Assembly (NCBI RefSeq): GCF_004570345.1
Contig: NZ_SPQM01000019.1
Location: 1 to 48,329, forward strand
Source of the DNA: Blastococcus sp. CT_GayMR20
Lineage (GTDB): Bacteria; Actinomycetota; Actinomycetes; Mycobacteriales; Geodermatophilaceae
Reading direction: 5' to 3'
Length of the DNA stretch: 48,329 bases
Shown: in pieces, positions 1-48,329 of the stretch
Layout: each line of letters opens with the position of its first letter
How positions within the stretch are numbered: position 1 is the stretch's first letter
Position numbers and translations under genes: made by a program
Notes under the pieces: generated by a model
Told to the model about the DNA's origin: nothing
The model's input: only the letters and a program-made list of their open reading frames with translations
Databases searched by the model: none

Positions 1-470
1 CCGCCGTCATGGGAGCGGTCGGACTGGTGGCCCGGGTGGCGTGGGGCCGCCTGTTCGAACGGGTGCGCCGGCCGGAGCTGCTCCTCGCCTTCCTGCCGGT
101 CGTGGCGACGGGCGCCGTGGGCGTTCTGGCCACGGCGGGCGTCGGCCAGGCTCCCGAGCTCGTCTGGGTCGCCGTCGTCCTGCACGGCGCCAGCGCCGTG
201 GCGGCCAACGCCGTGCTCATGCTGGCGGTGGTCGCCACGTCGGACCCGGGCGTCCTGGGTGCGGCGACAGGGCTCGTCGCCACCGGCCAGTTCGCCGGGT
301 TCGCCCTGGGCCCGATCGCGTTCGGCGCCATGGTCGACGGTTTCGGCGCCTACGGCCCCGGGTGGCTCGCGGTCGGCGCGCTGTACCTCCTGGCGGCAGT
401 CGTCATGGTGGTGGCGGCGTGGCGGGTCCGTCGTCGGCGAGCGGGCGGCGCCTCGACCCTTGACTTATGA
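1..470 (+). CDS. MFS transporter, C-terminal part (cut by window edge)
   Basis: The frame is open from the left edge, so the ATG at 9 is probably internal and the N-terminal half lies outside the window. The visible 150 or so residues are hydrophobic and form about four membrane helices with Gly/Ala-rich packing (ATGLVATGQFAGFALGPIAF, then a last helix rich in Val and Ala) and end in a basic tail (WRVRRRRAGG). This matches the last helices of a major facilitator carrier. The substrate cannot be told. Its stop codon overlaps the -35 region of the next operon's promoter, so the two units are packed with no spare DNA. Confidence 0.75.
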   Translation, partial: AVMGAVGLVARVAWGRLFERVRRPELLLAFLPVVATGAVGVLATAGVGQAPELVWVAVVLHGASAVAANAVLMLAVVATSDPGVLGAATGLVATGQFAGFALGPIAFGAMVDGFGAYGPGWLAVGALYLLAAVVMVVAAWRVRRRRAGGASTLDL

Positions 471-488
471 CCGTTCAGTTACCTAGCT
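460..488 (+). promoter_or_regulatory. Promoter with TetR-type operator in the spacer
   Basis: TTGACT at 460-465, a 17-bp spacer and CTAGCT at 483-488. The spacer holds TATGACCGTTCAGTTA, a member of the repeated element (about TGAACGNTCANT) found in front of most operons here. It lies 34 bp before the alpha/beta hydrolase start. Binding would block RNA polymerase. Confidence 0.6.
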
Positions 489-521
489 TGGCCATCTGGC
501 CGCCGTGGGGACGGAGAAGTC

Positions 522-1496
522 ATGCGAGAACCTGACCGGGGCGGGCGCGTGGCACCGGCGCCCGTGCAGGCGGAGGTCGCGTTCTACTGCGACGGTCTGC
601 GGCTCGCGGCGACGGTGCATCGCCCAGCCGGGCCGCGGCCGGCGAGCGGGTGGCCCGCAGTGGTGGTCTGCAACGGTTTCGGGGCGAGCCGTGAACTGGT
701 CGTGCCCGAGATCGCGGACCGGATCGCCGACGCGGGCATGCTCGCACTGCGCTTCGACTATCGAGGCTTCGGGGAGAGCGAGGGGCGCCCCCACCACCTG
801 ATCCCTCAGGAGCAGGTGGCGGACGCGCGGGCTGCCGTCACGTACCTGGAGTCGCGGGACGACGTCGACCCCGGGGCGATCGGGCTGTACGGAACCAGCT
901 TCGGAGGCGGTCACGTCATCGCCCTCGCCGGCACCGATCCACGGGTGCGTGCGGTCGTGTCGGTCGTGCCGGTCGGCGACGGGAGCCGCTGGATGCGCAG
1001 CCTGCGCCGCAACTGGGAGTGGAACGCCTTCCGCCGGCGCCTCCGCGAGGACCGCATGCGCCGCATACGCACCGGGGAGTCGGAGTGGGTGGACTCCGAC
1101 GACATCATGATCCCGGACCCGCACGCCGACGCCTGGCACCAGGAGGTCATCGCGCAGTTCCCCGAGCGCAAGTACTCCCTGCCACTGGAGACCGCCGACC
1201 GGCTCCTGGAGTACTCCCCGCAGGCCGTCGTGGCGCACATCGCCCCCCGCCCCCTGCTCCTGATCCACGTCCTCGACGACGACCTGGTCCCCACCGACGA
1301 GAGCGAGCAGCTGTACGCGGCCGCGGGGGAGCCCAAGCGCCTGGTCCTGCTGCCGGGAACCCACCACCACGACATCTACGCCGGGGAGCCGTTCGAGGCG
1401 GTGATGTCGGAGGCGGTTCCCTGGCTGGCCGGCGCGCTCGGGAGCCGGAGCCACGGCACCGCCGCGGGCGCGGACATCCGCGTGGACGGTGGCTGA
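522..1496 (+). CDS. Alpha/beta hydrolase (dienelactone hydrolase-like)
   Basis: A 324-residue soluble hydrolase. The nucleophile elbow GTSFGG puts the catalytic Ser at about residue 126; the acid is probably in DDDLVP and the His in the GTHHHDIY stretch near the C-terminus. NGFG (about 51-54) and FDYRGFGES (about 78-86) are typical of the fold's oxyanion and strand regions. The start at ATG 522 follows GGAGAAG at good spacing. The next gene starts 8 bases before this stop codon, so the two are translationally coupled. It probably hydrolyses an ester, lactone or amide in the local catabolic pathway. The family is too broad to name a substrate. Confidence 0.8.
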   Translation: MREPDRGGRVAPAPVQAEVAFYCDGLRLAATVHRPAGPRPASGWPAVVVCNGFGASRELVVPEIADRIADAGMLALRFDYRGFGESEGRPHHLIPQEQVADARAAVTYLESRDDVDPGAIGLYGTSFGGGHVIALAGTDPRVRAVVSVVPVGDGSRWMRSLRRNWEWNAFRRRLREDRMRRIRTGESEWVDSDDIMIPDPHADAWHQEVIAQFPERKYSLPLETADRLLEYSPQAVVAHIAPRPLLLIHVLDDDLVPTDESEQLYAAAGEPKRLVLLPGTHHHDIYAGEPFEAVMSEAVPWLAGALGSRSHGTAAGADIRVDGG

Positions 1497-2409
1497 GCTC
1501 GAGGTCGGCGTCCTGCTGCCGCACTTCGGGGACGACGCGAGCGTCGCCAGGATCCTCGGCCACACCCCCGTCCTCGAGCGGCTCGGATACCGGTCGGCAT
1601 GGGTGCGGGACAACCTCGCGTACGCCCCGCACGCGTTCGAGCCTCCCGGTCGCCGGTTCGTCGACCCCTTCGTGACCCTCTCGGCGGTGGCGGCCGTGAC
1701 GGCGTCCCTCGGCGTGGGCACGGCGGTGACCATCCCGTTCCGTCCTCCGGCGGTCACCGCGGCACTGGTCGGGTCGCTGTGCTGGCTGGCGCCCGGCCGG
1801 GTCCAGATCGGCATGGGGTTCGGCAGCCCCCGGCCGGCCTTCGCGGCGGTCGGGATCGACTTCCCGGACCGGTACGCGCTGTGCGACCGGACCCTGGCGC
1901 TGTTGCGCGACAGCGGCGGGCCGGACGCCGAGGCCGCGGGCCCGCCGATCGACCCGGCGCCGCCTCGGGATCTGCCGCTGTGGTTCGGCGGCGCGTCCGA
2001 CCGTTCGCTGCGCAGCGCCGTCCGGTGGTGCGACGGGCTGCTGCTCGCCCGCGCCGACCTGACCACCATCACCTCCACGCGCGACAGGGCCGCGGCCATG
2101 TCCGGCGACCGTCGGCCGCCGCGCATGGGGACGGTCGCGCTCGTCCTTCCGGGGCGGTCGTACGAGGACGCGCTGCGGGACGTGGACGAGTCGCAACTGC
2201 TCGCCGAGCTGTCCCGCGTCAACAGACGCGACTACACCGCGGTGCGGGAGGCGCAGGGCGCCGTCCTCGCGGGCTCGCCGGACGACATCGCCGCCGGCCT
2301 GGATGCGCTGGCGGGGGTCGGTGTGGAGCTGGTCGTCGTCGATCTCCGGATGACGATGGGCCGCTTCGAGGAGTGGACCGCGGTCCTGGGCGAGCGCCTG
2401 CTCGCGTGA
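1489..2409 (+). CDS. LLM-class flavin-dependent oxidoreductase
   Basis: A 306-residue luciferase-like (bacterial luciferase/F420-reductase fold) protein. It shows VGVLLPHFGDD at the first strand, the VTLSAVAAVTASLGVGTAVT segment of the family, GRVQIGMGFGSPRPAF, and PLWFGGASDRSLRSAVRWCDG, the usual glycine-rich flavin-pocket region before the C-terminal helices. Such enzymes use FMNH2 or F420 to oxidise or reduce organic substrates, often with ring or C-N cleavage. The GTG start at 1489 overlaps the hydrolase stop by 8 bases. The two genes form one operon. Whether it is a monooxygenase or an F420 dehydrogenase cannot be decided here. Confidence 0.8.
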   Translation: MAELEVGVLLPHFGDDASVARILGHTPVLERLGYRSAWVRDNLAYAPHAFEPPGRRFVDPFVTLSAVAAVTASLGVGTAVTIPFRPPAVTAALVGSLCWLAPGRVQIGMGFGSPRPAFAAVGIDFPDRYALCDRTLALLRDSGGPDAEAAGPPIDPAPPRDLPLWFGGASDRSLRSAVRWCDGLLLARADLTTITSTRDRAAAMSGDRRPPRMGTVALVLPGRSYEDALRDVDESQLLAELSRVNRRDYTAVREAQGAVLAGSPDDIAAGLDALAGVGVELVVVDLRMTMGRFEEWTAVLGERLLA

Positions 2410-2473
2410 GCGGAGGCCGACGGACCGGCACCGGCGTTATGTGATCGAGACCACAAACAAGTCCGCCAACCCG

Positions 2474-2502
2474 TTGACTACTAATCGTTCAGTCACCTAC
2501 GT
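2474..2502 (+). promoter_or_regulatory. Promoter with TetR-type operator, ABC transporter operon
   Basis: TTGACT at 2474-2479, a 17-bp spacer containing CTAATCGTTCAGTCAC (2481-2496), then a weak -10 (CTACGT, or TACGTT one base further). It has the same layout as the sites at 460 and 14349 and lies about 45 bp before the binding-protein start. Confidence 0.6.
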
Positions 2503-2546
2503 TCGGCCAACCAACCGCCGGACGCACGTCTGATGGAGGCCGCCAC

Positions 2547-3605
2547 GTGAGGACCCAGGGCATGTCACACACAGCACCAGGCCGAGGACGTCGCCGCTCG
2601 GGCCGAGCCGCACTGACGGCCGCACTCCTCGTGTTCCCCCTCCTGGCCGCGTGCGGAGGCGGCTCCGAGGAGCCCGAGGCCTCCGGTGGGGGCGGCGGCG
2701 GGGGGGACGAGCCGCTGAGCATCACCGTGGTCAACGGCATCACCTCGTTCGAGTTCATGGCCGCCGACATGGCCGAGAAGATCGGGGTCTGGGAGGACCT
2801 GAACCTCGACGTCGAGTACATCCGCGGCAGCGGCGGCGGCGGTCAGGTGACCACCACCATGACGGCGGGCCAGGCCGACCTCGGTCTCCACGGCGGCGGC
2901 GCGGCCGCGATCAGCATGGCCGAGGGCATGCCGGCGAAGATCGTCGCCGTCACCGCCCCGTCCTTCTCCGGCATGGTGTGCGTGGTCCACGAGGAGTCCG
3001 ACATCCAGTCCTTCGCGGACCTGGAGGGCAAGACGATGGGCATCTCCAGCGCCGGCTCGCTGACCGACCTGGTGTCCCGCATGATCGCCAAGAACAACGG
3101 GTGGGAGCTGGGCACCGACTTCCACCAGGCGACGATCGGCGACCTGAGCCAGCTCACCGCGGCACTGCAGGAGCGTGTCGTCGACATCATCTGCTGGTCC
3201 GCGGAGCCGGCGTTGACGCTGGTCGAGAGGGGACAGGGCCGCATCCTCGGAGACGCCGGGGAGATCGTCGGCCCCAACATCTTCGAGGCGATCGAGGCGA
3301 CCGACGAGGCGATCGAGTCGAAGCCAGAGGCGATCGAGCGCTACCTGCAGGGCTACTTCACGGCCGTGCAGTACATGAAGGACAACCCGGACGAGAGCAT
3401 CGAGTTCCTCGCCGAGTACGCCAGCGTCTCCGAGGACGTGGCCCGGCAGGTCTACGAGATGGAGATGGACAACCAGTCCCTCGACGGCACCGCGACCGAC
3501 GAGATGCTGGAGGGCCTGGTCGCCACCGCCTCAGACCTCTCGGGCAAGAGCCTCGAGGTGGAGCAGGTCTGGGACGACCAGTTCGTCCCGGTCGAGCTGC
3601 CCTGA
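2547..3605 (+). CDS. ABC transporter substrate-binding lipoprotein (NMT1/SsuA-like)
   Basis: A 352-residue exported binding protein. A basic N-terminus and hydrophobic stretch end in the lipobox LLAAC (Cys at about 36), followed by a Gly/Ser/Glu linker, so it is probably a membrane-anchored lipoprotein. The mature part follows the NMT1/THI5-like pattern: early ITVVNG, YIRGSGGGGQVTTTMTAGQA, then DLEGKTMGISSAGS and a helical C-terminus. This family binds sulfonates, nitrate, pyrimidines, riboflavin or aromatic acids. The GTG start at 2547 follows GATGGAGG with 7-base spacing. Two permeases and an ATPase follow it, making a full importer in the same operon as the molybdenum hydroxylase. Confidence 0.85.
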   Translation: MRTQGMSHTAPGRGRRRSGRAALTAALLVFPLLAACGGGSEEPEASGGGGGGGDEPLSITVVNGITSFEFMAADMAEKIGVWEDLNLDVEYIRGSGGGGQVTTTMTAGQADLGLHGGGAAAISMAEGMPAKIVAVTAPSFSGMVCVVHEESDIQSFADLEGKTMGISSAGSLTDLVSRMIAKNNGWELGTDFHQATIGDLSQLTAALQERVVDIICWSAEPALTLVERGQGRILGDAGEIVGPNIFEAIEATDEAIESKPEAIERYLQGYFTAVQYMKDNPDESIEFLAEYASVSEDVARQVYEMEMDNQSLDGTATDEMLEGLVATASDLSGKSLEVEQVWDDQFVPVELP

Positions 3606-3699
3606 CCCAGGCGCCGGACGGCGCCGGGGCATCCGGCGCCGTCCGGCGGACCGCCTCCCCGGAGCGCGGCCATCCAACTTCGAACCAGGGGGGACCCGC

Positions 3700-4545
3700 A
3701 TGGTCCAGACGGTCGACCGATCCGCAGCGGGGCCACAGTCGCCCCCGGTCGCCGCCCCCCGGCGGCGGTACTGGCCGTTGCCGGTCCCCGTGGCCCGGCT
3801 GCTGCTGATCCTCGCGTGGCTGGTCCTCTGGGAGATCACCGTCCGGCTCGAGCTGCTCAACCCCATCCTGGTCGCGACCCCGAGCGCCACCGCGGTCGAG
3901 ATGGTCGCCATCCTGGGCGATGAGGAGGTCCGGGCCGCCTTCGGCCGGACCCTGTCCGAGTACGTGGTGGGTTTCACCATCGGAGCTGTCGCCGGCATCG
4001 CACTCGGTGTGGTCCTCGGGCTGTCCCGCCCCGCCTTCCGGGTGCTGAACGCGCCGCTGATGATCGTGTACGGCACGCCGAAGAGCATCTTCCTCCCGCT
4101 GTTCGTGGTGTTCCTCGGGCTCGGGTTCGAGTCGCCGACCGCCTTCGCCGCCATGGAGACCGTCTTCCCCCTGGTCATCGCGGTCGTCGCGGGGATGCAC
4201 TCCCTGGACGCACGGCTGATGACGGCGGCGGACGCGATGGGGGCGAGCCGGCTCGACAAGGTGCGCTTCCTGATCATCCCGTCGGCCCTGCCGTCGATCA
4301 TCTCCGGCATGTGGCTCGGGCTGAAGCAGGCGCTGCTGGCCGTCCTGCTCGCCGAGCTGCTGATCTCCGGCGGTGACAACGTCGGCTTCTACATCGCCCA
4401 CTACGCGGCCGTGTTCGAGCCCGAGAAGGTGTACGCGCTCATCGGATGGCTCTCGGTCTTCGCCATCACCCTGGGCGTCATCTGGCGACGAGTCGACGCC
4501 TACGCCGGTCGTTGGCGCACGGCAGGACGAGGAGCAAGCCTGTGA
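3700..4545 (+). CDS. ABC transporter permease (SsuC/TauC family)
   Basis: A 281-residue inner-membrane permease with about six helices. The EAA-type loop that contacts the ATPase is visible as LMTAADAMGASRLDKVRFL..PSALPSIISG in the last third. A cytoplasmic N-tail of about 25 residues ends in the basic, Pro-rich segment APRRRYWPLPVP. The start at ATG 3700 follows AGGGGGGA. The stop overlaps the ATPase start by four bases (GTGA). It works with the second permease at 5404, which suggests a heterodimeric channel, as in riboflavin or thiamin-precursor (RibXY/ThiX-like) importers rather than the usual homodimeric SsuC type. Confidence 0.85.
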   Translation: MVQTVDRSAAGPQSPPVAAPRRRYWPLPVPVARLLLILAWLVLWEITVRLELLNPILVATPSATAVEMVAILGDEEVRAAFGRTLSEYVVGFTIGAVAGIALGVVLGLSRPAFRVLNAPLMIVYGTPKSIFLPLFVVFLGLGFESPTAFAAMETVFPLVIAVVAGMHSLDARLMTAADAMGASRLDKVRFLIIPSALPSIISGMWLGLKQALLAVLLAELLISGGDNVGFYIAHYAAVFEPEKVYALIGWLSVFAITLGVIWRRVDAYAGRWRTAGRGASL

Positions 4546-5423
4546 TCCAGTCGACCAATATCGAACGGAGCGATGTGCCAACACAGACGGGGGACGGCGA
4601 TCCCCGGCCGGTCATCCTCCGCGCGGAGAACGTCTCGGTGTCCTACCAGTCGGCATCGGGCTCCCGGGTCGATGCGGTCCGAGAGGTGTCGCTGGACATC
4701 CGCGAGGGCGAGTTCGTGAGCATCATCGGGCCGAGCGGGTGCGGGAAGTCCACCCTGCTCCGTGCCTTCGGCGGACTCACCCGCACCAGCGGTGGATCCG
4801 TGCTGCTCCAGGGCGACCCGGTGACCCGACCGAAGCCGGACAAGATCGGCTTCGTCTTCCAGGACTACACGCTCTTCCCCTGGCGCTCGGTCCTGGCCAA
4901 CACCGTCATGGGCCTGCAGTTCCGCGGGGTCGACCGGCGTGAGCGCGAAGCCACGGCACGCCGGTACCTGGAGCTGGTCGGCCTCGACTGGTGCGCCGAC
5001 AGCTTTCCCGCCGAACTGTCCGGTGGCATGCAGCAACGTGTTGCGATCGCACGGGCGCTGACCACCGACCCCGCGGTGCTGCTCATGGACGAACCCTTCG
5101 GCGCGCTCGACGAGCAGACCCGCACGCTGCTCGGCGGGGAGCTCGCCGGCATCGTCGAGAAGACCGGGAAGACGGTCCTGCTGGTCACCCACAGCCTGGC
5201 CGAGGCGGTGTTCCTGTCCGACCGGATCCTGGTGATGAGCGCCCGGCCCGGGTGCATCAAGGAGATCGTCCAGGTGCCGGCGGAACGGCCGAGGACCGAG
5301 GAGTTCCTCACCTCCGCCCTGTTCGACGAGATCCGCGCCAAGGTCTTCGCCTCGCTCATCGAGGAGGTCCACCGCCAGGCCCAGGCGAACGAGGAGTCAC
5401 GGCGTGCCGCGCAACGGGGATAG
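4542..5423 (+). CDS. ABC transporter ATP-binding protein
   Basis: A 293-residue nucleotide-binding subunit. Walker A is GPSGCGKST, the Q-loop is [11 protein letters not shown], the signature is [15 protein letters not shown], Walker B is [12 protein letters not shown] and the H-loop is LVTHSLAEA. All are intact, so the subunit should be active. I chose GTG 4542, which overlaps the permease stop as GTGA and follows GACGAGGAG; an upstream in-frame start inside the permease is less likely. The N-terminal stretch of about 25 residues before the first strand is longer than in SsuB. The 20-base overlap with the next permease completes a tightly coupled operon. Confidence 0.9.
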
Positions 5424-6252
5424 GCGCAGGGAGCTCCTCCTGGTCGTCAGCGGCCGGCTGGTCCTGGTGGGCGCGCTCATCTGGGGCTGGGACTGGCTGG
5501 TGCGCAGCGGCCGGGTGTCGCCGCTGCTGCTCCCGCCTCCGGACGCGGTGCTCAGGCGGCTGTGGGAGCTGCTCCAGGGCGCCGAGCTGTGGGAGAACCT
5601 CGCCATCACGGTCTTCGACGTCCTCGCGGCATTCGTCGTGTCCCTCGTCACCGGCCTCGCCGTCGGGGTGACCGTGGGCGCGAGCCGGTACTGGTCCCAG
5701 GTGGTCGAGCCGCTGATCGTCGCCGCGTACACGGTCCCGATCATCGTGATCTACCCCGTGATCACCATGCTCTTCGGGATCGACGACCTCTCCAAGATCG
5801 TGTTCGCCGGGCTGTACGGGTTCTTCCCGATCGCGGCCAACACCATCCGGGGGCTCATGGTCGTCCAGCCCGGTTTCCTGGACGCCGCCCGCGCCCTGGG
5901 CGCCCGACCGAACCAGCTGAAGTGGTCCATCATGGTGCCCGCAGCCCGTCCCCTGATCCTCTCCGGCATCCGGATCGGCCTGTCGCTGAACCTCATCGGC
6001 GTGGTGGCCGGCCAGATGCTCGCCTCACGGGACGGCATCGGTTTCCTGATCTCGACGAACGCGCAGTTGCTCAGGTCCCAGGACCTCTACGCCTACATCG
6101 CGCTGACGTTCGTCCTGGCCGGGCTGGTCAACTACGTCCTCACCCGCAACGAGCAGGCCATCCCCCGCGAACGCAGGAGCTTCCGGACGCGGAACGGCCG
6201 TCGCGGCTCCCCGCTGGCCGGCCCGACGGGGGTGGGTCAGCCCGTCCGGTAG
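5404..6252 (+). CDS. ABC transporter permease, second subunit
   Basis: A 282-residue permease with about six membrane helices and the EAA-like loop LDAARALGARPNQLKWSIMVPAA. It differs clearly from the first permease, so the pore is probably a heterodimer. The GTG start at 5404 lies 20 bases inside the ATPase gene and follows GAGGAG at 7-base spacing. The C-terminal 30 residues are basic and look unstructured. The next 220 bases carry no complete gene, only a coding-like remnant, before the molybdenum hydroxylase. Confidence 0.85.
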   Translation: MPRNGDRRRELLLVVSGRLVLVGALIWGWDWLVRSGRVSPLLLPPPDAVLRRLWELLQGAELWENLAITVFDVLAAFVVSLVTGLAVGVTVGASRYWSQVVEPLIVAAYTVPIIVIYPVITMLFGIDDLSKIVFAGLYGFFPIAANTIRGLMVVQPGFLDAARALGARPNQLKWSIMVPAARPLILSGIRIGLSLNLIGVVAGQMLASRDGIGFLISTNAQLLRSQDLYAYIALTFVLAGLVNYVLTRNEQAIPRERRSFRTRNGRRGSPLAGPTGVGQPVR

Positions 6253-6309
6253 CCGCTCCGTCCGGCGCAGAAAGGTCGTGGGTTTCCTCGCGCATCTGCC
6301 CCGGGGCAA

Positions 6310-6459
6310 CTGATCCGTTACACCCCGAGCGAAAGGTGCATCCCGTGGCGGTCCTACCTCACCTACGAGGACGCCTCCGTCCACGGATACCGGGCCGGCT
6401 GGGTCCGCGCACGGCGCCCGGCCGGGCTCCGGGCGCCGCGCCTGGTGACGTTCGGCTGA
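6310..6459 (+). pseudogene. Coding-like remnant, C-terminal end of an unknown gene
   Basis: One frame from about 6310 to the TGA at 6457-6459 has GC in almost every third position from 6340 onward, as real genes here do, and reads like protein (WRSYLTYEDASVHGYRAGWV). It has no in-frame ATG, GTG or TTG, and the coding signal fades upstream of 6310. I read it as the 3' end of a gene whose start was deleted. I do not recognise the family. It sits between the transporter and the hydroxylase genes. Confidence 0.35.
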
Positions 6460-6472
6460 GCGGAGGGAACCC

Positions 6473-7033
6473 GTGGACGTGAGCGAGGACGAACGGAGCG
6501 CCGGCTCCGCGGCTGATCCGGTGTGCACGGCGCAGCTGTCGACCGTGGCCAATGGGCAGCCGGTGACGGCGGACATCGCCTGCCACACGCTGCTGATCGA
6601 CTTCCTCCGGGAGGAGGTCGGGGTGCGCAGTGCGCGCCGGTCCTGCGACGTCCAGCTGTGCGGGTCGTGCTCCGTACTCGTCGACGGCCTCCCCGTGAGC
6701 TCGTGCTGCTACCTCGCCGTGGACGTCGACAAGAAGTCCGTCCTGACGGCCGAGGGACTGCGCGGTCTGGAGGATGCGGACCCGATCTACACCGCGCTCG
6801 AGAACGCGTTCGTCGAGCACGCCGCGGTGCAGTGCGGGTACTGCACACCCGGGTTCATGGTCACCCTGTGGTTCCTGATCGAGGGGGGCCATCTCACCCC
6901 CGGCACGACCCATGAAGAGCTGCGCACCCTGCTCAAGGGCAATCTCTGCCGCTGCACCGGATACGAACCCATCCTGGCGGCCGCATCCGCGGCCGTGGGA
7001 GCACTCGCGGGCGCACGGGGCGACGGCGCGTGA
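6473..7033 (+). CDS. Molybdenum hydroxylase 2Fe-2S subunit (CoxS/XdhC-type)
   Basis: A 186-residue iron-sulfur subunit of a xanthine-oxidase-family hydroxylase. The plant-type ferredoxin cluster ligands are Cys58, Cys63, Cys66 and Cys78; the second cluster uses Cys121, Cys124 (CGYCTPGF), Cys159 and Cys161 (GNLCRCTGY). It passes electrons from the Mo centre to the FAD subunit. The GTG start at 6473 follows GGAGGGA. The Mo subunit starts inside its stop codon (GTGA), then the FAD subunit, so the order is S-L-M. The N-terminus is about 15 residues longer than usual and acidic. The family normally hydroxylates N-heterocycles, purines, aldehydes or CO. Confidence 0.92.
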   Translation: MDVSEDERSAGSAADPVCTAQLSTVANGQPVTADIACHTLLIDFLREEVGVRSARRSCDVQLCGSCSVLVDGLPVSSCCYLAVDVDKKSVLTAEGLRGLEDADPIYTALENAFVEHAAVQCGYCTPGFMVTLWFLIEGGHLTPGTTHEELRTLLKGNLCRCTGYEPILAAASAAVGALAGARGDGA

Positions 7034-9351
7034 CCGGTCCAGCCGTCGTCGACACCGCCGGCGCGACGACCGTCGTCGGGACGTCACACGGGCGCACGGA
7101 CGCCCGACTGAAGTGCCGCGGTGAGGCCGAGTACGTCGGCGACATCGCACTGCCGGGCATGCTGCACGCCAAGGTCCTTCGCAGCCCCGTCGCGCACGCG
7201 CGGATCGTCGGCATCGACGCGTCCGGCGCGGCGGGCGTGCCGGGGCTGGTGCGGATCATCACGGCGGCGGATCTGCCCTTCGGGGACCGCCGGTACGGCC
7301 ACATCCTGGCCGACCAGCCCGTTCTCGCCCGCGATGCGGTCAGGTACGTGGGGCAACCGGTGGCCATCGCCGTCGCCCGTGATCCCGGTGCCGCCCTCGA
7401 GGCCCTGGAGCACGTCGACGTGGACTACGACCCGCTGCCGACGGTCGAGCTGAGCAACGCGTTCGCTCCGGACACCCCGCTCGTGCACGCGGAGCCGGTG
7501 GAGCAGGGCTTCCTGCCCAGCGCCGTGGTGCGCGCGGAGGTGACCGGCAACGTGTGCTACGAGTACGCCGACGTCCGGGGCGACATCGAAGGCGCGCTGG
7601 CCCGCGCGGACCACGTGGTCGAGCGGGATTACACGTTCCCGAGCACCTACCAGTACGCGATGGAACCGCACAGCGCCATCGCTGTCCGGCAGGGGAACGC
7701 GCTGGAGCTCTGGGCGGCGTGCCAGCACCCGTTCCTGGTGCGTCGCGAGATCGCGCGACTGTTCGGTCTGGACCTGGACGACGTCCGGTTGCACGTGCCG
7801 TTCCTCGGCGGGGGCTTCGGCAGCAAGTCCTATACCACGGTCGAGCCGCTGGTCTGCACGGCTGCCTGGCTGACCGGCGCACCGGTCAAGCTGGTCAACA
7901 CGGTCGAGGAGTCCATCCAGACCAGCCGGCAGCACAACATGCGCTGCCGGATGCTGACCGCGATCTCTCGGGACGGGGAGCTCCTCGTACGCAGCGCGCG
8001 CATCCTGATGGACACCGGCGCCTACGCGACCAACGGGCCGACCATCACCTTCTTCACCGGCGTGGCGGCTCCCGGTCCCTATGCCTGGGGCGCCGTCGAC
8101 GTGAACGCCAAGTGCGTCTACACCACCCGCTCGCCGTCCGGCTCGTACCGCGGCTTCGGGGCCTCGCACACCCAGTGGATCAGCGAGATGCAGCTCGACG
8201 AGGTCGCGGCGATGGCCGGCCTCGACCGCATGGAGCTGCGCCGGCGCAATCTGCTCCGGCGGGGGGATCTCGTGCACCCGCGGCTCGGGCCCCTGGACGC
8301 CGACCTCGCCGACAGCTTCGAGAAGGTGCTCGCCGGCCTGCCCGCACGTCCCGACGCCGCTCCGGGGACGAGGGTCGGCGTCGGCGTCGGGTTCGGGGTC
8401 ATCCCCGCCGGTGCCGATCCGTCGGCGAACGCCCTGGCGCGTATCCGCAGCGACGGCCGGGTCAAGCTCCTCGTCGGCAGCACGGAGATCGGTCAGGGAG
8501 CCAGGACCGTCTTCGCGCAGATCGCCGCGGAGGTGCTCGACGTGCCCGTGGAGAGCATCGAGGTCCCTGGCGCGGACACGAGCATGACGCCGTTCGACCG
8601 CTCCACCGGAGCGAGTCGCTCGACGACGCTGGTGGGGCTGGCGGTGGAACGCGCGGCACGCGACGTGGTCGCCCAGCTGTCCGCGCTGGCCGTGCGGCTG
8701 CTCCCTGCCGACAGCGGCGAGGTCACCTACGCCGACCGCACGTTCTCCCGGGGCGGCCTGGGTGTGTCCTTCGACGAGGTCGTGGCACTGCTGGGGCCCA
8801 ATGGCGACGAGATCGTCGGACGCGGGCGCGTGGGCATCGGCGAGGACAAGCCGAACTTCCCGGTCTACTGGGAGGTGTGTGCCGCCGGAGCGGTCGTGTC
8901 CGTCGACGAGGGCACCGGCAAGGTGACCGTCCTGCACACCGTGGGGGTCCCCGACGTGGGACGCGCGATCAACCCACGCCTGGTCGCCGTCCAGGACTCC
9001 GGCTGCAGCATCCAGGCACTCGGTCACACGCTGCTCGAGGAACTCGAGTTCGGCGACGACGGTGAGCTGCTGACGCCGTCCCTGGTCCAGTACCGGGTGC
9101 CGACCACCGACGACATCCCGCACCGGATGGACTGCGAGCTGGTGGAGAACCAGGACGGCCCGGGACCCTTCGGCGCGAAGGGCTGCGGGGAAGGGGCCTT
9201 CGGCGCGATCCCCGCGGCGATCATGACCGGCCTGCTCGACGCCGGGGTGCGGGTCCACGACCTGCCGGCGACGCCCGAGCGGATCTGGACCAGCCTCCAC
9301 GCGGAGGAGCAGCCGGCGGACGGACCACCTACGTTCCGGGCGTTGGCCTGA
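7030..9351 (+). CDS. Molybdenum hydroxylase large (Mo-cofactor) subunit
   Basis: A 773-residue catalytic subunit. Molybdopterin-binding motifs are GGGFGSK (260-266) and GSTEIGQG; the catalytic glutamate is Glu721 in GAKGCGEG near the C-terminus. The active-site loop reads SYRGFG (372-377), not the AYRCSFR of true CO dehydrogenase, so it is a hydroxylase of another substrate. Enzymes of this type hydroxylate a carbon next to a ring nitrogen, or oxidise an aldehyde, using water. The GTG start overlaps the 2Fe-2S gene by four bases. Location next to an importer suggests that the imported compound or its first product is the substrate. Cofactor-maturation genes are not in the window. Confidence 0.92.
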   Translation: MTGPAVVDTAGATTVVGTSHGRTDARLKCRGEAEYVGDIALPGMLHAKVLRSPVAHARIVGIDASGAAGVPGLVRIITAADLPFGDRRYGHILADQPVLARDAVRYVGQPVAIAVARDPGAALEALEHVDVDYDPLPTVELSNAFAPDTPLVHAEPVEQGFLPSAVVRAEVTGNVCYEYADVRGDIEGALARADHVVERDYTFPSTYQYAMEPHSAIAVRQGNALELWAACQHPFLVRREIARLFGLDLDDVRLHVPFLGGGFGSKSYTTVEPLVCTAAWLTGAPVKLVNTVEESIQTSRQHNMRCRMLTAISRDGELLVRSARILMDTGAYATNGPTITFFTGVAAPGPYAWGAVDVNAKCVYTTRSPSGSYRGFGASHTQWISEMQLDEVAAMAGLDRMELRRRNLLRRGDLVHPRLGPLDADLADSFEKVLAGLPARPDAAPGTRVGVGVGFGVIPAGADPSANALARIRSDGRVKLLVGSTEIGQGARTVFAQIAAEVLDVPVESIEVPGADTSMTPFDRSTGASRSTTLVGLAVERAARDVVAQLSALAVRLLPADSGEVTYADRTFSRGGLGVSFDEVVALLGPNGDEIVGRGRVGIGEDKPNFPVYWEVCAAGAVVSVDEGTGKVTVLHTVGVPDVGRAINPRLVAVQDSGCSIQALGHTLLEELEFGDDGELLTPSLVQYRVPTTDDIPHRMDCELVENQDGPGPFGAKGCGEGAFGAIPAAIMTGLLDAGVRVHDLPATPERIWTSLHAEEQPADGPPTFRALA

Positions 9352-10265
9352 TGCTGCGCCGCGGCCTGCACGTGCACCGGGCGCACGGCATCCAGGAGGC
9401 GCTCGCCCTGCTGGAGGAGTACGGCGAGGACGCCACTCTCTACGCCGGCGGCACCGAGCTGGTGCTGGTGCTCAAGCTGGGGCTGTCGTCGGCCCAGCAC
9501 CTCGTCGACGTACGGGGCATCCCGGAGCTCACCGGTGTCGGTCTGCTCGCCGACGGCGAGCCCGACACCGGGACAGTGCTCCGGATCGGCGCGGCCACGA
9601 CGCACTGGGCGCTCCAGGGCGCCCCCGCCGTCCGTGCCGGGTGGCCCGCGCTCGCCGCCATGGAACGCACGGTGGGCAACCTCCGCGTCCAGGCGACCGG
9701 AACGCTCGGGGGCAACCTCTGCTTCGCCGACCCCCAGTCCGACCCGGCGACGTTCCTGGTCGCCGGCGAGGCCGCGGTGGTCTGCGCCTCCGCCGGGCCG
9801 CGGCGGACGATGCCCGTCGCGGATTTCCTCGTGGATGCGTACAGCCCGGCTCTGCGCGAGGGGGAGGAGCTCTTGGAGAGCATCCTGCTGCCCCTTCCCG
9901 CCGAGGGCACCTCCGTGGTGCACCGGAAGCTGGCCTTCGGTGAGCGGCCGGACGTGACGTGCTGCGCGTTCGTCACCACGGTCGACGGCCGGATCGACGG
10001 GGCGCGCGTGGTCCTGGGGTCGGTCACCGGCGTCCCCGTGGCGCTCGCCGCCGCCACAGAACTGGTCGGGCGGTCGTCGGCGGAGGCCGCCGACGCCGCG
10101 GACGACGTCGCCCACACTGCCGTGGCCGAGGTCGCCGACCGCATGCTCGGTGACAAGCAGACCCCCTATGCCCGGTCGCTGGCGCGCTCGCTCGTGGCAT
10201 CGGTCGTCGCCGAGGCGGTCACCGCCGGTGCGGCTCCACCCCCCGCCTCGTTCCCCGGAGGATGA
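9351..10265 (+). CDS. Molybdenum hydroxylase FAD subunit (CoxM-type)
   Basis: A 304-residue FAD-binding subunit. The two flavin motifs are present: YAGGTELVLVLKLG at about 31-44 and GTLGGNLCFADPQSDPA near the middle. The C-terminal CO-dehydrogenase flavoprotein domain follows (RPDVTCCAFVTTVDGRIDGA). It takes electrons from the 2Fe-2S subunit and gives them to an acceptor. Its ATG shares one base with the stop of the Mo subunit (TGATG), and the next short gene begins at its own stop, so all are read together. The substrate is set by the large subunit, not by this one. Confidence 0.9.
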   Translation: MLRRGLHVHRAHGIQEALALLEEYGEDATLYAGGTELVLVLKLGLSSAQHLVDVRGIPELTGVGLLADGEPDTGTVLRIGAATTHWALQGAPAVRAGWPALAAMERTVGNLRVQATGTLGGNLCFADPQSDPATFLVAGEAAVVCASAGPRRTMPVADFLVDAYSPALREGEELLESILLPLPAEGTSVVHRKLAFGERPDVTCCAFVTTVDGRIDGARVVLGSVTGVPVALAAATELVGRSSAEAADAADDVAHTAVAEVADRMLGDKQTPYARSLARSLVASVVAEAVTAGAAPPPASFPGG

Positions 10266-10270
10266 CCCGG

Positions 10271-10615
10271 ATGCGTTCGGCCCTGGATCAGCTCGCAAGG
10301 ATTCCCGACCAGGACGTCGCGGCGCTGCGCACGATGTGGTCCGGCGACCTGCCGGAGGCCCGCCCCCCGGGGGAGCGCCCCGCGGTGATCATCACCGGCA
10401 TGACGACCAGCGGCTGCGTGCGGGCGACGGTGAACGACGCCTTCATGCTGAACTTCCACACCGTCGTCCCCCTCGAGTGCGTGGCGGACCGCTCCCAGCT
10501 CTCCCACGAGGCGGAGTTGATCGACATGGGGGCGAAATCTGCCGATGCGGTCGACGTCGGAGACCTCGTCGCGGTGCTCGCTGACCCGCGACCCCTCACT
10601 GTCACCCGGGCGTGA
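10271..10615 (+). CDS. Truncated isochorismatase-family hydrolase (C-terminal half)
   Basis: About 114 residues that match only the C-terminal half of the cysteine hydrolase family (N-carbamoylsarcosine amidase, maleamate amidase). The nucleophile region is intact: IITGMTTSGCVRATVNDAF, then the conserved ECVADR and HEAELIDMGAKSADAVDVGD. The N-terminal half, which carries the catalytic Asp and Lys, is missing; the reading frame runs straight out of the FAD-subunit gene. ATG 10271 has GGAGG nine bases upstream; ATG 10262 overlaps the previous stop. Full-length relatives have 180-230 residues. It is probably inactive unless it pairs with another protein. A decayed second copy lies at about 11612-11724. 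Confidence 0.7.
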   Translation: MRSALDQLARIPDQDVAALRTMWSGDLPEARPPGERPAVIITGMTTSGCVRATVNDAFMLNFHTVVPLECVADRSQLSHEAELIDMGAKSADAVDVGDLVAVLADPRPLTVTRA

Positions 10616-10767
10616 TGCGTAGCCCTGGGTCCCGACCACCGACCCGCCGATCAGGCCACCGTTCAGCCGACCGAGGCCTTTCCGGTCGACGGCGGGAGTC
10701 GCGTCACCGGGGCCGCCAGAACGGTCCTGGATCTCGTCGCTGTGCCCGGTTCCAGTTCCCGCTATCG

Positions 10768-10796
10768 TTGAATGAACGGTCATTGATCGAGCGGAC
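10768..10796 (+). promoter_or_regulatory. Operator/promoter before class II aldolase
   Basis: AATGAACGGTCATT (10771-10784) is a clean palindrome (AATGA-4-TCATT) of the regional operator type. It overlaps a TTGAAT -35-like box at 10768-10773. The -10 is poor. It lies 55-75 bp before the aldolase start. The 229-bp space after the truncated isochorismatase (10616-10844) contains nothing else I can name. Confidence 0.5.
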
Positions 10797-10844
10797 CGCT
10801 GTTCCTCGGCACGGGCTGACCACCACTCTCCAGGGAGACACCAC

Positions 10845-11570
10845 ATGATCGACATCGACACCCATCGCCGCGACCTGGCCATCGCCAACCGAATCCTCGC
10901 CCGAGAGGATGTCGTCGACCACCTCGGCCACATCAGTGCTCGCCACCCGGAAGATCCGAGCCGTTTCCTGTTGTCGCAGTCGCGCAGTCCCGAACTGGTC
11001 ACGCCCAGCGATATCAAGGAATACGATCTGGCGGGGACTCCGACCGATGGACCGCCGCACCCCATGTATGTCGAGCGCTTCATCCACGCCGCGATCTACC
11101 GGGCCCGGCCGGACGTCAACTCGGTTGCACACGCGCACGCCTACGACCTGCTGCCGTTCACCGTCGCCTACGACGCGAAGCTGAGGGCCGTCGTCCACCC
11201 CGCCTACACCATCGGCACCGAGGCGCCGGTGTGGGACTTCCGTGACAGGTTCCCGAACGGGACACCGCTGGTGTTGGACATGACGCAGGGCGATGATCTC
11301 GCCGCCACACTGGGGCAGAACTCCGTGGCACTGATGCGCAACCACGGGTTCGTCGTTGCCCTGGACTCGGTCGTCAGCACGATCTACGCCAGCGTCTACC
11401 TGAAGGTCAACGCGCGAGTCCAGAGCGAGGCCATGCGCTTCGGCGGCGACGTGTCCTATCTCCAGCCGAGAGAGCTGGAGGCGATCGATGAGCTGTACAG
11501 GAACGCACCGCACACCGTGGGCCGGGCGTGGGAGTACTGGGTGCGCCGCGCCGACCTGAACGGCATGTAG
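10845..11570 (+). CDS. Class II aldolase/adducin-family protein, probable decarboxylase
   Basis: A 241-residue metal-dependent protein of the class II aldolase/adducin fold. The metal-site region shows SVAHAHAYDL (two His of the usual three) and the later NHGFVV; LGHISARHP near the N-terminus is the usual phosphate/carboxylate loop. Besides sugar aldolases, this family includes decarboxylases of aromatic and heteroaromatic dicarboxylates (3,4-dihydroxyphthalate and 3-hydroxy-2-methylpyridine-4,5-dicarboxylate), which fits the neighbours better. The start at ATG 10845 follows AGGGAGA. It has its own operator-type promoter. Codon use has slightly more A/T than the neighbouring genes, perhaps a separate origin. 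Confidence 0.8.
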   Translation: MIDIDTHRRDLAIANRILAREDVVDHLGHISARHPEDPSRFLLSQSRSPELVTPSDIKEYDLAGTPTDGPPHPMYVERFIHAAIYRARPDVNSVAHAHAYDLLPFTVAYDAKLRAVVHPAYTIGTEAPVWDFRDRFPNGTPLVLDMTQGDDLAATLGQNSVALMRNHGFVVALDSVVSTIYASVYLKVNARVQSEAMRFGGDVSYLQPRELEAIDELYRNAPHTVGRAWEYWVRRADLNGM

Positions 11571-11611
11571 GGCCGGCTGGTCATGGTGCAGCTGCGGCGC
11601 GCGGGCGATGT

Positions 11612-11724
11612 GGAGCTCTCGACATGGGGGGCCACGTCGCCGACGTGGTGGACGTCGGCGACAGGTCGCGGCGCTCGCCGGACGGCGAGCGGTGACGCCC
11701 CCCGCCCCCCCAGGCAGTCGATGA
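11612..11724 (+). pseudogene. Decayed second copy of isochorismatase C-terminus
   Basis: The frame around 11612-11690 reads LDMGGHVADVVDVGD, which matches LIDMGAKSADAVDVGD at the end of the truncated isochorismatase at 10271-10615 (10 of 14 core positions). A one-base loss then shifts the frame; after correction it continues VAALAGR and stops at 11722-11724. No start or upstream domain remains. This is a relic of a related gene next to the aldolase. Confidence 0.5.
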
Positions 11725-11730
11725 GGGCGA

Positions 11731-12120
11731 TCAGCCGTACCTGTGCCGGTGACCCCGGCCGGACCCGGTGTACCGCATGACGCCGGTCGTGCCGTCGATG
11801 TCCATGTTCTGGACGATGTGACAGGGCTCGGGATGTCCACGGCCCTACCGAGTAGCCGGTCAGGGCCGCCGTGAGGTCGTCCCAGCATCGGTGATCGGGG
11901 ACGTCCGCCAGCGAGACCGTCGAGTCCCCGCGCAGACAGGTCTGCGCGGCCACGCCGTGCTCGATCGCCCACTGCCGGCGTCCGTGGCTGCAGGTGCCGT
12001 ACCAGAGGTCGGGCGTGTCCTCGACGACGTCCGAGGACGATGCGCAGCATCCCGACGTTCCGCTTGCTCGATGAGGACGTCGCTCGTGGTGAGGAATGAC
12101 GTGCGCTGGTCGGCCCGTGC
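11731..12120 (-). pseudogene. Frameshifted remnant of an unidentified gene
   Basis: No intact gene fits here, but protein-like stretches on the minus strand lie in different frames in a sensible order: TSFLTTSDVLIEQA (near 12100), NVGMLRIVL, then TPDLWYGTCSHGRRQWAIEHG and DVPDHRCWDDLTAALTGYS (near 11880), then CHIVQNMDIDGTTGVMRYTG (near 11780), ending in a TGA read at 11733-11731. At least three frame changes separate them, so the gene is dead. I do not recognise the family. It lies directly downstream of the DHOD-like gene and may once have belonged to that operon. Confidence 0.45.
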
Positions 12121-13473
12121 TCAGTCCGGTGGATGCGCCTCGTGCGCGGGTGCACCCTGGGGAATCCGGTCGACCCGAGCGGCGAGCTCATCGGCGAGCA
12201 GCGGGTTGAAGAAGGCTCCGCTCGCGCTCTGCACCGCCGTGGCCCCCGCGTCGAACAGCCTGAGCGCCTCGTCCACACCGGTCGCCCCGCCCATCGCCAG
12301 GATGTCGAACGCGACACCCACGTCCTCCCTCAGCGCGGCGAGGCCGCGCACGAAGTCCACGGCCAGGTGACCGATGGGATGACCGGACACGCCCGCCTCC
12401 AGCCGGCCGGGGAAGGTGGGGCGGGACCGGGTCGGATCGCGCACCGGGAGCTGCAGGGCGTTGATGCCCGCCACGCCGTCCACCAGGTGGGCCACCGGTC
12501 CGAGCGAGAGGCGCAGACGCTCGGCAGGCATGTAGCCGACCTTGACGACGAGGGCGACCGAGTCGCCGAGCGCGGCGCGGACGGCCCCCACGATCGACCG
12601 GACGCTGTCGCCGTCGAGATAGATCGCCGGGAGCGGCCGCCCGTCGGCGACGCCGTTGGGGCAGGACAGGTTCAGTTCGATCGCGCGCACGCCCGTCTCT
12701 GCGCCCAGCACCGCCGTCCGGGCGAAGTCGCTCGCGAGTTCCTCGCCCCGGTGGTCCTCGAAGTTGCCCATGACGCTGAGCAGGAGCAGCTGGTCGGCGT
12801 CGAGGGCGGACATCGCCCTCCGCACGTCCGGTTGCCACACCGCCGGGTCGTGGGACGGCACCCCGAAGGAGTTGACCGTCGAGAATCGGTGCGCCGAGCG
12901 GGGCCACACGGTGGGTCCGGCGGTCACCTCGGCGGAACCGATGTCGGCTTCCTCCCACGGCGCCGCGTCGGTGTCGGCGAAGTACCAGTTGGCATCCGGC
13001 AGCGCGGGGCGGGGGACAGAACGCACCGTCTTGTACGTGAGCAGGTTGAATCCCTGTCGCGCGTAGAAGGACACCCACCGCGCGTTCATGGTGAGGGGGC
13101 AGGCCGGGATGCCGATGGGGACGCCGATGGGCTGCCCGAGGACGGTCCAGGGGCCGCCCGGCGCGGGGGCCCGGTGGTCGTCGACGACGGAGCCGCCGCT
13201 GAACGGTCCGCTCTCGTTCTGCTTCAGGTCCTGGCGGAAGTCGTAGCGGGGGAAGGGGAACCCGTGGCGTTCCAGCAGGTCCGCCCGGCCGGCACGGAAC
13301 AGCAGCCGGCCCAGTTCGCACACGAGCCGATCCGGCTCGCCGCGGTGCCGGGCGACCAGGGCACGGGCCTCGACGGTGAGGTCGGGCGGACCACCGGCGG
13401 CGAGGTCACCGAGCAGGTCCTCGGCCCGCCCTGCGGCGACCGGCCGGATCGGCGGGATGTCCGTGGCCGTCAG
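12121..13473 (-). CDS. DHOD/dihydropyrimidine-dehydrogenase-like FMN oxidoreductase
   Basis: An FMN-binding TIM-barrel protein of the dihydroorotate dehydrogenase/PreA family. Seen motifs: STVNSFGVPS, ELNLSCPNG (substrate loop with Cys), VVKVGY, GVSGHPIGHLAVDFVRGL, and the phosphate loop AMGGATGVDEALRLFDAGA. The GTG at 13323 would give 400 residues, but the frame stays open with strong GC3 bias for 50 more codons back to a CTG at 13473 that overlaps the upstream stop as CTGA; I take the longer form (450 residues). It probably reduces or oxidises a C=C bond of a cyclic amide or imide, with an NAD(P)H or ferredoxin partner not visible here. It shares an operon with the enoyl-CoA hydratase. Confidence 0.75.
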   Translation of the reverse strand: MTATDIPPIRPVAAGRAEDLLGDLAAGGPPDLTVEARALVARHRGEPDRLVCELGRLLFRAGRADLLERHGFPFPRYDFRQDLKQNESGPFSGGSVVDDHRAPAPGGPWTVLGQPIGVPIGIPACPLTMNARWVSFYARQGFNLLTYKTVRSVPRPALPDANWYFADTDAAPWEEADIGSAEVTAGPTVWPRSAHRFSTVNSFGVPSHDPAVWQPDVRRAMSALDADQLLLLSVMGNFEDHRGEELASDFARTAVLGAETGVRAIELNLSCPNGVADGRPLPAIYLDGDSVRSIVGAVRAALGDSVALVVKVGYMPAERLRLSLGPVAHLVDGVAGINALQLPVRDPTRSRPTFPGRLEAGVSGHPIGHLAVDFVRGLAALREDVGVAFDILAMGGATGVDEALRLFDAGATAVQSASGAFFNPLLADELAARVDRIPQGAPAHEAHPPD

Positions 13474-14273
13474 CGGTCCCGGAAGTCGGCCGGCCGGCGC
13501 TCGCCGTAGGCCCGGATCGCCTCGTCGAAGTCCTCGGTCATCATGCAGAGCGTCTGCGTCCGGTTCTCCATCTCCATCGCCTGGCGCAGGGCCGGCGCGT
13601 CCAGCGTGTAGTTGAGCAGTTCCTTGGTCATGCGGATGCCGAACGGTGAGTTCTGGAGGATCTGCCCCGCCAGCTCCTCGGCCGCCTCCAGGTGCCTGCC
13701 TTCCTCGACGACGCGGTTGACCAGTCCGATCCTCGCCGCCTCCTCCGCCTCGACGAAGCGCCCCGTGTAGAGGATCTCGGCGGCGAGCGTCGGACCGACC
13801 AGCCGCGGCAGGAACCAGGATGCGCCGTCGTCGCCGCCGGACAGCGCGAGGCGGATGAACGCGGCGTTGAAGCGGGCCGTCGTGTCGGCGATCCGGAGGT
13901 CCGCAGCCGCCACGAGAGCGAGACCGCCACCGACCGCGGGCCCGTGGACGGCGGCGATCACCGGCTGGGGGATGTCCCGCAGACGCAGGACCATCGAGGC
14001 CAGCCGCCGCTGGAGCCGATAGCGCGCCTGCACCTTGCCCACCGCTTCGGGCCAGCCCTCCACACCCTCGCCCATGTCCAGGCCGGCGCAGAAGGCGGGG
14101 CCGGCGCCGGTGAGGATCAGAACGCGCGCCGTGAGGTCGGCCTCGAGCTCGTCGCAGACCCGATGCACCTCGTCGACGGTCGCGAGGTTGTAGGCGTTGC
14201 GTCGCTCGGGGCGGTTCAGCGTCAGCACCGCGACCTGGTCCCGGCGCTCGAAGAGCACGTGCTCGTACGTCAT
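13470..14273 (-). CDS. Enoyl-CoA hydratase/isomerase family protein
   Basis: A 267-residue crotonase-fold protein. The oxyanion-hole segments are AFCAGLDMGEG and VHGPAVGGGLALVAAADLRIA; later SGGDDGASWFLPRLVG and AAEILYTGRFVEAEEAARIGLVNRVV follow the family order. At the position where classical hydratases have the second Glu there is Asp/Gly-rich sequence, so hydration is not certain; isomerase or C-C hydrolase activity is possible. The start at ATG 14273 has GAGGTG upstream in the message. Its promoter lies at 14296-14324, back to back with the promoter of the SDR operon. It acts on a CoA thioester in the pathway. Confidence 0.85.
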   Translation of the reverse strand: MTYEHVLFERRDQVAVLTLNRPERRNAYNLATVDEVHRVCDELEADLTARVLILTGAGPAFCAGLDMGEGVEGWPEAVGKVQARYRLQRRLASMVLRLRDIPQPVIAAVHGPAVGGGLALVAAADLRIADTTARFNAAFIRLALSGGDDGASWFLPRLVGPTLAAEILYTGRFVEAEEAARIGLVNRVVEEGRHLEAAEELAGQILQNSPFGIRMTKELLNYTLDAPALRQAMEMENRTQTLCMMTEDFDEAIRAYGERRPADFRDR

Positions 14274-14295
14274 CGTGGGCACCTCATGGCCAGCC

Positions 14296-14324
14296 ACTGT
14301 GGTGAACGTCCGTTCAGGTGTCAA
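14296..14324 (-). promoter_or_regulatory. Minus-strand promoter with TGAACG palindrome
   Basis: Read on the minus strand: TTGACA (14324-14319), a 17-bp spacer and CACAGT. The spacer holds TGAACGGACGTTCA (14303-14316), six-base arms around a two-base centre, the best palindrome of the regional operator set. It drives the hydratase/DHOD-like operon. Confidence 0.6.
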
Positions 14325-14348
14325 GCCGGGGCGTCTTCCGGGTTGCCG

Positions 14349-14376
14349 TTGACTTCTAAACGTTCAGTCATACGAT
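14349..14376 (+). promoter_or_regulatory. Plus-strand promoter with TetR-type operator
   Basis: TTGACT (14349-14354), a 16-bp spacer (TCTAAACGTTCAGTCA) and TACGAT (14371-14376), 35 bp before the SDR start. It is divergent from the promoter at 14296-14324; the two -35 boxes are only 24 bp apart. Confidence 0.65.
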
Positions 14377-14410
14377 GAGGACTCTTTCCGGACCACGAGG
14401 GAGAGCGCAC

Positions 14411-15517
14411 GTGGACAAGACAGCGTTGGTCATCGGCGGCACCGGGCCCACCGGCCCGCCGATCATCCGCGGCCTGCAGGAGCGGGGCTACCGGCCCGTC
14501 ATGCTCCACAGCGGCAAGCACGAGGTCGAGGAGGTCGGGCCGGACAAGCTGGAGCACATCCACACCGACGCGAACTTCGCCGAGACCCTGACGGAGGGGA
14601 TCGGCGATCGCACGTTCGACCTGGTGATCGCCACGTACGGACGGCTCAGGCTGCTCCCCGAGGTGCTCCGGGACCGCACGCCGCGCCTGATCACCGTCGG
14701 CGGCACGATCTACGACACCAAGTACTCGCGTGCCGCGACGGAGGACTCCCCGCGGGATCTGCACCACAAGATCTACGTCAAGATCGTGGAGACCGAGCAG
14801 GTGCTCATGGACGCCCACGCCGCGGGCGTCTTCAACGTCACGCACCTGCGCTACCCGAACCTCTACGGGCCCCGTCAGCTCGCCCCTCGCGAGTGGTCGA
14901 TCATCCGCCGGATCCGCGACGGTCGCCGTCGACTGCCGATCCTGGACGCCGGGCTCACGCTCGAGAGCCGCTCGTACGTGGACAACGCCGCCCATGCGGT
15001 GCTGCTCACGGTGGACCACCCCGAGGAGGCTGCCGGTCAGGCGTACAGCGTGGTGGACGAGTACACGCCGTCCGACGCCGACCGGGTCCACGCCATGGCC
15101 GCGGTGATGGGTGCCGAGGTCGAACTGGTCAGTTTTCCCCCGAATGCCGGCCGGCCGGCGTGGTACTGGGGGATCGGCCGCAGCCTGCGCTGGGGGCAGG
15201 ACGGCACCCCGCCGCCGACCACTCACTCGCTGATCGACATGGCGAAGATGAAGGAGCAACTCGGGTACCGGGACCTCGTCGACTTCCCCGGGGCGATCGA
15301 GCGGACGGTGAACTTCTACCTCGAGAACTCTCCGGAGCCGGGTGGGGAGGAGGAGCGCCAGCTGAGCGACGCCTTCGACTACGAGGCCGAGGACGCGTTC
15401 CTCGCGGCCTACGACCGTTTCGTGGGCGAGTGCGAGTCGATCCCCTTCGAGGGTGTCGTCTACCGGCACCAGTACGACCACCCGAAGGCGCCGGCGTCGG
15501 CGTCGACGGCACACTGA
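14411..15517 (+). CDS. NAD(P)-dependent epimerase/dehydratase (extended SDR)
   Basis: A 368-residue Rossmann protein. The nucleotide motif GGTGPTGPPI (about 8-17) is a variant of TGxxGxxG. The family pattern LRYPNLYGPRQLAP and SYVDNAAHAVLLTVDHPEEAAGQAYSV (the extended-SDR C-terminal region) is present. The usual YxxxK is not obvious in plain form, with KYSRAAT..DLHHKIYVKIVE at that place, so this may be an atypical reductase rather than a sugar epimerase. I chose GTG 14411, preceded by GAGGGAGAG, over ATG 14375, which lies in the promoter. It is the first gene of the operon with the CoA ligase and MeaB. Confidence 0.75.
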   Translation: MDKTALVIGGTGPTGPPIIRGLQERGYRPVMLHSGKHEVEEVGPDKLEHIHTDANFAETLTEGIGDRTFDLVIATYGRLRLLPEVLRDRTPRLITVGGTIYDTKYSRAATEDSPRDLHHKIYVKIVETEQVLMDAHAAGVFNVTHLRYPNLYGPRQLAPREWSIIRRIRDGRRRLPILDAGLTLESRSYVDNAAHAVLLTVDHPEEAAGQAYSVVDEYTPSDADRVHAMAAVMGAEVELVSFPPNAGRPAWYWGIGRSLRWGQDGTPPPTTHSLIDMAKMKEQLGYRDLVDFPGAIERTVNFYLENSPEPGGEEERQLSDAFDYEAEDAFLAAYDRFVGECESIPFEGVVYRHQYDHPKAPASASTAH

Positions 15518-15674
15518 GGCGGTCGCGCGTCACGACCACCGGTCGCTCCGGTCCCCGCAGGGGCCGTTCGGGAACCGCACACCGGTTCGGTCCCCGAGCG
15601 GCCCCGGGGGCGGCCATGATCGCGATCGCGGCCGCCGTCCCGCTCCCCACCGGCCTGCTGGAGGACATGTCCCC

Positions 15675-17213
15675 ATGGCGCTTCCCAATGACTCGCCCGT
15701 CGACCAGCCCGTCGACGCACGGGGCGGCGACTCCCCGTTCGACACCGACGGGCTGATCAGGGAGCCGGACGGAAGGCTGTGGTACCGCGACCACCCGGAC
15801 ACCTTCACGGCCGTGCTGAGCCGCACCGTTGACCGTTGTGGTGACTCCGTGGCGGTCATCGACATCGACGGCACGCCGGTCACCCACGCCGAGCTGTGGG
15901 AACTGGCTTCGCGCGTCGCCGGGGGGCTGCGGGAGGACGGCGTCGCGGTGGGGGACCGGGTCGCCATCGACCTGCCCAACTCGCTGGCCTGGGTGACGGC
16001 CTTCCTGGGTGTGGTCCTGGCCGGTGGGGTGGCAGTACCGCTCGACCAGCGCGGAACCGCGGAGACCCGCCGGGCCTGCCTGACCGACGCCGCGCCGACC
16101 GCCGTCCTCGACGACGCCGGAGGACTGCCGAGCGGCTCGCCGTTCGTCCATGACGCGGACCCCGCAGAGCTCGGCCAGCTGCTCTACACCAGCGGCACGA
16201 CCGGCGAACCCAAGGGGGTCATGGTCAGCCAGCGCAACCTGGCCGCCCTGAGCGAGATCACCCGTCGCGTCTTCCGCATCGGCGCCCCCGGCTCCCCGCC
16301 GCTGCGCAATCTCGTGGCCATCCCCCTGTACCACGCGGCGGGCTGCAACGCGCAGCTGCTCCCGACCCTCGCCCTCGGGGGCACGGCCGTTCTGAGCCGG
16401 TCGTCGAGGCCGGAGGACATCGTCGCCATGGCGGTCCAGCACGAGCCGACCATGATGTTGGCCGTGCCGGCCGTGTACAAGCTGCTGGTCCAGCGGGAGC
16501 CGGTGCGCTTCCAGGCAGTCGCCTCGCTGCGGTGGCTGATCTACGGAGCGGCTCCGATCTCGAAGTCGCTCATCGACGAACTGCGTGAGCTGCTCCCCGA
16601 CGTGCGGCTCGGCAACGCGTTCGGCATGACCGAGATCAGCAACATGGCGCTGTTCCTGCCCGACGAGTACGCCGTCACCGACCACGACAGCGTCGGCTTC
16701 GCCGTTCCCGGCGTCGAGGTGGACCTCCAGGACGAGGACGCGGCTGGGCAGGGGCAACTGCGCCTGAGAGGCCCCAACATGGCTGCCGGGTACTGGCGGA
16801 AGCCGGCGATGACCGACGAGACCTTCGGTTCCGGATGGATCCGGTCCGGCGACATCGCGACGATCGACGGTCGGGGCCTCGTCTACCTCAAGGACCGGGC
16901 CAAGGACGTCATCAACCGGGGTGGCGAGAAGATCTACTCGCTCGAGGTCGAGAACGCCCTCGCCGGTCATCCGGGCGTCGACGAGGCCGCCGTCATGCCC
17001 GTGACGGACGACGTCATGGGCGAGAAGGTAGGAGCCGTCGTGGTGGCGAGGGATGCCTCGTTGACCGAGGACGCTCTGCTCGCGTTCCTGCGTGACCGCC
17101 TGCCGCCGTACGCGCTGCCCGAGCACCTGGTGCTCCGCACGGGGGAGCTGCCCCGGGGCAGCTCGGGGAAGATCCTGAAGGCGCAGCTGCGCGGAGAACT
17201 CGGGTGGGGGTGA
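15675..17213 (+). CDS. Class I AMP-forming acyl-CoA ligase
   Basis: A 512-residue adenylate-forming enzyme. It shows LLYTSGTTGEPKGVMVSQ (P-loop-like A3), YGAAPIS, GNAFGMTEISN (A5), SGWIRSGDIATIDGRGLVY (A7), KDRAKDVINRGGEKIYSLEVE (A8 hinge) and the Lys near the C-terminus in GSSGKILKAQLRGEL. All catalytic elements are there. It activates a carboxylic acid to its CoA thioester. The start at ATG 15675 follows GGAGGA. The stop region overlaps the MeaB start. The pairing of a CoA ligase with a B12-mutase chaperone resembles 2-hydroxyisobutyrate gene sets (hcl with hcmAB/meaH) and suggests that the product feeds the mutase, but the acid is unknown. Confidence 0.88.
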   Translation: MALPNDSPVDQPVDARGGDSPFDTDGLIREPDGRLWYRDHPDTFTAVLSRTVDRCGDSVAVIDIDGTPVTHAELWELASRVAGGLREDGVAVGDRVAIDLPNSLAWVTAFLGVVLAGGVAVPLDQRGTAETRRACLTDAAPTAVLDDAGGLPSGSPFVHDADPAELGQLLYTSGTTGEPKGVMVSQRNLAALSEITRRVFRIGAPGSPPLRNLVAIPLYHAAGCNAQLLPTLALGGTAVLSRSSRPEDIVAMAVQHEPTMMLAVPAVYKLLVQREPVRFQAVASLRWLIYGAAPISKSLIDELRELLPDVRLGNAFGMTEISNMALFLPDEYAVTDHDSVGFAVPGVEVDLQDEDAAGQGQLRLRGPNMAAGYWRKPAMTDETFGSGWIRSGDIATIDGRGLVYLKDRAKDVINRGGEKIYSLEVENALAGHPGVDEAAVMPVTDDVMGEKVGAVVVARDASLTEDALLAFLRDRLPPYALPEHLVLRTGELPRGSSGKILKAQLRGELGWG

Positions 17214-18205
17214 CACCGCATCCCGGAACGCCGGTGCGCCGCTCGCTGCGTGCGCCGGACGTCGACAAGCTGGTCGAGGACGCCTGCGCGGGGCAGTTGC
17301 GTGCCGTCAGCCGCTTGCTCAGCCTCGTCGAGGAGGGCGTGCCCGACCTGCCCCGGATCACTGCCGCCCTGGCGGAACGACCCGGTCACGCACACGTCAT
17401 CGGGCTGACCGGCGCACCCGGCGTCGGCAAGTCCACCTCGGCGAGCGCGCTCGTCGACGCCTACCGCCGTCGCGGTGCGCGGGTCGCGGTGCTGGCCGTC
17501 GACCCGTCGTCCCCGCTCTCCGGTGGCGCGCTCCTGGGCGACCGGGTGCGCATGCAGGAGCACGCCGGCGACAGGGGCGTGTTCGTCCGTTCGATGGCGT
17601 CCCGCGGGCAGTTGGGCGGCCTGTCGCGGGCGACACCGCAGGCCCTGCGCGTGCTGGACGCGGCCGGCTTCGACGTCGTCCTGCTCGAGACCGTCGGCGT
17701 GGGCCAGTCCGAGGTGAGCGTCGCCGGCATGGCCGACACGACCCTCGTGCTGCTCGCCCCGGGGCTGGGCGACGGCGTGCAGGCGGCCAAGGCGGGCCTC
17801 CTGGAGGTCGCCGATGTCTTCGTCGTGAACAAGGCCGACACGCCGGGCGCGGAGCAGGTGGTCCGTGACCTGCGGCGCATGCTGTCGCTGGACCACCGCC
17901 GAGGGGGCGAGCGGTGGCGCACGCCCGTGCTGAAGACCAACGCCGTCGACCACGAGGGCTACGACGAGGTGCTGGAGGCCGTCGACCGGCACGTCGCGTG
18001 GAGCGCGACGACCGGGGAGATCGAGCACCGCCGGACGCGGCGTGCGGGCGAGGAGCTCGACGCGCTCGTGCGGGCAGCGGTCACCCGTCGCCTCGCCGGA
18101 CTGCGAGGCGGCGAGGCCTTCCGACGGATGGCCGCCGAGGTCGCCGGGGGCCGCTCGGATCCGTACTCCGCGGCCGACCGGCTGATCGGCTCCTTGCTCA
18201 GCTGA
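17204..18205 (+). CDS. meaB: MeaB/ArgK-family GTPase, cobalamin mutase chaperone
   Basis: A 333-residue G3E GTPase. Walker A is GAPGVGKST (about 70-78); DPSSPLSGGALLGDRVRM is the family's switch I region; LLETVGVGQSE is switch II; NKAD gives guanine specificity. The C-terminal helical dimerisation arm is present (normal length). Such proteins load and protect the adenosylcobalamin of acyl-CoA mutases. The start GTG 17204 has GGAGA six bases upstream; GTG 17210 overlaps the ligase stop (GTGA) and is the alternative. Its likely client, the split mutase at 29066-32089, lies 11 kb away in another operon with the same type of operator. It overlaps the end of the TetR gene by 8 bases. Confidence 0.9.
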   Translation: MGVTPHPGTPVRRSLRAPDVDKLVEDACAGQLRAVSRLLSLVEEGVPDLPRITAALAERPGHAHVIGLTGAPGVGKSTSASALVDAYRRRGARVAVLAVDPSSPLSGGALLGDRVRMQEHAGDRGVFVRSMASRGQLGGLSRATPQALRVLDAAGFDVVLLETVGVGQSEVSVAGMADTTLVLLAPGLGDGVQAAKAGLLEVADVFVVNKADTPGAEQVVRDLRRMLSLDHRRGGERWRTPVLKTNAVDHEGYDEVLEAVDRHVAWSATTGEIEHRRTRRAGEELDALVRAAVTRRLAGLRGGEAFRRMAAEVAGGRSDPYSAADRLIGSLLS

Positions 18206-18884
18206 CCGCGCGGCTCTTCCGACTCCGGGCCGCGGTGGGACGCTCCGACCGGCCGAGGATCCGGAGCACCACCGCGGCGGTGTGGTCCGCAACCTGCTCC
18301 GGCGACATGTTCCCCGCGCTGCTGTACCAGGAAGCGGTGCTCGAGCACAGCGTCAAGGCCGACAGCGCCGAGAGGCGGACGTCCTCGACGTCGAAGACGC
18401 CTCTGGCGACGCCGTCGTCGATCGTCGTGATCCAGATGGTCCGCACCTGGGACATGAGCCGGGCGATCTCCGTCCGGCCCTCCTCCGTGAGCCCGTTGAC
18501 GCCGTGCCGCCCGACGAAGGCGGCCTTGGGGTTCTTGAGATCTTCGACGACCAGGTCGTAGGCAAGTGCACCCATCCGCTCCGACGGGTCGTCGTACTTG
18601 TCGACGATGGCGTGTTCCCGCCGGAGGAGGCTCTCGAGCTCGTAGCTGAGGACCTCGAAGAGGATGGCCTCCTTGCTGGCGTAGTAGTTGTACAGATTGG
18701 CGGGGGTCATCCCCAGCTCGCTGGCCAGCTGCTTCATGCTCGTCCCGGCGTAGCTCTGGCGCGTGAACAGCTGTACGGCCGCCAGTCGGATCCGGTCCCG
18801 CTGCCGGAAGGCCGCGCTCGCACCATTGGCGGCCGGATCCTCCGAGCCGGGCGGGAAGGCATCGGTTCTGGAATTGATGGTCAT
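18198..18884 (-). CDS. TetR-family transcriptional regulator
   Basis: About 228 residues. The N-terminal helix-turn-helix is clear: AAVQLFTRQSYAGTSMKQLA, then SELGMTPANLYNYYASKEAIL, followed by the helical ligand domain with a KstR/FadR-like organisation. I take ATG 18884 as start; ATG 18902 is also possible and neither has a good ribosome site. Near the start lies GTCACCGTTCATG, related to the operator found before the catabolic operons, so self-repression is plausible. It is the only regulator in the cluster and the best candidate to bind those sites, with an acyl-CoA or pathway intermediate as inducer. Confidence 0.88.
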   Translation of the reverse strand: MTINSRTDAFPPGSEDPAANGASAAFRQRDRIRLAAVQLFTRQSYAGTSMKQLASELGMTPANLYNYYASKEAILFEVLSYELESLLRREHAIVDKYDDPSERMGALAYDLVVEDLKNPKAAFVGRHGVNGLTEEGRTEIARLMSQVRTIWITTIDDGVARGVFDVEDVRLSALSALTLCSSTASWYSSAGNMSPEQVADHTAAVVLRILGRSERPTAARSRKSRAVS

Positions 18885-18890
18885 CCTCGG

Positions 18891-18903
18891 GTCACCGTTC
18901 ATG
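18891..18903 (-). promoter_or_regulatory. Weak operator-like site at TetR start
   Basis: GTCACCGTTCATG matches the regional operator core in one arm. It overlaps the possible start at 18902. A TTGCCC-N16-TATCAC pair about 120 bases upstream in the message could be the promoter. The 193 bases between the TetR and MFS genes hold no other feature I can name. Confidence 0.25.
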
Positions 18904-19077
18904 TCGTGGGAGCCCGGCCGGACCCGGGGAGGAGTTGACAGAAACGTCTCGGCAGGGTGAACAGCCGGCACAGCGTACCGGTCGCCCTCCAGCAAGTTGT
19001 GTGTGATAGCAGAGTCCCACCGGGGGGGCAAGACCCCGTAGGGGGACGGGCAGGTGCCGTCGTCGCCTCATGCAGCC

Positions 19078-20274
19078 TCATCCTCCGTTGAACTGCGGCT
19101 CGAGAAGGGACGCCAGCAGGGCGAGCGTCGCCGCCAGGCCCGCCGCGGCGGCCGCCAGGCACCAAGCGAGGAACTGACCGCCCTCCTGCAGCGCGATGCC
19201 GAAGAGGAGTGGACCGAAGACCCCGCCTGCGTACGTGCCGGCCTGCACGATGCCCGTCGCCCGTGCCGTGACCGGACCCGCGGCCCGGGTGACGACGTAG
19301 TGGACGAGGCCGGGGAAGCCCCACGCTCCACCGAAGGCCAGCAGGCAGCCGGCGACGTACGTCGACGCTCCCGGCGCCGCCATGGCCAGTAGTCCCACGG
19401 CGCCGATCGCGAGCATGAGGGCGACGGTCCTCATGGACCCACCGATGCCGTGGTCGGCCGCTGCGCCGACGCCCAGGCGGCAGACCGCGCTGACCACGCT
19501 GCCCGTCGCCAGCAGGAAACCGGCCGTGGACGGCGTGATGTCGTGCTCCACCGCAGAGAACACCACGAAGGCGGCGATGGAACTCGTCTGCGCGGCTGCG
19601 AGTGCGGTGGCTGCGGTGGTCAAGCCGAGATACCGCCGCAGCGGCGACGGCAGCGCCTCCCGCCGGGAAGATCGAGCCATCGTCGCCGGACGCCCGGCCG
19701 GTGCGCGGACCCGCGTCAGCAGGAACAGTGGGATCAACGCGAGCGCCGAAGCGGCCACGAACGTCCACCGCCAGCCCACCGTCAGGGCGAGCACGGGGAC
19801 GGCCAGCCCGGAGAGAAGTGTTGCCATCGGGATGGCGGCCTGCTTGACGCCGAAGGCGAGCCCCCGGTGGCCGGCGGCGACGGCATGGTTGATCAAGGCG
19901 TTGCTGGCCGGGTGCGCTGCCGCATTTCCGACGCCGCCGAGCGCGAGGCACAGCGCCAGCGACTGCCACGACCACCCCAGGAGAGCTGCGCCCGCGAGAC
20001 TGCCGGCCGCCACCAGGACGCATGCGACAAGGCTCTTCCGCGCGCCGAACCGGTCACCGAGGCGGCCCGCGAACACCGAGAACAGCGCCGACGTCGCCCA
20101 GAAGGCGGCCACGATCGTGCCGATGGTGTCCGCCGGGAGCCGCAGGTCCGCCGCGATCTGCACCGAGAGACCGCCGACGAGGAAGACCGGCAGCGATCCC
20201 ACGGTCGTGCTGCCCACGGCTGCACCCACCGCGTTGACGCCGCCTCGCGTCCCCGAGGCGGAGGGGTCCACCAC
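19078..20274 (-). CDS. MFS transporter
   Basis: A 398-residue carrier with twelve predicted helices. The motif-A loop after helix 2 reads FAGRLGDRFGARKSLVA, typical of the superfamily. The start GTG 20274 has GGAGG seven bases upstream. It ends with a short C-tail (LLEPQFNGG). It lies upstream of the TetR gene on the same strand, so it may share a message. It could be an importer for the substrate or an exporter that removes toxic intermediates; the sequence does not decide this. Confidence 0.85.
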   Translation of the reverse strand: MVDPSASGTRGGVNAVGAAVGSTTVGSLPVFLVGGLSVQIAADLRLPADTIGTIVAAFWATSALFSVFAGRLGDRFGARKSLVACVLVAAGSLAGAALLGWSWQSLALCLALGGVGNAAAHPASNALINHAVAAGHRGLAFGVKQAAIPMATLLSGLAVPVLALTVGWRWTFVAASALALIPLFLLTRVRAPAGRPATMARSSRREALPSPLRRYLGLTTAATALAAAQTSSIAAFVVFSAVEHDITPSTAGFLLATGSVVSAVCRLGVGAAADHGIGGSMRTVALMLAIGAVGLLAMAAPGASTYVAGCLLAFGGAWGFPGLVHYVVTRAAGPVTARATGIVQAGTYAGGVFGPLLFGIALQEGGQFLAWCLAAAAAGLAATLALLASLLEPQFNGG

Positions 20275-20309
20275 TTGTGCGCCTCCTCCTGCCGGGGCAA
20301 ACTTGCTTC

Positions 20310-20338
20310 ACCATAGGTCTCTGAGCGTTCATTCAGAA
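20310..20338 (-). promoter_or_regulatory. Minus-strand promoter with operator, MFS/TetR unit
   Basis: Read on the minus strand: TTCTGA (20338-20333), a 17-bp spacer and TATGGT (20315-20310). CTGAGCGTTCATTCAG at 20321-20336 is the regional operator type. It is 36 bp upstream of the MFS start. Confidence 0.5.
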
Positions 20339-20493
20339 GCTCGGCGACGACGGAGATGCTCAAGCCCGGCAGGAGACAGATGGTCGTGACGCGCGTGCTG
20401 CTCACTCCGCAAGTCCGCGTGCCCCTTACCGCACGGCGTGCGGTGACGGCACTGGACCGGAACAGGTGGCGGCCGGTCGCGTCACGAACCCGC

Positions 20494-20659
20494 TCGCACC
20501 GTCGTCGCAGTCATCCTGCCGGCCACGCCCCGGGCGCTCGTCGCGGCAAGCGCCCTGGCGTTGCTCATCCTCCTCGCGGCATCCGTCACGGTCGTCGGAC
20601 GTCTGGCGACCGCGGTGTTCCACCGACCCACCAGTCTGCGCAGCGCACTCCGCCCCTAG
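20494..20659 (+). pseudogene. Coding-like remnant with one membrane helix
   Basis: In the 449-bp gap 20275-20723 one frame ending at TAG 20657-20659 has strong GC3 bias and encodes a hydrophobic helix (AASALALLILLAASVTVV) with a basic tail (HRPTSLRSALRP). No in-frame start is visible upstream. It looks like the last helix of a lost transporter gene, but a very small membrane protein with an unusual start is possible. The rest of the gap holds the operator at 20310-20338 and nothing else I recognise. Confidence 0.3.
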
Positions 20660-20723
20660 GCGCTTCCGTCCCGAGCCGCCGTCACGCAATGTCCAGCCCC
20701 AGAAACCTGGAACGAGTTGACCG

Positions 20724-21731
20724 ATGAATGTGCCTTTGACCTTCGCCATGTCCCGCAACCCCCGCACCGAGGCGATCCTCGACGGCCGGGTGACGACCCC
20801 GGGCATCGATCTGTACACCTCCGAGCTCCAGGCCCCCGACATCTTCTGGCGCCAGCTGCGCTTCGCCGAGTTCGACGTCTCGGAGATGTCCCTGTCGTCG
20901 CTGCTCATGCTCATCGACCGGGGGCGGACAGAGTGGACGGCGATCCCGGTGTTCCACGACCGGCGCTTCTTCCACTCCTTCGCCATGGTCAGGCAGGGCG
21001 CAGGCATCGAGGCGCCGCAAGACCTCCGTGGCCGTGCCGTCGGGGTGCCCGACTACCAGCAGACAGCGGCACTCTGGACGCGGGCAGCCCTGATGCACGA
21101 CTTCGGCGTGCAGCCCCAGGACATGGTGTGGCACATGGAGCGGGGCCCCGCGCTGAGTCACGGCGGGGGAGTGGGTTTCGAGCCGCCCGCGGGTGTGGAA
21201 CTGCACTACATCCCGGAGGCGCAGAGCATCGGCTCGATGCTGATCGACGGGCAGCTCGACGCAGCGATCGTGTACGAGCCGGCCCTGCTGCTCAACGACG
21301 AGCCCACCACCGTGGACCGCAGCCCGGCGCACCTTCCCGAGGACGCCGCGACGTGGCTGTTCCCAGACCGCGCGGCCGAGTGCCAGCGGCTGCACGCCCG
21401 GCTCGGCTACGTGCCGGCCAACCACTGCGTCGTCATCCGCACGAGCGTCCTGGAGCAACATCCCTGGGTGGCCCTCAACCTCTACGAGGCGTTCGAGGAG
21501 AGCAAGCGCCGCAACGAGGAAGCCGTGCGCGGCGCGCTGAGCCTGTACGCGCAGCTCGGCGCTGCCGGCGCCTACGGCGACGGTGGTCCCGAGCCCCAGC
21601 TCTACCCCTACGGCGTGCGGCAGAACAAGGACCTGCTCGCCGCGATCGCCCAGCACTCGGCGGAGCAGGGGCTCACGTCCCGGCCGATCCAGCCGTCGGA
21701 GTTCCTGGCACCCAGCACCCTCGACCTCTGA
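20724..21731 (+). CDS. 4,5-dihydroxyphthalate decarboxylase (Pht5)-like protein
   Basis: A 335-residue protein of the periplasmic-binding fold but with no signal peptide, so cytoplasmic. Its opening FAMSRNPRTEAILDGRV and FRQLRFAEFDVSEMSLSS-like stretch (RQLRFAEFDVSEMSLSSL) is the pattern of the 4,5-dihydroxyphthalate decarboxylase family, whose members look like NMT1 binding proteins. Length matches Pht5. It probably decarboxylates an aromatic or heteroaromatic acid; binding without catalysis is possible. The ribosome site is weak. The SDR follows after a six-codon leader. Confidence 0.7.
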   Translation: MNVPLTFAMSRNPRTEAILDGRVTTPGIDLYTSELQAPDIFWRQLRFAEFDVSEMSLSSLLMLIDRGRTEWTAIPVFHDRRFFHSFAMVRQGAGIEAPQDLRGRAVGVPDYQQTAALWTRAALMHDFGVQPQDMVWHMERGPALSHGGGVGFEPPAGVELHYIPEAQSIGSMLIDGQLDAAIVYEPALLLNDEPTTVDRSPAHLPEDAATWLFPDRAAECQRLHARLGYVPANHCVVIRTSVLEQHPWVALNLYEAFEESKRRNEEAVRGALSLYAQLGAAGAYGDGGPEPQLYPYGVRQNKDLLAAIAQHSAEQGLTSRPIQPSEFLAPSTLDL

Positions 21732-21754
21732 TTCGGCGACCTGAGCGGAGAACG

Positions 21755-21775
21755 ATGACCAGGGCCGTGCGATGA
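21755..21775 (+). other. Possible six-codon leader peptide
   Basis: ATG 21755 with GCGGAGAA at good distance encodes MTRAVR and stops at TGA 21773-21775, which overlaps the SDR start as ATGA. The SDR ATG itself has no close ribosome site, so re-initiation after this mini-frame would explain its translation. Confidence 0.3.
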
Positions 21776-22656
21776 GCTCCCATCCGAGCGGGGGGGTCCT
21801 CGGGAGTCCTCACCTGACAGCCGAGGAGGCCGGCCGTCCCACCGGCAGCCGGCCCGATCACGCCGCTGCCGGAGCGGGTGGATCCACGGCCGACCAGTGG
21901 GGACTCCGTGGCCGTGTCGCCGTCGTCACCGGGAGCAGCAAGGGGATCGGCCGCGCCATCGCCGGCCGGCTGGCCGCCCTCGGCTGCCACGTCGTCGTGA
22001 CGGGGCGCGAGGAAGGCGCCGTCGCCCGGGCGGTGGAGGACCTGCGGATGACGGGGGGCTCGGCGACCGGCATCCGCCTCGACGTCCGTGACCCCACGGG
22101 TGTCCATGACGCCTTCGCGCGGGCGGCCGACGAGGCGGGCCCGGTGGACATCCTGGTGAACAATGCCGGCGCCAGCTTCGGCGACGACTTCCGGCGCGGC
22201 CCGCTGCTCGAGCTCACCGAGGAGGACCTGCTGGGAGCCTTCCGGATGAACGTCCTGACGGCGTTCCGGTGCACCCGGGCCGTGGTCCCCGCCATGCTGG
22301 AGCGCGGTCAGGGCGCCGTCCTCAACGTCTCCTCCGTGGTCGTGAAGACGCCGATGAAGAACTTCGGTGCCTACTCCGCCGCCAAGGCGGCCCTCACCAA
22401 CCTCACGGAGGCCATGGCGCTGGAATGGGCACCGGCCGTACGGGTCAACTGCCTCCTGGTCGGGCACATCAGCACCGAGCGGGCCGACCGCAACCGCTCA
22501 CCGGAAGACGTCGCCGAGCTGGAGCGGCACATCGTCCTGGGCCGGCTGGGCCTTCCCGACGACGTCGCGACGGCGGCGGCCTTCCTGGTGTCGCCCGGCG
22601 CCGGATGGGTGACGGGCACGGCGATGAGCGTCGACGGCGGCGTGCGCAACGTCTGA
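21772..22656 (+). CDS. SDR-family oxidoreductase
   Basis: A 294-residue classical short-chain dehydrogenase. Cofactor motif TGSSKGIG, NNAG, catalytic Ser in LNVSSVVV and YSAAK, with C-terminal GWVTGTAMSVDGG. The first 42 residues are Ser/Gly-rich and not part of the fold, so the true start might be further inside. The gene shares an operon with the Pht5-like gene and would oxidise a hydroxyl or reduce a ketone of a pathway intermediate with NAD(P). It ends 7 bases from the convergent MFS gene. Confidence 0.85.
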   Translation: MSSHPSGGVLGSPHLTAEEAGRPTGSRPDHAAAGAGGSTADQWGLRGRVAVVTGSSKGIGRAIAGRLAALGCHVVVTGREEGAVARAVEDLRMTGGSATGIRLDVRDPTGVHDAFARAADEAGPVDILVNNAGASFGDDFRRGPLLELTEEDLLGAFRMNVLTAFRCTRAVVPAMLERGQGAVLNVSSVVVKTPMKNFGAYSAAKAALTNLTEAMALEWAPAVRVNCLLVGHISTERADRNRSPEDVAELERHIVLGRLGLPDDVATAAAFLVSPGAGWVTGTAMSVDGGVRNV

Positions 22657-22663
22657 CCGCCCC

Positions 22664-23935
22664 TCACGGCAGCGGACGGAGCGGTTCCTGCATGGGCACC
22701 GACGGGGCTGCCGGACCACGGCCGCGCACGGTCGCCGTCGGTCGCCCCGCCAGGAGGCCGCAGCCGAGCATGGCCACGACGACTGCCACCAGGCCGGCCA
22801 GCGACAGGGTCCACCCATCCGTGGCCTCCGCCGTGGCGCCCGCGGCCCACGTACCGCAGGCAGTGAGGAGGTAGCCCGCGAACTGGCTCATCGCCGAGAG
22901 CCGTGCGGCGACGGCCGGCGAACCGGCTCGCAGGACCACCTGGGACAGGCCGATGCTGAGTCCCCAGCCGAGGGCCACCGCCATCACGACGGTCCACAGC
23001 AGCCACTGCTGCGGCCAGGCACCCAGGCCGACGAGCCCGACGACCACGAACGGCCCGGGCAGGACCAGCGGGAGGCGGTGGTCGGTCCCCCGGGCGAGGA
23101 AGGGAACGAGCAGCGACACAGGCACCCCGACGATGGTGTAGAGGACCAGGGCGAGGGCGGCATCGCGGCGCGTGAGCCCGGCGTCCACCAGGATCGTCGG
23201 GAGCCAGGTCAGGCCGGCGTAGAAGAGCAGTGACTGCAGCCCGGTGTATCCGGTGATCAACCACGCGACCGGGGACCGCCACACCGACACCGGGGGCAGC
23301 TGCTCGGTGGTCGCGCCCGGCGCGGCGGACGGAGGGAGCGCCCGGCCACCTCGCCGAGCGCGCACGACGAGCAGTGCCGCGGCGACGACCGCCGGCAGGG
23401 CCCATACCGAGAGGGCTCCCTGCCACCCCAGATCGGACCAACCGGCGAGGGGGATGCTCACGCCGGCCGCGACGGCGGCGCCTCCGGTGAACGTCGTCAC
23501 GTAGACCGCGGTCATCATCGACGAGGTGGTGCGGAAGTCGCGCTTCACCATGCCGGGCACCAGGACGTTCCCGACCGTGATCGCAGCGCCGACCACCAGG
23601 CTCCCCGCGAAGAGCCCGGGGGTACCCGCGTAGGACCGGCCGACCAGTCCCAGCGCCAGGGTCAGCATGGCCCCCGCGAGGACCGGCTCCAGCCTCCAGC
23701 GGTTCCCGAGCCACCCGGCAACGGGGGCCACGAGACCGAAGCAGAGCAGGGGCAGGGTCGTCAGGAGCCCCGCAGCTGTGAGGGAGAGGCCGTGCGCCTG
23801 TTGCACCTCGCCGAGGACCGGAGGGACGACCGCTATCGAGGCGCGCAGGTTCAGGGCGACGACGACCACCGTCAGCGCCGCCGCAACGGCGACCCCCTGC
23901 CTGACCGGGGCGCCCGGTCGCTGTTCGGCTCCCAT
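22664..23935 (-). CDS. MFS transporter (CynX/NimT-like)
   Basis: A 423-residue carrier with twelve hydrophobic segments. NLRASIAVVPPVLGEVQQAHGLS in the first helix and loop is typical of the cyanate/nitroimidazole (CynX/NimT) branch of the superfamily. The start at ATG 23935 lacks a ribosome site, so a leaderless message is possible. It is divergent from the second ABC operon and shares the intergenic operator at 23969-23996. It probably moves a small organic anion. The direction of transport is unknown. Confidence 0.8.
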   Translation of the reverse strand: MGAEQRPGAPVRQGVAVAAALTVVVVALNLRASIAVVPPVLGEVQQAHGLSLTAAGLLTTLPLLCFGLVAPVAGWLGNRWRLEPVLAGAMLTLALGLVGRSYAGTPGLFAGSLVVGAAITVGNVLVPGMVKRDFRTTSSMMTAVYVTTFTGGAAVAAGVSIPLAGWSDLGWQGALSVWALPAVVAAALLVVRARRGGRALPPSAAPGATTEQLPPVSVWRSPVAWLITGYTGLQSLLFYAGLTWLPTILVDAGLTRRDAALALVLYTIVGVPVSLLVPFLARGTDHRLPLVLPGPFVVVGLVGLGAWPQQWLLWTVVMAVALGWGLSIGLSQVVLRAGSPAVAARLSAMSQFAGYLLTACGTWAAGATAEATDGWTLSLAGLVAVVVAMLGCGLLAGRPTATVRGRGPAAPSVPMQEPLRPLP

Positions 23936-23968
23936 GACAGGAGGCAGCCAACCACCCTCGCCGGACCG

Positions 23969-23996
23969 TTGACAACTGAATGTTCATAAGTAAGGT
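23969..23996 (+). promoter_or_regulatory. Promoter with operator, second ABC operon
   Basis: TTGACA (23969-23974), a 16-bp spacer (ACTGAATGTTCATAAG) and TAAGGT (23991-23996). The spacer is the regional operator type. It may also control the divergent MFS gene, which starts 34 bp away. Confidence 0.6.
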
Positions 23997-24069
23997 TTCG
24001 CAGAACACGTCCCCCCGGAGCCCGTGGGGACGGGGTTCCGTGCGATCGCATCCAGGAGGAATCCCACGC

Positions 24070-24945
24070 GTGACAACGAGCGCGGGCGTCAGATCGACAC
24101 CGGCCGAGCGCGAGGTGGCGCTCACTGCCCCGTCCCGGCGTAGCGGGCCGTCCCGAATGCACGCCGTCGTCCACACCCTGCGTCGGACCACTGCCAACTG
24201 GCCGGGGGTGCTCGTCGCTCTGGCGCTGTGGGAGCTGTTGCCCCGGCTCGGGGTCCTTCCCGCCGAGAACATCCCACCGGCCTCCGAGGTCCTTCCCCGA
24301 TTCGCCGGCCTGCTCGGTGACGCGTCCTTCTGGTCGAACGTCGGCTTCACGCTGCAGGGCTGGGCGATCGGACTGGGCATCTCCATCCTGCTGGCCATAC
24401 CGCTCGGACTGCTGATCGGCAGCAACGTGTACCTGGACCGTGCGACCCGGGCGACGGTCGAGTTCCTCCGACCGGTGCCCTCGGTCGCCCTGCTGCCGCT
24501 CGCCATCCTGGTTCTGGGCATCAGCATGGACATGAAGATCTTCCTCGTGGCCTTCGCGACCTTCTGGCCGCTCCTCGTCCAGGCCATCTACGGGGTGCAG
24601 GACGTGGACCCCGTGGCACGGGACACCGCCCGGTCCTTCGGCGTGGGCCGTCTCGCGATCTTCTTCCGCGTCACGCTGCCGAGTGCGGCCCCCTACCTGG
24701 CCACCGGCCTCCGCGTCGCATCGGCCCTCGGGATCATCCTCGCGATCACCGCCGAACTGGTCGCCGGTGTGCCCGGACTGGGCCAGGCGATCCTGCTGGC
24801 GCAGAGTGGTGGTGCGTACGACCTCATGTACGCCCTCATCCTGGCCACCGGGCTGATCAGCCTCTGGCTCAGTGCGGCGCTGAGGCGGGCCGAGAGGTAC
24901 GCCCTCCGGTGGCACGTCAGTCACCGGGAGGTGACGTCCGCGTGA
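24070..24945 (+). CDS. ABC transporter permease, second importer
   Basis: A 291-residue permease with about six helices; the EAA loop is VARDTARSFGVGRLAIFFRVTLPSA. The true start is GTG 24070, preceded by AGGAGGAA; the frame's earlier ATG at 23980 falls inside the promoter. Four-base GTGA overlap with the next permease. With the genes at 24942, 25812 and 26693 it makes a complete NMT1-type importer, the second in the window. Confidence 0.87.
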   Translation: MTTSAGVRSTPAEREVALTAPSRRSGPSRMHAVVHTLRRTTANWPGVLVALALWELLPRLGVLPAENIPPASEVLPRFAGLLGDASFWSNVGFTLQGWAIGLGISILLAIPLGLLIGSNVYLDRATRATVEFLRPVPSVALLPLAILVLGISMDMKIFLVAFATFWPLLVQAIYGVQDVDPVARDTARSFGVGRLAIFFRVTLPSAAPYLATGLRVASALGIILAITAELVAGVPGLGQAILLAQSGGAYDLMYALILATGLISLWLSAALRRAERYALRWHVSHREVTSA

Positions 24946-25766
24946 GCCGCAGGGTCGTCCTTCTCTCGGTCGAGATTCTGTCTCCACTCGTCCTGCTCAC
25001 GCTGTGGTACGTGCTCTCGGCGGACTCGACGAACTTCTACTTCCCGCCGCTGTCGCGGATCCTCGAGCGCTTCGGCGAGGTCTGGCTCGGCGAAGGTCTC
25101 GTCGACCATGCGCTGCCGAGTCTCGGACGCATGGCTGCCGGCTACCTCGTCGGTGCCGTCGTCGGCATCGTGCTCGGTACCGCTCTGGGTCTGTCCCGGT
25201 GGGCGAGGCGGCTCCTCGGGCCGACCGTCGAGTTCCTCCGCGCGCTGCCCGCTGTCGTCCTGATCCCCTTCGGGATCGTCGTCTTCGGCGTCGACACCAC
25301 GATGAAGGTGTTCATCATCGCCCTGGGGTCCTGCTTCCCGGTCGTCCTGAACACCGCGGACGGTGTCCGGTCCGTGGAACCCACGCTCATGGACGTCTCA
25401 CGGAGCTTCGGGTTCACCCGGGCCGAGCGGCTCTGGCGGGTGACGCTGCCGTCGGCGAGCCCGCAGATCTTCGCGGGCCTGCGGACCAGCCTCGCCCTGG
25501 CACTGATCCTGATGGTGGTCAGCGAGATGGTCGCCAGCACCAACGGGATCGGCTACTCCATCCTGCAGGCCCAGCGGCTGTTCGCCACGGCGGACATGTG
25601 GGCCGGAATCCTGCTCCTGGGGCTGCTCGGCTACGTGATCAACCTGCTCCTCGTCCTCATCGAGAAGCGCGTCCTCGCCTGGCACCGCGGTTTCCGCAGC
25701 AGCGTGCTGGGAGTCGCCGCGCCCACCAGGGCGCCGCGGTCCCGTCGAGCCGCGGTTTCCCGGTAG
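24942..25766 (+). CDS. ABC transporter permease, second importer, partner subunit
   Basis: A 274-residue permease with six predicted helices and the EAA loop LMDVSRSFGFTRAERLWRVTLPSAS. The two permeases of this operon are related but not identical, so a heterodimeric pore is likely. GTG 24942 overlaps the stop of the first permease and follows GGGAGGTG. The C-terminus is a basic tail after the last helix. Confidence 0.87.
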   Translation: MSRRVVLLSVEILSPLVLLTLWYVLSADSTNFYFPPLSRILERFGEVWLGEGLVDHALPSLGRMAAGYLVGAVVGIVLGTALGLSRWARRLLGPTVEFLRALPAVVLIPFGIVVFGVDTTMKVFIIALGSCFPVVLNTADGVRSVEPTLMDVSRSFGFTRAERLWRVTLPSASPQIFAGLRTSLALALILMVVSEMVASTNGIGYSILQAQRLFATADMWAGILLLGLLGYVINLLLVLIEKRVLAWHRGFRSSVLGVAAPTRAPRSRRAAVSR

Positions 25767-25811
25767 GCCGGGCATGCAGGTCTCTGGGTCCTACGCGAAG
25801 GAGTGTGCAGC

Positions 25812-26621
25812 GTGATCGTGGAAGTCAGCGGGCTCCGCAAGTCCTACGGGGCGGGCGAGACCGCCCACCTGGCGATCGCCGACGTGAGCTTCTCGGTGGA
25901 GCAGGGGGAATTCCTCTGCATCGTGGGCCCGTCGGGGTGCGGCAAGACGACGCTGCTCCGCTGCCTCTCCGGCCTCATGCCGCCGACCAGCGGATCGGTG
26001 GAGGTGCAGGGGCGGGTGGTGCGTCAGCCGCCCGAGGAGATGGCGCTGGTGTTCCAGGAGTACAACCGGTCCCTCTTCCCGTGGATGTCCGTGCGGGGGA
26101 ACGTCGAGTTCCCCCTGAAGAAGAAGATGCGGTCGAAGGCCGAGCGGCGGACGGCCGCGGACGACGCGCTGACCGCGGTCGGGCTCTCGGGCGCGGCCGA
26201 CAAGTACCCGTGGCAGCTGTCGGGCGGCATGCAGCAACGCGTGGCGATCGCCCGCGCGATCTCCTACCGGCCCGAGATCCTGCTCATGGACGAGCCGTTC
26301 GCCTCGGTGGACGCGCAGACGCGGATCGAGCTCGAGGACCTCATCCTCAAGGTCCGCGACAGCTTCGGCATGACCGTCCTCTTCGTCACGCACGACATCG
26401 ACGAGGCGGTCTACCTCGCCGACCGGGTGGTCATCCTGTCCCGCTCACCCACGCGCGTGCAGGAAGTCCTAGGGGTGCCGCTGCCGAGGCCGCGCCACCA
26501 GACGACGACCAAGGAACTGCCCGAGTACGTCCACCTCAGGGGCCATGTCTTCCGGGCGATCATGGGTGGCGACCAGCGCCCGGACGAGAACGCACAGCTC
26601 CGACGAGGTCCGCACGACTGA
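25812..26621 (+). CDS. ABC transporter ATP-binding protein, second importer
   Basis: A 269-residue ATPase with intact Walker A (GPSGCGKTT), Q-loop (LVFQEYNRSLFPW), signature ([15 protein letters not shown]), Walker B (ILLMDEPFASVD) and H-loop (FVTHDIDEAVY). The start at GTG 25812 follows GAAGGAG; GTG 25803 overlaps that site and is less likely. It is clearly similar to the ATPase at 4542 but not a recent copy. It powers the permease pair just upstream. Confidence 0.9.
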   Translation: MIVEVSGLRKSYGAGETAHLAIADVSFSVEQGEFLCIVGPSGCGKTTLLRCLSGLMPPTSGSVEVQGRVVRQPPEEMALVFQEYNRSLFPWMSVRGNVEFPLKKKMRSKAERRTAADDALTAVGLSGAADKYPWQLSGGMQQRVAIARAISYRPEILLMDEPFASVDAQTRIELEDLILKVRDSFGMTVLFVTHDIDEAVYLADRVVILSRSPTRVQEVLGVPLPRPRHQTTTKELPEYVHLRGHVFRAIMGGDQRPDENAQLRRGPHD

Positions 26622-26692
26622 CCTCGCGCAGTCGCGGTCCCGGCGCCGTCGTCGCGGGCCCACATCCTCCCTCTTCCAGAAAGGCGTGAGAG

Positions 26693-27742
26693 ATGCACGG
26701 CATCACCGTTCGTTCACCAGGTCGTGGTAGTCCTCGGACGAGAGCCGGACGCAGCGCAGTTGCGCTCCTCCTGGCGGCTGCCCTCGCCGCATGTGGCGGA
26801 GGGGACGGCGAAGACGGCGGGGGCGGCGGTTCCGCCGGCGCGGGGGAGGGCGGCGGCGAACTGACCAAGCTCGACGTCGGCATCCTCCCCATCGTCACCC
26901 TCGCCCCGCTCGCGATGGGCGTCGACAAGGGCCTGTGCGAAGAGGAGGGCCTCGACGTGGAGCTCCACCTGGCTCAGGGGGGGTCCGCGCTCGTCCCGGC
27001 GGTGGCCAGCGGCCAGTACGGGTTCGGCTTCTCCAACAACCTGTCGCTCATGGTGGCCCGCGGGCAGGGTCTGCCCCTCCGCATCGTCGCCGCCGCCAGT
27101 CGGGAGACCCGGCCGCCGGACCGGTTCGTGGAGGCACTCATGGTGGGGCCGGACAGCGACGTCCAGTCGCCGGCGGATCTGGCCAACTCCACCATCGCCG
27201 TCAACACGCTCAACAGCCTCCAGCAGGCCGCGGTCCAGGCGACGCTGGAGGACGCGGGTGTCGACCTGTCCACCGTGCAGTTCGTGGAGATCCCGCTGCC
27301 CGACATCCCCGTGGCCCTCCAGGAGGGGCGGGTGGACGCCGGCCACACGGGCGAGCCGTTCGTGACGGTCGCCGAGCAGCAGGGGAGCCGCGTCATCGCC
27401 GACTCGTACCTGGCCATCGAGGACGGGCTCGACATCTCCTCGTGGTTCACCACCGACACGTTCCTGGAGCAGAGCCCCGATGTCGTCGAGCGCTTCATCG
27501 CCTGCATGGACGCCGCGCGGACGTACGCGGCCGACAACCCCGATGAGATCCGCTCCTTCCTGCCCGGCTTCATGAACGTCGATCCCGAGCTCGCTCAGGA
27601 GGTCCAGCTGGGCGAGTGGCCCGAGGGCCTGCCCAAGGAGTCCTCGCTCCAGGGCATCTACGACGCGGCTGTCAAGTACGGGATGCTCGAGGAGGAAGCA
27701 CTCCCGGACCCGACAGAACTGCTCTACGAGCCGGAGGAGTGA
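26693..27742 (+). CDS. ABC transporter substrate-binding lipoprotein, second importer
   Basis: A 349-residue lipoprotein: basic start, hydrophobic helix and lipobox LAAC (Cys at about 34), then a long Gly-rich linker. The mature part shows VGILPIVTLAPLAMGVDKGL and ANSTIAVNTLNSLQQAAV, typical of the NMT1/SsuA-like family. The ligand is unknown and need not equal that of the first binding protein, since pocket segments differ (GQYGFGFSNNLSLM versus GQADLGLHGGGAA). The ribosome site is only moderate (AAAGGCGTGAGAG before ATG 26693). Confidence 0.85.
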   Translation: MHGITVRSPGRGSPRTRAGRSAVALLLAAALAACGGGDGEDGGGGGSAGAGEGGGELTKLDVGILPIVTLAPLAMGVDKGLCEEEGLDVELHLAQGGSALVPAVASGQYGFGFSNNLSLMVARGQGLPLRIVAAASRETRPPDRFVEALMVGPDSDVQSPADLANSTIAVNTLNSLQQAAVQATLEDAGVDLSTVQFVEIPLPDIPVALQEGRVDAGHTGEPFVTVAEQQGSRVIADSYLAIEDGLDISSWFTTDTFLEQSPDVVERFIACMDAARTYAADNPDEIRSFLPGFMNVDPELAQEVQLGEWPEGLPKESSLQGIYDAAVKYGMLEEEALPDPTELLYEPEE

Positions 27743-27823
27743 GCCCAGGGTCCGGTTGCGCCGCTGCCCCCTCGCCGCAACCGGACCCGCGCGGCAACCG
27801 GACCCGCGGACTCGCCGGTCAGC

Positions 27824-27852
27824 TTGACAATGAACATTCATTCACATAGGAA
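27824..27852 (+). promoter_or_regulatory. Promoter with operator, mutase operon
   Basis: TTGACA (27824-27829), a 17-bp spacer and TAGGAA (27847-27852). AATGAACATTCATT at 27829-27842 is a near-perfect palindrome of the regional type. This is the strongest -35 of the set. About 80 bases of leader follow before the amidohydrolase start, which has AAAGGAAA upstream. Confidence 0.65.
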
Positions 27853-27930
27853 CGACGTGGGAGGCAGGCCACTGTCCAGGGCCGCCGGACGAGTCCGCGA
27901 CCCCTCCCGTGAGGCGAAAGGAAACCCTTA

Positions 27931-29022
27931 ATGATCATCGACGCCCACATGCACGTCCTGCTCGGCGAGCCGGGGCACGAGAACCTCCCCGAGCGGTACC
28001 GCAAGATCCTCGCCATGCTGTGGGCGTACGGGGGGAAGCCCCCGTACAACCGCGATCCCAACTCCTTCCTGGACCGCGTCGAGCCGCGGATGACCGACCG
28101 GGACGGCAAGTACACGATCGCGACCCTGGACCAGGGCGGCGTGGACGGCGCGGTGCTCATCCCGTCCGACTACGGGCTGGCGGTCGGCGAGGACCAGCCG
28201 ATGACGGTCGACGAGATCCACCAGGGGATCGCCTCGCTGCAGAGCGCGTACCCGAATCGCTTCTTCGGCTTCGCCGGCGGTGACGCCCGTCGGGTGAACG
28301 CCTATGCGGACTTCGAGCGGGCGGTGACGGAGTACGGCCTCAAGGGCTACAAGGTCATGCCGCACCTCGGGTACTACCCGTCGGACCGGATGCTCTACCC
28401 GTACTACGAGAAGTGCCAGGAGCTCGGCATCCCGGTCGCCATCTGCACCAACATGGAGTGGACGACCTGCCGGACGCGCTTCAACGAGCCGCTGCACATC
28501 GGTGACGTCCTCGTCGACTTCCCCGACCTCAACGTGATCATCTTCCACGTCGGCTTCCCCATCCCGTCGTGGTTCGAGCAGTGCCTGATGCTCTCGGTCG
28601 CGTCGATGAACGTGTATCTGCAGTTCGACGCCTGGATCTTCCCGTCGTTCACCCCGCAGCAGCAGGGCTTCCTGCACGCGATGAACAGCGAGCCGATGAT
28701 CATCAACATGCTGGACCGGGCTCGCAAGATCACCGGCGCGCACCGCATCGTCTTCGGCACCGACAACAACTGCGGCCCGTCCATGCACACCGACAAGCTC
28801 TACGACGGCCGCGGATACAAGTGGATCGTGGACTGGTGGCGGACGCTGCCCGAGCGCGCTGCCAAGTACGACGTCGAGTTCACCCAGGACGAGGTGGACC
28901 TGATGCTGGGCAAGAACATGGCCCGGCTGCTCGGGGCCATCGACATGCCCGAGTACAACCGCGCGCACAAGTTCAACACCCCGGTCCGCACGCCTGGCCC
29001 GCGTCCGATGCCCTTCGGCTGA
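27931..29022 (+). CDS. Amidohydrolase_2-family metal-dependent hydrolase/decarboxylase
   Basis: A 363-residue TIM-barrel metalloenzyme of the ACMSD/gamma-resorcylate decarboxylase group. The metal-binding HxH is His6/His8 (IIDAHMHVL); a further His lies in IIFHVGFP, and the late Asp in IVFGTDNNCG completes the site. Family members decarboxylate aromatic acids or hydrolyse cyclic amides and lactones. It is the first gene of the mutase operon, with a 43-bp gap to the mutase. Which reaction it performs cannot be fixed from sequence; ring opening or decarboxylation just before the mutase steps fits. Confidence 0.83.
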   Translation: MIIDAHMHVLLGEPGHENLPERYRKILAMLWAYGGKPPYNRDPNSFLDRVEPRMTDRDGKYTIATLDQGGVDGAVLIPSDYGLAVGEDQPMTVDEIHQGIASLQSAYPNRFFGFAGGDARRVNAYADFERAVTEYGLKGYKVMPHLGYYPSDRMLYPYYEKCQELGIPVAICTNMEWTTCRTRFNEPLHIGDVLVDFPDLNVIIFHVGFPIPSWFEQCLMLSVASMNVYLQFDAWIFPSFTPQQQGFLHAMNSEPMIINMLDRARKITGAHRIVFGTDNNCGPSMHTDKLYDGRGYKWIVDWWRTLPERAAKYDVEFTQDEVDLMLGKNMARLLGAIDMPEYNRAHKFNTPVRTPGPRPMPFG

Positions 29023-29065
29023 CGCCCCGCTGGGTCCGGGTTCGCTGAGCGGAAGGAGAGGACGG

Positions 29066-30831
<1,766 letters not shown>

Positions 30832-30835
<4 letters not shown>

Positions 30836-31620
30836 GCCAGGCACTCGCGGGGGTGACGTGCACGGTCGAGGAGCACGTCGCCACGCTGACGTTCACGAAC
30901 CCACGGCAGCACGGTGCCCTCACGCCCGAACTGCTGCGGGACCTCCGCCGCGAGCTGCGGGTCCTGGAGCTCAAGCGTCCACTGACCCGCGTCGTCGTCC
31001 TGCGCGGCGGAGAGGTCTTCTCCAGCGGCTATGCCCTCGACCGCTTCCCCGAACCCGACGAGCTCGCGGTCCAGGACGAGATCGAGGAGCTGTGCCAGGC
31101 GATCGAACGCTCGCCTCTGGTCGTCATCGCGCTGCTGCGGGGCGTCGCCGTAGGTGCCGGCCTCGACGTGGCGGCCTCCTGTGATTTCCGGTTCGCGGAG
31201 CGGACCTGCCGGTTGGGGATCACGCCGGCCAAGCTCGGCATCGTGTACACCGTCCAGGGCAGCTCACGGATCCATCGGCTCGTGGGCCCGGACTGGACGC
31301 GACGGCTGTTCTTCACCGGGGACCTGGTCCAGGCCGAGGAGGCCAGCCGTTTCGGGCTGGTCACCCAGGCACTCGACTCGCCGGAGGAGGCCGAGCGGGA
31401 GGCCTACGCGCTTGCGACGAGGATCGCCGCCAGGGCGCCGTTGTCGGTGGCGGGCAGCAAACGGATCATCGCGTCGATCGAGTCGTCCCGCGGCCTGCCG
31501 ATCGCGCAGGTGGCCGAGTTGCACGAGCTGCGTCGCGCCGCCCTGCGCAGCCCCGACTGCGCCGAGGCGCGTGCCGCGTTCGCCGAGAAGCGGACACCGG
31601 TCTTCACGGGGGAGGAGTGA
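30832..31620 (+). CDS. Enoyl-CoA hydratase/isomerase family protein between mutase subunits
   Basis: A 262-residue crotonase-fold protein starting at GTG 30832 with a four-base overlap of the mutase stop. Oxyanion segments: EVFSSGYALDRFP and LLRGVAVGAGLDVAASCDFRFAE; then ITPAKLGIVYTVQGSSRIHRLVG. At the catalytic Glu positions of classical hydratases it has Gly/Ala/Asp and Val/Gln instead, so a simple hydratase is doubtful; isomerase, dehalogenase-like or hydrolase chemistry is possible. Its place between the two mutase genes implies that it works on the mutase substrate or product. It is not a close copy of the protein at 13470. Confidence 0.83.
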
Positions 31621-31621
31621 C

Positions 31622-32089
31622 ATGACGACATTCCGGGACAGTGACCTCGACCGGCCTGGGGAGGCGCCTGGGTCCGCGGGGAGGGTCCTCGTCGCCAAGA
31701 TCGGACTCGACGGGCACGACGTCGGCGCGAAGTACGTCGCTCGGCTGCTGCGCGACAGTGGGTTCGAGGTGGTCTACCTCGGCATCCGCCAGCGGGTGGA
31801 GGCCGTCGTCCGTGCGGCGATCGACGAGAACGTCGACATCGTCGGGCTGAGCATCCTGTCGGGCTCGCACGTCGCACTGGTGGAGCGGGTCTGCGCACTG
31901 CTGGCCGAGGAGGACGACGATCCGCCGCCCGTGGTCGTGGGTGGGGTGATCCCGCCCGAGGACCATCAGGCCCTCAAGGAACTGGGCGTCCGGGCCATCT
32001 TCAACGCGGGCACCAGCCCCGAGCAGATGGTGGACGTCATGCGCCGGCTCGTCATCGATCCCGACGCCGTGGCGGCCGGTGAGCCCTGA
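31622..32089 (+). CDS. B12-binding small subunit of the acyl-CoA mutase
   Basis: A 155-residue cobalamin-binding domain. The base-off motif is Asp30-x-His32-x-x-Gly35 in AKIGLDGHDVGAK, with Lys26 in the usual position; SILSGSH (Ser78, Leu80) and VVVGGVIP (Gly107-Gly108) complete the pocket. It is a Rossmann-type flavodoxin-like domain and would pair with the large subunit at 29066. The start at ATG 31622 lies two bases after the hydratase stop, with GGGGGAGGAG upstream. Split large and small genes are usual for isobutyryl- and hydroxyisobutyryl-CoA mutases, while an intervening hydratase gene is unusual. Confidence 0.93.
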   Translation: MTTFRDSDLDRPGEAPGSAGRVLVAKIGLDGHDVGAKYVARLLRDSGFEVVYLGIRQRVEAVVRAAIDENVDIVGLSILSGSHVALVERVCALLAEEDDDPPPVVVGGVIPPEDHQALKELGVRAIFNAGTSPEQMVDVMRRLVIDPDAVAAGEP

Positions 32090-32182
32090 GCCGCGACCAC
32101 TCCGGTGCCGGGCGTCCGGCAGCCCCATACCGGCACGACCAGCAGTGACGCATGACCATCCTTTCCGACAGTGAGGACGACG

Positions 32183-33679
32183 ATGCCCAGCAGGACCCTC
32201 ATCCGTGGTGGCCAGGTGTACGAGCACGGCGGGGACATCCACCGGCCTCGTACCGCCGACGTGCTGGTCGAGGGCAGCACGATCGTCGATGTCGGCCCTG
32301 ACCTGAGGGCGGAGGACGCGGCGGTGATCGAGGCCTCCGGCAAGCTCCTCGTCCCCGGCCTGGTCAATGCGCACTACCACTCGCACGACACGCTCTGCCG
32401 CGGCATGTTCGAGGAGCAGACGCTCGAGACCTGGTTGCTGTACACGCTGCCCATGGGCGCCGGGCGGAGCAAGGAGGAGATCCGGGCCCGCACCCTCGTC
32501 GGGGCCCTGGAATGCCTCCGGTCGGGCATCACCACGGTGCAGGACATGCTGGGGCTGGTCCCGCTGACGGAGGACAACGTCGACGTCGTCCTCTCGGCGT
32601 ATCGGGAGGCCGGCATCCGGAGCGTCTTCTCGCCCATGGTGTGGGACATCCCCCCGGTGGCCATGGTCCGGCACCGGGACACCCTGCCCGACGACGTGCA
32701 GGAGATGCTCGGAACGCGGGCGCTCGGTGCCGAGGAGCAGTTGGACTTCCTCCAGGCACAGCTGGACCGGCACCCGGCCGTCGGCGCGCAGCACTGGGCG
32801 CTCGCGCCCTTCGCGCCGCAGCGGTGCACGCCGGAGCTGCTGCGGGGCTGCGCGAAGCTCTCAGCGGAGCACAACCTGCCCGTGTTCACGCACGTCTACG
32901 AGACGCGCGGCCAGGTGCTGATCGCGCGGGAGCTGTTCGGGGAGCACGGCGGTTCCCTGATCAACTTCCTGGAGGACGTCGGGTTGCTCACCCCGCTGCT
33001 GAACATCGTGCACAGCGTGTGGATCTCCCGCGGGGAGATGGACCAGATGGCCGCTGCGGACGCCGGGATCGTGCTGAACTTCCTGAGCAACCTCAAGCTG
33101 AAGAGCGGTATCGCGCCGGTGCTGGACCTGCGGGAGTCGGGGGTCCGCCTGGCTCTGGGGTGCGACAACTGCAGCGGGACCGACGTGCAGAACCTCTTTC
33201 AGGCGATGAAGCTGTTCTGCCTCTTCGCCGCGGTGAGCGACCCCGAGCCGGGGCCGCCCCTCGCGCACGAGGCGCTCCGCCACGCGACGCTGGGTGGCGC
33301 GCGTGCGGTGGGCCTGGGGGACCGGATCGGCGCGATCGAGTCCGGGCGGGAGGCCGATCTCGTCTTCATCGATCTGGACGACATCGCCTACCTGCCGTAC
33401 AACAGCGCCGCCCGTCAGCTGGTCTACACGGAGACCGGCCGGGGCGTGGAGAGCGTCATGGTCGCCGGCCGCATGGTGGTCGACCGGGGCACGGTCACCA
33501 CCGTGGACGAGCAGGCCCTGCGCGAGGAGGTGGCCGGTCTCATGCGCCACTTCGTGGACGACTACGACGCCGTGGTGCGCTCGCGCGAGCGCGCACTGCC
33601 CTACATGGCCGAGGCCCAGCGCCGCGTCTGGAGCCAGGACATCGGGATGCACCGCTTCCTCCAGCGGACCCGGGCCTGA
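32183..33679 (+). CDS. Amidohydrolase (chlorohydrolase/deaminase-like)
   Basis: A 498-residue metal-dependent hydrolase of the TrzN/AtzA, guanine-deaminase branch. Metal ligands: His64 and His66 in VNAHYHSHD, a His in FTHVYE, another in NIVHSVW, and Asp in LALGCDNCSGTD. The C-terminal segment IGAIESGREADLVFIDLD is the usual return to the small beta-domain. Enzymes of this branch deaminate or hydrolyse C-N and C-Cl bonds of heterocycles, so it may open an N-containing ring or remove ammonia. I chose ATG 32183 with GTGAGG just upstream; GTG 32171 is the alternative. It is the last gene of the operon before a hairpin. Confidence 0.85.
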   Translation: MPSRTLIRGGQVYEHGGDIHRPRTADVLVEGSTIVDVGPDLRAEDAAVIEASGKLLVPGLVNAHYHSHDTLCRGMFEEQTLETWLLYTLPMGAGRSKEEIRARTLVGALECLRSGITTVQDMLGLVPLTEDNVDVVLSAYREAGIRSVFSPMVWDIPPVAMVRHRDTLPDDVQEMLGTRALGAEEQLDFLQAQLDRHPAVGAQHWALAPFAPQRCTPELLRGCAKLSAEHNLPVFTHVYETRGQVLIARELFGEHGGSLINFLEDVGLLTPLLNIVHSVWISRGEMDQMAAADAGIVLNFLSNLKLKSGIAPVLDLRESGVRLALGCDNCSGTDVQNLFQAMKLFCLFAAVSDPEPGPPLAHEALRHATLGGARAVGLGDRIGAIESGREADLVFIDLDDIAYLPYNSAARQLVYTETGRGVESVMVAGRMVVDRGTVTTVDEQALREEVAGLMRHFVDDYDAVVRSRERALPYMAEAQRRVWSQDIGMHRFLQRTRA

Positions 33680-33686
33680 CCTCGCC

Positions 33687-33719
33687 CGACCCGAGCGTCC
33701 TCAGAGGACGCTCGGGTCG
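33687..33719. terminator. Hairpin terminator between convergent genes
   Basis: A perfect 16-base inverted repeat with a one-base centre (CGACCCGAGCGTCCTC at 33687-33702 and its complement at 33704-33719). It lacks a T-run, as is common in actinobacteria. It overlaps the stop of the acyl-CoA dehydrogenase gene and would end both convergent transcripts. Confidence 0.7.
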
Positions 33720-35503
33720 AGGTCGACGGTCGTCCTGTCCAGGGTCTCCAGCAGCCGCAGCCGGGTGCGTGCGTCGGGCAGCTCGTAGCGGCAGAAGTAC
33801 CGCGCCGCAGCGCGCTTCGCGGCGGCGAAGCCGTCCTCCCGCTCACCCAGGGCCAGCAGCTGGTCGAGCCAGGCCCAACCCACCACCAGGTGCCCGACGG
33901 CCTCGAGGTAGAGCGAGGAGTTCGCCAGCCGCACCTGCGCGTCCGGCTCGTCCAGCAGCACAGAGGTGACGTCGACGAGCTGGCCGAGGGTGTCGCCGAC
34001 GGCACCGGCCAGCTCCTGGAGGTGCGGAGCCCCGCCGCGGGCACGGGACAGCGTGGCCTCGATGAGCTCGCACAGTGCGGTGAACGCGGCACCGTTGTGC
34101 ATCGACACCTTGCGGCCCAGGAGGTCGAGGCCCTGGATGCCGTGCGTGCCCTCGTGGATCGGGTTGAGCCTGTTGTCCCGGTAGTGCTGTTCCACGTCGT
34201 ACTCGCGGGTGTAGCCGTACCCGCCGTGGACCTGGATGGCCAGGTCGTTGGCGGCCAGGCACCACTGCGAGGGCCAGCTCTTGGCGATCGGCGTGAGGAT
34301 CTCCAGGAGCAGCGAGGCCCGGTGACGCGACTCGGCCGTTTCGCCGGTCAGCTGCTCGTCGACCAGCCTGCTGCAGAACAGCACCACCGCGAGCGCGCCC
34401 TCGACGTAGCTCTTCTGCGCCAGCAGCATGCGGCGCACGTCCGGGTGCTGGTCCAGGGCGACCGGAGGCTGTGAAGGGTCCTTGGCTCCGAGCGGGCGGC
34501 CCTGTGTGCGGGTGCGCGCGTAGTCGACGGACTTGAGGTAGCCGGTGTAGCCCAGTGCGGCAGCGCCGGCCCCGATCGCGATCCGGGCCTCGTTCATCAT
34601 GTGGAACATCGCGGCCAGGCCCTGGCCTTCTGCGCCCACCATGGTGCCGACGGCGCCGGTGCGGCCGCCGGGCGTGTGCCGCCCCTCGCCGAAGTTGAGC
34701 ACGGTGTTCGTGGTTCCGCGGTATCCCATCTTGTGGTTGAGGCCGGCCAGGACGACGTCGTTGCGCTCGCCGATCGAGCCGTCGTCGGAGAGGAGGAACT
34801 TGGGAACCAGGAAGAGGGAGATCCCTCTGACACCTGGTGGTGCATCGGGTGTACGGGCCAGCACGAGGTGGACGATGTTCTCGCCGAGATCGTGGTCACC
34901 CCCCGAGATCCACATCTTGGTGCCCGTGAGCCGGTAGCTCCCGTCCTCCTGCTTCACGGCGCGCGTGGTGATGTCGGCCAGCGACGAGCCGGCCTGGGGT
35001 TCGGACAGGCACATCGTCCCGTGGAAGCGGCCCTCGAGCATCGGCCGGACCCAGGTGTCCACCTGCTGGGTGGACCCGTGCGCCATGAGCAGGTTCGCGT
35101 TCGCCACGGTGAGCAGCGCGTAGGACCAGGTGCCGATGTTCGCGGCCTGGAACCAGGCAGCCGCCGCTGTCGCCACGACATGGGGGAGCTGCATGCCGCC
35201 GAGTTCGACGTCGGCGCTCGAGCCGATCAGCCCCGTGCCGGCCAGGACGTCGAGGGCCACCCGGACCTCCGGGTGCATGTGGACGGTCTCGCCGTCGAAG
35301 GTGGGCTCCTCGGCGTCGTTGCGCCTGTTGTGGGGGGCGAAGTGTCTGGTGGCCACCTCCTCGGCGAGCTGCAGGACAGCGTCGAAGGTGCCCCTGTCGT
35401 GGTCCACGTAGCGGTCGCGGGAGGTCAGCGACGTGACGCCGAGCCAGTCGTGCAGCAGGAACGCGAGGTCGTTCCGGGACATCAAGCGGCTCATCGGGGG
35501 CAT
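33701..35503 (-). CDS. Acyl-CoA dehydrogenase (DmdC/C-terminal-extended type)
   Basis: A 600-residue FAD enzyme: an N-terminal helical region, the flavin segment MCLSEPQAGSSLADITT and WISGGDHD, then a long C-terminal domain. The Glu in LNPIHEGTHGIQG is the probable catalytic base. The extra C-terminal domain (about 130 residues) matches the large ACAD group that includes DmdC-like enzymes, which handle substituted acyl-CoA esters. The start ATG 35503 has TGGAGC upstream; an ATG at 35494 is close. It follows the SDR by 49 bases on the same strand, so both belong to one operon. Confidence 0.87.
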   Translation of the reverse strand: MPPMSRLMSRNDLAFLLHDWLGVTSLTSRDRYVDHDRGTFDAVLQLAEEVATRHFAPHNRRNDAEEPTFDGETVHMHPEVRVALDVLAGTGLIGSSADVELGGMQLPHVVATAAAAWFQAANIGTWSYALLTVANANLLMAHGSTQQVDTWVRPMLEGRFHGTMCLSEPQAGSSLADITTRAVKQEDGSYRLTGTKMWISGGDHDLGENIVHLVLARTPDAPPGVRGISLFLVPKFLLSDDGSIGERNDVVLAGLNHKMGYRGTTNTVLNFGEGRHTPGGRTGAVGTMVGAEGQGLAAMFHMMNEARIAIGAGAAALGYTGYLKSVDYARTRTQGRPLGAKDPSQPPVALDQHPDVRRMLLAQKSYVEGALAVVLFCSRLVDEQLTGETAESRHRASLLLEILTPIAKSWPSQWCLAANDLAIQVHGGYGYTREYDVEQHYRDNRLNPIHEGTHGIQGLDLLGRKVSMHNGAAFTALCELIEATLSRARGGAPHLQELAGAVGDTLGQLVDVTSVLLDEPDAQVRLANSSLYLEAVGHLVVGWAWLDQLLALGEREDGFAAAKRAAARYFCRYELPDARTRLRLLETLDRTTVDLDPSVL

Positions 35504-35552
35504 GCGAGCTCCAGGGGCGTGGGCGGCTACCTGCGGGTGGCCTTGCGATCGG

Positions 35553-36290
35553 CTAGATGGAGATGCCGCCGTCGACCGGGAGCACGACCCCGGTGATGTA
35601 GGCGGCCTCGTCCGAGGCCAGGAAGCAGACGGCACCGGCCATCTCCGCGGGGTCCGCGAAGCGGCCCAACGGGATGCCGCCTGCCATCTCGGCCCGGCGC
35701 TCTTCCGGGATGGACGCGATCATGCGGGTGTCGGCATTGGGTGAGATCGCGTTGACGGTGACGCCGAAGCGGGCCAGCTCCTTGGCGGCCGTCTTCGTGA
35801 AGCCGATGATCCCGGCCTTCGCCGCGGCGTAGTTGGCCTGGCCCGGGTTCCCGCGGAGACCGGTGTAGGACGTCACGTTGATGACCCGCCCCCCACCCTG
35901 GCCCCGGAAGTGCGGGGTCGCAGCACGCGTGAAGCGGTAGGTGCCTCCGACGTGCACCGCGAGGACGGCGTCCCAGTCGGCGTCGGTCAGCTTCCACGAG
36001 ACGCCGTCCCGCAGGATGCCGGCGTTGTTGACCAGGACGTCCAGGCGACCGGTGTCCTCGATGACCCGCGCGACGACGGCCTCGACCGCGTCGGTGTCGG
36101 TGACGTCCGCCGGGAGGCCGATGGCCCCCACGTCGGCGGCCGCCGCGTCCAGTTCGGCCGCGTCGGCGTCGATCATGAACACGGCGGCGCCGGACCGCTG
36201 GAAGGCCTCGGCCAGGGCACGGCCGACGCCACGCGCTGCGCCGGTGACGACGACCGAGCGCCCGGTGAAGTCGAAGGAACAGGTGGGCAC
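35553..36290 (-). CDS. SDR-family oxidoreductase (FabG-like)
   Basis: A 245-residue classical SDR. TGAARGVG cofactor motif, NNAG, Ser in VINVTSYTGL, YAAAK with Tyr and Lys, and a C-terminal YITGVVLPVDGG. It resembles 3-hydroxyacyl-CoA dehydrogenases and ketoreductases. The GTG start at 36290 has GGAGG six bases before it. It is the first gene of the operon with the acyl-CoA dehydrogenase and together they look like the oxidation steps of a CoA pathway. An operator-like palindrome lies 74 bases upstream. Confidence 0.87.
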   Translation of the reverse strand: MPTCSFDFTGRSVVVTGAARGVGRALAEAFQRSGAAVFMIDADAAELDAAAADVGAIGLPADVTDTDAVEAVVARVIEDTGRLDVLVNNAGILRDGVSWKLTDADWDAVLAVHVGGTYRFTRAATPHFRGQGGGRVINVTSYTGLRGNPGQANYAAAKAGIIGFTKTAAKELARFGVTVNAISPNADTRMIASIPEERRAEMAGGIPLGRFADPAEMAGAVCFLASDEAAYITGVVLPVDGGISI

Positions 36291-36359
36291 GGGGAACCTC
36301 CGGTGGGCGCGGGAGCAGATCCGGTGCGGGTTGTGCGCACCGGAGCGGATGGCATGAGG

Positions 36360-36379
36360 TTAATGATCGTTCGATCAGG
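36360..36379 (-). promoter_or_regulatory. Operator-like palindrome before SDR/ACAD operon
   Basis: TGATCGTTCGATCA at 36364-36377 is a palindrome with six-base arms and a two-base centre, and shares the GATCGTTC core with the other sites, though the arms differ slightly. It marks the last member of the set and sits on the border between the accessory and housekeeping parts. Confidence 0.45.
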
Positions 36380-36460
36380 CTGGTCGCACAAGGCCGGCAC
36401 CGCGCTCACCGCGGGGGCGGGCAGCCCGTCTCGGCCGCGGGGCGTGGGGTGCAGCCCCAC

Positions 36461-36466
36461 TAGGAT
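36461..36466 (+). promoter_or_regulatory. -10 box of polA, probably leaderless
   Basis: TAGGAT lies 8 bases before the polA ATG at 36475, so transcription would begin at or near the start codon. No ribosome site or clear -35 is seen. Confidence 0.4.
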
Positions 36467-36474
36467 CGGCTGCG

Positions 36475-39213
36475 ATGTCCGCACCGGTCTCCACCTCAGC
36501 GCCCGCTGTCCCGACGACTTCCGGGGCGCGCCCGCGGCTGCTGCTGCTCGACGGGCACTCCCTCGCCTACCGCGCGTTCTTCGCCCTGCCCGTCGAGAAC
36601 TTCTCCACCACGACCGGCCAGCCGACGAACGCCGTCTACGGCTTCACCTCGATGCTGATCAACATCCTGCGCGACGAGAAGCCCTCCCATCTGGCCGTCG
36701 CGTTCGACGTCGGGCGCACGACCTTCCGCAGCGAGATCTTCGCCGACTACAAGGCCAACCGGTCGGAGAGCCCGACCGACTTCCGCGGCCAGGTCAGCCT
36801 CGTCCAGGAGGTGCTCGCGGCCCTGCACGTGCCGGTCATCACCGCGGAGGGCTACGAGGCAGACGACGTCATCGCCACACTCACCGTCCAGGCGGTCGAG
36901 CAGGGCATGGACGTCCTCATCGCCACCGGCGACCGCGACGCGCTGCAGCTCGTCAACGACCACGTCACCGTGCTCTACCCGCGCAAGGGCGTGTCCGACA
37001 TGACCCGTTTCACGCCGGCGGAGGTCGAGACCAAGTACGGGCTGAGCCCGGCCCAGTACCCCGACTTCGCCGCGCTGCGCGGCGACCCCAGCGACAACCT
37101 GCCGAGCATCCCCAGCGTGGGGGAGAAGACCGCGGCCAAGTGGGTCCGCGAGTACGGCTCCCTCGACGCGCTGGTCGACCAGGTCGACACGGTCAAGGGC
37201 AAGGTCGGGGAGAAGCTCCGCGAGCACCTCTCCTCGGTCATGCAGAACCGGCGGCTCACCGAGCTGGACCGCGCCGTCCCCCTGGACCTCGGTCCGGGCG
37301 ACCTGGCCGTCCAGCCGTGGGACCGCAACGAGGTGCACACCCTCTTCGACAACCTGCAGTTCCGGGTGCTGCGGGACCGGCTGTTCGCGACGCTGACCAG
37401 CGCCCAGCCCGAGGTCGAGGGCGGCTTCGACGTCGCCGAGGACGAGATCCCGGCGGGCGGCCTCGGGACGTGGCTGGCGGCCAACGCCCGCACCGGCCGC
37501 ACCGGCCTGATCTTCCGGGGCAGCTGGGGCCGGGGCGGCGGGGAGCTGACCGGGATCGCCCTGGCCGCGGCCAACGACCACGCCACCTTCGTCGACCTCG
37601 GGCCGGACCTGGACCCTTCCGACGAGCAGGCCCTCGCCGCCTGGCTCGCCGACCCGACGACCCAGAAGGTCGTGCACGAGGTGAAGGGCCCCTACCTCGC
37701 GATCTGGGCCCGCGGCTGGGAGCTGCAGGGCGTCGTCAGCGACACCGCGCTCGCCGCCTACCTCGCGCTGCCGGGGCAGCGGTCCTTCGACCTGGGTGAC
37801 CTGGCGGTCCGGTACCTCAAGCGCGAGCTGAAGGACGCCGCCGAGCCCGAGGGCCAGCTGACCCTCGACGGGCTCGGGCCGAGCGAGGACGACGTCGCCA
37901 GGGAGGCCGCGCACGCCGACGTCCTCAAGGCCGTCGCCGTCAACGACCTCTCCGACGCCCTCGAGACCGTTCTGGGCCAGCGCGGCGGTGACGCCCTGCT
38001 GGGCGGGATCGAGCTGCCGCTGACGCGGGTCCTCGCCGCGATGGAGTACCGCGGCATCGCTGCCGACGTCGACTACCTCCAGCAGCTGCAGCGCGAGTTC
38101 GCCGACGGCGTGTCCGCCGCGGCGGCCGAGTGCTACGCCGTCATCGGCCGGGAGGTGAACCTCGGGTCGCCGAAGCAGCTGCAGGCGGTGCTGTTCGACG
38201 AGCTCGGGCTGCCGAAGACCAAGAGGAACAAGACCGGGTACACGACCGACGCCGACGCCCTGACGTGGCTGCTGGAGACCACGGGACACCCGTTCATGGA
38301 GCACCTGCTCCGGCACCGCGACGTGACGCGGCTGCGGACGGTCATCGACGGGCTGCTGCCGATGGTCGACGACGCCGGCCGCATCCACACCACGTTCCAG
38401 CAGACGATCGCGGCGACCGGGCGGCTGTCCTCGACCGACCCGAACCTGCAGAACATCCCGATCCGCACCGCCGAGGGCCGCCGGATCCGGCAGGCCTTCG
38501 TCGTCGGCCAGGGCTACGAGTCGCTCATGACGGCCGACTACAGCCAGATCGAGATGCGGATCATGGCCCACCTCTCCGGAGATGCCGGGCTGATCGAGGC
38601 GTTCACGTCGGGGGAGGACCTGCACTCCTTCGTCGCGTCCAGGGCGTTCGACATCCCGATCGAGGACGTCGACCCCGAGATGCGCCGCCGGATCAAGGCG
38701 ATGAGCTACGGGCTGGCCTACGGCCTCAGCGCGTACGGGCTCGCCCAGCAGCTGAAGATCACCCCCGAGGAGGCGCGCGGTCAGATGCACGCGTACTTCG
38801 AGCGGTTCGGGGGGATCCGGGACTACCTCGACAGCGTCGTCGACGAGGCGCGGATGACCGGCTTCACCGAGACGACCCTGGGACGGCGGCGCTACCTGCC
38901 CGACCTCACCAGCGACAACCGGCAGCGCCGCGAGATGGCCGAACGGATGGCGCTCAACGCGCCCATCCAGGGCTCGGCGGCCGACGTCATCAAGGTCGCG
39001 ATGCTCAACGTCGAGAAGGCCATCGTGGCCGAGGGGCTGCGCTCCCGGATGCTCCTGCAGGTGCACGACGAACTCGTGCTCGAGGTCGCGCCGGGGGAGC
39101 GGGAGAAGCTCGAGGAGCTGGTGCGCCGGGAGATGGCCGGCGCCGCGGAGCTGTCCGTGGCGCTCGAGGTGTCCGTCGGCTTCGGCGACAGCTGGGACGC
39201 CGCCGCGCACTGA
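36475..39213 (+). CDS. polA: DNA polymerase I
   Basis: A 912-residue repair and Okazaki-fragment polymerase. N-terminal 5'-3' exonuclease (LLLLDGHSLAYRAFFAL, AFDVGRTTFRSE, ATGDRDALQLV, GDPSDNLPSIPSVGEKTA); a middle domain at about 310-500 that has the 3'-5' exonuclease fold but lacks its acidic metal ligands, so no proofreading, as in other actinobacteria; polymerase motifs A (TADYSQIEMRIMAHLSGD), B (RRIKAMSYGLAYGLSAYGL) and C (QVHDELVLEV). The start at ATG 36475 has a -10 box 8 bases upstream. It is essential housekeeping, transcribed apart from the catabolic genes. Confidence 0.98.
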   Translation: MSAPVSTSAPAVPTTSGARPRLLLLDGHSLAYRAFFALPVENFSTTTGQPTNAVYGFTSMLINILRDEKPSHLAVAFDVGRTTFRSEIFADYKANRSESPTDFRGQVSLVQEVLAALHVPVITAEGYEADDVIATLTVQAVEQGMDVLIATGDRDALQLVNDHVTVLYPRKGVSDMTRFTPAEVETKYGLSPAQYPDFAALRGDPSDNLPSIPSVGEKTAAKWVREYGSLDALVDQVDTVKGKVGEKLREHLSSVMQNRRLTELDRAVPLDLGPGDLAVQPWDRNEVHTLFDNLQFRVLRDRLFATLTSAQPEVEGGFDVAEDEIPAGGLGTWLAANARTGRTGLIFRGSWGRGGGELTGIALAAANDHATFVDLGPDLDPSDEQALAAWLADPTTQKVVHEVKGPYLAIWARGWELQGVVSDTALAAYLALPGQRSFDLGDLAVRYLKRELKDAAEPEGQLTLDGLGPSEDDVAREAAHADVLKAVAVNDLSDALETVLGQRGGDALLGGIELPLTRVLAAMEYRGIAADVDYLQQLQREFADGVSAAAAECYAVIGREVNLGSPKQLQAVLFDELGLPKTKRNKTGYTTDADALTWLLETTGHPFMEHLLRHRDVTRLRTVIDGLLPMVDDAGRIHTTFQQTIAATGRLSSTDPNLQNIPIRTAEGRRIRQAFVVGQGYESLMTADYSQIEMRIMAHLSGDAGLIEAFTSGEDLHSFVASRAFDIPIEDVDPEMRRRIKAMSYGLAYGLSAYGLAQQLKITPEEARGQMHAYFERFGGIRDYLDSVVDEARMTGFTETTLGRRRYLPDLTSDNRQRREMAERMALNAPIQGSAADVIKVAMLNVEKAIVAEGLRSRMLLQVHDELVLEVAPGEREKLEELVRREMAGAAELSVALEVSVGFGDSWDAAAH

Positions 39214-39220
39214 AAGAGGA

Positions 39221-39271
39221 CCCTCTGGCCCCCCACCGCTCGCAAGCTCGCGGCGGGCCCCTGCCAGAGGG
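39221..39271. terminator. Hairpin after polA
   Basis: CCCTCTGGC (39221-39229) pairs with GCCAGAGGG (39263-39271); the 33-base loop contains a second GC-rich hairpin. It lies between polA and the convergent methyltransferase gene and can serve both. Confidence 0.65.
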
Positions 39272-39288
39272 CCGTCGCCGGTGCCGGC

Positions 39289-40143
39289 TCAGGCCGGCTT
39301 GCTGCTGACGAGAATCATCGTGCCGGGGATCAGGGCGCCGCGGGCCGGCGACCACTGGCCCCACTCCTGGGTCCGGCCCGGCGTCCACTCCGGCTCGACG
39401 AGGTCGGCCAGCACCAGACCGGCGCCCACGACGGCGCGGACCCAGTCGCCGACCGTCCGGTGGTGCTCGGCGTAGACGGTGCGGCCCTCGTCGTCGGTCT
39501 CCACGTACGGGGTCCGGTCGAAGTAGGAGGAGATGACGCGGAGGTCGCCGGGATCGGGGGAGTCGGGGAACGGCCAGCGCATCGGATGGTTCACCGAGGC
39601 GACGAACCGGCCACCGGGGCGGAGCACGCGGGCGACCTCGCGCAGCGCGCCCTCCACGTCGGCCACGAAGGGCAGCCCGCCGAACGCCGAGCAGACCACG
39701 TCGACGCTGCCGTCGAGGAAGGGCAGCGCGCCGGCGTCGGCCTGCACCAGCGGGACGGCGATCCCGGTGGACCGGTTGAGCTCCGCCGCGCGCGACAGCA
39801 TCCCCGCGGAGAGGTCGAAGGGGACGACGTCGGCGCCGGCCCGCCGCAGCCATCGCGCGCACGGCGCGGAGCCGCAGCCGATCTCGAGCACCCGCCGCCC
39901 CGCGACGTCCCCGAGCAGGTGCGCCTCGTCCTCGCGCAGGCCCTCGGGTCCCCAGAGGAAGTCCACGTCGCCCAGGTCGGCGCCGTGCTCGGCGAGATAG
40001 GCGGGCGCGGCGGCGTCCCACCAGCGGCGGTTCGCCCGGGCCGACTCCTCGTCCCCGGCCGGTCGCCGGGCCACGCCACCCGCCGCCGGATAGCCGTCGC
40101 TGCCGAGCGGGAGGGAGGGGTATGGGGACGACGGAGAGCTCAT
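39289..40143 (-). CDS. Class I SAM-dependent methyltransferase
   Basis: A 284-residue Rossmann methyltransferase (Methyltransf_11 type). The SAM motif is VLEIGCGSAPCARWL, followed by VVPFDLSAGML, QADAGALPF and LREVARVLRPGGRFVASV. The N-terminal 40 residues (SSPSSPYPSLPLG) are Ser/Pro-rich. It lies between polA and rpsA, with convergent polA. The substrate cannot be told; related genes in this position in actinobacteria are annotated only generally. Confidence 0.85.
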   Translation of the reverse strand: MSSPSSPYPSLPLGSDGYPAAGGVARRPAGDEESARANRRWWDAAAPAYLAEHGADLGDVDFLWGPEGLREDEAHLLGDVAGRRVLEIGCGSAPCARWLRRAGADVVPFDLSAGMLSRAAELNRSTGIAVPLVQADAGALPFLDGSVDVVCSAFGGLPFVADVEGALREVARVLRPGGRFVASVNHPMRWPFPDSPDPGDLRVISSYFDRTPYVETDDEGRTVYAEHHRTVGDWVRAVVGAGLVLADLVEPEWTPGRTQEWGQWSPARGALIPGTMILVSSKPA

Positions 40144-40195
40144 GGCGCGCCGATGGTGACACGCCGGAACGTGACCTAGTGACCTGCCACCCAGG

Positions 40196-40225
40196 TGGAC
40201 CCGCCGGTCTCGGCGTCCGTACGAT
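40196..40225 (+). promoter_or_regulatory. Possible rpsA promoter
   Basis: TGGACC (40196-40201), an 18-base spacer and TACGAT (40220-40225), which leaves a leader of about 130 bases before rpsA. Leaders of rpsA often carry regulation by S1 itself, but no structure was worked out here. Confidence 0.4.
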
Positions 40226-40362
40226 GGGGAATGCGCCAGAGGTCTGTCGTGGTTTTCCCCACACGGAACGCCAGAACCGGCTCTCCCCGCTGATCATCCC
40301 CGTGGTCGCCGACCGCGGGCTGCCCTGTCCCTACGCATAAACCGTCCGGAGCTACCAACCAC

Positions 40363-41829
40363 ATGACCTCCACTCAGGTCCGTCCTTCCAGCACCCCCCA
40401 GGTCGCCGTCAACGACATCGGCTCGGCCGAGGACTTCCTCGCGGCGATCGACCAGACGATCAAGTACTTCAACGACGGCGACATCGTCGAAGGCGTCATC
40501 GTCAAGGTCGACCGGGACGAGGTGCTGCTGGACATCGGCTACAAGACCGAGGGCGTCATCCCCTCGCGTGAACTCTCCATCAAGCACGACGTCGACCCCA
40601 ACGAGGTCGTCAGCGTCGGCGACGAGGTGGAAGCCCTGGTCCTCCAGAAGGAGGACAAGGAAGGCCGGCTGATCCTCTCCAAGAAGCGCGCTCAGTACGA
40701 GCGCGCCTGGGGCACCATCGAGGCCAAGAAGGAAGCCGACGAGGTCGTCACCGGCACCGTCATCGAGGTCGTCAAGGGCGGCCTGATCCTCGACATCGGC
40801 CTGCGCGGGTTCCTCCCCGCCTCGCTGGTCGAGATGCGTCGCGTGCGCGACCTGCAGCCCTACGTGGGCCGCGAGCTCGAGGCGAAGATCATCGAGCTCG
40901 ACAAGAACCGCAACAACGTCGTCCTCTCCCGTCGTCAGTGGCTGGAGCAGACCCAGTCCGAGGTCCGCAGCGAGTTCCTCAACAAGCTCGCCAAGGGCCA
41001 GGTCCGCACGGGCGTCGTCTCCTCGATCGTCAACTTCGGTGCGTTCGTGGACCTCGGCGGCGTCGACGGCCTGGTGCACGTCTCCGAGCTGTCCTGGAAG
41101 CACATCGACCACCCGTCCGAGGTCGTCGAGGTGGGCCAGGAGGTCACCGTCGAGGTCCTCGACGTCGACCTGGACCGCGAGCGGGTCTCGCTGTCGCTGA
41201 AGGCGACGCAGGAGGACCCGTGGCGTCAGTTCGCCCGGACCCACCAGATCGGTCAGGTCGTCCCCGGCAAGGTCACCAAGCTGGTCCCGTTCGGCGCGTT
41301 CGTGCGCGTCGACGAGGGCATCGAGGGCCTGGTGCACATCTCCGAGCTGGCCGAGCGCCACGTGGAGATCCCGGAGCAGGTCGTGCAGGTCGGCGACGAG
41401 ATCCTGGTCAAGGTCATCGACATCGACCTCGACCGTCGCCGCATCTCGCTCTCGCTCAAGCAGGCCAACGAGGGCGTCGTCGGCGACGAGGAGCAGTTCG
41501 ACCCGGCCGCCTACGGCATGGCCGCCTCCTACGACGCGGAGGGCAACTACCTCTACCCGGAGGGCTTCGACCCCGACACCGGCGAATGGCGCGAGGGCTT
41601 CGACGCCCAGCGCGAGGAGTGGGAGAAGCAGTACGCCGAGGCCCAGGCCCGCTTCGAGGCGCACCGCAAGCAGATCGCGGCCGCCAAGGAGGCCGACGCC
41701 GAGGCGGCTGCCGGTGGCAGCTACTCCAGCGACGACGCTGCCGGTCCGGACGCTCCGGCCACCGGTGGCACCCTGGCCAGCGACGAGGCCCTGGCCGCGC
41801 TGCGGGCCAAGCTCGCCGGCGGGGAGTGA
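40363..41829 (+). CDS. rpsA: 30S ribosomal protein S1
   Basis: A 488-residue RNA-binding ribosomal protein with four S1 domains, the usual actinobacterial number (six in E. coli). The repeats start near [62 protein letters not shown] and [21 protein letters not shown]. The C-terminal 100 residues are acidic and Ala/Gly-rich. It helps bring mRNA to the 30S subunit. The start at ATG 40363 has only a distant GGAG. A 24-bp hairpin ends the gene. Confidence 0.98.
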
Positions 41830-41844
41830 TCCTCAGCTAGACCG

Positions 41845-41895
41845 CTGAACGCCAGAGGCCCAGAACCGATCCGGTTCTGGGCCTCTGGCGTTCAG
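41845..41895 (+). terminator. Strong hairpin terminator after rpsA
   Basis: A perfect 24-base stem (41845-41868 pairing with 41872-41895) with a three-base loop, 16 bases after the rpsA stop. There is no T-run. It also lies beyond the end of the convergent small gene. Confidence 0.85.
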
Positions 41896-41908
41896 TCGCC
41901 GCGGCGTG

Positions 41909-42181
41909 CTACAGGCTGAGGATGATCGCGAACGCCGTGCGCGGGCGGCCACCGGAACCGGCCAGGAAGCTCCAGGTGTGGCGCCCGGCGGGCGGGGCCT
42001 GGAACAGCCAACGGGTGAACGAGCTGCGGCGGGCGACGGCGGGCCGCTGGAACTGCATCCGCTCCCGCACGGCGGGGATGTCGGTGACGCGTACCCCGGT
42101 GGCCGAGCCGAGCCGGTGACGGCCGGCAGCGCGGCGGGCAGCACGGGACGACGGAGCGCCGACGGGCGTGGGACGGGACAT
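41909..42181 (-). CDS. Small basic protein, unknown function
   Basis: A 90-residue protein I do not recognise. It is rich in Arg and Ala near the start (PSSRAARRAAGRHRLG), has a middle RERMQFQRPAVARRSSFTRWLF and a C-terminus ending in TAFAIILSL. GC3 bias is strong in this frame and not in the competing ones, and GAGAGAGG lies before ATG 42181. No membrane helix or domain is clear. It is convergent with rpsA and divergent from coaE. The rest of 41830-42335 holds the terminator and the coaE promoter region. Confidence 0.55.
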   Translation of the reverse strand: MSRPTPVGAPSSRAARRAAGRHRLGSATGVRVTDIPAVRERMQFQRPAVARRSSFTRWLFQAPPAGRHTWSFLAGSGGRPRTAFAIILSL

Positions 42182-42335
42182 GTTCGGTTCTGCCTCTCTC
42201 GGCGGGGAAGATCGCCGAGGCGGACGTTATGGGCTGTTACGCGTGTGACTGGAGCGACGCGCCGGGCAGGACGGGCCGGTGTTACTCGCCCGTGACCTTC
42301 CACGCGGCGCATCGGCGGGTCGCTACTGTCCGGAC

Positions 42336-42929
42336 GTGCGCATCGGGTTGACCGGCGGGATCGGATCGGGGAAGAGCACCGTCTCGGCCCTCCTGGCCGA
42401 GCGCGGCGCGGTGGTCGTCGACGCCGACCGCATCGCCCGCGACGTCGTCGAGCCGGGCACCCCGGGGCTGGCCTCGATCGTCGAGGCGTTCGGCAGCGGC
42501 GTGCTCACCCCCGACGGGGCGCTGGACCGGCCCGCGCTCGCCGCGCTGGTGTTCACCGATCCGGCGGCCCGGCGGACCCTCGACGGCATCGTGCACCCGT
42601 TGGTGCGGGCGCGCGGACGCGAGCTGGAGTCGGCCGCACCGCCGGGATCGGTCGTGGTGCACGACGTGCCCCTGCTGGTGGAGACCGGCCAGGCCGCCTC
42701 CTACGACCTCGTGCTGGTCGTCCTGGCCGACGTGGAGACCCGGGTCGCGCGGCTCGTCCGGCGCGGTCTGACGGCCGAGGACGCCCGGGCCCGCATCGCG
42801 GTGCAGGCCACCGACGACGAGCGGCGCGCCGTCGCCGACGTCGTCCTCGACAACACCGGGACGCCGGAGCAGCTGGCCGAGCAGGTCGACCGCGTCTGGG
42901 CCGAGCGCGTGATCCCGGCCCTGGGATGA
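42336..42929 (+). CDS. coaE: Dephospho-CoA kinase
   Basis: A 197-residue kinase for the last step of CoA synthesis. Walker A is [11 protein letters not shown] (about 5-15), followed by [15 protein letters not shown] and the lid segment with [14 protein letters not shown] chose GTG 42336, 8 bases after a TACTGT -10-like box, giving a leaderless message and normal family length; the ATG-type start 19 codons upstream is less likely. It lies between rpsA and a GNAT gene, a frequent actinobacterial arrangement. Confidence 0.95.
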
Positions 42930-42938
42930 CCGCCGGCG

Positions 42939-43466
42939 ATGGCTGAGCGTGCGCCGACGGTGCGGCTGCGCCCGGTCGACGACGCCGTCCTCGCCGAGAT
43001 GGTGCGGGCAGCACTCGGGGACGCCGCTCCGGACGAGGTGACCCCGATGCTCACGCCCGGCAACACCTGGACGCCGGAGCGGGTGGAGTGGCTGACGCGT
43101 TTCCACGCCGACCGTCGGGCCGGCCTGGACGGGCCGGCCGGGGAGGCCACCTGGGCGGTGGAGGTCGACGGGGACGTCGCCGGGGCGGTGCGGCTGAAGC
43201 GCACGGCCGAGCCGGGAGTCCTGGAGACCGGCATCTGGCTCGCGCGGGGCGTCCGGGGGAGGGGGGCGGGCCGCCGGGCGATCGCCGCCGTCCTCGCGCA
43301 GGCCGCGGTCCTGGGCGGGCGGGAGGTCCGGGTGGAGACCGGTCGCGGCAACCAGGGCGCTCTCGCGATCCTCCGGGGGCTGGGCTTCGAGTGCAGCGAC
43401 GCCGGGGGTGACCGGGTGGCGGCGCGGCGGGCGGTCCCGGGAACGACGAGAGCCCCAGGTCGGTGA
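42939..43466 (+). CDS. GNAT-family N-acetyltransferase
   Basis: A 175-residue acetyltransferase-fold protein. The acetyl-CoA loop appears as RGVRGRGAGRRAI (the RxxGxG motif) at about 104-115, followed by VRVETGRGNQGALAILRGLGFE. The first half, before the fold core, is longer than in minimal members. It begins 9 bases after coaE, so it may be co-transcribed. Acceptor unknown. The stop lies inside a hairpin. Confidence 0.8.
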   Translation: MAERAPTVRLRPVDDAVLAEMVRAALGDAAPDEVTPMLTPGNTWTPERVEWLTRFHADRRAGLDGPAGEATWAVEVDGDVAGAVRLKRTAEPGVLETGIWLARGVRGRGAGRRAIAAVLAQAAVLGGREVRVETGRGNQGALAILRGLGFECSDAGGDRVAARRAVPGTTRAPGR

Positions 43467-43477
43467 CCTGGGGCTCT
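43449..43477 (+). terminator. Hairpin terminator overlapping the GNAT stop
   Basis: AGAGCCCCAGGTC (43449-43461) pairs perfectly with GACCTGGGGCTCT (43465-43477), with a three-base loop. It may also end the tRNA transcript arriving from the other strand. Confidence 0.7.
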
Positions 43478-43479
43478 GC

Positions 43480-43554
43480 TGGTGGGCGATACTGGGATCG
43501 AACCAGTGACCTCTTCCGTGTCAGGGAAGCGCGCTACCGCTGCGCCAATCGCCC
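43480..43554 (-). tRNA. tRNA-Val (anticodon GAC)
   Basis: Full cloverleaf on the minus strand: the seven-base acceptor pair GGGCGAT/ATCGCCC, the anticodon loop CTGACAC (anticodon GAC) and the T-loop GGTTCGATCCC. Discriminator A is followed by an encoded CCA at 43482-43480. Confidence 0.95.
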
Positions 43555-43605
43555 CTCCCGGCCTCGCGGCCGGACCCTCCTCCGCGCTCGTGCTCCGCGG
43601 AGCCG

Positions 43606-43676
43606 AGGTGGAGACGGGATTTGAACCCGTGTAGACGGCTTTGCAGGCCGTTGCCTCGCCTCTCGGCCACTCCACC
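43606..43676 (-). tRNA. tRNA-Cys (anticodon GCA)
   Basis: Cloverleaf with the acceptor GGTGGAG/CTCCACC, the anticodon loop CTGCAAA (anticodon GCA) and discriminator U, as expected for Cys. No CCA is encoded. Transcribed with the neighbouring Gly and Val genes. Confidence 0.95.
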
Positions 43677-43717
43677 GCACGCGGGCGCCGGTCTCTCGAC
43701 CAGCGCCCGAGGTTCCG

Positions 43718-43790
43718 AGCGGACGACGGGATTCGAACCCGCGACCCTCACCTTGGCAAGGTGATGCTCTACCAGCTGAGCCACGTCCGC
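43718..43790 (-). tRNA. tRNA-Gly (anticodon GCC)
   Basis: Cloverleaf with the acceptor GCGGACG/CGTCCGC, the anticodon loop TTGCCAA (anticodon GCC) and the T-loop GGTTCGAATCC. Discriminator U; no encoded CCA. First gene of the Gly-Cys-Val tRNA unit on the minus strand. Confidence 0.95.
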
Positions 43791-43886
43791 GTTGCGTGCA
43801 GAACTCTAACCGACGCCTCCGAGCCCTCCAAGCAGGGGGGTGCGGCGACCGCCTCCTCGGAGGTCCGCCGGACACGTCCCCGCTGG

Positions 43887-44348
43887 TCAGCGGCCCGGGT
43901 CGGCCCCACCGGAGAGCAGCGCGTGCAGCTCCTCGTCCAGGTCGAGCAGCGCGCTCTCCGTCCCCGACGGCACGAGCGTCTCCGTCTGGCGGAGGAATGC
44001 GGCGACGGTCGCGCGGGAGAGCTCGAACAGCGCCTCGCCGGAGGGCGCGCGCAGGTGGAGGAACAGGACGTCGGTGGCCGCGTGGGCCGGCCACAGCCGG
44101 ACGTCGCCCTCGCCCGCAGGCCCCTCGAGCCCCGCCTGCAGCAGTTCGCGGCTCAGCAGCCAGGCGATGCCGCCGTCCTCGACGTCGACCACACCGTTCT
44201 CGTCACCGACGTCACCGAACGCGATGCGCACCGCGAACGGGTCCGCCCCGTCGTAGCAGAGCAGCGCCGGTACCTCGGTCCACGACTGCGGACCGACCAG
44301 CTGGAGGGTGATGGGGGAGGAGTACCCGGGGGTCCATCGGCTCGGCAT
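43887..44348 (-). CDS. SsgA-family sporulation/cell-division regulator
   Basis: A 153-residue SsgA-like protein, a family known only from actinobacteria where members guide septum placement and spore formation. Typical parts: ITLQLVG near the start, ALLCYDGADPFAVRIAFGD, WLLSRELLQAGLEGPAGEGDVRLWP and the C-terminal segment ELSRATVAAFLRQTETLVPSG. The length is normal (about 135-150). The start is ATG 44348. It is divergent from the sigma-factor gene and lies upstream of the tRNA unit on the same strand. Confidence 0.87.
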   Translation of the reverse strand: MPSRWTPGYSSPITLQLVGPQSWTEVPALLCYDGADPFAVRIAFGDVGDENGVVDVEDGGIAWLLSRELLQAGLEGPAGEGDVRLWPAHAATDVLFLHLRAPSGEALFELSRATVAAFLRQTETLVPSGTESALLDLDEELHALLSGGADPGR

Positions 44349-44508
44349 GTCAGGTCAACGACCGTCGGGTCTCGAAGTGACGTGGCATTGCACTTCCTTC
44401 ACATCCGTCACACCCGTACCGCGGGCGGCTCCGTTGTCCTCCGTGTCATGCCCCCGCGGCGCCCATGTGAACCGTTTGGAACGGGTGATGCGAACCGGAC
44501 GTGTGACC

Positions 44509-45156
44509 ATGGGAGCCGTGACCTCCCCGCCGCGACGAACGGAGGACGCCGCGGGGGACGCCGACATCATGCGGCGCATCCGGGCGGGCGACCGGAGCGC
44601 CGTCGACGACCTCTACGACCGCTTCCGGCGGCCGGCCTTCGCGCTGGCCCGTCGGATCCTCGCCGACGACACGATGGCGGAGGACGTCCTCCAGGAGGTG
44701 TTCCTCAGCGTGTGGCGTGATCCCGGCGCGTTCGACCGGGGCCGGGGGAGCGTCGCCTCGTGGCTGCTGGCCGTGGTGCACCACAAGGCGGTCGACGCGG
44801 TCCGGCGCGAGGAGTCCCAGCGCCGCCGCCAGGCGAGAGCCGAGGACGAGATGGCGCTCGACGCGCCGACGGCGACGCGGAACGTCGAGGACGAGGCCTG
44901 GGCCCGGGTGGTCGCCGAGCGGGTGCGGACGGCGCTCGGCGCCCTGTCGGCTCCCCAGCGGGAGGCCCTGACGCTCGCCTACTACGGCGGCTACACCCAG
45001 CGGGAGGTGGCCGCCCTGACCGGCGCGCCGCTGGGCACCGTGAAGACCCGGATGCTGGCCGGCATGCGGCGACTGCGCGAGGAGCTCGGCGGGTCGGGGA
45101 GCGGCGACCTGGGGGGCGCCCTCGACAGCGCGGCCGCAGAGGAGGGACGGCGATGA
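44509..45156 (+). CDS. ECF RNA polymerase sigma factor (SigK/SigL-like)
   Basis: A 215-residue ECF sigma factor. Region 2 spans about LYDRFRRPAFALARRILADD to MAEDVLQEVFLSVWR and region 4 is LSAPQREALTLAYYGGYTQR, then EVAALTGAPLGTVKTRM. The long frame upstream to 44308 has no support; I chose ATG 44509, with GTG 44518 as the alternative. The stop overlaps the anti-sigma start (ATGA), the usual sign of a sigma/anti-sigma pair controlled by release of the anti-sigma. Confidence 0.9.
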   Translation: MGAVTSPPRRTEDAAGDADIMRRIRAGDRSAVDDLYDRFRRPAFALARRILADDTMAEDVLQEVFLSVWRDPGAFDRGRGSVASWLLAVVHHKAVDAVRREESQRRRQARAEDEMALDAPTATRNVEDEAWARVVAERVRTALGALSAPQREALTLAYYGGYTQREVAALTGAPLGTVKTRMLAGMRRLREELGGSGSGDLGGALDSAAAEEGRR

Positions 45157-46013
45157 GCGCCGGCCGCAGCGGTGGACCGCTGGACGACGACCACGCGGGC
45201 TTCGACGAGCTCGCCGTCGGCTGGGCGCTGCACGCCCTCGAGCCGGAGGACGAGGACGCCTTCGCCGTGCACCTGCCCGGGTGCGCCCGGTGCGCGGAGA
45301 CCGTCGCGGTGGCCGCCGAGGTCATGGCGGCGATGGCCGCGGACCTGCCGGCCGCGGAGCCGTCCGCGCAGGTGCGGGACCGGCTGCGCTCGGCCGTGGC
45401 CGAGACGGAACAGGTGCGCCGGCCCGCCGTCCCCGCACCGGCCCCGGCCGCCGCCACCGCCACCGGCGGCGAGGTTCCGGTCGAGCCCTCCGTCACCAGT
45501 CCCGTCGGCTCCCCGGCGGACCCGGCGACCTGGCGCCGCCTCCTGCCCGGCGCCCTGGTCGCGGCCGCGTTCGCCGCCATCGTGGCGCTCGGCCTCTGGA
45601 GCGTCTTCCTGAACGCGGAGCGGGACGAGGCCGTCGCCGCGGCGGCCGCGCAGGCGGAGATCGTCGATGCACTGTTGGAACCGGGCAGGGCGGCCGTCGC
45701 GCCGGTCGCCGACGACGACGGCCGGACGGTGGCGACCGTCATCGCGCGCGAGGACCGCATGCAGGTGGTCGCGGACGGGCTGACGACCAACGACACGGCG
45801 GACTCCGTCTACGTCGTCTGGGGCATGCGCGACGGAGTTCCGGACCCCATCGGCACCTTCGACGTGGTAGACGATCGTTTGGACCTGCGGACCGTAGGCT
45901 CCGACCGGACCGGCCTCGACGACTACTCCGAGTACCGCATCAGCATCGAGCCCGGTCGTGCGGCTCCGTCGGTCCCGACGGAGGTCGTCGCAGCCGGGGA
46001 GGTGGCCAGCTGA
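45153..46013 (+). CDS. Anti-sigma factor, RskA family, membrane-bound
   Basis: A 286-residue protein. The N-terminal cytoplasmic part has the zinc-type motif HLPGCARC (HxxxCxxC) within FAVHLPGCARCAET; one membrane helix (LLPGALVAAAFAAIVALGLW) lies near 130-155; the outer part carries the RskA C-terminal domain (VVADGLTTNDTADSVYVVWG). It would hold the adjacent sigma factor until a signal triggers its cleavage. Its ATG overlaps the sigma stop by four bases. Confidence 0.9.
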   Translation: MSAGRSGGPLDDDHAGFDELAVGWALHALEPEDEDAFAVHLPGCARCAETVAVAAEVMAAMAADLPAAEPSAQVRDRLRSAVAETEQVRRPAVPAPAPAAATATGGEVPVEPSVTSPVGSPADPATWRRLLPGALVAAAFAAIVALGLWSVFLNAERDEAVAAAAAQAEIVDALLEPGRAAVAPVADDDGRTVATVIAREDRMQVVADGLTTNDTADSVYVVWGMRDGVPDPIGTFDVVDDRLDLRTVGSDRTGLDDYSEYRISIEPGRAAPSVPTEVVAAGEVAS

Positions 46014-46033
46014 GCGGACAGGGCGCGACGGAC

Positions 46034-46495
46034 GTGCCGCAGCGCTCGCACCGGGAGACCTCCGGCGAGCGTCGCGCACGGTACGACGCCGACGAGGTGC
46101 GCAGCCTGCGCGAACGGATCGCCGAGACCCGCTGGCGCCGACGGATCGCCGCGCGACGGTCGATCAACCACCCGTACCGGATCGCCGTGGGAGTGATCGG
46201 CGGGCTCATCGTCGCGCTGGGCATCGTCACCATCCCGCTGCCCGGCCCCGGGTGGCTGACCGTCATCGCCGGCCTGTTCGTGCTCGCGACCGAGTTCCTC
46301 TGGGCCGAGCGCCTGCTGGAGTTCACGAAGAAGCACGTCAAGCGCTGGACGGACTGGGTCGGCACCTGCCCGATGTGGATCCGGCTGCTCATCGCGGCGG
46401 CCACGGCGGCCTTCGTCTACGGCGTCCTGGTCGTCACCCTGCACATGGTCGGCGTGCCGACCTGGGTGCCGGGGTGGGTCCCGCTCTGGCGCTGA
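46034..46495 (+). CDS. PGPGW-motif membrane protein (TIGR02611-like)
   Basis: A 153-residue protein with a basic N-terminal region (RRARYDADEVRSLRERIAETR), then two or three membrane helices. The PGPGW motif lies in IPLPGPGWLTVIAGLF; the last helix is near RLLIAAATAAFVYGVLVV. I chose GTG 46034; a CTG at 46010 overlaps the previous stop as CTGA with GGGAGG upstream and is a real alternative. The family is of unknown function. It follows the anti-sigma gene, so it may be in the same operon. Confidence 0.8.
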   Translation: MPQRSHRETSGERRARYDADEVRSLRERIAETRWRRRIAARRSINHPYRIAVGVIGGLIVALGIVTIPLPGPGWLTVIAGLFVLATEFLWAERLLEFTKKHVKRWTDWVGTCPMWIRLLIAAATAAFVYGVLVVTLHMVGVPTWVPGWVPLWR

Positions 46496-46521
46496 GCGTC
46501 TGGCACAATCAGAGGCGATCC

Positions 46522-46593
46522 GGGCGATTGGCTCAGCGGTAGAGCGCTTCGTTCACACCGAAGAGGTCACTGGTTCGATCCCAGTATCGCCCA
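46522..46593 (+). tRNA. tRNA-Val (anticodon CAC)
   Basis: Cloverleaf with the acceptor GGGCGAT/ATCGCCC, the anticodon loop TTCACAC (anticodon CAC) and the same T-arm as tRNA-Val(GAC) on the other strand. Discriminator A; no complete CCA is encoded. A CACAAT -10-like box lies 14 bases upstream. Confidence 0.95.
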
Positions 46594-46600
46594 CCGGATC

Positions 46601-46636
46601 GGAGGGCCGGGCTCCCCGCGGGGCGTCCGGCCCTCC
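46601..46636 (+). terminator. Hairpin terminator after tRNA-Val(CAC)
   Basis: GGAGGGCCGG (46601-46610) pairs with CCGGCCCTCC (46627-46636), with a second inner GC hairpin. It ends the tRNA transcript and also lies beyond the convergent reductase gene. Confidence 0.65.
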
Positions 46637-46673
46637 GTCGTCTCCGGGCTGCGACGCCACCCACCGGTGCGGC

Positions 46674-47231
46674 TCAGCGGGTCCGGTAGTGCGCGTAGAT
46701 CAGCCCGCTGGCGAACGCACGCTGCTCGACCAGCTCGAGATCGAGGCGGACGCCGTCGGGGAAGAACCGCTTGCCGCCACCGACCACGCTCGTCGTGAGG
46801 AAGAGGTGGTACTCGTCCACGAGGCCGGCAGCGATCGCCTGGGCGGCCAGGTTCGGGCCGTCGACGCTGAGATCGGAATCGGCCTCGGCCTTGAGTCGGC
46901 GCACCGCGTCCGGGTCGAAGGTCCGCTCGATCCTGGTCCTCCCGCTCGACGCCGACTCCAGGGTGGTGGAGTAGACGACCTTCTCGGCGGCCTGCCAGTC
47001 GCGCGCGTACTGCACGATGTGCGGCGGCGCATCGGGGTCGGTGTGCGCGGTCTCCCAGAAGACCATCGTCTCGTACATGCGTCGGCCGTAGAGGTACGTG
47101 CCGACGTGGCGGAAGGCGTCGCCGATGAAGGTGTGCACCTCCTCGTCCTCGGCCCCCCTGCCGAGGTCGCCCTCGGCTGCCTCGGCGTAGCCGTCGAGCG
47201 AGGTGATCATCGAGTAGATGAGCCTGGCCAT
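46674..47231 (-). CDS. Dihydrofolate-reductase-family protein (RibD C-terminal-like)
   Basis: A 185-residue protein of the DHFR/RibD-C fold, similar to YyaP-type reductases. It begins LIYSMITSLDGYAEA, has GRRMYETMVFWE and a nucleotide-loop region with LSVDGPNLAAQAIAAGLVDEYHLFL, and ends FASGLIYAHYRTR. Such proteins are NADPH-dependent reductases of unknown substrate. ATG 47231 follows GGAGGAG. It is not the folate enzyme itself. Confidence 0.85.
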   Translation of the reverse strand: MARLIYSMITSLDGYAEAAEGDLGRGAEDEEVHTFIGDAFRHVGTYLYGRRMYETMVFWETAHTDPDAPPHIVQYARDWQAAEKVVYSTTLESASSGRTRIERTFDPDAVRRLKAEADSDLSVDGPNLAAQAIAAGLVDEYHLFLTTSVVGGGKRFFPDGVRLDLELVEQRAFASGLIYAHYRTR

Positions 47232-47322
47232 GCGTCTCCTCCGGGTACGGGCGCGCGGTCGCTGAGTGGTCCTGGGGGCTGGGACCTGGCCGGAAGCCGG
47301 AACTCATCGAGCGGCCGCCAGG

Positions 47323-48329
47323 TCAGCGCCTGACGTACTCCACCAGCCGCAGCATCCCGTCCTCCATGTGGTGGTGGTTGTGGCAGTGGAACAGCCACCT
47401 GCCCGGGTTGCCGGCGAGGAAGTCGAAGGTCACCTCGCCGCCGCGCGCGGGGACGGCCACGGTGTCCTTCACGGGGCCGCGTCCACCGGGCGCCAGCACC
47501 TGGAAGTGGTGCCCGTGCAGGTGCATCGGATGCCACTTGCTGCTGGTGTTGCGCATCGTGATCCGCACCCACTCGCCCTCGGTGACCGGGAGCGGGTTGG
47601 CATCCGGGTAGCTCTGGCCGCCGATCTGGGTACCGGTGAGGGTCAGGTCGTAGAGCCGGTCCGGCGCGCCGGCCGGCAGCTGCAGGGGTTCGACGGCCAG
47701 GAGGTCGGCGTACTGCAGCAGGCGCCCGTCGAGTTCGACGGGCCGCTCGGCCACGGCCGGCGGCCCGGACGACCCGCTGCCGGAGTAGCGCAGCACCGCA
47801 CGGCCCCAGCCGGCCCGTCCCTCCGGCTCGACGCCGACCTGCCACGCGCCTCCCGGCTGGACGGCGTCGACGAGGACGTCGTACCGCTCGCCCATCCCCA
47901 GCCGCAGGGCGTCGACGGTCACCGGCTCGACCGGCATCCCGTCGGAGTGGGTGACGGTCAGCCGGTGCCCGGCGACGGCGAACCGGAAGCCGGTGTCGGC
48001 GGCGATGTTCATGACGCGCAACCGCAGCCGGTCGCCGGGCCGCGCCTGCAGCACGGGCGGGTCGTCCGGCGGCCGCCCGTTGATCAGCAGGAGGGGATAG
48101 GCCCGGCCGCCGAAGGACACGACGTCGGTGGGGTCGAGGTCGGGCTGCGCGACCCCCTCCCCGGCCGGGGTGCCGTGGTCGGCGTGGTCGTCGACGCCGT
48201 CCCGCCAGTCGTCCAGCATGAGCGTGTACTCGCCGTCGTAGGCCAGGGGCTCGTTCCGCGGCTCGACGATCAACGGCCCGTACAGCCCGCGGTCGAGCTG
48301 CACGCCGACGTGGGCGTGGTACATGAACG
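47323..48329 (-). CDS. Multicopper oxidase, C-terminal part (cut by window edge)
   Basis: The frame is still open at the right edge (MYHAHVG is preceded in frame by Phe), so the N-terminal domain is missing. Copper sites visible: HAH in YHAHVG, HPMHLHGHHFQ (HxxHxH) and HCHNHHHMEDGM (HCH with axial Met), the type 1, 2 and 3 ligands. It ends LVEYVRR. Laccase or copper-resistance oxidase are the likely roles; it oxidises metals or phenols with O2. A signal sequence would be outside the window. Confidence 0.9.
   Translation of the reverse strand, partial: FMYHAHVGVQLDRGLYGPLIVEPRNEPLAYDGEYTLMLDDWRDGVDDHADHGTPAGEGVAQPDLDPTDVVSFGGRAYPLLLINGRPPDDPPVLQARPGDRLRLRVMNIAADTGFRFAVAGHRLTVTHSDGMPVEPVTVDALRLGMGERYDVLVDAVQPGGAWQVGVEPEGRAGWGRAVLRYSGSGSSGPPAVAERPVELDGRLLQYADLLAVEPLQLPAGAPDRLYDLTLTGTQIGGQSYPDANPLPVTEGEWVRITMRNTSSKWHPMHLHGHHFQVLAPGGRGPVKDTVAVPARGGEVTFDFLAGNPGRWLFHCHNHHHMEDGMLRLVEYVRR

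What the first reader, a model, noticed from the sequence alone, without database searches (positions are those of the whole stretch)
522..36290. Possible undescribed N-heterocycle/aromatic-acid pathway that ends in a B12-dependent acyl-CoA rearrangement
The region holds, under apparent common control, two importers, a Mo hydroxylase, a DHOD-like reductase, two amidohydrolases, a CoA ligase, MeaB, a split acyl-CoA mutase, two crotonase-fold proteins, an acyl-CoA dehydrogenase and three SDRs. Mo hydroxylation and amidohydrolysis act on N-heterocycles in known families (nicotinate dehydrogenase, enamidase), and B12 mutases act on acyl-CoA. Anaerobic nicotinate breakdown in Eubacterium barkeri joins Mo-hydroxylase, ring reduction, enamidase and a B12 mutase, but without CoA chemistry. 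The same logic with a CoA-linked mutase is, to my knowledge, not described for aerobic actinobacteria. The substrate is inferred only by family.
Basis: partly seen in the sequence, partly recalled or inferred. Interest (0 to 1): 0.8.

Follow-up and report, generated by a model that had tools for sequence, protein, structure and literature searches.

The report
Co-regulated island with unusual B12 mutase
An actinobacterium carries a 36 kb set of apparently co-regulated genes that most likely breaks down a nitrogen-containing or aromatic acid and includes a vitamin B12 enzyme from an uncharacterised branch of its family; a similar chemical logic is known from bacterial breakdown of the plant hormone auxin.

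Summary
The gene inventory at 522-36290 is real, and "common control" now has sequence support: eight operator-like sites (17-26 bits leave-one-out; best elsewhere in the window 8-9) lie before the island's operons, none in the housekeeping part. Synteny with the nearest held genome begins at 36446, just past the island. Relatives of the Mo hydroxylase and of the mutase seem to share contigs (four equal contig lengths). The mutase lacks the methylmalonyl-, isobutyryl- and 2-hydroxyisobutyryl-CoA mutase fingerprints: it keeps Tyr89/Arg207 but loses Phe287 and the HCQT loop, and forms its own clade with Dehalococcoidia proteins. Its operon partner is a crotonase whose best NCBIfam match, below cut-off, is methylmalonyl-CoA decarboxylase. 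One "binding protein" is a 4,5-dihydroxyphthalate-decarboxylase relative. Best reading: a bulky substituted succinyl-CoA is rearranged to a malonyl-CoA, decarboxylated and beta-oxidised. The logic is not undescribed: auxin (iaa) degradation uses a ligase and such a mutase (PMC8360864). This looks like a non-orthologous variant; the substrate is unknown.

The parts
464..481 (.). operator-like site before abh-llm (CTTATGACCGTTCAGTTA)
522..1496 (+). alpha/beta hydrolase
   Evidence: Pfam PF02129/PF12146
1489..2409 (+). luciferase-like (F420/FMN-type) oxidoreductase
   Evidence: PF00296; TIGR03619 below cut-off
2478..2495 (.). operator-like site before importer 1 (and, if read through, the Mo hydroxylase)
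2547..6252 (+). ABC importer 1: NMT1/SsuA-type binding protein, permease, ATPase, permease
6473..10265 (+). Mo hydroxylase: FeS (6473-7033), Mo (7030-9351) and FAD (9351-10265) subunits
10262..10615 (+). isochorismatase-like fragment: only profile positions 115-169 of 175, Cys motif kept
   Evidence: no other half among the nearby ORFs scanned
10769..10786 (.). operator-like site before the aldolase gene (seed site)
10845..11570 (+). class II aldolase family; best NCBIfam 3,4-dihydroxyphthalate decarboxylase (71.8 bits, cut-off 200)
12121..13323 (-). dihydroorotate-dehydrogenase-like flavoprotein
13470..14324 (-). crotonase / enoyl-CoA hydratase (ech1)
14353..14370 (.). operator-like site in the divergent ech1 / sdrE promoter region
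14375..15517 (+). extended SDR / epimerase-like protein
15453..17213 (+). AMP-forming acyl-CoA ligase (true start probably later)
17204..18205 (+). MeaB, mutase-associated GTPase (above NCBIfam cut-off)
18198..19031 (-). TetR regulator (TetR_C_24), proposed reader of the operators
19078..20274 (-). MFS transporter
20318..20335 (.). operator-like site in the divergent mfs1-tetR / decarboxylase promoter region
20724..21731 (+). 4,5-dihydroxyphthalate-decarboxylase family enzyme (looks like a binding protein)
   Evidence: PDB 9jp7, 142.7 bits, E 1.5e-40
21772..22656 (+). SDR
22664..23935 (-). MFS transporter
23973..23990 (.). operator-like site between mfs2 and importer 2 (overlaps the first bases of the listed permease ORF, whose true start may be later)
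23980..27742 (+). ABC importer 2: permease, permease, ATPase, NMT1 binding protein
27827..27844 (.). operator-like site before amh2-mutL-ech2-mutS-amh1 (seed site)
27931..29022 (+). Amidohydro_2 enzyme (decarboxylase/hydrolase superfamily)
29066..30835 (+). B12-dependent acyl-CoA mutase, large subunit, of a separate clade
30832..31620 (+). crotonase between the mutase genes, methylmalonyl-CoA-decarboxylase-like (GTG start overlapping the mutL stop)
31622..32089 (+). mutase small, B12-binding subunit
32183..33679 (+). Amidohydro_1 enzyme, ATZ/TRZ - MTA/SAH deaminase group
33701..35635 (-). acyl-CoA dehydrogenase of the long (FadE5-like) type with HEG motif
35553..36290 (-). SDR, FabG / acetoacetyl-CoA-reductase-like
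36360..36377 (.). operator-like site before sdr3-acd (between sdr3 and polA)

Best explanation
A probably acquired catabolic island under one TetR-type repressor. An N-heteroaromatic or related aromatic carboxylic acid is imported, hydroxylated next to the ring nitrogen by the Mo hydroxylase, decarboxylated (DHP-decarboxylase-like, aldolase-type or Amidohydro_2 enzyme) and/or reduced (DHOD-like protein), and the ring is opened hydrolytically (Amidohydro_1 enzyme). The product, a succinic acid with a bulky substituent, is made a CoA ester by the ligase, and the MeaB-assisted B12 mutase moves the thioester carbonyl to give a substituted malonyl-CoA. The crotonase between the mutase genes removes the extra carboxyl group, and acyl-CoA dehydrogenase, hydratase (ech1) and SDR carry on with beta-oxidation. 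Shown by sequence: gene classes, gene order, shared operator-like sites, the separate mutase clade with altered pocket columns, a crotonase without the hydratase glutamates. Inferred: binding by the TetR protein, order of steps, mutase direction, the decarboxylase role and the substrate.
For: Eight sites, leave-one-out 17.4-25.8 bits against 7.6-9.1 for the best other place in the window; none >=20 bits and one >=14 in 599,116 bases of other high-GC loci. Pattern search 4 hits, two of them the seeds, against 0.15 expected. The 6 of 6 operon-leading regions that were not seeds score p 0.002-0.05; 0 of 5 housekeeping regions score below 0.1. Mutase keeps the Y89, Q197, R207 and H244 columns, as carboxylated acyl-CoAs require in MCM (recalled); all 120 listed relatives keep R207, 117 have N and 3 V at F287, 0 keep H328 with Q330. 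Clade support 100. Five iaa-type mutases from clusters with hydantoinase genes also have N at F287 and lack the H/Q pair. A crotonase lies between the two mutase genes in Dehalococcoidia loci L101 and L107 too. ech2: best of 67 NCBIfam families is methylmalonyl-CoA decarboxylase; the two Glu columns of hydratases read D and P. Mo hydroxylase and mutase share four contig lengths. An amh1 relative (67%) lies within 16 kb of Mo-hydroxylase and two DHP-decarboxylase-like genes in a rhizobial genome. PDB matches of moL: 4-hydroxybenzoyl-CoA reductase, 6-hydroxypseudooxynicotine dehydrogenase, CO dehydrogenase, quinoline 2-oxidoreductase.
Against: No island protein scanned passes an NCBIfam cut-off of a heterocycle-degrading family. 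amh1 does not follow the mutase: 2 of 120 listed hits share a contig length with the 120 listed mutase hits, one (2,686 bp) probably by chance, and Blastococcus brunescens has an 89% copy while its contig length is not in the mutase list. With the two-seed matrix alone, two coding positions (26699, 18870) outrank four of the six further sites. No site before moS (p 0.55), so the Mo genes must be read from the importer promoter. ech2 is below the decarboxylase cut-off (161.8 of 257 bits), and ordinary hydratases rank above the decarboxylase in PDB searches. No thiolase was seen in the island. The mutase clade was found in 0 of 112, 0 of 394 and 0 of 397 actinomycete genomes (in the last two only 3 first-look candidates per genome were scored, and the tool warns that an empty answer without a positive control shows nothing). 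AU tests do not reject grouping the clade with iaa-type mutases or with MCMs (p 0.187 each).
Confidence: 0.5

Rival explanations
1. Aromatic di-acid (phthalate- or lignin-like) catabolism without a nitrogen ring: the Mo hydroxylase hydroxylates or dehydroxylates an aromatic acid or oxidises an aldehyde, two or three phthalate/resorcylate-type decarboxylases trim it, and the B12 branch treats a side-chain succinate.
For: DHP-decarboxylase relative, aldolase nearest to 3,4-DHP decarboxylase though far below cut-off, Amidohydro_2 model nearest to LigY, LigW and LigJ folds (model pLDDT only 65.6), ligase nearest to 8weu/8wev, named fatty-acyl-CoA synthase and feruloyl-CoA synthetase, moL nearest to 4-hydroxybenzoyl-CoA reductase.
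Against: Amidohydro_1 of the deaminase group in the mutase operon; an isochorismatase (amidase-type) fragment behind the Mo genes; no ring-hydroxylating or ring-cleaving dioxygenase matched among the ORFs scanned.
Confidence: 0.25
2. An aerobic indoleacetate (auxin) pathway with replaced parts: oxindoleacetate opened by an amidohydrolase to 2-aminophenylsuccinate, then CoA ligase, mutase, decarboxylase and beta-oxidation to 2-aminobenzoyl-CoA.
For: Every step has a candidate; iaa-type mutases share the F287N change and the loss of the H/Q pair; iaa-like clusters in MAGs of other lineages; chemistry described in PMC8360864.
Against: No hydantoinase A/B and no family III CoA-transferase among the ORFs scanned; mutase in another branch; acyl-CoA dehydrogenase has HEG, not the GGG of IaaF, and is of the long FadE5-like type; DHP-decarboxylase and DHOD-like genes have no evident role in it.
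Confidence: 0.12
3. Several neighbouring unrelated catabolic operons, with a B12 module that is an ordinary methylmalonyl-CoA salvage system.
For: Mixed strands and several operons; amh1 separable from the mutase.
Against: Shared operator-like sites; Mo hydroxylase and mutase relatives on contigs of equal length; mutase fingerprint unlike all 61 sequences of the MCM type.
Confidence: 0.1

Closest known systems
Indoleacetate (iaa) degradation of Aromatoleum aromaticum
   Same: binding protein, CoA ligase, split B12 mutase giving a substituted malonyl-CoA, acyl-CoA dehydrogenase (PMC8360864, parts read); Mo hydroxylase and amide ring opening (recalled; Mo and hydantoinase genes seen in iaa-like clusters)
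   Different: no hydantoinase A/B, no CoA-transferase, no GGG-type dehydrogenase among the ORFs scanned; a separate crotonase probably decarboxylates; mutase of another branch; extra decarboxylases and DHOD-like protein
Methylmalonyl-CoA mutase / methylmalonyl-CoA decarboxylase pair (Sbm-YgfG type; recalled)
   Same: mutase with the Tyr89/Arg207 columns next to a decarboxylase-like crotonase
   Different: Phe287 and HCQT loop lost, separate subunits, own clade
2-hydroxyisobutyrate branch of the ibc genes of Mycolicibacterium (PMC13188929, passages)
   Same: aerobic actinobacterial gene cluster with CoA ligase, two-subunit cobalamin mutase, auxiliary protein and dehydrogenase
   Different: HcmA columns (Ile90, Asp117, Gln at Arg207) absent here
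Anaerobic nicotinate fermentation of Eubacterium barkeri (recalled)
   Same: Mo hydroxylase, reductase, amidohydrolase and B12 mutase in kind
   Different: its mutase acts on a free acid; here a CoA-type mutase with ligase and MeaB
Picolinate (pic) pathway
   Same: picolinate dehydrogenase PicA (Mo type recalled), decarboxylase PicC annotated as an amidohydrolase, deformylase, maleamate amidohydrolase (PMC10142695, passages)
   Different: no ring dioxygenase found among the ORFs scanned; isochorismatase-type gene truncated; mutase branch added

Membership tests
iaa (indoleacetate) pathway | hydantoinase A/B ring-opening enzyme (recalled as defining) | tested here: not met
   no PF01968/PF02538 match among the ORFs scanned
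iaa (indoleacetate) pathway | IaaL CoA-transferase | tested here: not met
   no PF02515 match among the ORFs scanned
iaa (indoleacetate) pathway | IaaF with GGG in place of YEG | tested here: not met
   window dehydrogenase reads IHEGTHGIQ; motif from PMC8360864
iaa (indoleacetate) pathway | mutase of the IaaG clade | tested here: inconclusive
   own clade, support 100, but AU test does not reject union with iaa-type mutases, p 0.187; no authentic IaaG sequence was available
Methylmalonyl-CoA mutase | Tyr89, Arg207, Gln197, His244 columns | tested here: met
Methylmalonyl-CoA mutase | Phe287 and HCQT loop | tested here: not met
   N and GAHM in the window; 61 sequences have the Y-R-F-F-H-Q fingerprint, 0 of the 120 listed relatives keep the H/Q pair
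2-hydroxyisobutyryl-CoA mutase | Ile90, Asp117, Gln at the Arg207 column | tested here: not met
   window has Y, A, R, (role of the residues recalled)
Isobutyryl-CoA mutase | Phe and Gln at the Tyr89 and Arg207 columns (recalled) | tested here: not met
   window has Y and R; 16 sequences have the F-Q form
Methylmalonyl-CoA decarboxylase (ech2) | score above the NCBIfam cut-off of 257 bits | tested here: not met
   161.8 bits, best of 67 families
4,5-dihydroxyphthalate decarboxylase (20724-21731) | full-length sequence relation to the solved enzyme | tested here: met
   9jp7, residues 4-333, E 1.5e-40
4,5-dihydroxyphthalate decarboxylase (20724-21731) | decarboxylase activity on that substrate | not testable with these tools
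   needs an assay
MeaB | score above NCBIfam TIGR00750 cut-off | tested here: met
   331.5 against 240.75 bits

The most novel reading that the evidence does not exclude
The mutase clade, seen in actinobacterial and other metagenome contigs and in Dehalococcoidia genomes, is a new specificity: a B12 mutase for bulky (aryl, alicyclic or heterocycle-derived) succinyl-CoA esters, coupled to a dedicated malonyl-CoA decarboxylase of the crotonase fold, in an otherwise undescribed oxygen-tolerant pathway for an N-heteroaromatic acid.
Probability: 0.42. Interest if true: 0.75.

Novelty: new variant of a known kind. Interest (0 to 1): 0.56.

Why it matters
If right, the carbon-skeleton rearrangement known from anaerobic auxin and alkane breakdown also runs in an actinobacterium with different partner enzymes. 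It would give a first function to a mutase clade present in up to four copies in a 1.4 Mb Dehalococcoidia-class genome; a paper on SAR202 genomes, which I take to be related (recalled), proposes oxidation of recalcitrant dissolved matter (PMC5395668, listing and passages seen). The shared operator makes it directly testable: the compound that releases the TetR repressor points to the substrate.

Tried and rejected
Rejected: MCM, ICM and HCM identity of the mutase; direct membership in the iaa pathway (no hydantoinase or CoA-transferase among the ORFs scanned, no GGG dehydrogenase); reading 20724-21731 as a binding protein. A DHOD hit near a Dehalococcoidia mutase (L099) looked like a partner, but it is a full DHO_dh-domain protein (257 bits) among unrelated genes and was dropped. 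A claim of convergence between the window clade and iaa-type mutases was dropped after the AU test.

Led nowhere: co-occurrence counts in actinomycete genomes (0 of 394, 0 of 112, 0 of 397); amh1 in the window's own family (0 of 112 at E<=1e-150); plasmid searches with mutL, amh1, dhod and amh2 (no match at the limits set) and sdrE (two matches under 40% identity); polA in plasmids; mutL in the family of G546 (2 of 248 at E<=1e-108); Rfam (four tRNAs at gathering threshold); paper searches for this gene set (0 papers; 2,079 papers with two of four terms, 10 listed, none relevant). The amh2 model has pLDDT 65.6, so its fold matches say superfamily only. I thought of one chimeric query to test several proteins in the last protein search and did not do it.
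Full report
What is there. ORF listing, codon-position composition and Pfam/NCBIfam scans give 32 genes from 522 to 36290. All gene classes of the finding are present. The mutase operon reads amh2 (27931), mutL (29066), ech2 (30832, a GTG start overlapping the mutL stop), mutS (31622), amh1 (32183). The ligase and MeaB genes overlap (15453-17213, 17204-18205), which ties CoA activation to the mutase. The gene at 20724 was weakly similar to binding proteins, but its only PDB match at E<=1 is 4,5-dihydroxyphthalate decarboxylase, over residues 4-333 at E 1.5e-40. The aldolase-type gene at 10845 has 3,4-dihydroxyphthalate decarboxylase as its best, sub-threshold NCBIfam match. The ORF at 10262 matches only the last third of the isochorismatase profile; no other half was found in the nearby ORFs scanned.

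One regulon. A palindrome scan of 15 intergenic stretches listed many inverted repeats; I took two AT-rich ones as seeds, before the aldolase gene (10769) and before the mutase operon (27827). The pattern TGAATGANNNNTCATTCA (suggested by recalled FadR operators) with up to three mismatches has 4 hits in the window against 0.15 expected; two are the seeds, and all four are intergenic and in the island. A matrix from the two seeds alone was then tried on 18 regions. All six further operon-leading regions scored above their own shuffles (p 0.007, 0.039, 0.050, 0.002, 0.023, 0.002). Of seven other island gaps, the one before moS (0.55), four intra-operon or convergent gaps (0.20-0.96) and the tetR-mfs1 gap (0.14) did not; the mutS-amh1 gap did (7.7 bits, p 0.010) but was not counted as a site. 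None of five housekeeping regions did (0.11-1.0). Over the whole window the seed matrix ranks two coding positions (26699, 18870) above four of the six further sites. With all eight sites, leave-one-out scores are 17.4-25.8 bits and the best other place in the window scores 7.6-9.1; in 599,116 bases of the other loci with GC of at least 62% there is no hit of 20 bits and one of 14. Three sites lie between divergent island genes and one between sdr3 and polA, so eight sites can serve every operon as I delimited them, from abh to sdr3-acd. The TetR gene (18198-19031) is the obvious reader; it lies directly behind mfs1 on the same strand, downstream of one of the sites. That it binds there is inferred.

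An island. The window's genome is not held. The nearest of 394 sampled genomes of the class is G395 (polA N-terminus 93% identical). Nucleotide similarity to G395 starts at 36446, 29 bp before the polA start, and runs in pieces to 46647; blastn found no match between the island and the 39 kb upstream of polA in G395, and tblastn only ABC-ATPase matches of 27-34%. The mutase clade was found in 0 of 112 genomes of that family (E<=1e-140), 0 of 397 of the order and 0 of 394 of the class sample (E<=1e-150); in the last two only three first-look candidates per genome were scored, and no positive control was among them. The island therefore looks acquired (inference). The closest amh1 in a named genome is 89% identical, in Blastococcus brunescens, which points weakly to Geodermatophilaceae.

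The mutase. It matches HcmA (344.3 bits) and human MCM (343.6 bits) about equally; an AlphaFold2 model (pLDDT 82.1) has the mutase fold, nearest 4r3u and 2xiq. Among 231 distinct mutases aligned, 61 carry the MCM fingerprint Y89-R207-F286-F287-H328-Q330 and 16 the F-Q variant. Of the 120 listed database relatives, 120 keep R207 and 119 Y89 (one is a fragment), 117 have N and 3 V at F287, and 0 keep H328 with Q330. Of 20 Dehalococcoidia-type rows, 20 keep Y89 and 19 R207 (one H), with L (13), N (4), Q (2) or H (1) at F287. Keeping Arg207 means a free carboxylate on the substrate (recalled for MCM). Loss of Phe287 and of the HCQT loop suggests a wider pocket (inference). In a 77-row tree (32 of 74 inner branches at 95 or more) the window clade plus Dehalococcoidia relatives is one branch with support 100, apart from MCM, HcmA, F-Q-type and iaa-type mutases. 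AU tests do not reject joining it to the iaa-type or to the MCM rows (p 0.187 each), so its sister group is open.

Relatives. Of 120 listed database hits (8,000 scored), the first 34 are 62-92% identical and the rest 56-60%, apart from one 75% fragment. Fourteen of 148 genomes of the class of a Dehalococcoidia MAG have a hit at E<=1e-180, one with four copies. In two loci a crotonase lies between the mutase genes, as mutL-ech-mutS in L101 and mutS-ech-mutL in L107. L108 has mutS-mutL in a beta-oxidation-like cluster with family III CoA-transferase, acyl-CoA dehydrogenase, thiolase, MmgE/PrpD, SDRs, crotonases and an Amidohydro_2 gene; L109 is alike by its matches to window genes. No match to the window's Mo-hydroxylase genes was found in L099-L113. 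A Desulfobacterales locus (L003) also has an Amidohydro_2 gene next to mutS.

Linkage of Mo hydroxylase and mutase. Metagenome contigs could not be opened, but the tables give contig lengths. Four lengths (10,560, 19,153, 62,535 and 70,572 bp) occur in both lists, at ranks 9, 2, 5 and 6 of the 120 moL hits and 16, 6, 11 and 18 of the 120 mutL hits, and no other length does (two moL rows have no length; one length missed was checked). The 19,153-bp pair is named Propionibacteriales bacterium in both tables. For amh1 two lengths coincide with the mutase list, 6,396 (ranks 2 and 3) and 2,686 (ranks 71 and 114, probably chance), and none with the moL list. So Mo hydroxylase and mutase look like a core, while amh1 looks optional; since only the best 120 hits are listed, more distant amh1 copies on those contigs are not excluded. 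In a genome of the family of Bradyrhizobium cajani an amh1 relative (67%) lies within 16 kb of a three-subunit Mo hydroxylase (large subunit 29% to the window's) and two DHP-decarboxylase-like genes (29% and 31%); 1 of 110 genomes there had amh1 at E<=1e-200.

The crotonase ech2. Its best of 67 NCBIfam families is methylmalonyl-CoA decarboxylase (161.8 bits; cut-off 257). Aligned with hydratases, the two Glu columns (catalytic: recalled) read D and P. Five mutL-associated crotonases from Dehalococcoidia-type loci have P (3) or A (2) at the second column. PDB ranking puts hydratase-named entries first and the decarboxylase fifth and sixth or seventeenth and eighteenth with the family profile. 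A decarboxylase role is the better reading, not a proof.

Known systems. PMC8360864 (parts 1, 2 and 4 of 6 read) describes the iaa pathway: binding protein IaaM, ligase IaaB, CoA-transferase IaaL, mutase IaaGH producing (2-aminobenzyl)malonyl-CoA, and the decarboxylating dehydrogenase IaaF with GGG for YEG. Its Mo hydroxylase and hydantoinase-like step I recall from Ebenau-Jehle 2012. A cluster with mutS, mutL, hydantoinase A and B, a ligase and a Mo-hydroxylase FAD gene was found in a Desulfobacterales MAG (L116; domain search, sequences read by eye). Related clusters were found by similarity to L116 and the window in MAGs labelled Flavobacteriales (L024), Acidimicrobiaceae (L025) and Planctomycetota (L022, hydantoinase B only), all with Mo-hydroxylase genes, and in a Rokubacteria contig (L121 and L060 are the same contig) without one in the stretch read. 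Three of these mutases are 53-57% identical to that of L116; all five are about 40% identical to the window's. Hence the finding's chemical logic is not new as such. New here, as far as I could see, are the mutase clade's use, the probable crotonase decarboxylase, the different hydrolases and decarboxylases, and the single regulon. PMC13188929 (passages) shows an aerobic actinobacterial cluster with a different CoA-type mutase. PMC10142695 (passages) shows that an amidohydrolase-family protein can be a hydroxypicolinate decarboxylase, a model for amh2. PMC5395668 (passages) mentions methylmalonyl-CoA mutase in SAR202 once, for propionyl-CoA use. PMC11599936 (passages) gave nothing on pocket residues of this kind. 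Searches for this gene set in print returned nothing; the held library lacks most subscription journals.

Verdict. A real, apparently co-regulated, probably acquired catabolic island with a mutase of uncharacterised specificity. The substrate is open: an N-heteroaromatic acid is the best guess, an aromatic di-acid the main rival.

Noticed in passing
L024 1547-20377, L025 1-10308, L022 6563-15193, L121 / L060 (same contig): iaa-like clusters (hydantoinase genes with split mutase; Mo-hydroxylase genes in the first three) in MAGs labelled Flavobacteriales, Acidimicrobiaceae, Planctomycetota and Rokubacteria; an auxin-type pathway may reach beyond anaerobes.
   Followed up: partly
L099-L110, L112 (G425, G443, G422, G485, G432, G506, G435, G001): Dehalococcoidia-class genomes carry up to four copies of the window-type mutase, plus other mutases (six mutase matches in the 1.3 Mb genome G001).
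   Followed up: partly
window 10262-10615: Short ORF overlapping the Mo-hydroxylase FAD gene keeps only the Cys-bearing C-terminal part of an isochorismatase-type amidase: a remnant or a miniature protein.
   Followed up: partly
L131 137-12404 and L130 8238-9260: Rhizobial cluster with an amh1 relative, a three-subunit Mo hydroxylase, ABC-importer-like genes and two DHP-decarboxylase-like genes; no mutase matched in the stretch read.
   Followed up: partly
window 43483-43790 and 46522-46593: Four tRNA genes flank a stretch with an SsgA-like gene (43887-44348 -) and a sigma-70-type gene (44308-45156).
   Followed up: no
window 47323-48324: Multicopper oxidase gene that reaches the window edge.
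   Followed up: no
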